Positions 1-35,938 of a stretch of DNA of 35,938 nucleotides are shown here, in pieces. Each line of letters begins with the position of its first letter. Position 1 is the stretch's first letter. The notes beneath the pieces are model-generated. The model was not told the origin of the DNA and made no database searches. It worked only from the letters and a program-made list of their open reading frames with translations. The translations under genes were made by a program, and so were the position numbers. Source of the DNA: an uncultured Bacteroidales bacterium (GTDB lineage Bacteria > Bacteroidota > Bacteroidia > Bacteroidales > Bacteroidaceae); contig CAMGOT010000005.1 in assembly GCA_946060685.1 (NCBI GenBank), positions 1 to 35,938 on the forward strand. The letters run 5' to 3'.

Positions 1-33
1 CCGAGGTGCGAAGGAGGAAGGCGAAGCCAAGCT

Positions 34-51
34 AATTTATAGAACACCCCT
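34..51. repeat. Right end of a terminal-inverted-repeat hairpin element (copy 1, cut by window edge)
   Basis: The 18 bases AATTTATAGAACACCCCT are identical to the right terminal repeat of the element at 8113-8525, and identity extends six bases inward (CAAGCT, from 28). The rest of this copy lies outside the window to the left. It sits about 150 bp downstream of the penicillin-binding protein gene. I infer that it belongs to the same non-autonomous repeat family as the copies at 8.1 and 35.7 kb. Confidence 0.6.
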
Positions 52-64
52 ATAGTTTTGTTAT

Positions 65-102
65 ATGGTTTTATAGGATGGTTTTGTGGGATAATGGTTT
101 TG
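65..102. repeat. Three spaced copies of ATGGTTTT(G)
   Basis: ATGGTTTT occurs at 65-72, and ATGGTTTTG at 78-86 and 94-102, in a T/G-rich stretch downstream of the penicillin-binding protein gene. No clear intrinsic terminator for that gene is visible between 52 and 197. Function unknown. Confidence 0.3.
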
Positions 103-197
103 CATGGCTAATGGGAAGATGCCTTTGGAGCAACCTTGCACCGGGACTGCTGACGGGGTTTTCCATAGCATCCCCACGGGGGGGACGCGGCTTCGGC

Positions 198-2618
198 TCA
201 GTTGAACAGGTCGTCGTCGTTTGCAGGCTCTGCAGGAGCCGCCGTCGGTGTCTCCTCCGTCTGCCCTTCTTCTGCATCGCCTCCTGTCTCGGGAAAATCG
301 AAGTCGATAGAATCGTTGGCCAGGGAATCGGTCTGTGCATATTCTACTTCGGCATTCAGCGCTCTGGAATCTATGTCGTCGGGAGTTCTGAACACTGCCA
401 TATATTTCGACGACAGACTGGCATCCTCCAGCACCTTCCGCATGAAAATGCCAAAGATGGGGAGTGCCGTACGGCTACCTTGCCCTAAAGCTCCCGTGCG
501 GAAATGAATCTGGCGATATTCGCCGCCTACCCATGCTCCGCCAACGAGATTCGGGGTGACTCCCACAAACCAGGCATCGGCATGGCTGTTCGACGTTCCC
601 GTCTTTCCGCCCACGGAAAGTTGCCTGTTCCAGAACCATTTGCCCAGATAAGCCTGTGCTCCGAGTGTCTGGCTGGTGCCTCCGCCATCGCTCACACCGG
701 CTCCCAGCAGCGCCTGCATATAGTAGGCCTCCTTTTCGGTCAGTGCCACTTTTGTGGGCGGATTGGCCGTATAGATGACCTTGCCGTCGGCATTCTCCAC
801 GCGGGTGATGCAGAACGGCTTGACGTGCTTGCCATAATTGGCCACAGTGGTATAGGCAGAGACCAGTTCGAAGGGGGTGACATCGCAGGCACCGAGGGCC
901 AGCGAGGGAGCCTCGTCCAACGCTGAAGTGATACCCATGTCGTGGGCAGTGGTGATGACATTGGCAATGCCCACTTCCTGCCCCAACTTGACGGCAATGG
1001 TATTGATACTCCGTGCAAAGGCAGCGCGCAGGGGCATATTGACCCCGGAGATGGTACCATCGGCATTATGCGGTCGCCACATCGTCTTTTCGCCCTTGTC
1101 GTAGACTTCCATTTGCACATATTCATCCCGGCGGCGGTCGGCCGGACAAAGTCCGCGCTTCATGGCGGTGGCATAGACAAAGAGTTTGAACGTGGAGCCG
1201 GGCTGATGGGATGCCATCACATTATCGTGCTTCCAGGTCTGGAAATCGATGTCGCCGACGTAGGCTCTGACATAGCCTGTAGACGGCTCTATCGCCACAA
1301 ACCCCGTGTGCATGAAATGAAGCATGTAGCGTAGGGAGTCCATCGACGACATGACCGCTTCCTTCACTCCATCGTAAGAAAACAACTTCACGGGATGAGG
1401 CTCACGGAGTTTTTCGCGCACCATCTCCGGATGGTCAGGATATTTTGCCGCCAAATAGCGATAGGTGTCGGTTTGCTTGATTTTGGCCTCCAGGAATCCC
1501 GGAATAGGCTGGTTCCGCTCGTTGACCCAAGGGTCGGCAGTTCCCCAGTGTCCCTCGAAATTCTTCTGCACCTTCTGCATCTGCTCTCTCACCGCCTGCT
1601 CGGCATAGTGCTGCATCCTGGAATCGAGGGTGGTGTAGATTTTCAAGCCGTCGGTATAGGGGTCAAGTTCCGGTGCCACCTCGCGCAGTTCGTTCAGTAC
1701 GGCCTGACGGAAATACAGGGCTTTACCGTCGTAGGCATTCTCAACGGAAAATTTCAGTTCGATGGGCAGTTCCTTCAGGCTGTCGCATTCCTGGCGGGTG
1801 ATGTGGCCATGAGTGTAAAGATTGTCGATGACCACATTCCTGCGCTTCAGGGCGTTTTTGGGATTGATTTTAGGATTATAGGCCGTGGTGGCTTTCAGGA
1901 GTCCCACAAGCACAGCAGCCTCTTCCACCTTCAAATCCTGTGGCGTGGTGCCGAAATAGGTGCGTGCAGCAGTCTTTATACCATAGGCATTGGAGCCGAA
2001 ATCCACGGTATTGGCATACATGGTCAGGATTTCCTCCTTCGAGCATACCATTTCAAGCTCTGTGGCGATGATCATCTCCTTGCTCTTCATGATGAGCATC
2101 TTGACTCCTGGAATATGCCCGAGCAGTCCGGCATGCTTGGAGCGCATCTTGTGGATATTCTTCACCAACTGCTGGGAGATGGTGGATGCACCTCTTGCCC
2201 TTCCCCGCATAGCATCCTTTGCGGCCGCAAACAGTCCCACGAAATCAATGCCGGAATGCTTGTAGAAGCGCTCATCCTCGGTGGAGATAAGGGCATTGAC
2301 AAAATGGGAGGAAATCTCATCGTACGTCACTGGCGAACGGTTCTCGCTGAAGAACTTGTGGAGGAGTTTTCCGTCATCGCTATATACCTCAGAGGCCACA
2401 TTGGTCTTGGGGTGAACAATTTCGCCCACCGACGGACTGTCGCCAAAGAGCCACAGGAAATTCACCTGTACGGCAAAGGCGTAGAGAATGCAGAAAAGGA
2501 TGAAACTGACAATTCCCGCCAATGTTTTCCGCCACCAGGGCTGGCCTTTGAATTGTCCCTTATACCATTTCCATGCGTGCTGCACAGCGTGCAACAATCG
2601 CGAAAAGAATTTTTTCAT
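198..2618 (-). CDS. mrcA: Penicillin-binding protein 1A (bifunctional class A PBP)
   Basis: Bifunctional peptidoglycan synthase of 806 residues. The glycosyltransferase polymerises lipid II and the transpeptidase cross-links the stem peptides, on the outer face of the inner membrane. A cytoplasmic stretch rich in basic and aromatic residues precedes one membrane segment (about 33-55). The GT51 domain shows EDERF (114-118), the GASTISQQL motif (143-151) and the KEMIIATELE region (about 180-189). The penicillin-binding domain has all three catalytic motifs: STFK with nucleophile Ser475 and Lys478, SIN (537-539) and KTGT (672-675). The C terminus (about 755-806) is an acidic, Ala/Pro/Glu-rich low-complexity tail, common in Bacteroidetes PBPs and probably disordered. 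It is the last gene of the lpxD-lpxC-lpxA-miaA run but is separated from miaA by 205 bp. Symbol by family analogy (mrcA/ponA). Confidence 0.95.
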   Translation of the reverse strand: MKKFFSRLLHAVQHAWKWYKGQFKGQPWWRKTLAGIVSFILFCILYAFAVQVNFLWLFGDSPSVGEIVHPKTNVASEVYSDDGKLLHKFFSENRSPVTYDEISSHFVNALISTEDERFYKHSGIDFVGLFAAAKDAMRGRARGASTISQQLVKNIHKMRSKHAGLLGHIPGVKMLIMKSKEMIIATELEMVCSKEEILTMYANTVDFGSNAYGIKTAARTYFGTTPQDLKVEEAAVLVGLLKATTAYNPKINPKNALKRRNVVIDNLYTHGHITRQECDSLKELPIELKFSVENAYDGKALYFRQAVLNELREVAPELDPYTDGLKIYTTLDSRMQHYAEQAVREQMQKVQKNFEGHWGTADPWVNERNQPIPGFLEAKIKQTDTYRYLAAKYPDHPEMVREKLREPHPVKLFSYDGVKEAVMSSMDSLRYMLHFMHTGFVAIEPSTGYVRAYVGDIDFQTWKHDNVMASHQPGSTFKLFVYATAMKRGLCPADRRRDEYVQMEVYDKGEKTMWRPHNADGTISGVNMPLRAAFARSINTIAVKLGQEVGIANVITTAHDMGITSALDEAPSLALGACDVTPFELVSAYTTVANYGKHVKPFCITRVENADGKVIYTANPPTKVALTEKEAYYMQALLGAGVSDGGGTSQTLGAQAYLGKWFWNRQLSVGGKTGTSNSHADAWFVGVTPNLVGGAWVGGEYRQIHFRTGALGQGSRTALPIFGIFMRKVLEDASLSSKYMAVFRTPDDIDSRALNAEVEYAQTDSLANDSIDFDFPETGGDAEEGQTEETPTAAPAEPANDDDLFN

Positions 2619-2695
2619 ATCGCCAAATCAGGTTTTGCTACGGTTTTGCCCACTGCGTGCAGGAAGGCTATTGAAGAGAAGAGCAGAATGACGGA

Positions 2696-2740
2696 GAGCG
2701 TAACGATGAAGAGCGTAACGATGAAGAGCGTAACGATAAA
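2696..2740. repeat. 15-bp tandem repeat, three copies
   Basis: GAGCGTAACGATGAA is repeated at 2696-2710 and 2711-2725, followed by a one-mismatch copy (GAGCGTAACGATAAA, 2726-2740) and a decayed fourth start (GAGCACAATG). It fills part of the 205-bp gap between miaA and the penicillin-binding protein gene. A 15-bp unit keeps any reading frame open, which explains the short antisense-like open frames here; I see no gene in them. Confidence 0.8.
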
Positions 2741-2823
2741 GAGCACAATGCCAATGATGGGCACAGTCCCCCTTCTGCATGCGCTTTTCCATCACGCACA
2801 CCGACATTGCCCTCCCCGCCCGA

Positions 2824-3738
2824 CTATTGCTCCAAACAGGCCAGCAGGGATTCGCGTTCTTCATCAGGATGAAACCACCGCACGCTGTCGTCGCGGAGAA
2901 ACCATGTCAGTTGCTTCTTGGCATAGACACGGGTGTTCTTCCGAATGCGGTCGAGGGTGAACGGAAGGTCCCACTCCCCTTCGAGATAGCGGAACATCTC
3001 CTTGAAGCCTACGGTGTTCAGGCTATTGAGCTGCCGGAAGGGCATCACTCGCCTTGCTTCTTCCACAAAGCCTTGGCTGACCATCGCGTCTACACGACAG
3101 TTGATGCGTTGGAAAAGTTCGGCACGCGGACGCTGGAGTCCGATGCGCACAATGCGGAACGGACGCTTGCTGCTCCCCGTTTCCCTACCCTCCTGCTCAC
3201 GAAGCCGGAGGGAGGAATAAGTGCTGCCGGTGGCGATGCACATCTCCAGGGCATGCACCACCCGAACAGGATTCTTCAGGTCGCAACGTGCTGCATAGGC
3301 AGGATCCATGCGCCACAGGTCGTCGACGAGTGCTTCCAGTCCTTCTGTCTCCAACCGCTGGCGCAGGCTCTGACGGAGTTCTGGAGGCACATCGGGCATA
3401 CGGTCGATACCATGGCATACGGCATCGACGTACATCATACTGCCACCACTGAGCAACAGACGGTCGTGAGAAAGGAAAAGGCGCTGAATCAGCGACAGGG
3501 CATCGGCCTCATAGCAGGCGGCATTGTAGGAGGCATCGAGCGGGAGATTCCCGACAAAATAATGCCTCACTCGCCTCTGCTCCTCCAGGGTAGGGGCTGC
3601 AGTTCCGATGGGGATGTCGCGATACATCTGCCGGCTGTCGGCACTGATGACGGGACATCCCAGATGCTCGGCCATCAGGAGTGCCACTTCAGTCTTCCCC
3701 ACGGCAGTAGGCCCCAGAAGCACAAAGAGCGTCTTCAC
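2824..3738 (-). CDS. miaA: tRNA dimethylallyltransferase MiaA
   Basis: Transfers a dimethylallyl group from dimethylallyl diphosphate to N6 of adenosine-37 in tRNAs reading UNN codons, a cytoplasmic step that improves decoding. The 304 residues are the usual family length. An N-terminal P-loop GPTAVGKT (9-16) is followed by the ISADSRQMYR motif (about 31-40) that binds substrate and magnesium, a GGSMMY segment near residue 100, and the C-terminal NTVGFKEMFRYL and KNTRVYAKKQLTWF signatures. The start codon begins directly with the P-loop strand (MKTLFVLLGPT), so no extension is needed. It lies 43 bp downstream of the pRiA4b ORF-3-like gene. Confidence 0.96.
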   Translation of the reverse strand: MKTLFVLLGPTAVGKTEVALLMAEHLGCPVISADSRQMYRDIPIGTAAPTLEEQRRVRHYFVGNLPLDASYNAACYEADALSLIQRLFLSHDRLLLSGGSMMYVDAVCHGIDRMPDVPPELRQSLRQRLETEGLEALVDDLWRMDPAYAARCDLKNPVRVVHALEMCIATGSTYSSLRLREQEGRETGSSKRPFRIVRIGLQRPRAELFQRINCRVDAMVSQGFVEEARRVMPFRQLNSLNTVGFKEMFRYLEGEWDLPFTLDRIRKNTRVYAKKQLTWFLRDDSVRWFHPDEERESLLACLEQ

Positions 3739-3781
3739 GGTCTTGAAGCGTGGAAAATCAGATGGAACGTATCAGATATGC

Positions 3782-4312
3782 TCAGAAATTCTCGGAGACT
3801 TCAAAGCCTTCCGGATCCAGTTCGCCGGCATCGAACGAATCGTCATTGAAATCGTCGGAAAAGTCAAAGTCGCCCGTAGTGCCCGTCAGGGGGGCATCGG
3901 CATCGAAAGCACAGACCTGCTGGGGAGCCTTTCCTTCTGATCGGATAATCTCGGCCTCGCCATGTCCGGGCTCCTCGCCCATAACGCGGAGGGAGAAGGT
4001 GCGCTCGTTGAAGGGGTCGAACACATATTCCATGCGCGTGACTCCTTCGTCGAGGAATTCCGTCAGCGGCGTGTCGGCCATGGTGTACACATCCTCGTCA
4101 ACGCCGGACTCCCGGCAATCCATACGGGTGATTTCCTCACGACGCTCCCAACTGTCGGTACACATGAAGAAGGAGGTCATCTGGTCGTCAGGGTAACCGC
4201 AGGCCTTGAGGATGATGTTGGAGAGGTCGAGGAAGGTGGCTTCTTCGTCAATGAGGACATCGCGACGGAAAGTGTCGCTCTCATCGCATATAAAACTGAT
4301 TCTATATTTCAT
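3782..4312 (-). CDS. pRiA4b ORF-3-like (IS1096 TnpR passenger family) protein
   Basis: Predicted soluble protein of 176 residues. The first about 120 residues, from MKYRISFICDESDTFRRDV through the segment around ERTFSLRVMGEEPG, resemble the plasmid pRiA4b ORF-3-like family: a small alpha/beta fold found both on mobile elements and as fixed chromosomal genes, molecular function unknown. The last about 45 residues are very acidic (runs of D and E with F) and look disordered. No catalytic motif or transposase/resolvase signature is visible despite the family's historical 'TnpR' name. It starts 19 bp after lpxA and ends 43 bp before miaA, so it is very likely translated from the lpx-miaA transcript. 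It looks like a resident operon member rather than a recent insertion. Confidence 0.75.
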   Translation of the reverse strand: MKYRISFICDESDTFRRDVLIDEEATFLDLSNIILKACGYPDDQMTSFFMCTDSWERREEITRMDCRESGVDEDVYTMADTPLTEFLDEGVTRMEYVFDPFNERTFSLRVMGEEPGHGEAEIIRSEGKAPQQVCAFDADAPLTGTTGDFDFSDDFNDDSFDAGELDPEGFEVSENF

Positions 4313-4331
4313 ATCAGGTGTAAAAATGTTT

Positions 4332-5102
4332 TTATCTACCGATAAAGCCTCGCTTGGAGGTGGTTAGGAATTCTATCAGATAGTCGATTTCCTTGCTGGG
4401 AGGCACTGTTTCGCGAATCTGGGCGATGCGCTCGGCAAAGAGTGCGGAAGTGTTGAAGAGGATGTTGTAGGCCGAGTGGAGATTGTTGATGATCTCCGTG
4501 GAGAATCCACGACGCTTCAGCCCCACCAGATTCAGTCCGCAGAAGGCTGCGGGGTCGCGGGCTATCATGCTGAAAGGCGGCACATCCTGCGAGCATCTCG
4601 TGCCACCGCTGACCATCACATAACTGCCGATACGGCAGAACTGATGCACCAGCACATTGGCACTCACGATGGCAAAGTCGTCGATGATGACTTCACCGGC
4701 GAACTTCGTGCCGTTGCCTATGATGCAACCATTTCCGAGGAGGACATCGTGGGCCACGTGCATGCCTTCCATCAGGAGGTTGTTGCTGCCCACCACAGTA
4801 CGTCCCTTTGCGGCAGTACCACGATTGACGGTCACATTCTCGCGGATGGTGTTGTTGTCGCCAATCTCGGCAGTGGTCTCCTCGCCTTTGAACTTGAGGT
4901 CCTGAGGAATGGCGGAGATGACGGCACCGGGGAAGATGCGGTTGCCATTGCCGATGCGGGCACCGCTCAGCACGGTGACGGAATTCATGAGCACATTGTT
5001 GTCGCCAATCTCCACATTGGCATCAATATAGCAGAAAGGCCCGATTTCGCAGTTGTTGCCGATGCGGGCTTCAGGATGGATATAGGCAAGGGGAGAAATC
5101 AT
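4332..5102 (-). CDS. lpxA: Acyl-ACP--UDP-N-acetylglucosamine O-acyltransferase LpxA
   Basis: First enzyme of lipid A synthesis: moves a 3-hydroxyacyl chain from acyl carrier protein to O-3 of UDP-GlcNAc in the cytoplasm. The 256-residue protein is almost entirely left-handed beta-helix hexapeptide repeats ([LIV]-G-x4) up to about residue 185, followed by the alpha-helical C-terminal domain. The HVAHD motif (115-119) contains His118, matching the general-base histidine of the E. coli enzyme (His125). IPQDLKFKGE (65-74) and DDFAIVSANVLVHQF are also typical. It starts 45 bp after the lpxC stop and ends 19 bp before the next gene, as expected for co-transcription. Confidence 0.97.
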   Translation of the reverse strand: MISPLAYIHPEARIGNNCEIGPFCYIDANVEIGDNNVLMNSVTVLSGARIGNGNRIFPGAVISAIPQDLKFKGEETTAEIGDNNTIRENVTVNRGTAAKGRTVVGSNNLLMEGMHVAHDVLLGNGCIIGNGTKFAGEVIIDDFAIVSANVLVHQFCRIGSYVMVSGGTRCSQDVPPFSMIARDPAAFCGLNLVGLKRRGFSTEIINNLHSAYNILFNTSALFAERIAQIRETVPPSKEIDYLIEFLTTSKRGFIGR

Positions 5103-5147
5103 GTCGGTTGGAATTAAGGGGTTGGTTGAAGGTTAGTAGCGAAAATC

Positions 5148-6128
5148 TCAGCGCAGGGCTTGCAGTTGCCGCGCAAAACGGTTGTTGACGGTATGCCCTG
5201 GCTTGTAGGCCTCGATGCGTCCGCGGATGGGACATCCCACGAGTGCCAGGTCGCCGAGCAGGTCCAGAATCTTATGGCGTGCAGGCTCATTCTCCCACTG
5301 CAACGGCCGTATCTGGAGAAATCCCAGATGCGAGGCATCACGGTGGGGTGTGCCGAGGGTGTCAGCCAGCTGGTCCAGCTCGGCCTGCTGCATGGGGCGG
5401 TCATAGATGACGAGGGCATTCGTCAGATCGCCGCCGCGGATGAGTCCCATCTGGAGCAAGGGGGCAATCTCCCGCACAAAGACAAAGGTGCGTGCAGCAG
5501 CAAAATCGGTGGCAAAGCAGCAGAGTCCGGGAAGATGTGCCTGCTGCGTGGTGATCAGTTCTGACCCTTCGAAATAGATGGTGGCATCGATGCTCAGCCC
5601 TGCGGGAGGTGCAACAGTGGATGGCGACGGGGCGGCAAACTGGCACTCATGTGCCTCGTCCTCTGCTTCGTCGGCCGTAAGGGGCGGCAATATACGTAGC
5701 CACGAACCACTCTTTTCATCACGGTATTCCAAGGGTTCGGCAATGGTCAGATACTGTCGTGGAGCATCCTGCTCCAAGAGTCCTACACGGAGAATCTCGC
5801 GCACATAGAAGCGGCTGCTGCCATCAAGGATAGGAAACTCCGGACCGTTCACCTGTATCAGACAGTTGTCCACACCGCAGCAGAATAGGGCTGCCATAGC
5901 ATGTTCGATGGTGGAGATGCGTACATCGCCCTCAGCAATGACGGTGCCGCGCGAGGTATCGACCACCTGATTGGCCGAGGCCTTTACGACAGGCTCGCCG
6001 GGAAGGTCTATGCGCTGCACCTGAATGCCATGGCCCGAAGGGGCGGCAAGGAAGGTGACCGTGAGGTCCAGACCCGTATGCAGACCTTTGCTGCTTAGGG
6101 AAAAGGGGGCTAAAAGTGTATGTTGCAC
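5148..6128 (-). CDS. lpxC: UDP-3-O-acyl-N-acetylglucosamine deacetylase LpxC, stand-alone
   Basis: Zinc enzyme for the committed step of lipid A synthesis: removes the N-acetyl group from UDP-3-O-acyl-GlcNAc. The catalytic set is intact: STIEHAMAAL carries Glu75 and His76, RHKILD gives His285 and Asp289, and KPGHTVNN gives His312 (compare E. coli Glu78, His79, His238, Asp242, His265). A low-complexity D/E/A/P/S-rich insertion (about 152-178) interrupts the second domain. The protein ends at residue 326, 14 residues after the last catalytic histidine. In most Bacteroidales I know, LpxC is fused here to a FabZ dehydratase domain of about 140 residues; here only 45 bp separate the stop from lpxA, so that domain is missing rather than frameshifted. 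Confidence 0.95.
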   Translation of the reverse strand: MQHTLLAPFSLSSKGLHTGLDLTVTFLAAPSGHGIQVQRIDLPGEPVVKASANQVVDTSRGTVIAEGDVRISTIEHAMAALFCCGVDNCLIQVNGPEFPILDGSSRFYVREILRVGLLEQDAPRQYLTIAEPLEYRDEKSGSWLRILPPLTADEAEDEAHECQFAAPSPSTVAPPAGLSIDATIYFEGSELITTQQAHLPGLCCFATDFAAARTFVFVREIAPLLQMGLIRGGDLTNALVIYDRPMQQAELDQLADTLGTPHRDASHLGFLQIRPLQWENEPARHKILDLLGDLALVGCPIRGRIEAYKPGHTVNNRFARQLQALR

Positions 6129-6217
6129 TGGTATTCTTGATTCTTATAATTGACACTAAGAAGGGATTCGTTTCAACATGTCATATCATCATCACCTGCC
6201 GATGAGGTGCAGGGGGC

Positions 6218-7270
6218 TTATTGCTGCTTGAGTGCATCGAGCTGTGCCTTGAGTTCCTCCATCTCTTTCGTCAGCGCATGGAGCTGTTCGGCCATATCGG
6301 GCAGTCGCTTGAAATAAATGGACGACTTCTGCCACTGACGGGCATCGATGGCTGGCGATCCCATCATGGTGGCACCGGGCTTTCTGTTGCTGACGATACC
6401 GCTCTGGGCTCCTGCCGATGTGCGGGGGGCCACCTGTATATGGCCTGCCACTCCCACTTGCCCTCCAAACATGCACCACTCTCCAATCTTCGTACTGCCA
6501 GCCACACCCACCTGGGCCGACATGACAGTGTGCTGCCCTACCTCACAGTTGTGGGCAATCTGCACCAAGTTATCGAGTTTCACGCCTTTGCGAATGTATG
6601 TGCTGCCCATCGTGGAACGGTCCACACAGGCATTGGCACCAATCTCCACATTGTCCTCTATTGTCACAATGCCAATTTGCGGTATCTTCTCATAGCCTTC
6701 AGCAGAAGGTGCAAAGCCGAAGCCATCGGCACCAATCACGACTCCGCTATGCAGGATGACTCCATTGCCGATGCGGCAGTCGTGATAGACACTGACATGG
6801 GGATAAAGTATGCAGTCGTCGCCCACACTGACCCGCTCTTCTATCGTTGTATTGGGGTACACTTGCGTGCGGGCTCCCACTTTGGCACCATCGCCCACAT
6901 AGGCAAAAGGACCGATGTAGGCATCATCTGCCACCTCAGCGGCAGGACTGACAAACGCCAGGGGATGGATGCCCGTACGGCGCTGCGTCATGGACTCATA
7001 GAGGGTCAGCAGGCGTGCCACAGCCTCATAAGCATTTCCCACACGGACAAGAGTGGCACTGACGGGCTGCTCCACCACAAAATCCTCGTTGACCAGCACG
7101 ATGCTTGATGCCGTGGTGTAGAGATAATGGGCATACTTTGGATTGGCGAGGAAGGAAATCGCCCCAGGCTGCCCTTCTTCGATTTTAGCAAATGTTTTTA
7201 CACTGGCATTTGCATTGCCCTCGACGCTTCCACCGAGGTACTCAGCAATTTGTTGTGCAGTAAATTCCAT
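6218..7270 (-). CDS. lpxD: UDP-3-O-(3-hydroxyacyl)glucosamine N-acyltransferase LpxD
   Basis: Third step of lipid A synthesis: adds a 3-hydroxyacyl chain to N-2 of UDP-3-O-acyl-glucosamine. From the chosen ATG the protein has 350 residues. The N-terminal uridine-binding domain (about 1-100) starts [12 protein letters not shown], followed by a hexapeptide-repeat beta-helix (about 100-310) and a C-terminal helical tail ([16 protein letters not shown]), which may form a short coiled coil. His240 in QIAHNCEVG matches the catalytic histidine of the family (E. coli His239). An upstream in-frame ATG at 7303 would add 11 residues ([11 protein letters not shown]) not typical of the family, so 7270 is preferred. 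First gene of the lpxD-lpxC-lpxA run; 89 bp separate it from lpxC. Confidence 0.95.
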
Positions 7271-7303
7271 ATCGTAGATATTATGAGGCAGCGCATCAGG
7301 CAT

Positions 7304-7798
7304 TATTCTGCTTTTCCATAGGCCCGCCCTGCCTTCATTAAAAGATTGACGAGAAGACCATCCTCACAACAAGGACTACCACACCCCCATTGCAGCATGG
7401 CTTCTCAAGCGCTATTTGCATGCAAAGATAATACAAACCGATTAAAATGAACAAGAAAACGAATGGAAATTTTGCGTTTTTTTCCAAAAAGGGGTTTTTC
7501 TTCTCAATTTTCCTCGCTCCTCCTTTTTTTTAGCCTCCTTTATTCATCCTGTCGCGCCTCATCCCATTGCACCTCAAATGGACTAAATGGCTATGCTTCA
7601 GCGTGAGCATAGCGGTGAAGAGGCTGCATGCCAGTACATCCTGCTTATCCTACGTCCAGCAGAACGGTATGGCACGCCCGAAGGAGCGGGCCTTGAACAA
7701 AAACACCTAAAGGGGAACAGGACTCGCCGATTCGCAGGAATGGCCATAAATGAATGGCAGTACTATTCATGTGTCGCCTGTCAGTCTGCTGTCTTTTT
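7304..7798. other. Intergenic stretch upstream of lpxD, promoter but no gene seen
   Basis: This AT-variable stretch holds the likely lpxD promoter (7423-7455) and a small inverted repeat (GCTATGCT at 7590-7597, AGCATAGC at 7606-7613). Open frames of about 80 codons cross the repeat block to the right in both directions, but they have no recognisable similarity, so I do not call them. Confidence 0.6.
7423..7455 (-). promoter_or_regulatory. Likely promoter of the lpxD-lpxC-lpxA-miaA genes
   Basis: On the minus strand a perfect Bacteroidetes -7 box TATCTTTG (7423-7430, consensus TAnnTTTG) is preceded after 21 bp by CTTG (7452-7455), three of four matches to the -33 box TTTG. Transcription would start near 7416, leaving a leader of about 145 nt before lpxD. 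Confidence 0.5.
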
Positions 7799-7799
7799 C

Positions 7800-7883
7800 G
7801 TTCAGCCTGGGCTGAACGGTCGGAGATGTTGACATTCTTGGCCGCAGATGTTGACATAAAGAACCGTTCAGCCTTGGCTGAAC
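7800..7883. repeat. Two palindromes flanking a direct repeat
   Basis: Two nearly identical palindromes, GTTCAGCCTGGGCTGAAC (7800-7817) and GTTCAGCCTTGGCTGAAC (7866-7883), each able to form an 8-bp hairpin stem, flank two copies of AGATGTTGACAT (7824-7835 and 7846-7857, period 22). The arrangement palindrome - direct repeat pair - palindrome is compact and noncoding. Function unknown. Confidence 0.8.
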
Positions 7884-8133
7884 GCAAAACTCAAAAAAGC
7901 GTGTGCATCAAGATAACGGACAAGGCTTGCCACTGCAAGTATCTCTTGCCCATCAGGATGCTTTTTGCCGCTGCTGTGAATGTAAAGCAAGATGACTGAA
8001 GAAGCCAATGGCTGGCGGCCTGCAGTCCGATTATGACATAGCACGGGGTACGGCTCTTGAAAACGAGCATTCTCCTCGCGCGCGCATAATCGCGCATAAT
8101 ATTATAAGGTGCAGGGGTGTTCTATAAATTAAC

Positions 8134-8345
8134 GTGAGTTCGATGAATTGCGTTTGAGACAATCTATGTGAGATAACGGCATTATATTTACTGCGTGATT
8201 GATGTATGTCAACTTCACAGCCGATAAGGTTAATAACCTTGCAGCCGTAAGGTTAATAACCCTACAGCCGTAAGGTTATTAACCTTATCGGCGATACTGT
8301 TGTATAGGTTTGTCTTTCCATTCAGTACAAATTCATCGAACTCAC
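8134..8345. repeat. Nested inverted-repeat element inside copy 2
   Basis: Perfect 16-bp inverted repeats GTGAGTTCGATGAATT (8134-8149) and AATTCATCGAACTCAC (8330-8345) enclose 180 bp that contain the GGTTAATAACC triple repeat. The position just inside the left terminus of the larger element, and the absence of a counterpart in the 35.7 kb copy, suggest a later insertion. No open frame is recognisable. Confidence 0.6.
8220..8292. repeat. Triple GCCG(A)TAAGGTTAATAACC repeat forming a perfect inverted repeat
   Basis: Units at 8220-8238, 8244-8261 and 8267-8284 repeat with a period of about 24; the third is the inverted version at its core (GGTTATTAACC). The outer arms GCCGATAAGGTTAATAACC (8220-8238) and GGTTATTAACCTTATCGGC (8274-8292) are a perfect 19-bp inverted repeat, so the transcript could form a strong stem with a 35-nt loop. 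Function unknown. Confidence 0.8.
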
Positions 8346-8540
8346 ATTAAATTAGTAAATTATCTTTTATTCAAGAGCTGTCTGCTTGGTCGCTTTTCCA
8401 CCTCTCGCACAGCATTTCTTTGCTTTTCAACCACTTACATAGCTAGCTATGCTCGTACTTGAAAAACAAAGAACTGCTGCACGATAGGCACAAAATCGCC
8501 TCAAGCTAATTTATAGAACACCCCTGTAAAGGAGACAAAA

Positions 8541-8574
8541 ATCCCTGCCTGGCAATGGAATGCCGGGCAGGGAT
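8541..8574 (-). terminator. Intrinsic terminator of the SusC/SusD/fasciclin cluster
   Basis: ATCCCTGCCTGGCA (8541-8554) pairs with TGCCGGGCAGGGAT (8561-8574) with one central mismatch and a six-base loop. On the minus strand the stem is followed by TTTTTGT. It lies about 70 bp downstream of the last gene, the distal SusD homologue. Confidence 0.85.
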
Positions 8575-8644
8575 ATGAGTGTCAAGCGAAGGAGGAAGGA
8601 GATGGGGAGAAGAACCTCCTCATGCCGTTTCCTCGTTCAGCACA

Positions 8645-10873
8645 TTAGTTGTTCTTCGGAGCAGGGAGATACCAGTTGGCAGGATTCTGCAGTTTGCTGA
8701 AGAGCGAACCTGTTGTGCCGACCTCTTCATACGGAGCAAGATTCAGACCACGACGGCTGATGAGCCATGCCAGCCATGTAGAACCGTCCAGACCGGCATT
8801 GTTGCGATGGCGTGCAATACGCATGAGGTCGTAATAGCGCGTTCCTTCGAAAGCAAGGTCGAGAGCCATCTCATCGGCGATGATGGTCTCCACAGCGGCA
8901 ATCTCAGCCTCTGAAGGACCATAGTATTCGTAGGGTTCGGTCTTTTCAACCAGGTAATAGTAGTACTTGGCACCGTTCACTTCCACCGTCTTTCTTACGG
9001 CTTCAGTCTCCGTACCCTCTACTTCACCGGCCTTGGCCTTTTCATCGGATATAGCCTGATTAGAGCGTGAGTACTCATCCTCGATACGCTGGAGCACCAT
9101 CTTCTCATAACTGTAGAGAGAGTCCATATCAGTCGAGTAGCCACAGCCTGCGGTGTGAATACCCATGTTCGGCTTAGCGGTGAAATCGGTGAAGTCGAGC
9201 CATGCAACGCCTTCGGCACGCTTGAGCTCATTGAGGTCGATGCAGTTGGCACCACCATAATTGTTCGAAGCACTGTCGGCCACCACCTTGTAGGTGAGGG
9301 TCACCTTGTCGTAGGGACGGAATTCCTCGGGGTCCACAGGTTCGTCCGTCTCACCGGGAGTTGCTGTAAATACGGTATCAGCCTTCACGACGAGGGAACC
9401 GATTGTGGGGAGTTTGTCTGGCTCCAGACCATCGCGGAGGATAGCAAAGGCATGGCGGGGGAATCCTGCACGGTTGACAGCCTCGGCATACTTCAGATAA
9501 ATCTGATTGAGCGTATAGACGGGGAGAAGATAGCGGAAAGCGAACATGCTGGTGGAGGTCACGTCGTCGCTATTGCCAGTGGTATAGCAGAACTTGTCGA
9601 CGAAACGGAGACGTCCGGCCTCGGTGCGCACAAGGGGAGCCGACTGGTTCAGACGGGCATCAGCATAGCCATCGGTCAGATACTCCACATCAATGTAGCG
9701 GGAATCGTCGAGCGGGTCGGGCACATTGTAGACGAGTTTCTGGGCGGCATTGAGCGCGAGATAACTGGGAGAGGGCTCCATCTGGCGACTCTTGTAGTTC
9801 GCCTTGACGTTTACTACACCCGAGGTGTTGACTTCCTCAGTGGCATTGCCGTCCTCGTCAGTGCCGGTAGAGGTTTCAGAACTTACGCCCGAAGAGGGAT
9901 CGAAGCCATACACCTGCGGTACACGCGTCAAGACCTTGCCGAAGAAGGCATTGGCGGCAGAAGGAACGGCAGTGACGATTTTTAAAGTACCGTTGTAGTC
10001 CGATCCCCAGCCATTGGAAAAAACCATATAACTGTCTTCATCGCCATGGGTGAACTTCACGACGGCGGCCTGATTGTCCACATAGGTCTTGCTATACTCA
10101 TCAAGATAATGATGGAAGTGATAGGCGGCCTTCTCATAGTCCGACTGGCTGGCGCCACGGAGGAGATAGAGATCGCCGAGGACAACATCGGCATTGAACG
10201 TCATGAGCTGGTGGCTATACGCGCCGGCACCGGAATTGAAGTCACCGTAGTTGATATAGCCGAGCGACTCTGCATAGTTGTAGGCCTGGGTAAGGCTCTG
10301 GCCTTCCACTCCTTCGAGAAGCTCAAGGAGATTGTCGGCATCGGCCCATCCTTCCGGCGGCGTGGTCTCCCATCCCGTTCCGGCATTCTCTACGGGCTTG
10401 GAGATGAAAGGCACCTTGCCGTAGTTCTGCACGAGCTGCATGTAGGTCCATGCACGAACGAGTGCCACCTGCGAGATTTCACGGCGCATGAAGTAGGAAT
10501 TGTTCTTCATGGCCATGGAGTCGGCAGCAGCCAGATAATAGTTGCACTGGTTGATGACCTTATAGTATGCCGCACGGTTGAGCAGCTGGTTCTCGCCATC
10601 TTCGAGGTTGGTGAAATTGGCGATGGATGAAATCGAGTCGGAGACATATTCCGTGGGGGAAAGGAGGTCGCCGCGGAGCTCACCGAGCAAGATGTTCTGC
10701 TCGACCATACCCTGCAGGTTGGAGAGGATACCGAGATAGAAGTTGATGGTGTCCGTACCGGAGAATCCTGTGGCGTAGCGGTCCATGTCAGGTGTCAGCA
10801 TATCCTCGCACGATGTGGTGACAGTGCCCAGACCGAGAATGGCGAAGCCAAGTGATAATATAGACTTTTTCAT
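8645..10873 (-). CDS. SusD/RagB-family outer-membrane lipoprotein (distal pair)
   Basis: Surface lipoprotein predicted to cap the SusC channel encoded just upstream and to bind its ligand. A lipoprotein signal peptide ends in VTTSC, so Cys22 would be lipidated; the following E-D fits surface export signals of Bacteroidetes lipoproteins. Tetratricopeptide-like helices characteristic of SusD are visible (for example the LVRAWTYMQLVQNYGKVPF segment), and the C-terminal signature DLAFEGTRYYDLMRIARHR is typical. At 742 residues it is longer than common SusD proteins (about 500-620); the surplus lies mainly in an insertion (roughly 500-660) with acidic and charged low-complexity parts. It starts 15 bp after the SusC stop and is followed by the terminator at 8541. 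Ligand unknown. Confidence 0.92.
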   Translation of the reverse strand: MKKSILSLGFAILGLGTVTTSCEDMLTPDMDRYATGFSGTDTINFYLGILSNLQGMVEQNILLGELRGDLLSPTEYVSDSISSIANFTNLEDGENQLLNRAAYYKVINQCNYYLAAADSMAMKNNSYFMRREISQVALVRAWTYMQLVQNYGKVPFISKPVENAGTGWETTPPEGWADADNLLELLEGVEGQSLTQAYNYAESLGYINYGDFNSGAGAYSHQLMTFNADVVLGDLYLLRGASQSDYEKAAYHFHHYLDEYSKTYVDNQAAVVKFTHGDEDSYMVFSNGWGSDYNGTLKIVTAVPSAANAFFGKVLTRVPQVYGFDPSSGVSSETSTGTDEDGNATEEVNTSGVVNVKANYKSRQMEPSPSYLALNAAQKLVYNVPDPLDDSRYIDVEYLTDGYADARLNQSAPLVRTEAGRLRFVDKFCYTTGNSDDVTSTSMFAFRYLLPVYTLNQIYLKYAEAVNRAGFPRHAFAILRDGLEPDKLPTIGSLVVKADTVFTATPGETDEPVDPEEFRPYDKVTLTYKVVADSASNNYGGANCIDLNELKRAEGVAWLDFTDFTAKPNMGIHTAGCGYSTDMDSLYSYEKMVLQRIEDEYSRSNQAISDEKAKAGEVEGTETEAVRKTVEVNGAKYYYYLVEKTEPYEYYGPSEAEIAAVETIIADEMALDLAFEGTRYYDLMRIARHRNNAGLDGSTWLAWLISRRGLNLAPYEEVGTTGSLFSKLQNPANWYLPAPKNN

Positions 10874-10888
10874 TTTTGCACAACGTGT

Positions 10889-13800
10889 TTAGAGGTTGAT
10901 GGTGATACCGAGGTTGAAGTTGCGGCCATTAGGCAGATAGCCTGCGTCGATGCCCTGATAGAGGACGGAATTGCTGCAGCTGACCTCGGGGTCCTGTCCG
11001 AGATACTTGGTGATGGTGGCAATGTTGTTGGCCTCGCCCCATACGGAAAGTCCCTGGAGCCAAGAGAGTGCAAGAGGCACCTTGTAGGTGAGGCGCACGC
11101 GCTTGAGCTTGAGGTAGGAGCCGTCCTCAATCCAGCGGTCGGAGAAACGCTCATTGTTCACCCACTGCTCAGAATCAGGACTCATGGTGCGGGGCATGTC
11201 CGTCTGCTGTCCCTCATACTTCCAGCGGTTCACGACAGCCGTGGTCTGGTTCCAGATATTGTTGGCCGACTCCAGCTGCATGCGCTGATAGTTGTAGATA
11301 TCATTGCCGAGGGAGTACTTGAACACTACGTCGAGCGAGAGGTTCTTCCAGGAAAGGGAGGTGTAGATATTACCGTAGACAGTGGGGTTGGGATCACCGA
11401 TGACCACCTTGTCGGCCTCGGAAATCCATCCGTCGCCATTCTGGTCGACGAAGCGTACATCGCCTGCCTGGAAGTCGCGGCTGGGCTGGCTGGAAAGTCC
11501 GGTGGGGTACTTCAACCCATCTTGCTTGGCCTGTTCGGTGGTGGCATAGACGCCATTGGTCTCATAGCCATAGAACACGCCTGCGGCATGGCCCACAGCA
11601 GTAAGGACATTGTCGGTACCGTAGACGCTGGAAGTATAGCCGACGATGGTGGTGGGGTCGCCCTGACGCTGTCCGTTGGCATCGAGGCGATAGGTCTCGA
11701 TGAGGTTGTTGCGGGTGTCAGGAAGCTTGGTAATCTCGTTCTTGTAGTGAGCGAGGGTGGCACCCAGTTGCCACTGCCAGTCCTTCTTGGAGATGAGGTG
11801 GGTATTGATGCTGAAGTTGACGCCGGAATTCTTCAACTCGCCATCGTTGCTCCACATCTGCGAGAGACCGGTGATGTCGCTCACGGTCTTGCGCACGAGG
11901 AGGTCGGTGGTGCGGGCGTTGAAGTATTCAATGCCGAGCGACAGGCGGTTGCGGAGCATATTGAGCTGCAGGGCAACATTGGCACGATGGGTGGTCTCCC
12001 ACTGAATCTTCGGGTTCTCAATGTTGGCAAGTTCAAGCGCTGTGGCCTTGTCGAGAAACTTCACGTTGTTGAAATACGTACGCGATGCGTAGTAGTCGAT
12101 ATTGTCGTTGCCGGACATCTCATAGCCTGCAGTGATCTGGAGGAGGTCGATCCACTTGGCATTGAACCAGGACTCATTGCTCATGACCCATCCTGCCTGG
12201 ATGCTGGGGAACATGCCCCAAGGCACACCTGCGGCCTTGATGCCTCCCTCAGCCTCCTTACCGAAGCGGCTGCTGGCCTCTGCCGAGATGATGAACTTGG
12301 CGAAGTAGCGGTGCTTGAAGTTATAGTCGGCATTGATATAATAGGAGAGGTTGGTCCAGCGGTCGTTGACACCACCATAGGAAAGGTACTGGAGAGAGTA
12401 GGAGAGGTTGGGCATCTTGTCGTTGGAGTTGTTGTAACCCCTGACATTAGAGCTGGTGTAGCTATAGTTGGCGATGCGGAATCCTCCGAAGAGGTCGATG
12501 TTGTGGGCACCGAAATTGCGGTTCCAGTCTACGCGGAAGTCATTGAAGAGCGTGGTCTCCTTGCCGAACTGCGAAGCGATGACGCTCTGCACGTTGCCCA
12601 GATTCTCCACCACCTTGCTCGGCGTACCGGATGCCGGCATGAAGTACTTCTCGTTGGAACGGTTGAGGAGGTAGCTGAAGCGGTCGGTGATGGTGACGTA
12701 CTTGCTCACCTTATAGCGCGGCTGGATATTGAGCGAGAACTGCGTCTGCTCCTGATAGTTCTTGTTGTCGCCCTGGCCGTTCTGAAGCACCCAGAAGGGA
12801 TTGGCCAGACCCTCATAGCCAAATGCGCTGGCAAAGAGGAAGGGATTGTTGGAGTCGGCATAGTTCATGCCTCCATACAACTTGTCCGTATGCTGGAGCT
12901 TGAGCTGGTTGTCGCCCATATACTCTACGTAATAGGTATAGGGGTCGATGAACGGTGCCTGGATGAGTCCGAGCACATTGGGCGAAGAGATGTTCTTCCG
13001 ACTGTAGGATTCTGCCCATCCGTTGTCGCGGAGGTTGTAGGCATTGCGTACATACCCCATATCGATGGAGGCAGTGAAGCCGCGCCACAGATTGACATCG
13101 GTGTTGAAGCGAATGTTCAGACGGTTGAAGTCGGTCTGCTTTGCCGTAGCATCGGACTTGGCATAGCCGAGGGAGAGGTTGTACATGGCCACGTCATCAC
13201 CACCCTGAACGCCTACGCGATAGTTCTGCGTGAAGCTGTTCTCGTAGAGGTCCTTCTGCCAGTCGGTCTCATTGTGGTACTGGTCATAGTAAAGGTACTT
13301 CTTGTCCTCGTTGAGGAAAGGAATGGTCATGTTGGAGCCAAGGTCGTTCTGCTGGGCGTACTTCGTCGTGCCGAGGAATTCGGCAAGATAGTTGCGGTAC
13401 TGCTCGGCATTCATGACATTGAGATTGGATGGCGCAAGCTCGTAGCCTCCCCACGCACGGATATTGATTCGGGTAGCCATGGAGTGACCGCGCTTGGTGG
13501 TGATGCGGATGACACCATTGGCACCTTCTGCACCATAGAGGGCCACACCATTGCGAAGCACCTCGACATTTTCAATGTCCTCAGGGTCGATGAGGTTGAA
13601 GACATTGTTGAAGAAACCGTCGTGGATGGTACCGCGGTCGAACTGCATATCCCAAATGACATCGTCGACAACGACGAGGGGCTGGGCATTGGTATTGAGC
13701 GAATTGATGCCATTGATCAGCATCATGGCACCCTGTGCAGGCACACCGCCTCGGCTGACGGTACGTACGGCAGCATTGAGCTGGTTGTCCAGTTCGCCTT

Positions 13801-14299
13801 CAAGCGAAACGGCCGAAGGGGTGTCGAAAGTGGCACTGGCGGTGTTGAGGATATTCACACCATCCGTATAGAGCGGACGGAAACGCTGGGAATAGACGTA
13901 GGCATCGGGTGCCTTCTCTCCCCGCAGACCAATCTGCACGGAATTGTAGCCCTCAGTGGAGACGTAAAGTGAGGTGACATGCTCGGGCACGCTGATGACA
14001 TACTCACCCTTCTCGTCGGTCATGGCAGTGTAGCGATTGTCGGCCAATGCCTGCACACGCACGCCAGAGAGCGGCTGGCGCGAGCCTGCATCGTAGACGG
14101 TGCCGCGCACTTCCTTCATGACATACTGGGGAAGATTGGCCTGCTTTTTCTTGGCCACAGGCGCTTCAGCCTGTTCCTCGGCAGCAGGAGTCACGTCGTC
14201 CTGTGCGAAAGCCTGGCCGACGCCGAAGAGCATAAAGAGGCTGATACCGGCGCGGAGAGCGGCCTGCTGTATCTGGAGGTATCGATTATCTGTCTTCAT
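10889..14299 (-). CDS. SusC/RagA-family TonB-dependent outer-membrane transporter (distal pair)
   Basis: TonB-dependent beta-barrel importer of 1136 residues, partner of the SusD homologue that follows 15 bp later. A signal peptide (about 1-32, cleavage after AFA) leads into an Ala/Glu/Lys/Pro-rich linker (33-55), a carboxypeptidase-regulatory-like beta domain (about 62-140), the plug (about 145-280) and the barrel. The plug has the family pattern but a diverged form: NVEVLRNGVALYGAEGANG and ITTKRG replace the usual VLKDA-ATAIYG-RGANG form. There is no STN signalling domain, so it probably does not signal directly to an anti-sigma factor. It begins 9 bp after the 636-residue fasciclin lipoprotein gene, which implies translational coupling. 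Substrate not predictable from sequence. Confidence 0.93.
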   Translation of the reverse strand: MKTDNRYLQIQQAALRAGISLFMLFGVGQAFAQDDVTPAAEEQAEAPVAKKKQANLPQYVMKEVRGTVYDAGSRQPLSGVRVQALADNRYTAMTDEKGEYVISVPEHVTSLYVSTEGYNSVQIGLRGEKAPDAYVYSQRFRPLYTDGVNILNTASATFDTPSAVSLEGELDNQLNAAVRTVSRGGVPAQGAMMLINGINSLNTNAQPLVVVDDVIWDMQFDRGTIHDGFFNNVFNLIDPEDIENVEVLRNGVALYGAEGANGVIRITTKRGHSMATRINIRAWGGYELAPSNLNVMNAEQYRNYLAEFLGTTKYAQQNDLGSNMTIPFLNEDKKYLYYDQYHNETDWQKDLYENSFTQNYRVGVQGGDDVAMYNLSLGYAKSDATAKQTDFNRLNIRFNTDVNLWRGFTASIDMGYVRNAYNLRDNGWAESYSRKNISSPNVLGLIQAPFIDPYTYYVEYMGDNQLKLQHTDKLYGGMNYADSNNPFLFASAFGYEGLANPFWVLQNGQGDNKNYQEQTQFSLNIQPRYKVSKYVTITDRFSYLLNRSNEKYFMPASGTPSKVVENLGNVQSVIASQFGKETTLFNDFRVDWNRNFGAHNIDLFGGFRIANYSYTSSNVRGYNNSNDKMPNLSYSLQYLSYGGVNDRWTNLSYYINADYNFKHRYFAKFIISAEASSRFGKEAEGGIKAAGVPWGMFPSIQAGWVMSNESWFNAKWIDLLQITAGYEMSGNDNIDYYASRTYFNNVKFLDKATALELANIENPKIQWETTHRANVALQLNMLRNRLSLGIEYFNARTTDLLVRKTVSDITGLSQMWSNDGELKNSGVNFSINTHLISKKDWQWQLGATLAHYKNEITKLPDTRNNLIETYRLDANGQRQGDPTTIVGYTSSVYGTDNVLTAVGHAAGVFYGYETNGVYATTEQAKQDGLKYPTGLSSQPSRDFQAGDVRFVDQNGDGWISEADKVVIGDPNPTVYGNIYTSLSWKNLSLDVVFKYSLGNDIYNYQRMQLESANNIWNQTTAVVNRWKYEGQQTDMPRTMSPDSEQWVNNERFSDRWIEDGSYLKLKRVRLTYKVPLALSWLQGLSVWGEANNIATITKYLGQDPEVSCSNSVLYQGIDAGYLPNGRNFNLGITINL

Positions 14300-14308
14300 A
14301 GTATTTGA

Positions 14309-16219
14309 TTATTCGGCGGCGCGATAAGGCTCGCAGGAAATTTCTACAATGTTGAGAGGTGCATAAACGATTTTGTTACGGCCACCGCCCTTGGGAACGG
14401 TGAGGCGCAGACGCGGGAAGGTCTCACCCGTGGGGCAGGGAACATCAACGTAGCACTTGTCAAAATGGAACTTGGGGAAGAGCGTCAGCGTGGTCACGCC
14501 AGTCATGGGATCAATGATGATGGCATTGTCCTTGTTGCTGTCGGAAGCCTCGCCGTTCTTCTTGTAGGCATAGGTTGTGGAAGCACAGGACTTATTGTCA
14601 TCGTCGATAATCTCTGCCACGAAGCAAAGGTTCTCGTAGAAGCCTTCCTGCTCATCCTCATGCACATCGTCGAAGTTGATGTTGCTGGGCACGAGGGTCA
14701 CCTTGATGACATAATCGGCACTGTAGACATCCATCAGACGGAAGTCCACCTGCATGGCCTGGGAATTGTTGGCGATGGCGAAACGCTGGTAGGTGTTGTT
14801 GAGCACCTCACCGCTGACACCCGTCTTCTCACCCGTGGGGTTGCCGTCTTCGTCAACCACATCGCGCTCCTTATTGTAGTTGGTGGTTGAGAGCACCACG
14901 GTATTTCCGGTGGGAGCGGTACAGCCGGAGGAGTAGACCGTGTAGAAAGAACTTACGGGCTGGAACCATAAGTCGCTCACGAAGGAATAGGCAGGGTCGA
15001 ACTTATAGTCGGGAAGCTTGAACACATAGCCATTGGAGGCATCTTCCACATACTCGGCACGGAGTGCAGGATTCAGGTTCTGGTTGGGCTGGCCTTCCTT
15101 GGCAGCGGGGTTGTAGAAAATGACACCCGTGCTGGAGATGAGGGAGTCGGCCGTCTCCATATACTCTACAATCTTGCGGTTCTTCTTGCTCTCAAGTCCC
15201 ATGCGGTAGGGCTGGAAGAACATGTTCTTGATGATGGCTTCCTTGGCCTTTGCCTCGCAGAGCGAGTCGGCATTGAGCTTGAGTGCGCTTCCGCGATCTG
15301 AGGTATAGGTAAAGCCTGTACCGTCCCAGCCATAACTGTAGGTGCCGGCATAGTTCATGATGGACTTCACCTTCGCCAGTGCCTCTTCCCAGGCATTGTT
15401 GTCGGGAATGACAGCCACGTAGCAGGAGTCCTCGTCGTCGAGACTGATTCCGATACCGTCGAGGAGGAGGTTGGTGCGGGTAAATATCGAGTCGATATAC
15501 ACCATATCACCGTTCTCGTTCATGGCACCGGGCACGGAAAGATTCTCATTGAAGGTCTCCGTCTCGATGGCAGGATCCTTGATATAGGCATTCACCGAAG
15601 AGATGGCAGGGTCGGCCGAGAGGAAATCATAGATATTGTAGGCAAAGGGATTCAGTCCTTTAAGGGTATAGAGCACACCATTGCTGCCGTGAATCTGCGT
15701 GCCTTCCATCGGAATCTCATTGAAGGTTCCGGGCACACTCTGCACATTCTTTCCGTTAAGGAGATGAATGGTCTGTTCGGAAGCCAGATTGGAATTGAAG
15801 CGTGCAATATGGTTCATGGCGAACTGGTTGGACGCGATGTACATGAGCTGGCGTCCCTCGCGCTCCGTAGCCTCATCGGCCCTAAGCAAGTTGGCCTTGT
15901 TGATGGTGTCGCTCCAGGCCTTATAGTCAAAAGAGCCGTTGACAGGTGCCACAACGGTGAAGCTCTGGTTGGAAGCGAGCAACTCACTGTATTTCAAAGT
16001 GGCAGTCTTGTCATTCTCGCTCTTCATCACGGTGATGCGAGTGAGAAGATCCTGAAATTCTGAAAGGTTCTTGTTCGCCTGGATGTTTTCCCACAGCGTC
16101 TTGTCAGCATCGCCCTGGGTCACGACATCAAAATGGTCGTCAGAACATGCTGTGGCAAGCGCAAGAGCAGAAACGGCAAAAGCGCATCCCTTGAACAGTT
16201 TGTTAATAGGATATTTCAT
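14309..16219 (-). CDS. Fasciclin (FAS1)-domain lipoprotein, 636 aa
   Basis: Predicted surface lipoprotein. The signal peptide ends in LATAC (Cys25 lipidated) and is followed by S-D-D, similar to known Bacteroides surface-export signals. The first FAS1-like domain spans about 45-205, with the H1-type strand motif FTVVAPVNGSFD and the closing strand GVLYTLKGLNPFAYN. A second, degenerate FAS1-like domain spans about 205-360 (CYVAVIPDNNAWEEAL). The C-terminal half (about 400-636) looks like beta-rich domains with several cysteines and no family I can name. No enzymatic motif is visible. It stands first in the distal three-gene set, 9 bp before SusC, and 252 bp after the previous fasciclin gene. 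Probable roles are ligand capture or complex assembly beside SusC/D (inference). Confidence 0.8.
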   Translation of the reverse strand: MKYPINKLFKGCAFAVSALALATACSDDHFDVVTQGDADKTLWENIQANKNLSEFQDLLTRITVMKSENDKTATLKYSELLASNQSFTVVAPVNGSFDYKAWSDTINKANLLRADEATEREGRQLMYIASNQFAMNHIARFNSNLASEQTIHLLNGKNVQSVPGTFNEIPMEGTQIHGSNGVLYTLKGLNPFAYNIYDFLSADPAISSVNAYIKDPAIETETFNENLSVPGAMNENGDMVYIDSIFTRTNLLLDGIGISLDDEDSCYVAVIPDNNAWEEALAKVKSIMNYAGTYSYGWDGTGFTYTSDRGSALKLNADSLCEAKAKEAIIKNMFFQPYRMGLESKKNRKIVEYMETADSLISSTGVIFYNPAAKEGQPNQNLNPALRAEYVEDASNGYVFKLPDYKFDPAYSFVSDLWFQPVSSFYTVYSSGCTAPTGNTVVLSTTNYNKERDVVDEDGNPTGEKTGVSGEVLNNTYQRFAIANNSQAMQVDFRLMDVYSADYVIKVTLVPSNINFDDVHEDEQEGFYENLCFVAEIIDDDNKSCASTTYAYKKNGEASDSNKDNAIIIDPMTGVTTLTLFPKFHFDKCYVDVPCPTGETFPRLRLTVPKGGGRNKIVYAPLNIVEISCEPYRAAE

Positions 16220-16387
16220 AATATTTTGATTCGGGAAATAGAATGTATTTCGTTTTGTTTTTCCACGTCAGTGAGTCGTCCTGGCAAGCAGACCCCATGA
16301 GATGAGCATCGTGAGATTTTCCATCATGAGCCGCAGAAATCCTGCCATTCAGACTTTGTGACCTTGTATCACTGCCTCCATCCCGCT

Positions 16388-16434
16388 CCCCTGCCCTTCC
16401 GCCATTTCCAGGAGAAACGGCAGTGAGGGAGGGG
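16388..16434. other. Stem-loop between the two halves of the SusC/D cluster
   Basis: GCCATTTC (16401-16408) pairs with GAAACGGC (16414-16421) around a five-base loop with one G-U type pair. Outer pyrimidine-rich (CCCCTGCCCTTCC) and purine-rich (AGTGAGGGAGGGG) arms extend the stem. On the minus strand no T-run follows, so it is not a standard terminator. It may be an attenuator, a processing site or an RNA-stabilising hairpin separating upstream and downstream genes; no promoter matching TAnnTTTG was seen in this gap. Confidence 0.45.
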
Positions 16435-16471
16435 CAAGAAGGACAGGCAAGCAGCATACCTTGACTTGGAA

Positions 16472-18571
16472 TTACCAAATGTCCTCAGGCTCTATGCCAT
16501 TGTAGACGGAGCGGGGACAGAACTCGAAATAGTCAGAGAAGAACTGCGAAGCGTTGTCCTCTAGACAGGACTTGAAACGCATGTAGTAGGTTTTCTCGGG
16601 TTTCAGTGTCACTGTGGTGACAATCAGACGAACGTGTCCGGAGTAGTCACGGGCAGTGGTAGCGGCGTCGCCATTGGAGATACAGAAAATCTTCGGACCC
16701 TTCATGTAACCCTGGTTACGCATGTTCTTGTCTTTTTCCTGAATAGAAGCCTCATCGAGATTGCCGTCGTTGAACCATCCTACGTTGTCGTCGGTCGTGG
16801 ACATACGCATATCGAAGGGAAGTCCTACAGGCAGGAGGCTCTTGGGATCCTCACCGAAGTAAATCTGGCACATACCGCGGAGGCTGTTGAGCGAGCATCC
16901 CATACGGATTTCATAAAGGCCTTCCTTCGGCACGGGAGGAAGTTTGAGCACGAAGTCGTAGATACCGAGTACCATGAACTCATCGCCCTCAAGGTCGCAC
17001 CATCCGTAAGCACCTTGGGAAGCGGTGGTCAGATAGAGGAGCTTGGTGTCGTCGGAGCAGCCGGTGATGTTGTCGAAATAGCTGTTGCTGTCGAAGTACT
17101 GATAGCTCTGGCTGCGGCAACCGTTGTTGAGCAACTCGGGCAGGATGGTGGTGATGTCGAAGCGGATACGCTCACCGCCAAGGGCATCCTGGGCAGTCTT
17201 GTCGAGGATGAGCATGCCGTCGATGGGATAGTAGTAGCCATTCTTGGCATTGTTCACATTGAGTTCCTCGTCAGACCCTGCCTTGGGGTTGGTGGCAGCA
17301 ATCTTCACACCGCGATGGGTGACACCCGTCTGCTCATAGCTTCCTGCAACATCGTAGGTGCAGACACGGTTGGCATAGAGATCCTTGGTGGTGGCTTCGT
17401 GGGTAATCTTGACGAGACCGCGACGCTTGCCGACGGTGACAAAATAGTCGGTAAGGTCGACGGTGAGGTTCTCCTGCTGTGGATTGAGGATATCGCCCCA
17501 CTTGTAGCCATACTCGCAGAAGTGGTTGACGAACTTGTTGTGGGCCATCTTGCCTTCCAGGAAATGGTAAGCCACGAAACGGTTGACGGCATTGTCCTCG
17601 TTGGTCAAGTCGCCCTGTGCCTCTGTGCCATAAGCAGCCTCGGCGATAGGACGGAGCGCATTGATGATGGCATCGAGATTAGAGCAGGTACCTTCCTCGG
17701 CATTGTAGCCCTCAGGAGCGGGAATGCCATAGCGTGCAAAGACATCATCGGTCTCCACAAGAGCAGTGTAGCCGAGATAGCGGTGCTGTGCTACGGGGAA
17801 GGTGGCGAGGTTAGGAAGTTTTACGCTCACTTCATGCTCGGCATTCTCATAGTCGAGGTCGATATAAGCGGTCAGTTTGGCATCCCATCCCGTAGCGGCC
17901 AGGAGCACACCCATGACATTCATATTGTCGGCCATCTTGATGAGGTCGGGCACCATCTCATTGGAGGGAGCAATGACATTGTCGACCACATGGAGATAAC
18001 CATTGGAGAGCTCAATGTCGAACTTTACCACACGCGAGGTGCCGGAAAGGAGGTAGTAGGTTTCCTGAGTCTCCTCGTCAACCTTTTCTTCACAAGTGAT
18101 GGTACGGTCGTTAAGATCACTCTTGGAGAATGCAGCATTCGACTGCGGGAACTCAGGACTCTCATAAGCCGACTCGTCGCCGTTGTCGATGATGCAGGAA
18201 TAGGCGATAAGCTCAGCCTGCTCATCGTCGAGCTGGTCGACAGAGGTCAGGCCCAGCTTCTTGAGATACGCGTTGACGGCATCGTTGTTGGGTGCAAACA
18301 CGGTATAGTTTCCACGTGCAGAGAGCACAGCGGAGAGTGAGGATGCTCCTGCCTTGCGACCGAGAGGAACACGGTCGAGGATGGCCTTGAAGAGCGAGAA
18401 CTCGGAGGTCTCTGCCAGAAAATCAGAAATGGTCTGCTTCTCGGCAATGGCGTAGTCACTCTCGCTCAAGTCCTCTTTACAGCTCTGGAAGGTGAAGAGC
18501 ACACTGGAAGTCATGCCCGCCAAAAGAAGCAAGGAAGCGAGCGACTTGATTTTGATACAAATACTTTTCAT
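16472..18571 (-). CDS. Fasciclin (FAS1)-domain lipoprotein, 699 aa
   Basis: Predicted surface lipoprotein with signal peptide ending FTFQSC (Cys31), followed by K-E-D, which fits the K-(D/E)2 surface-export pattern described in Bacteroidetes. The first FAS1 domain (about 45-205) is clear, with YTVFAPNNDAVNAYL (89-103) and the closing GYLHVVDNVIAPSN (191-204). A second diverged FAS1-like domain follows (about 205-410; YTALVETDDVFARYG, then RFVAYHFLEGKM). The C-terminal part (about 500-699) is a beta-rich region containing GLYEIRMG, PVGLPFDMRM and RLIVTTVTLKPEKTYYMRFKS, which resembles a carbohydrate-binding-module-like sandwich, but I cannot assign it to a family. It begins 15 bp after the proximal SusD gene. 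Role: probable accessory binding subunit. Confidence 0.82.
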   Translation of the reverse strand: MKSICIKIKSLASLLLLAGMTSSVLFTFQSCKEDLSESDYAIAEKQTISDFLAETSEFSLFKAILDRVPLGRKAGASSLSAVLSARGNYTVFAPNNDAVNAYLKKLGLTSVDQLDDEQAELIAYSCIIDNGDESAYESPEFPQSNAAFSKSDLNDRTITCEEKVDEETQETYYLLSGTSRVVKFDIELSNGYLHVVDNVIAPSNEMVPDLIKMADNMNVMGVLLAATGWDAKLTAYIDLDYENAEHEVSVKLPNLATFPVAQHRYLGYTALVETDDVFARYGIPAPEGYNAEEGTCSNLDAIINALRPIAEAAYGTEAQGDLTNEDNAVNRFVAYHFLEGKMAHNKFVNHFCEYGYKWGDILNPQQENLTVDLTDYFVTVGKRRGLVKITHEATTKDLYANRVCTYDVAGSYEQTGVTHRGVKIAATNPKAGSDEELNVNNAKNGYYYPIDGMLILDKTAQDALGGERIRFDITTILPELLNNGCRSQSYQYFDSNSYFDNITGCSDDTKLLYLTTASQGAYGWCDLEGDEFMVLGIYDFVLKLPPVPKEGLYEIRMGCSLNSLRGMCQIYFGEDPKSLLPVGLPFDMRMSTTDDNVGWFNDGNLDEASIQEKDKNMRNQGYMKGPKIFCISNGDAATTARDYSGHVRLIVTTVTLKPEKTYYMRFKSCLEDNASQFFSDYFEFCPRSVYNGIEPEDIW

Positions 18572-18586
18572 TGCTGTATATGGGAT

Positions 18587-20431
18587 TTAGTCTTGCATGT
18601 ATTTCTGCCAAACAGGGTTCTGGACGAGTTTACCGTTGCCATCGCCATATCCGACACCGTTAACTTTCATTTCATCCGAATAGATGGGGTTGTAGAGGGA
18701 CCAGATGTTGCGGCAACGGTTCTTCACGCTGCTGGAGGCAGCCATCCATTCGAGCACTTCTTCGGTTTCATTGCGCCACTCGCACTCACGCACGAGGTCG
18801 AACCAACGCTTGCCTTCTGCAATGAACTCGCGCTGACGCTCGAAGTAGGTGAGACGCAGGAGGGAGTCGGTGGAGTTTTCGCTTCGCGATGAAGCCCAAC
18901 CCTTGGCGAGACGTGCACAATAGGTGACAGCATCGGAGTTGATGGAGTCGGCTCCAGGATTGTTGCGTGCGAAGAGGTTGTTGATGAGGTGGAAGCCCAT
19001 CGAACGGCTGGCAGTACCATCCTTGGAGAGCAGACGGGCAATGGCCTCGCTCTTGATGAGCATGATGTCGCTCAAACGGTAAATGGGGCAAGAGGCACTG
19101 CTGGCAGTATTGCTGCGATAATTGCTGTAGTCCGCACCCTTTCTCATATCGTAGGCATCAACAAGATAGACTGTCGTAGCCACATTCTTGATGATAGGAT
19201 ACACGCTCTGTCCCTCCTTCTCATACTGTGCGGTAGAGAAAGCACGGAAGTCGGTGAGTCCGAAACCACGGGTAAAGCCCAAATCGGGATCGGGATCCGT
19301 CATGCGGCTGAAGAGGATGGGGGTGGCGGTCATGATGCGGGGCGCAAAAGCATTGTCCTCATTGCCATAGAACATGGTACCATAAGTGGAATTGGACACA
19401 TTCACACCATCGTACTGAAGTTCGAAAACGCTCTCAGAGCTATTGCCGGTACCAAAATTAAGCAAATACGGTGCATCGAGGGTAGTACCGAACTTGGAAG
19501 CCGTATTGGTAATCAGCGGGAAAGGCTGCTTGCGACGCGGGTCGTTCTCCGTGACATTCTGGAGGTCGAGATTACGATCGTACTCGCTCTTGAGATGGTT
19601 CAGCACGAAATCACAATTCTCAATACACTTCTCCAAACTGCTGGTGATGACCTCGGCAGGATTTTCGGTCGGAGTATAGGCATTGCCCGCAGCATCCTTC
19701 TTGCCATCGATGTTGTTGTAGAGACAGGCACGCCAAAGGTACATGTCGGCAAGGAGGGCAGAGATGGAATAGGTGGTGAATCGACCAGTGGAGGTGACCC
19801 CAGCACCGAAATTCTTTGCGGCATACTTCTGGGCAGCCTCCACATCAGCTATACAGCTCTCCAGGATTTCAAATCCGGGGGTAGCGGCAATACGGCTGGC
19901 CTTTGCCTCAGTGTCGGTGCTGACGGACTTGGTGACATAGGGCACATCGCGATATGCACGCACGAGATAGAAATAATAGAGCGCACGGAGGCTGACCATC
20001 TCGGCCTTGATGGGGAGCCAGTCGCCTTCAGTGAAGGAAGGGTCTACTTGCTCATCTATCATGCGCTGTCCGTTTTCAAGCACCTCATTGCAATAGTTGA
20101 TGCCCTTGTAGAAGCCGCTCCAGTCGAACATACCCTCGGTAGGCTGGAGCACAGCTTCCTGGAGACGCAGGTAAGCGGTCTTGTCCATCTTGTTCAAGGT
20201 GACATTGTCAGAACGGAACTCACCCCAAATGAGGATTTTATCCTCCAACTGCGTCATCTGGTAATAAGCGGCAGCACGCACGTTGTCCACGTCGCTGCGG
20301 GTATTCCAGTAATCCTCCTTTGTAATGGAGTTGGTCGGTGTGATGGTGAGATAGTCCTCGCAAGAGGCCAGTCCGCCCAACGCCACAACCGCAGCTCCGA
20401 GAAGGAATTTATTGATATTATTCTTTTTCAT
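18587..20431 (-). CDS. SusD/RagB-family outer-membrane lipoprotein (proximal pair)
   Basis: Ligand-binding lid of the SusC transporter encoded 31 bp upstream. The ATG at 20431 gives 614 residues and a good lipoprotein signal peptide, MKKNNINKFLL...LASC with Cys24, followed by E-D; a TTG further upstream (20446) would add five residues with no benefit. Canonical SusD features are present: the N-terminal ITPTNSITKEDYWNTRSDVDNVRAAAYY segment (in parts), TPR-like helices such as SLRALYYFYLVRAYRDVPYV, and the C-terminal ERQREFIAEGKRWFDLVRE signature. Length is normal for the family. It ends 15 bp before the 699-residue fasciclin lipoprotein gene. Ligand unknown. Confidence 0.95.
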   Translation of the reverse strand: MKKNNINKFLLGAAVVALGGLASCEDYLTITPTNSITKEDYWNTRSDVDNVRAAAYYQMTQLEDKILIWGEFRSDNVTLNKMDKTAYLRLQEAVLQPTEGMFDWSGFYKGINYCNEVLENGQRMIDEQVDPSFTEGDWLPIKAEMVSLRALYYFYLVRAYRDVPYVTKSVSTDTEAKASRIAATPGFEILESCIADVEAAQKYAAKNFGAGVTSTGRFTTYSISALLADMYLWRACLYNNIDGKKDAAGNAYTPTENPAEVITSSLEKCIENCDFVLNHLKSEYDRNLDLQNVTENDPRRKQPFPLITNTASKFGTTLDAPYLLNFGTGNSSESVFELQYDGVNVSNSTYGTMFYGNEDNAFAPRIMTATPILFSRMTDPDPDLGFTRGFGLTDFRAFSTAQYEKEGQSVYPIIKNVATTVYLVDAYDMRKGADYSNYRSNTASSASCPIYRLSDIMLIKSEAIARLLSKDGTASRSMGFHLINNLFARNNPGADSINSDAVTYCARLAKGWASSRSENSTDSLLRLTYFERQREFIAEGKRWFDLVRECEWRNETEEVLEWMAASSSVKNRCRNIWSLYNPIYSDEMKVNGVGYGDGNGKLVQNPVWQKYMQD

Positions 20432-20462
20432 GATAATAAATGCCAAATGATGAATGCCTTTA

Positions 20463-23400
20463 TTAGAATCCGAAGTTCAGACTAAACGTGAAACTCTTCG
20501 AGCGGGGAGTCGTAGAATTGTCGATACAGGGGCTGTAGCCGCTCTGCGTGTGCTCAGGGTCAACGCCGGAGTACTTCGTGAAGCAGAAGAGGTTGTTGCC
20601 GGACGCGCTGATACGGAGAGTCGAGAGGCGCACCTTCTTGAGCTTCTTGGGATCAACGGAGTAGCCGAGCTGGAAGTACTGGAAACGAAGGAAATCGCCG
20701 GGCTCTACATAGCGGTCGCTGATGAGCGCATTGTAGGACTCCTTAATAGCAGCGTTCTTGGCACGGGGAATTTCGGTGATGTCGCCATTCTTGCGCCAGC
20801 GCCATGCTACAGAAGCCATCTGGTTCTCGTTGGTACGCATATCCTCGGCATACATCTTTGCCATGTTGAGGATCTTGTTGCCGATACGGAAGTTGAAGTT
20901 GGTCTTGAGGGTCCAGCGGCCAAGGGTGAAGTCGATTCCGAAACCACCGTTCACCTTCGGGTTGGAAGTGCCGAGGTAGCAGATATCAAGTTCGTTGATC
21001 TGACCGTCATGGTTGATATCTTCATAGCAAACGTCGCCACCATCGAAAGCATAGTTTGTTCCACCATAGTTGAACATCATGCGTACGGGATTGCCGGACT
21101 TGTCGTAGATGACATTGCCCTGTGCATCGCGTGCCACGGGAGCGGCATTCTCAGCAGTGAGGCGGGCATCGTGCTCGCGACCCAGTGCAGCAGCAGCGGT
21201 GTTCTGCTCTCCAGATGCAGTGAAGTACTGGTTCTTCTCATCGTTGGAGAAATAGCCGTTGTGGTCGTAGTCGTAGGCATATACACCCTTATAGCGGAAA
21301 CCATAGATGGCACCGAGGCTGTGACCTACTTCTACCCGGCTCATCACACTCTCGTTCTTGTTGCTGAAGTCGGGATTCATGGACTCGAGCACGTTGGCAT
21401 CCATCTCGGTAAGGGTGTTGATGTTCTGGGCGACATTGGCACGGAGGACAACACTGAACTTGCCATACTTGAGGATAGGCTTGGTGCTGACGTAGAGTTC
21501 CCAACCCTCGTTCTCCATCTTACCGACATTGCTGAAGCTCAGAGCAGAGAAACCTGAACTGGAGGGAACGCGTACACCTTTCATAAGAAGGTCGCTGGTG
21601 TACTTGTGATAGACGTTGAGGTCGAACTGGATAAGGTCGTTGAAGAGGTTCAGGTTTGCACCGATGTTCCAGGAGCGGGTCTTCTCCCACTGAATCTCGG
21701 TGAGGCGGAGGTTCTCGGGAGCGATACCGGCGACACCGTCGTAGTAACCATAGCTGCTATATTTATTATAGATGAGTCCCTCGTCAAACCATGCGTTACC
21801 GTTGATACCCCATCCCGGACGAACAGCCAGCATGCTGACCACTGAACGGAGAGGCTCGAAGAACTTTTCGTCGGAGATGTTCCAACGACCGGAAATACCG
21901 GGGAATACACCCCACTTGCTTCCGGCACCGAACTTGGTCATACCGTCGGCGCGGACAGTGGCATCAATGCTGTACTTGGAGCCGAAACTATAGTGGAACG
22001 AACCGGTAGCACTGGCAGAGTGTCCCTTCCAGGTGCTGGTGGAGGCTGCACGGAGATAGCCGGGAACGGTGGGGTCGGTGATACCGCCGTTGATACCGGA
22101 ACTGTTGAGACTCTGGGTGGTACCGTTGGAGCTGCTGACCTCGAAACGTCCCAGCACCTGCAACGAATGGTTCTCATTCTCGAAATGAGGAACATAAACC
22201 AAGCTGTGGCGGGTGGTGAAGGCAAAGGTCTTGTTCTGATAGTCGGCCGTATAGTCCACACCGTCCGACCAGGCCTTGGAGGTGAGCTGGTGGGGATAGT
22301 AGGAGTTGTCGCCCTGCGTGAAGGCATTCATATATACCTCACCCGTATAGTTCAACTGATGCTCATCGTCCTCCTTACCGAGCAGTTTGTACTCAATAGA
22401 GAACTGCGGGGTAATGGTGTAGGTGGAGGTGCGATAGTATGCCAGATTGGCAATGGCAACGGGGTTACAGTTGCCCACGCGGTCAGAGAGATAATAAGAG
22501 GAGAGGTTGGAATTGTTGGCAACGAGTCCGGGACCTGTAGCGGCAGGAGGCATGATGTAGTAGTCGCCAGTGTTGTTGTACATACCGGTATTCTGGTCGT
22601 ACTCCCAGCGATATACGCTCATGTTAGGCATAGCCTTATAGGCATAGGAGAGGAGGTAGTTGTCGTAGTTCTTGTTGTTCTTGGTGTAGACCAACGAGAA
22701 GTTGGAACTGAACTTGATGCGGTCGCTCACGTAGTAGTCGAGAGCCAGACGCGTAGAGAAGCGGTCGAGGCTCTGCTTGATGATGGTACCGGTCTCGTGG
22801 TCATAGTTACCACTGATACGGAAGGATGCCTTCTCACCACCACCGGAGAGGTTCACACCATAGTTGTGGGTCTGTCCGAACTGTGTGACTTCGTCAATCC
22901 AGTCGGTATTCTTGTTGTAGTTGGCATAGTATGCAGGATGATCCTGGAGGTACATCAACTCGACGATACCGGAAGCCACATCGCTCTGGTTGGGGTTGAA
23001 GTAAGCCTCCTTCAGCATCATGGAGTAGCCGTCGCCATCGAGCATCTTCATACCTTCGGGCTGCCATGCTCCGCTGAAGCGATAGCTGAAGTTGACTTTC
23101 GTAGGACCACGCTTACCACGACGGGTGGTGATTTCAATCACACCGTTAGAACCGCGGGCACCCCAGATAGCGGTAGCAGCGGCATCCTTCAATACGCGGA
23201 TGTTCTGGATGTCCTCAGGGTTGACCTGGAGAAGGGTGGCAAACTGCTCCTCGTTCTCCATATTGTTGAGGTCGAGGTCATCGGAAGAGTAGTCCTCAAG
23301 GATATATCCGTCGACGACGATAAGGGGCTCGCAGTCACCATTGATGGAGCTGACACCACGCAGACGCATTGAAGTACCGGAACCCAGGTTACCGGAGTTG

Positions 23401-23891
23401 GCCACGATGTCAAGACCAGCAATCTGTCCCTGAAGAGCATCGCCGGCCGTCTCAAAGGAAAGACCCTCAAGGTTGTCCATGTTGAGCGTCTGGGTAGCGG
23501 TGGAGATTTCTCGCTCAGGAATGGCGAGACCATTGTTCTTCACCTTACGGGTGACAACGACCTTTGCCTCGGAAAGGGCGGTCTTGTCGATCATTTCAAT
23601 CTTGAAGGTAGTCTGCGTACCGATGGGATTGATGACCTTGGTGGTGTATCCGATATAGGATACCTGGAGTTTGTTGGCGGTGTTCTTGATGGTCATCGAG
23701 AAGTTACCGCTGACATCCGTCTGCGTAGCGCTGACGATACGGTTTGACTTGTCGATTTCGACCACGTTAGCCATTATCACGGGGCCGTCGGTTTTGCTCC
23801 ATACGTGTCCCGAGATACGCTTTGACTGTGCGAAAGCCACGCTGGCACAGATGAAAAGCGCGAGGGTGAGGATATATTTTATATTCTTCAT
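20463..23891 (-). CDS. SusC/RagA-family TonB-dependent outer-membrane transporter (proximal pair)
   Basis: Beta-barrel importer of 1142 residues energised by TonB-ExbBD. A signal peptide (1-21, cleavage after VAFA) is followed by a carboxypeptidase-regulatory-like domain (about 22-105), the plug (about 115-260) with the canonical VLKDAAATAIWGARGSNG and ITTRRG motifs, and the barrel ending in an aromatic residue (SLNFGF), as needed for outer-membrane assembly. No STN domain. It begins 9 bp after the four-domain fasciclin lipoprotein gene. Compared with the distal SusC it has a standard plug and shorter N-terminal linker, and the two are clearly diverged, so they are not a recent tandem duplication. 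Substrate unknown. Confidence 0.95.
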   Translation of the reverse strand: MKNIKYILTLALFICASVAFAQSKRISGHVWSKTDGPVIMANVVEIDKSNRIVSATQTDVSGNFSMTIKNTANKLQVSYIGYTTKVINPIGTQTTFKIEMIDKTALSEAKVVVTRKVKNNGLAIPEREISTATQTLNMDNLEGLSFETAGDALQGQIAGLDIVANSGNLGSGTSMRLRGVSSINGDCEPLIVVDGYILEDYSSDDLDLNNMENEEQFATLLQVNPEDIQNIRVLKDAAATAIWGARGSNGVIEITTRRGKRGPTKVNFSYRFSGAWQPEGMKMLDGDGYSMMLKEAYFNPNQSDVASGIVELMYLQDHPAYYANYNKNTDWIDEVTQFGQTHNYGVNLSGGGEKASFRISGNYDHETGTIIKQSLDRFSTRLALDYYVSDRIKFSSNFSLVYTKNNKNYDNYLLSYAYKAMPNMSVYRWEYDQNTGMYNNTGDYYIMPPAATGPGLVANNSNLSSYYLSDRVGNCNPVAIANLAYYRTSTYTITPQFSIEYKLLGKEDDEHQLNYTGEVYMNAFTQGDNSYYPHQLTSKAWSDGVDYTADYQNKTFAFTTRHSLVYVPHFENENHSLQVLGRFEVSSSNGTTQSLNSSGINGGITDPTVPGYLRAASTSTWKGHSASATGSFHYSFGSKYSIDATVRADGMTKFGAGSKWGVFPGISGRWNISDEKFFEPLRSVVSMLAVRPGWGINGNAWFDEGLIYNKYSSYGYYDGVAGIAPENLRLTEIQWEKTRSWNIGANLNLFNDLIQFDLNVYHKYTSDLLMKGVRVPSSSGFSALSFSNVGKMENEGWELYVSTKPILKYGKFSVVLRANVAQNINTLTEMDANVLESMNPDFSNKNESVMSRVEVGHSLGAIYGFRYKGVYAYDYDHNGYFSNDEKNQYFTASGEQNTAAAALGREHDARLTAENAAPVARDAQGNVIYDKSGNPVRMMFNYGGTNYAFDGGDVCYEDINHDGQINELDICYLGTSNPKVNGGFGIDFTLGRWTLKTNFNFRIGNKILNMAKMYAEDMRTNENQMASVAWRWRKNGDITEIPRAKNAAIKESYNALISDRYVEPGDFLRFQYFQLGYSVDPKKLKKVRLSTLRISASGNNLFCFTKYSGVDPEHTQSGYSPCIDNSTTPRSKSFTFSLNFGF

Positions 23892-23900
23892 GGCATGCTG

Positions 23901-26900
23901 TTATTTCTGTGTTCCATACTTGGCGAGGAAAGCTTTGGCTTTCTTGTTGGATTGCCATGCAGCGTCCCATCTGTCAGTGCCCAGGGGCTTGAAATGGAGG
24001 GCCTTGTCAATCTGATGAACCACCACGTAGGAGCTGCTCTGGATGAGACGCGGATTGGTGGTAGTATTGTAATGGGAGTCGCGTGCGATGAGATTCTGCT
24101 GTGCAGCGGAAACTTTCACATCCTGCTTGTCGGCATCCTTGATGACGAGACTGTTGGGGGTCTGCTTCACATTGAGGTTCAGATAGTTTCCGTCGTAGAT
24201 GCAGGCTGTCATATACTGGCCTTCGTCAGAGAGATTGTCGACGAATACCGACTCGTCCTGGAAGTGATACTTCAGGAAGTTGACGAGCGTATTGATCATG
24301 GCCTGTGCCTTTTCTTTCACAGCAGCATCCTTTTTGAGGTTGTCCTCGTAGGTCTTGTACTCGGGAGTGTCCTTCCAATCCTTAAGAGCCTGCTCATACT
24401 GCTTCACCTGCTCCTCGTAGTCCTCGGCCTCGGTGTTCGTGGGCATCTTGGGCTTGCCCTCGGGCTCCGTGGGACGAATAAGGTTCTCGTCGAGATACTC
24501 CTGGATTTCATCCCATGTGGGGAGACCACGGTCAATCTCAGCCTGAACAGCATCGTCAGAGGGAACATAAACCGTATAGCGGTAGTTGTTGAAACTACGT
24601 ACCAGCTTGTCGCCGGAGGGGATGTTGTAGTTTGCACCACCCTTCTCACCCTGAAGGAAGATGTAGAAGAGTGCTGCTGCACGCTGCCACTTGGTCTCGG
24701 CATCGCTGCTGCCCGACTCGGCATACGGATCATAGAATCCGGCATCTTTCAGCACGTCGTCGTTCACACCTTCGCAAAGCTCCATAAACTTGGAGGAGGA
24801 AGGCATGCCGGTGGTCACCTTATAGACGCTGTTGGTGGTGGGCTGCATCGGACGATCGAGGAAATAGGTCATACCGTTACCGTAACCATTGGTCTGCTGG
24901 CTCTGGTCGTACACTTCTGTCACCACACAGTTGAAGGCGGCAGCGGAACCCTGCTTCTGCAGTTGCTCCTGGAAACCACCCTTCACCTTCATACCGACAC
25001 CATTGCCCTCGCCTGCCGTCTCGACGATGACGGGAGCACCGGTACGGCTAAGGTAGTACTTCTTGCCGGAACGAACGTCGTTGCCCGACTCATGGACCAC
25101 GATGTGCTGGTTGACCATCTCGATAAGGAGCTTCTTCTTCACTTCACCATAGGTGGAGGTCAAGAGGTCGTTGTAGAGCGAACGGTAGTCGTTACCACGA
25201 GCCTTGTCGGTGGGGTCGTAGCCCTTATCAATATTATAGGTATAAGCCACGGCATTGATAGGCAGACGCTTTCCGCTTGAAGCCACATTGCCAGTGGTGT
25301 AGACATAACGCCAGTACATATAGTTTCTCGCGTTACCGGCAGCAAGGCTGGCAGGGTCAACATAACCGTAGGTACCCAGACCGTCGTCGGTGGGAACGAA
25401 GAAACTGAAATTGCTCTGCATGGCCTTGAGGTAGGTGGAGAAGTAGGTCTGCAACGGTGCGTTGGCATACTGGCTTCCCTGGATGTAGGCCTCATCGGCA
25501 CGTACCACAGCACGCATCACCTGAGCGTTCTGGCTATAGAGTACGGGGGCGATGACAGAAGAATAGTCGGCAGGAGCGACAACCTTGTTCATCACGTAGA
25601 CCACTCCATTGTTGGAGAGCATCACGGTGTCAATGGCAGCCTTATATTCAGCAACGGTGGTATATCCGTCGCTGGTGGGGAACATCTGGTCGCGAGCGTC
25701 GTTCATAATGGCGAGGTACTTGGAAGGTACGGTCTCATTGAACGAATTCTTCATCAAGTTGTTCACCAGCGCCTGGATAATATCAAGGGGCACCTGGTCA
25801 AGGTTGTAGAGCAGATTGTCCTCAGTGACGGGAACCTGCGTAGCATAACGCTCCATGAGCACGCGTCCGCCACCATTGAGGAAATAGGTCTTGAGTGCGG
25901 CATCGCTGGGTACGAACATGGCACCCATATTTTTCTCCGCGCTCTCAGAGTCGGTACTCATGAACTGGCTCCATGCGGGGTCGAAACTCAGGTAGGGATA
26001 GCCCGCCTTGACATTCGAGCCGTTGGGGTCGGTGGTAAGTTGTCCGGAAGTGGTGCGTACAGCGAAATAGCGCTTCACGAACACACTGTCGACATCGTTG
26101 GAATAAAGCGACTTGTAATTGTAGGTAAGGTCGCCATCATAGAACGGTGCGCTGAAACGGTCGAGGATATGACTGAAAATCTGTGTCGCAGGATTCTTGC
26201 GGATTTCCTCAGCCATATTGCTGGGGGCCACAAGTACTTTGTCGATCTCATGGAAATAACCATTCGTGCAGACCACATCCTGTCCGTCAGGAAGGATTTT
26301 CGATCCGAATACGTAAGAACGGTTCTCTGAATCAGAATCAAGCCAGTCGTTCTGTTTGCCGTTCAGTCCAAGGATGAAGCTGACATCCTCATGGGTGATG
26401 CTCTTCTCCTTCATCTGTCCTTCGAGGAAGTGGACAATCATGGGAGTGGTGGCATCAACGGCCATGTAGATTCCTGCTCTATCGGAAGACTCGGAAACGA
26501 AACGGTTCCAGAAATTGGGATAGTCAGAAGTCTCGCTCTGGATGTTCGGCAATTCAGCCTTTCCCCACCATTTCACGCTGTCGGTGACACTGGCAGCACT
26601 GGTCTGACGAAGACAGAGGTTCTTCTCGCCGTTGGCACAGTTCGACATCATTTCCAGTACGTAGGCATTATTGAGCATGGCATTGTTAAGCAGGAGTTTC
26701 TTCTGCGCCATGCTCAAGTCGTCATACTTTCGTACTGCTGTTCCCGCTGATGTGGTCCAGTTGGTAGTCTTGAAGAAATCCTCGTAGGCAGCATCGTTGG
26801 CCACAAAGAGGGTCTTACTACCAGTCTTCGCCAACACGTCAGCGTAATCGAGGTCTTCGATGAGCCGCAGCGTATATTGGAAATTGCCGCGTGCTTTCAG

Positions 26901-27047
26901 TTCGTCGTAGATGCTCTCTCCAAGGAAACTCGGCTTCGAAGTGTCGAGGTCGTAATCATCCGAACAGGAGAACATCAAGCCGCCAGCCGAAAGCAAAAGG
27001 CAGAGACCGACTGCGGTCTGACTCATGTTTGAAAAACGGTTTTTCAT
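23901..27047 (-). CDS. Large lipoprotein with four fasciclin (FAS1)-like domains
   Basis: First gene of the cluster; 1048 residues. The signal peptide ends LMFSC (Cys28), followed by S-D-D, which predicts surface exposure. I see four FAS1-like units by their paired motifs: about 45-275 (TLFVANDAAYEDFF; closing NGYFHEIDKVLVAPSN), 285-495 (GAMFVPSDAALKTYF; NNGVVYVMNKVVAPAD), 505-740 (SFFVPTDDGLGTYG; the closing part is diverged) and 745-1020 (YTVYVPSDDAVQAEI; SSYVVVHQIDKALHF). The last unit is interrupted by a highly charged, helix-prone insertion (about 855-915, rich in E, K, Y, P). No catalytic motif. FAS1 domains are known as adhesion and ligand-binding modules; its lead position, 9 bp from SusC, suggests a structural or capture role in the SusC/D complex (inference). 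Confidence 0.85.
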   Translation of the reverse strand: MKNRFSNMSQTAVGLCLLLSAGGLMFSCSDDYDLDTSKPSFLGESIYDELKARGNFQYTLRLIEDLDYADVLAKTGSKTLFVANDAAYEDFFKTTNWTTSAGTAVRKYDDLSMAQKKLLLNNAMLNNAYVLEMMSNCANGEKNLCLRQTSAASVTDSVKWWGKAELPNIQSETSDYPNFWNRFVSESSDRAGIYMAVDATTPMIVHFLEGQMKEKSITHEDVSFILGLNGKQNDWLDSDSENRSYVFGSKILPDGQDVVCTNGYFHEIDKVLVAPSNMAEEIRKNPATQIFSHILDRFSAPFYDGDLTYNYKSLYSNDVDSVFVKRYFAVRTTSGQLTTDPNGSNVKAGYPYLSFDPAWSQFMSTDSESAEKNMGAMFVPSDAALKTYFLNGGGRVLMERYATQVPVTEDNLLYNLDQVPLDIIQALVNNLMKNSFNETVPSKYLAIMNDARDQMFPTSDGYTTVAEYKAAIDTVMLSNNGVVYVMNKVVAPADYSSVIAPVLYSQNAQVMRAVVRADEAYIQGSQYANAPLQTYFSTYLKAMQSNFSFFVPTDDGLGTYGYVDPASLAAGNARNYMYWRYVYTTGNVASSGKRLPINAVAYTYNIDKGYDPTDKARGNDYRSLYNDLLTSTYGEVKKKLLIEMVNQHIVVHESGNDVRSGKKYYLSRTGAPVIVETAGEGNGVGMKVKGGFQEQLQKQGSAAAFNCVVTEVYDQSQQTNGYGNGMTYFLDRPMQPTTNSVYKVTTGMPSSSKFMELCEGVNDDVLKDAGFYDPYAESGSSDAETKWQRAAALFYIFLQGEKGGANYNIPSGDKLVRSFNNYRYTVYVPSDDAVQAEIDRGLPTWDEIQEYLDENLIRPTEPEGKPKMPTNTEAEDYEEQVKQYEQALKDWKDTPEYKTYEDNLKKDAAVKEKAQAMINTLVNFLKYHFQDESVFVDNLSDEGQYMTACIYDGNYLNLNVKQTPNSLVIKDADKQDVKVSAAQQNLIARDSHYNTTTNPRLIQSSSYVVVHQIDKALHFKPLGTDRWDAAWQSNKKAKAFLAKYGTQK

Positions 27048-27804
27048 ACTTGATGGTTAAATATTTTGATAATTGAATATATTTTCTTGCGTATTCCAAA
27101 AAAGCAACTGCAAATTATAGCAACTGCGAAATGAAGAATATCCATTTCCCTGCTATTCAGGTGCTGGATGCACACAAATTTTCAGTCTTGTATTTTTCAA
27201 AATCGGTATGAGAAGATAAAGGTTATGAAATAGGTAAGTATCGTCTACGGCTTTCAACGGCAAAGAAGCGCGCATAGCCTTTGACGCAGCAAATTTAACG
27301 GATTCTTATCAAACACCAAAAGTATTTTGTCTTTTTTTGTCATAACTGCTATTTTTTCATGACAATTCGGTAATTTGCACAGTATACAAAGGCAAATCAC
27401 AAGATAAAGATTTGGGGCCTCAAAGGGGTTAAAACACTATTTTCTGACCTTTTTCCTTAGTAGAAAAGCAAATACTCCCACAAACGACCTCTGCAAGCCA
27501 CCACTCCCATCACCCGTTTTCCCACACAAAACACCTCAACCCTACGTACAGAAAGAAGCTCGAAAAGAACGGAAAAAGGAACGCGCCATCCACCATCAAA
27601 ACACAACCGACACCCCCAAAACATAACCAACAAAAGGAACAAGGCCAGCAATAAACCTAACACAAATCATTTAATATATTTAATCATATTCCGCAATATG
27701 AAATAAGGCGAAAATTGTAAAAGTCGGGCAATCGTACCATAGATTTTTTTGCCCGTACGCACGCTGCTAACAGGGGAATTGCCGCGGTGTTGCAAATCCG
27801 CGTT
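27048..27804. other. Intergenic region upstream of the SusC/D-fasciclin cluster
   Basis: AT-rich near the gene, with the cluster promoter at 27290-27320 and two direct copies of GCAACTGC (27104-27111, 27120-27127) 16 bp apart in the leader. The part at about 27476-27665 is strikingly rich in A and C on the plus strand and poor in G and T. A 68-codon open frame on the minus strand there begins with a hydrophobic run, but this follows from the base bias, so no gene is called. Confidence 0.6.
27290..27320 (-). promoter_or_regulatory. Promoter of the SusC/D-fasciclin cluster
   Basis: On the minus strand TTTG (27317-27320) is followed after exactly 19 bp by TAAATTTG (27290-27297), a full match to the Bacteroidetes housekeeping promoter (-33 TTTG, -7 TAnnTTTG). 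Transcription would start near 27283, leaving a leader of about 235 nt before the first fasciclin gene, long enough for regulation at RNA level. Confidence 0.7.
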
Positions 27805-27875
27805 TTCAGAGAAGATATACTTCATCGGCAGGAGAAGATATACTTCATCGGCCAATGAAGTATATCTTCTCTGAA
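27805..27875. repeat. Direct-plus-inverted repeat with 21-bp perfect stem
   Basis: A unit containing GAAGATATACTTCATCGGC occurs twice in direct orientation (within 27805-27829 and 27832-27852) and once inverted (27855-27875). The outer arms 27805-27825 and 27855-27875 are perfectly complementary over 21 bp. The layout unit-unit-inverted unit resembles the one at 8220-8292, although the sequence differs. It lies downstream of cutC. Confidence 0.8.
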
Positions 27876-27896
27876 ATATCAGTAGTATTCCATGTT

Positions 27897-27965
27897 TTTC
27901 GGCCTGTACAGTTGGACACTCTTCAGCAGAAGACTTCCTGCCGTACAGGCCGAAAGAAAAGACAC
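27897..27965. repeat. Inverted repeat TTTCGGCCTGTAC downstream of cutC
   Basis: TTTCGGCCTGTAC (27897-27909) and GTACAGGCCGAAA (27953-27965) are perfect 13-bp inverted repeats separated by 43 bp. On the minus strand the stem is followed by A's rather than T's, so it is a poor terminator for cutC, whose stop is only 18 bp away. It may stabilise the 3' end of the cutC transcript. Confidence 0.65.
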
Positions 27966-27982
27966 CTTCTTTGTGCCAAAAA

Positions 27983-28792
27983 TCATCCAATGGCTTCCAC
28001 CACGGCACGAACACTCTCAACGCTGGTTTCCATAGTGGCATACTCATCCGTCCCGGGAGTTCCCATAGATACTCCAGCGTGACGATAGCGCATTGCCGAA
28101 GGTTGGACGGCGCGTAGGCTGGCATGGATTTCCTGAGCCCCCGTAGCATCGAGAATCCTTGCGGCATTGCCGACATTGACTCCACACCCGGGCATGATGA
28201 TGATGCGGCCTGCCGCCTGGCCTACCAAATCTTTCAGCAAGGGAATGCCATCCATGGCATTGGAAGCCTGGCCACTGGTGAGAATACGATGAAACCCGAG
28301 GCTGACAAGCTCTTCAAGGGCATGGAACGGCTGACGACATACATCGAAAGCACGATGAAAGGTCAGAGAGACAGGACGCAGCTGCCGACAGTCGATGCCG
28401 TAGCAGTCATCACCCTGCCCAACAGCGGCCTCCACGAAACGCCTGCATGCAGAAACATCCACATCGCCGTCGGGGGTAAGGGCACCTACCACCACCCCGT
28501 CCGCTCCGGCTCTTCGTGCAAGAAGAATATCGCGCACGATGATATCCTGCTCTTCATCATCGTACAGAAAATCACCGGAACGCGGACGGATAAGGACGTG
28601 ATGCCGGATTCCTCTGACTTTCAATGCGGCTTCTATCAAAGCAAGGCTGGGAGTGATTCCGCCCTCTGCGAGTCCGGAACAGAGTTCAACACGATAAGCT
28701 CCACCCTGGACTGCACGATGCACGCTTAGAATGGAACCACAGCAAACTTCAAGATAGCGATTCAATGTTGGCATACGATTCAATGTTGGCAT
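27983..28792 (-). CDS. cutC: CutC-family protein (copper homeostasis family)
   Basis: TIM-barrel protein of the CutC family, historically linked to copper homeostasis; its biochemical role remains unsettled. Family signatures are clear: LEVCCGSILSVHRAVQGGAYRVELCS near the N terminus (in parts), ITPSLALIE, HVLIRPRSGDFLYDDEE and the C-terminal GCGVNVGNAARIL segment. Length 269 residues from the outer ATG. The start region is a perfect 18-bp tandem duplication (28758-28775, 28776-28793), so the protein would begin MPTLNRMPTLNRYLEV. The inner ATG (28774) gives 263 residues and would suffice; I keep the outer one because it retains the original upstream sequence. It is 58 bp downstream of pyrD, possibly on the same transcript. 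Confidence 0.9.
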   Translation of the reverse strand: MPTLNRMPTLNRYLEVCCGSILSVHRAVQGGAYRVELCSGLAEGGITPSLALIEAALKVRGIRHHVLIRPRSGDFLYDDEEQDIIVRDILLARRAGADGVVVGALTPDGDVDVSACRRFVEAAVGQGDDCYGIDCRQLRPVSLTFHRAFDVCRQPFHALEELVSLGFHRILTSGQASNAMDGIPLLKDLVGQAAGRIIIMPGCGVNVGNAARILDATGAQEIHASLRAVQPSAMRYRHAGVSMGTPGTDEYATMETSVESVRAVVEAIG

Positions 28793-28793
28793 A
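28758..28793. repeat. 18-bp tandem duplication across the cutC start codon
   Basis: CGATTCAATGTTGGCATA occurs twice without spacing (28758-28775 and 28776-28793). Each copy carries an ATG on the minus strand in the same frame, so the duplication adds six residues (MPTLNR) or an alternative start. Confidence 0.9.
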
Positions 28794-28824
28794 AATAAGG
28801 AACGTTCTGTTGTACGCCGTTATC

Positions 28825-28850
28825 GTCATGGAGTATACGACACTCCTGAC
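28825..28850. other. Small hairpin directly after the pyrD stop codon
   Basis: GTCA-T-GGAGT (28825-28834) pairs with ACTCC-TGAC (28842-28850) with one bulged base and a seven-base loop. No T-run follows on the minus strand, so it may be a weak terminator or an mRNA 3'-end stabiliser between pyrD and cutC. Confidence 0.35.
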
Positions 28851-29759
28851 TTAGCGAATACATCCTATAATTTCATGGATATCCTTCACTCCATGCGCAT
28901 CAAGCCATTCGTTCATGCCATCGATAACCTTTATCGTGACCGTAGGATCGACAAAATTGGCAGTTCCTATCTGTATGGCAGAAGCACCGAGCATCATGAA
29001 CTCCAGGGCATCGGTAGCATTGGATATACCTCCAAGACCGATGACGGGAATCTTCACGGCCTTGGCCACCTGACTAACCATACGAAGCGCCACGGGCTTT
29101 ACACAGGGGCCGGAGAGTCCGCCAGTGCCGATACTCAGCCGCGAACACCGACGTTCGATGTCGACACTCATACCCATCAAAGTATTGATGAGAGAAACGG
29201 CATCAGCACCCTCGTCCTCCACAGCACGGGCAATGGAAGCGATGTCTGTCACATTGGGGGAGAGTTTCACGATGAGGGTCTTATGATAGACCTTGCGTAC
29301 GGCACGCACCACGGATGCAGCCCCCTGACAAGAAGTCCCGAACGCCATACCGCCGTCCTTGACATTCGGACAGGAGATGTTCAGTTCTATGGCCGGTATG
29401 CGCTGGAGACTGTCGATGCGAGCGGCACATGCTGCATAGTTTTCAGGATCTGATCCCGAGACATTGACAATGACATTGCTGTCGACATCCTTCAGGAGAG
29501 GATAGATGTTTTGGGCGAAATATTCAACACCCTTGTTCTGAAGTCCCACACAATTGAGCATACCCGCTGCCGACTCTGCCATACGGGGATAGTCGTTGCC
29601 CTGACGCGGCAGGAGCGTGGTGCCTTTGACCACAAAACCACCCAGACGGTTGAGGTCGACAAGATCTGCAAACTCCAGACCGTAGCCAAAAGTGCCGGAT
29701 GCGGTAAGTACGGGATTCTTGAGCGAGATATTTCCTATATTGACTTTCAGATTTGCCAT
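28851..29759 (-). CDS. pyrD: Dihydroorotate dehydrogenase B (NAD+), catalytic subunit PyrD
   Basis: Fourth step of de novo pyrimidine synthesis: oxidises dihydroorotate to orotate on FMN and passes the electrons to PyrK and then NAD+. The 302-residue TIM barrel is class 1B: Cys130 in [10 protein letters not shown] is the catalytic base residue, where class 2 enzymes use serine. The FMN-binding parts are visible in [20 protein letters not shown] and [20 protein letters not shown] (in parts). It follows pyrK by 30 bp, and the two subunits form a heterotetramer in known systems. The cytoplasmic location is consistent with absence of a signal peptide or membrane segment. Confidence 0.97.
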
Positions 29760-29789
29760 AACGAGAAAATTTTAAAGACTTTCCATAAA

Positions 29790-30560
29790 TTAGAACCATG
29801 TGAGGGCTGTGGTGGGGAACACCGGACCTTCGGTACAAACGCAAACATTGCCACGCACCGTCTTTTCCACGCAGCAAAGGCAGGCACCGAGACCACAGGC
29901 CATCATGTTCTCCAGACTCACTTCACAGTCCACCTGGGCATCACGAGCCCAAAGCGCAACGGCACGCATCATGGGTTTCGGCCCACAGGCAGCAACAGCA
30001 TCGAACTTCTGACGCTGGAGGATGGAATGCTGGGTGACGAAACCACGCTCACCGCGTGTAGCATCCTCTGTGGTGACATAAACGGGACCTATCTCCTCAA
30101 ATCGTTCCAACTGCAGAATATCTTTGGCAGACCGGCCTCCAAGGAGGAAATGCGGACGTGCGCCGGACTCGCGCAATGCTTTTCCATAATAAAGCATGGG
30201 GGCTGTGCCAACGCCACCTCCCACAAGCAGAATATCACCATCATGGTAGACTTCAAAGCCATTGCCCAGAGGGAAGAGGGTACTAAGGGTGTCACCGGGC
30301 TTCAGACGACTTAAAGCGGCCGTTCCTGGACCTATGACATGAATCAGAATATCCAGACGGTTGGCAGCCACGTCGCACCAGTTGATGCTGATAGGACGGC
30401 GCAGCATCACACGAGGCTCTCCCACGACTTGCAGCTGCACAAACTGCCCGGGAATGCACTCTGGCATGGGGCCAAGGGGATTGGAGAGAGAAATCAGCAC
30501 ATAATCAGCACGCAGAAAATCCACGCGCTCTACGAGAAGGTCAATAAGATGTTTTTCCAT
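29790..30560 (-). CDS. pyrK: Dihydroorotate dehydrogenase B, electron transfer subunit PyrK
   Basis: Flavin and iron-sulfur subunit that carries electrons from PyrD FMN to NAD+. The 256 residues show the ferredoxin-reductase fold: FAD-binding RRPISI (54-59), nucleotide-binding GGGVGTAPM (114-122), and a C-terminal cysteine cluster for a [2Fe-2S] centre, Cys222, Cys227 and Cys230 followed by Cys240 or Cys242. C-x4-C-x2-C followed by a fourth cysteine is the family pattern. Start at MEKHLIDLLV. Upstream, 74 bp separate it from the substrate-binding-protein gene; downstream pyrD follows by 30 bp. Confidence 0.96.
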   Translation of the reverse strand: MEKHLIDLLVERVDFLRADYVLISLSNPLGPMPECIPGQFVQLQVVGEPRVMLRRPISINWCDVAANRLDILIHVIGPGTAALSRLKPGDTLSTLFPLGNGFEVYHDGDILLVGGGVGTAPMLYYGKALRESGARPHFLLGGRSAKDILQLERFEEIGPVYVTTEDATRGERGFVTQHSILQRQKFDAVAACGPKPMMRAVALWARDAQVDCEVSLENMMACGLGACLCCVEKTVRGNVCVCTEGPVFPTTALTWF

Positions 30561-30634
30561 ATATCAGGGTATTCAATTTTTATTGGAAGGGATTGCCTAC
30601 AAGAAGGCGTGCCGGAAAGACAGCATATGCACAC

Positions 30635-31666
30635 CTACTTGCCCACCTTATAGGCAGGCAGGCGCAGGGTGTCGATAACCTGCGACGGCAGATGATAGAC
30701 TTTTATGAGTGCGCTATCGGCAGCGTGCGTGCCGCGACGATTAAGGTCGGCAGCAGCACGGGCATAAACTTTTTTAAGAAGGTCGGCCTGCTGTAGTTTG
30801 CGTGGATTCTTCAGCACCTCACTACGGAAACAGAGGGCAGAACGACTAATGCTGTCGGGAGCACTCCACACCACCCTATGGCCGCGAAGCATAGCGCAAG
30901 TGGCATAAGGTTCCGGCAACAGGGCTGCATCCACCTGAGCCTCGGTGAGCATATCCGTACGGATACCAAAATCGTTGATCTGCGCCTGATAGACATCCGT
31001 CTCCTTTAGTCCTGCACCAGCGAGAGCCTCGCCCATACAGGCTGAAGATGCAGAGAAACGGGAAATGGCGACTGTACGCTTCTGAAGTTTTTTCACCTCG
31101 CGGATGCGGACTGTAGAACTGGTGAGGAGCCGCCACAACGACTGCAGACGGATGACTTCCGTAAGTGCAGGCATGGGGTGGAACGCACGAGGGGCAACCT
31201 TTGTCCCGACCTTTTTGCTTCCACGCTTAGTGGCATTCGATTTCTCGACAGACTTTGCGCTGCTACGATTCGCATCAGGCATGGACGCCTTGCCCTCTAC
31301 CTTCTGATAGCGGGCAAGACGCTGGTCGTCGAACACTGCTCCGTCGAAACGGCGGGTGCGGCGCATGATGGAATCCACATCAAACTGTGAGGTCTCCGTG
31401 CGGATATTGAGCGCAAGTTTCATACTATCCGCCATACCGCTCATTACAGCATGATAGAGGGGCAGGCAGTCGAGTGTGGGAGTAAGAATAATATTCAGGG
31501 CAAGGGTATCAGCAACAGAAGCATCCTCAGGGACAACATCGGCAAGGGAATCATCAGGACGCGTCGACAGCCATAGTGCCAACCCTGCAATGAGGAGGAC
31601 TACCAAACCGGCTATCATGCGATATCGCATCAGGAACTGCACTATGGGATGTTCGGAGTTGAGCAT
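30635..31666 (-). CDS. Membrane-anchored NMT1/THI5-like substrate-binding protein
   Basis: A 343-residue protein with one N-terminal membrane anchor (about 17-35) and no lipobox, then a type 2 periplasmic-binding fold. LTPTLDCLPLYHAVMSG (61-77, in parts) matches the first strand and helix of NMT1/THI5-like ABC binding proteins, and EAQVDAALLPEPYATCAML (242-260) is their typical second-lobe motif. Between the lobes lies a basic, Ser/Lys/Ala-rich low-complexity insertion (about 121-163). Related proteins bind sulfonates, pyrimidine precursors or similar small molecules, but no ABC permease or ATPase gene is present nearby, so the ligand and the partner are unknown. It precedes pyrK by 74 bp; a link to pyrimidine metabolism would be speculation. 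Confidence 0.75.
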   Translation of the reverse strand: MLNSEHPIVQFLMRYRMIAGLVVLLIAGLALWLSTRPDDSLADVVPEDASVADTLALNIILTPTLDCLPLYHAVMSGMADSMKLALNIRTETSQFDVDSIMRRTRRFDGAVFDDQRLARYQKVEGKASMPDANRSSAKSVEKSNATKRGSKKVGTKVAPRAFHPMPALTEVIRLQSLWRLLTSSTVRIREVKKLQKRTVAISRFSASSACMGEALAGAGLKETDVYQAQINDFGIRTDMLTEAQVDAALLPEPYATCAMLRGHRVVWSAPDSISRSALCFRSEVLKNPRKLQQADLLKKVYARAAADLNRRGTHAADSALIKVYHLPSQVIDTLRLPAYKVGK

Positions 31667-31842
31667 AAAGAAATCAGGAAGAATGCGGAATGTATACGTA
31701 GACTAAAAAGGGAAAGAAGGGTAAAAAAAGAGGAGAGCGGCAGAAAATCGAGTGGTGGCAAAACAGGCAAAGGCTTTTGAGGACTGCACATGCAGAGATA
31801 ATGCGGCTTCTGAAAAAGGAATAAGCAGCACAGCATGAAAAG

Positions 31843-31877
31843 GGCCCCGTCAACCCCTATAAAAGATTGACGGGGCC
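31843..31877 (-). terminator. Intrinsic terminator of pgk
   Basis: GGCCCCGTCAA (31843-31853) and TTGACGGGGCC (31867-31877) form a perfect 11-bp GC-rich stem with a 13-base loop. It lies 16 bp downstream of the pgk stop; on the minus strand it is followed by CTTTTC. Confidence 0.85.
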
Positions 31878-31893
31878 GTACTTCTTCTTATTC

Positions 31894-33138
31894 TTAGCCC
31901 TTGATGGCAGCAATTCCAGGAAGAACCTTGCCCTCGATAGCCTCAAGGAGAGCACCTCCACCCGTGGAAATGTAGGAAACCTTGTCGGTCAAACCGAACT
32001 TGGTGACACAAGCCACAGAGTCGCCGCCACCGATGAGGGAGAATGCGCCCTCAGCGGTAGCCTCGGCAATAGCCTCACCGATGGCACGGCTACCAGCGGT
32101 GAAGTTGTCGAATTCAAAAACACCGGCAGGACCGTTCCAGAGGATGGTCTTGCAGCCCTTGATGGCATCGGCGAAAAGCTTCTGTGCCTCGGGACCTGCA
32201 TCAAGACCCTCCCATCCTTCAGGGATGGCGTTGGAAGGACATACCTGGGTATTGGCATCGTTTGCAAAAGCATCGGCTACTACTGCATCGGGAGCCATGA
32301 CGAGTTCCACGCCGTTCTTCTTTGCCAGCTCCTCAACACCGAGAGCAACATCGAGCTTATCCAGCTCTACAATGCTGTTACCAATCTCTCCACCGTGAGC
32401 CTTGGCGAAGGTATAGGTCATACCACCGCAAAGGATGAGCTTGTCGACCTTGCCAAGAAGATTTTCGATGATACCAATTTTGGACGACACCTTGGAGCCT
32501 CCCATGATGGCAATGAAGGGACGCTTGATGTCGCTCAGCACGGCATCAACAGCCTTTACCTCCTTTTCCATCAGGAAGCCAAGCATCTTGTGGTCAGCAT
32601 CGAAATAGTCGGCGATGACAGCGGTAGAAGCGTGCTTACGATGAGCGGTGCCGAAAGCGTCCATCACGTAGATGTCGGCATAGCTTGCAAGGGTCTTGGC
32701 AAACTCCTTCTGACGCTCCTTCATTTCCTTCTTAGCCTCGTCGAACTCAGGGGTTCCCTTCTCGACTCCTACAGGCTTGCCTTCCTCCTCGGGATAGTAG
32801 CGGAGGTTCTCCAGCAGCAGCACTTCTCCGGGCTTGAGTGCGGCAGCAGCCTCCTGTGCCTTGGCGCAATCGGGAGCAAAAGCCACGGGAGCACCGAGTG
32901 CCTCGGCCACGGCATCCTTGATCTGTCCAAGAGAAAGTTCAGGCTTCACCTTACCCTTGGGCTTACCCATATGGCTCATGATGATGAGGGCACCACCCTG
33001 CTCCAGGATGTGCTTGAGAGTGGGGAGAGCACCGCGGATGCGGGTGTCATCGGTAATCTTACCGTCCTGAAGAGGTACATTGAAGTCTACGCGAACGATA
33101 GCCTTCTTACCTGCAAAATTGCATTCAGAAATAGTCAT
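31894..33138 (-). CDS. pgk: Phosphoglycerate kinase
   Basis: Glycolytic enzyme that transfers phosphate from 1,3-bisphosphoglycerate to ADP. The 414 residues show the standard two-domain layout: RVDFNVPL (16-23) and SHMGKPKG in the N-terminal substrate domain, GGSKVSSKI (a common variant of GGAKV), WNGPAGVFE, and the nucleotide-binding GGGDSVA and STGGGALLE near the C terminus. The start [23 protein letters not shown] fits the family. It is flanked by its own promoter (33180-33210) and terminator (31843-31877), so it is probably monocistronic. Confidence 0.98.
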
Positions 33139-33179
33139 TGTTTCGATTATGTTTTAAAATTTATGGGTTTTCATTGCCG

Positions 33180-33210
33180 CAAATTTACAACTAAAATTCG
33201 AGCATACAAA
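33180..33210 (-). promoter_or_regulatory. Promoter of pgk
   Basis: On the minus strand TTTG (33207-33210) is followed after exactly 19 bp by TAAATTTG (33180-33187), a full Bacteroidetes promoter with the same boxes and spacing as the one before the SusC/D cluster. The start of transcription would lie near 33173, giving a leader of about 35 nt. Confidence 0.8.
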
Positions 33211-33314
33211 CTTTGCATGGATTTTTTTGTAAAAAACTCCCGTTTTCATTCCGCAAGCGGTACGGAAACCCTCAAAAATCAGCCATGAGTGGCTCAGGGG
33301 GAAAAGCCACAAAA

Positions 33315-33350
33315 GGCCCCGCTTCCACAAGAATTGCAGAAAGCGGGGCC
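33315..33350 (-). terminator. Intrinsic terminator of rpsA
   Basis: GGCCCCGCTT (33315-33324) pairs with AAGCGGGGCC (33341-33350), a perfect 10-bp stem with a 16-base loop. On the minus strand it is followed by TTTTGTGG. It lies about 100 bp downstream of the rpsA stop codon. Confidence 0.85.
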
Positions 33351-33451
33351 AGACAATCAAATATAAAAGAAGAAGATGTATCTTACAAAGAGAAATTGCA
33401 AAAAGCAACTACTCCCAAAAGTCAAACTCCATTCTGGCAGGAACGGTGGGA

Positions 33452-35224
33452 TTATTCACCCTTTTCCATCTGTGCCTTGAGGGCAGCCAGAGCGTCGATG
33501 TCACCGAGGGTGTTTACAGCAGCCTGGTTCTGGATTACGGGAGCCTCTTCCTTCTGAGCGCGGGGAGCACGTGCAGGACGAGCCTTCTTCTCGGCACGAC
33601 CCTCCTCGAAGGTACGGGTGTGGCTGACGAGAATGCGCTTGCTGTCCTTGTTGAACTCCAGCACCTTGAAGTCGAGGGTCTCGCCCTTCTGTGCCTTGCT
33701 GCCGTCGGCCTTCACGAGATTGCGGAGCGTGCAGAAGCCTTCCACATCCTCGCCAAGCGATACAACGGCACGGTTCTCTACGATTTCGGTGATGGTACCC
33801 TGATGTACGGTTCCCTCAGCGAAAGTACCCTCGAACTGATCCCAGGGATTGGGCTCCAGCTGCTTGTGGCCGAGGCTCAGACGACGGTTGTCCTTGTCGA
33901 TATCGAGCACCTTGACCTCGATAGGCTCACCAATCTTGGTGAACTCGTTGGGATGCTTCACCTTCTTGGTCCAGCTAAGGTCGGAGATATGGATAAGTCC
34001 ATCCACACCCTCTTCAAGCTCTACAAACACGCCGAAGTTGGTGAAATTGCGCACCTTGGCAGTGTGCTGGCTTCCAACGGGGTACTTCACCTCGATATCC
34101 TTCCAAGGATCATCCTTGAGCTGCTTGATACCAAGGCTCATCTTGCGCTCTACGCGGTCGAGCGTAAGGATGACGGCATCTACTTCGTCGCCAACCTTGA
34201 GGAAATCCTGTGCAGAACGGAGGTGCTGGCTCCAGCTCATCTCGCTGACGTGGATCAGACCCTCTACACCGGGAGCGATTTCCACGAATGCTCCGTAGTC
34301 GGTCATTACCACTACGCGGCCATGCACCTTGTCGCCCACCTTGAGGTCAGCATCGAGTGCATCCCAAGGATGGGGAGTGAGCTGCTTGATGCCAAGGGCG
34401 ATGCGACGCTTTTCTTCGTCGAAGTCGATGATAACGACCTTCACCTTCTGGTCGAGCTCGACAATCTTCTTGGGATCGTCTACACGGCCCCAGCTGAGGT
34501 CGGTGATATGAACGAGACCGTCTACGCCGCCGAGGTCGATGAACACACCATAGGAGGTGATGTTCTTGACAGTACCTTCCAGTACCTGGCCCTTCTCGAG
34601 CTTGCTGATGATTTCCTGCTTCTGCGCTTCGAGTTCAGCTTCGATGAGGGCCTTGTGGCTAACCACCACGTTCTTATATTCCTGATTGATCTTGACAACC
34701 TGGAACTCCATGGTCTTACCCACGAATACATCATAGTCGCGGATAGGCTTGACGTCGATTTGGCTACCGGGAAGGAATGCCTCGATACCAAATACATCGA
34801 CAATCATACCGCCCTTCGTACGGCACTTGATGAAGCCCTTGATGACTTCCTTGCTTTCGAGGGCAGCATTGATACGCTCCCAAGACTTGCTTGCGCGAGC
34901 CTTCTTGTGCGACAAGACGAGCTGACCCTTCTTGTCCTCAAGATTCTCGACATAGACCTCAACCGTATCACCGGGAGCGAGATCGGGATTGTAACGGAAC
35001 TCGCTGACGGGGATAATACCGTCGCTCTTGGAGCCGATGCGTACTACAACCTCACGCTTTCCAACGCTGATGACAGTACCGTCAGTCACCTCATGCTCAT
35101 GAACATGATTCAGGGTCTCATCATAAGCGGACATAGCTGCTTCACGATCTGCCTCAGCGGCACCAGACTCAAAAGCATTCCAGTCAAAGTCCTCAAGGGG
35201 AACGATGTTTTTAAGATTCTCCAT
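33452..35224 (-). CDS. rpsA: 30S ribosomal protein S1
   Basis: RNA-binding ribosomal protein that helps load and unfold mRNA on the small subunit. The 590 residues contain six S1 (OB-fold) domains, at about 47-107, 125-190, 212-280, 297-366, 385-455 and 472-538. Domains 3 to 5 are the canonical ones, with patterns such as ITSYGVFIDL, MTDYGAFVEI and FTNFGVFVEL followed by DGLIH/EGLIH; domains 1, 2 and 6 are more diverged, as in other S1 proteins. A C-terminal tail (about 540-590) is basic and Ala-rich, then ends with a short helix (IDALAALKAQMEKGE). The region before the start codon is A/T-rich without a Shine-Dalgarno sequence, usual for Bacteroidetes. Confidence 0.97.
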   Translation of the reverse strand: MENLKNIVPLEDFDWNAFESGAAEADREAAMSAYDETLNHVHEHEVTDGTVISVGKREVVVRIGSKSDGIIPVSEFRYNPDLAPGDTVEVYVENLEDKKGQLVLSHKKARASKSWERINAALESKEVIKGFIKCRTKGGMIVDVFGIEAFLPGSQIDVKPIRDYDVFVGKTMEFQVVKINQEYKNVVVSHKALIEAELEAQKQEIISKLEKGQVLEGTVKNITSYGVFIDLGGVDGLVHITDLSWGRVDDPKKIVELDQKVKVVIIDFDEEKRRIALGIKQLTPHPWDALDADLKVGDKVHGRVVVMTDYGAFVEIAPGVEGLIHVSEMSWSQHLRSAQDFLKVGDEVDAVILTLDRVERKMSLGIKQLKDDPWKDIEVKYPVGSQHTAKVRNFTNFGVFVELEEGVDGLIHISDLSWTKKVKHPNEFTKIGEPIEVKVLDIDKDNRRLSLGHKQLEPNPWDQFEGTFAEGTVHQGTITEIVENRAVVSLGEDVEGFCTLRNLVKADGSKAQKGETLDFKVLEFNKDSKRILVSHTRTFEEGRAEKKARPARAPRAQKEEAPVIQNQAAVNTLGDIDALAALKAQMEKGE

Positions 35225-35743
35225 TGTAATGTTAATGGTTAATAAATAAAGGATTAAAATGAATAATAATATATATAGGTGTCCTTGTACATCATCGGGG
35301 AGTGTCCCATCAATGGAGATTTTCGGGCTGCGCTCCCACCCGTCGACAAAAACAGCGCGAAATTACGATTTTCATGCCATATAAAAAGAAAAGGAAGCGT
35401 TTTTTTGCCGAAAAACCTTTGATTTAACGATTTATTGCTATTTTTGCACTACAGAAACATCAAAACGGGAAGTTGGCTGCCATGCCCCTGACAAGGCTGT
35501 AAGCGCAGATTGCGCTTATCGCGAAAACTGGAGTAATGCGAAAACTGGAGTAAGAAATTGAATGTTTGACCTTTAGCGTGGGCTGAGCATCTGCAAACAC
35601 CCCATTTTTCCGCCTTCCTCTTGCCTGCATACTTCTGCCTGCATACCTCTTGCCTGCACGCTTTGCCTGACTTGCACATGCTCCTGCCCCCCAGGCCGCA
35701 GCCTCCCATACCTCTTACACTATCCCGACATCTATCATATTAT
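35225..35743. other. Intergenic region upstream of rpsA
   Basis: An A/T-rich leader precedes rpsA. A weak promoter candidate is TAATTTCG (35358-35365, minus strand) with CTTT 19 bp upstream, seven of eight and three of four matches to consensus. Farther out are short direct repeats: GCGAAAACTGGAGTAA at 35521-35536 and 35538-35553, and loosely repeated TGCCTGCATAC-like units at about 35628-35680. An 86-codon minus-strand open frame across these repeats is not supported as a gene. Confidence 0.5.
35521..35553. repeat. 16-bp direct repeat GCGAAAACTGGAGTAA
   Basis: Two perfect copies with one base between them (period 17), at 35521-35536 and 35538-35553, in noncoding DNA. Function unknown; likely a local duplication. 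Confidence 0.8.
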
Positions 35744-35937
35744 AGGTGGGTTCTATAAATTCCCACCGTTAAAAAGATTAATAATTATGGATTAACGTTT
35801 TGTCATCTTTTGGGTTCTTTTTGGCCTAAATTACAAGTTAAATCGGTCATGTAGCTCGCTACACTCCCTCTTTAACCTATAATTTGGTCTCGAAAATAAC
35901 TCCAAAATCTGACAAAGCGAATTTATAGAACCCACCT
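35744..35937. repeat. Terminal-inverted-repeat hairpin element (copy 3, 194 bp)
   Basis: Perfect 18-bp terminal inverted repeats AGGTGGGTTCTATAAATT (35744-35761) and AATTTATAGAACCCACCT (35920-35937). The interior is also a long imperfect palindrome centred on TGTAGCTCGCTACA (35850-35863), so nearly the whole element can fold into one hairpin of about 90 bp. The termini match copies 1 and 2 in TTCTATAAATT but differ in the outer bases (GGTGGG versus GGGGTG), suggesting two subfamilies. It encodes no protein. Confidence 0.7.
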
Positions 35938-35938
35938 T

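Follow-up and report, generated by a model that had tools for sequence, protein, structure and literature searches.

A conserved seven-gene FAS1/SusC/SusD cassette that probably builds one nutrient-capture and import machine in Bacteroidales

Introduction

SusCD systems determine the glycan uptake range of gut Bacteroidota. The stretch of DNA analyzed here (the window, 35,938 nucleotides from an uncultured Bacteroidales bacterium) carries two SusC/SusD pairs interleaved with three lipoproteins of the fasciclin (FAS1) type. FAS1 domains are adhesion or small-ligand modules. Do these seven genes make up one system or two, what do the FAS1 proteins do beside the transporters, and what is imported? 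The genes are probably one conserved set that builds a cell-surface machine for capturing and importing a nutrient. More specifically, we consider it likely that they are organized like a single operon and encode an outer-membrane importer with two SusCD pairs, in which the FAS1 lipoproteins capture the ligand and which imports oligosaccharides in the window's genus.

Results

Seven genes on the minus strand run from position 27047 to 8645 in the order F1, C1, D1, F2, F3, C2, D2 (Table 1). This confirms the row of FAS1, SusC and SusD genes described in the initial annotation, and the row is enzyme-free throughout.

Table 1. Genes and regulatory candidates of the cassette, with positions in the window.
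Feature	Position	Strand	Basis
F1, large FAS1 lipoprotein of 1048 aa, encoded by the leading gene	23901..27047	-	Pfam Fasciclin, 42.6 bits
C1, SusC-type TonB-dependent transporter, 1142 aa	20463..23891	-	TIGR04056, 638.6 bits
D1, SusD-type lid lipoprotein, 619 aa	18587..20446	-	SusD_RagB and SusD-like_3 above cut-off
F2, FAS1 lipoprotein, 699 aa	16472..18571	-	Pfam Fasciclin, 49.1 bits
F3, lipoprotein, 636 aa	14309..16219	-	Profile and structure comparison, without Pfam match
C2, second SusC-type transporter, 1136 aa	10889..14299	-	TIGR04056, 567.3 bits
D2, diverged SusD-type lipoprotein, 742 aa	8645..10873	-	SusD_RagB, 25.6 bits (cut-off 23.1)
Candidate promoter of the Bacteroidetes type (TTTG-N17-23-TAnnTTTG), 243 bp ahead of F1	27290..27320	-	Exact motif match
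F2-F3 gap, 252 bp, stable hairpin, no T-run	16220..16471	-	RNA fold z -2.76

The SusC/SusD pair that serves as the criterion of a polysaccharide utilization locus (PUL) is present twice, as C1/D1 and C2/D2. Both transporters exceed the TIGR04056 cut-off of 368.25 bits. C1 also passes the cut-off of the SusC signature TIGR04057, and C2 falls under it. The solved relatives of C1 are SusC homologues, 8aa4 being the best match. D1, which likely starts at the ATG at 20431, reaches 54.7 bits with the Pfam SusD model; with the NanU model (NF033072) of the sialic acid importer NanOU it scores 51.8 bits, below the cut-off of 425. D2 follows C2 in every locus of the family that was read far enough.

F1, with an N terminus reading ...SCSDD, and F2 both pass the PF02469 cut-off. 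Profile comparison matched F1 to periostin and F2 to TGFBIp and periostin (E down to 1e-27); the C-terminal part of F2 beyond the FAS1 match is also conserved in the alignment. A Pfam scan of F3 gave no matches. Nevertheless, F3 resembles TGFBIp and periostin both by profiles and by comparison of its predicted structure with known structures (VIA-align). The F3 model (mean pLDDT 75, partly below 50 in the C-terminal part) has two FAS1-like domains at about residues 33-407, followed at about 413-635 by a predicted β-sandwich that resembles carbohydrate-binding modules. This sandwich also aligns with domains of insecticidal Cry proteins and of laminin, so the fold by itself is no proof of function.

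The order of the genes is invariant across 73 loci of relatives, five of which are interrupted by contig ends. All seven genes are present in 55 of these loci, F2 alone is missing in 12, and F2 is triplicate in one. The complete seven-gene order was also found in other families. Carriers in culture include Prevotella communis E15-14 and Paraprevotella clara YIT 11840.

Carbohydrate-active genes adjoin many of the homologous cassettes, which suggests that the cassette is the capture-and-import core of PULs. The linked enzymes vary in identity by clade. They are of the xylan type (GH10, GH67, GH30) or of the pectin/rhamnogalacturonan type (GH28, PL11, PL22, GH106, together with L-rhamnose genes). 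Genome G010 carries a GH2-like gene roughly 2.5 kb away from its cassette (locus L046). In the C1 tree, the rows that lack an enzyme label have flanks that were read in part. In other families, no linked enzyme was seen for two of seven cassettes (G171, G352). A regulator, either a hybrid two-component system or an ECF sigma/anti-sigma pair, adjoins some relatives' cassettes (L146); the Pfam matches of the window include neither kind.

The initial annotation had also stressed that no degradative enzyme accompanies these genes. In the flanks searched, this holds for the window's genus, a single GH77 aside, and fails for the more distant genomes of the family, eight of nine of which (the exception is G044) have hydrolases beside their loci; such linkage is what the annotation itself had named as pointing to an ordinary PUL. 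Among the ORFs of the window that were scanned, none encodes a linked carbohydrate-active enzyme. In the flanks of seven genomes of the same genus, the GH77 was the only carbohydrate-active match among the ORFs scanned (69 of 109 of at least 250 aa, E 1e-50), and none matched the 23 seed proteins; three of the 69 matched Peptidase_S9. Genome-wide searches of nine genus members found GH10, PL11 and RhaA in none of them, a weak GH28 in one and GH43 in two. Amylase-type GH13 is the exception among these few marker enzymes. A sialoglycan role was also considered: BNR_2 matches occur in eight of the nine, mostly weak, and the window's genome has a strong one (C72, 237.5 bits). With the marker enzymes of other cassettes nearly absent genome-wide, the window's own copy has no support for a role on pectin or xylan. 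The genus seems to carry the cassette without plant-fiber-degrading enzymes, unlike many relatives.

Eight of the nine genus members nevertheless retain the cassette, and in four of them it supplies two of only three to six above-cut-off SusC genes. Such retention, together with the nearly bare flanks, their peptidases and the scarce marker enzymes, would fit a cassette repurposed in this genus for an enzyme-independent ligand (a peptide, a glycoprotein fragment or a cofactor), to which the glycan links of relatives would not apply. RagAB is a known SusCD-like peptide importer; to our knowledge, it works without glycosidases, as a single pair and without FAS1 subunits. We regard such a change of ligand as possible but rather unlikely. 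The informative genes linked to relatives' cassettes indicate glycans, the modeled end of F3 resembles a carbohydrate-binding module, and import of pre-digested oligosaccharides accounts for the identical facts.

The FAS1 proteins had been expected to be fixed partners of SusCD, and both synteny and co-divergence bear this out: the FAS1 proteins diverge together with SusCD. Adjacency is strong within the family, contrary to the rarity that the annotation had set as a refutation: SusD directly precedes the FAS1 gene in 29 of the 30 best FAS1 loci. It is patchy outside the family (present in 8 of 19 small loci, absent in 11). FAS1 is present in 103 of 151 sampled family genomes. F3 genes have matches in 90 of the 151, with up to seven in one genome. 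F1-F3 are akin to domains found in two adhesion proteins, TGFBIp and periostin, which might suggest adhesins for plant fiber or host matrix with an incidental link to the importer. We consider this improbable because the three proteins are invariably interleaved with two SusCD pairs, co-diverge with them and lie right after SusD in nearly all of the best loci.

The motif upstream of F1, which we take to be the Bacteroidetes-type promoter motif, occurs exactly four times in the window, against 0.24 expected, and the cassette region holds no other exact match. The F2-F3 gap has none, and no terminator-like site was seen in it. Its hairpin, equaled in stability by one of 200 shuffles, is possibly an RNA-processing or expression-tuning element. 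No known RNA elements were found in the window up to E 0.5.

A further proposal of the initial annotation, that two related systems work side by side, did not survive. Wherever the contig extends far enough, a half-cassette stands alone in none of the 73 loci. C1 and C2 are the only pair detectably similar between the halves in a sequence search, and their divergence across loci is correlated at 0.96. Two independent neighboring uptake systems, each owning a FAS1 protein, are thus hardly credible despite the 252-bp gap between the window's halves and the divergence of C1 from C2: gene order never varies in the 73 loci and recurs in other families, the window's gap is the longest of 57 F2-F3 gaps (median 33 bp), and promoter position and co-divergence agree with this synteny.

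Discussion

We infer that the seven genes are transcribed together and that their products form a joint complex at the cell surface. In the importer that we propose, the three FAS1 lipoproteins would catch the ligand, by analogy taking the place of the surface glycan-binding proteins (SGBPs) of ordinary PULs. Their FAS1 domains would be the stalk or docking part, and the carbohydrate-binding-module-like end of the F3 model is a candidate for the binding part. The SusD lids D1 and D2, which differ from each other, would shut over two different SusC barrels, C1 and C2, and these would draw the ligand into the periplasm using TonB energy. Elsewhere, in other genera, the module would handle import for glycan loci as their core (xylan, pectin/rhamnogalacturonan and others). 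In the window's genus, glycan binding and a glycan ligand are presumed, and pre-digested oligosaccharides would most likely be imported, apparently without linked enzymes.

A broader proposal is more tentative, and we place it a little short of an even chance. The cassette may be an undescribed, class-wide double SusCD importer with FAS1 proteins as obligate capture subunits. In this gut genus, which is poor in the common fiber-degrading enzymes, it would be uncoupled from them and retained among very few SusC systems, with a ligand that is community-supplied or not a glycan.

With enzymes linked in relatives and seemingly none in the gut genus, the ligand imported by this genus becomes a testable question. 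Its copy, seemingly free of enzymes, offers a clear setting in which to ask whether oligosaccharide scavenging is a way of life for some gut bacteria. The module would allow substrates to be predicted from linked enzymes and would test why certain importers require two different SusCD pairs. The module would also add surface capture proteins of a new family.

Segatella copri and Prevotella bryantii have a xylan PUL with tandem SusC/SusD pairs, named XusABCDE. As described (PMC11784079), this PUL shares tandem SusCD pairs with the cassette, and some FAS1 cassettes likewise adjoin GH10; the paper is not one of those that mention fasciclin together with SusC and SusD, and the window's genome differs in having no GH10 match. 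The map legend of a cellulose/hemicellulose-like PUL of Gramella portivictoriae names a FAS1 protein and SusD (PMC4891872). There, FAS1 is a legend label, and the section describes neither a double SusCD cassette nor a FAS1 function. The available portions of the open-access literature, including PMC10199937 and PMC4891872, describe no FAS1-SusCD unit. Cytophaga chu_1276-1280 was dropped as a precedent, as fasciclin is never mentioned in the accessible text (PMC12016534). RagAB importers share a SusC/SusD-like pair with the cassette, and solved RagA chains (6sli and others) are among the relatives of C1. In the levan and dextran utilisomes, as far as the available text goes (PMC7618045), a SusC barrel, a SusD lid and extra surface lipoproteins are co-encoded, as in the cassette; the window's cassette differs from them in that it has two SusCD pairs unlike each other, includes three FAS1 lipoproteins and lacks a surface hydrolase.

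A single seven-gene cassette

The genome (2.44 Mb, 225 contigs, 82% complete) carries the seven ORFs that the initial annotation had described as a FAS1/SusC/SusD set. Pfam and NCBIfam identify F1 and F2 as fasciclin (FAS1) proteins, C1 and C2 as SusC/RagA transporters and D1 as a SusD protein, with a weak SusD match for D2. Pfam gave no match for F3. Profile comparison, which matches F3 to F2 (E 4.8e-13) and to solved TGFBIp chains (E 7.5e-10), shows it to be FAS1-like despite the absent Pfam match. The same comparison joins F1 and F2 (E 3.1e-15). By sequence search within the window, C1 and C2 are the sole mutually similar pair (187 bits); D1/D2 and F1/F2/F3 have no mutual match. Housekeeping genes lie downstream (lpxD, lpxC, lpxA, miaA and a penicillin-binding protein gene) and upstream (cutC and a dihydroorotate dehydrogenase gene), and the window holds no Rfam or tRNA match. 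The lpxC gene is a stand-alone form; the relatives' gene (461 aa) ends in a FabA/FabZ-type domain, and the window's ORF aligns to its LpxC part only.

Features of the window and of one relative locus
Feature	Position	Strand	Description
F1-C1-D1-F2-F3-C2-D2 cassette	27047-8645	-	seven ORFs
lpxC	5148-6128	-	326 aa
F2-F3 gap	16220-16471	-	contains a stable hairpin (z -2.76) lacking a T-run
F2 genes of relative locus L219	8551-14862		three in tandem, single cassette

F3 matches occur in 90 of 151 sampled Bacteroidaceae genomes. We read relatives' loci in three sets (20 + 33 + 20 = 73; slightly fewer distinct loci, as L082 and L216 share a contig and L061 and L219 are nearly identical in C1). Among 20 of the best F3 loci, 15 have the full order and five lack F2. 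The second set, 33 loci from named records (C1 identity 42-72%, from the best 80 of 596 candidate stretches, family membership not confirmed locus by locus), has 25 full loci, three without F2 and five cut by contig ends. In many of the full loci the fetched flank stops within or before D2, and in one of them C2 is in two pieces. The divided C2 (L058) is two ORFs, possibly a frameshift or an assembly error. The third set, 20 weaker F3 loci picked down the match list, gave 15 full loci, four without F2 and one with F2 in triplicate, whose F1 lies outside the fetched stretch. No alternative order was found among the 73. D1-like SusD genes lie directly upstream in 29 of the best 30 family FAS1 loci fetched, bearing out the expected FAS1-SusC/SusD adjacency in relatives; for the remaining locus (L189), the roughly 1.2 kb fetched upstream showed no SusD. 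In contrast, F-profile neighbours occur in only two of 47 more distant SusC loci (L083, L086).

In the window, 252 bp separate F2 from F3, against a median of 33 across 57 loci; the hairpin in this gap perhaps tunes expression of the second half. An exact TTTG-N17-23-TAnnTTTG match lies 243 bp upstream of F1, with no other in the cassette region (four in the whole window, 0.24 expected). The initial annotation's suggestion of two related systems side by side does not survive the fixed order, the short typical gap and the promoter match before F1 only; on this genomic evidence the seven genes are one cassette. Pairwise divergences correlate (C1-C2 r 0.96, F1-C1 0.94, lowest 0.74; equalled in 0 of 500 permutations), with shared genome descent contributing a signal that was not split off. 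One genome, G087, has 23 FAS1 and seven F3 matches genome-wide, likely a large cassette expansion.

Linked enzymes in relatives and in the genus

The initial annotation had seen no degradative enzyme in the window's locus. Among relatives, carbohydrate-active genes flank the cassette, at distances of up to about 16 kb, in eight of nine more distant family genomes (G131, G044, G029, G143, G113, G033, G087, G137, G022). This search used 23 seed proteins, mostly enzymes, chosen by visual inspection of the flanks in these nine genomes and in the named loci; Pfam tallies cover 66 of the nine genomes' 116 flank ORFs, and ten genes were checked singly. Consecutive GH10, GH43 and GH67 genes precede the cassette in G022, and GH30 and a hybrid two-component regulator follow it in G033; by gene content, both loci are xylan polysaccharide utilisation loci (PULs). 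A PL11 rhamnogalacturonan lyase is linked to the cassettes of L055 and L080, and other relatives have GH28, alpha-galactosidase, arabinofuranosidase or a glycosidase core family nearby. Upstream of the cassettes in the named loci, where 51 of 94 flank ORFs were tallied, GH95 and GH106 also appear.

In the window's own genus, the flanks scanned gave a single such gene. The scan took in 69 of the 109 flank ORFs that reach 250 aa in seven relatives of the genus, and a weakly matching enzyme could have escaped it. At E 1e-50 the families listed number 14, among which GH77, found once, is the sole glycosidase. At 1e-5, the 25 families listed of 98 comprise housekeeping ones (lpx, miaA, penicillin-binding and others) together with Peptidase_S9 and related alpha/beta-hydrolase families, these last in three ORFs. 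The 23 seeds matched no flank ORF of at least 150 aa. A genome-wide search of nine genus genomes for seven families found GH10, PL11 and RhaA in none, GH28 in one (the window's own, 32 bits), GH43 in two, BNR_2 in eight and GH13 in nine. F3 is present in eight of the nine, with no match in G043. The cassette supplies two of the 3, 4, 5 and 6 listed over-cut-off SusC matches in G099, G128, G082 and G064. A C1 tree (FastTree; many rows with flanks only partly read) places the genus among clades of which several have glycan enzymes, with a sister group including the GH2-bearing L071, so its lack of linked enzymes appears to be a derived state.

Distribution beyond the family

The F2 profile matched 127 of 296 genomes in a phylum sample, mostly by the FAS1 part alone. 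A neighbouring SusD was found in eight of 19 small loci from this sample and not in 11, most of which are short FAS1 ORFs (about 330 aa). Nine of the best ten outside-family matches were read (the omitted G257 is among the small loci without SusD). Of these loci, seven (from six genomes) show all seven genes in the same order, each pieced from two overlapping fetched stretches. Linked genes include two GH28, GH2, GH115 and GH88 in G157, GH88, PL22 and GH106 in G401 (contig 13), and a SASA/GDSL esterase in G300. Cassettes of G401 and G183 adjoin a rhamnulose-phosphate aldolase-dehydrogenase gene (over cut-off), L-rhamnose isomerase-like and kinase-like genes (below cut-offs) and RhaT (over cut-off in G401, by eye only in G183). 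A pectate-lyase-like gene on G401 contig 9 has no Pfam match, and no linked enzymes were seen by eye in the flanks of G171 and G352.

The other two loci have the six-gene form FAS1-SusC-SusD-FAS1-SusC-SusD, also present in Sphingobacterium phlebotomi (L083) and Parapedobacter composti (L086). Neighbours of the six-gene loci include BNR/sialidase-type proteins, a GntR regulator in L083 and a sulfatase in L086; N-acetylneuraminate lyase- and epimerase-like genes accompany the form in G417 (below cut-offs) and G152 (by eye). The six-gene form (L083, L086, L252-L255) is a candidate sialoglycan importer.

Proposed function and relation to known systems

A cysteine followed by nearby acidic residues is the rule for lipoprotein surface export. 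The window's five lipoproteins start with Cys and have acidic residues within the next three positions, which fits surface export. Among relatives, the counts of proteins whose putative Cys has an acidic residue close by (F1 25/70, D1 53/86, F2 48/76, F3 49/62, D2 39/68) come from a crude pattern that often takes the wrong Cys, above all in F1, and lend weak support. By analogy with utilisomes, in which SusCD and surface lipoproteins make up a stable complex (PMC7618045), F1-F3 would capture the ligand, D1 and D2 would serve as lids and C1 and C2 would import it.

A xylan PUL with a tandem SusC/SusD pair has been published (PMC11784079), and in Gramella a FAS1 protein appears by name in the legend to a map of a hemicellulose PUL (PMC4891872). 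Open-access searches combining FAS1 or fasciclin with SusC, SusD, TonB, PUL or Prevotella returned no description of the cassette. Because it has the same build as the PUL import core but neither a linked enzyme nor a linked regulator in the window, we file the cassette as a variant of that core.
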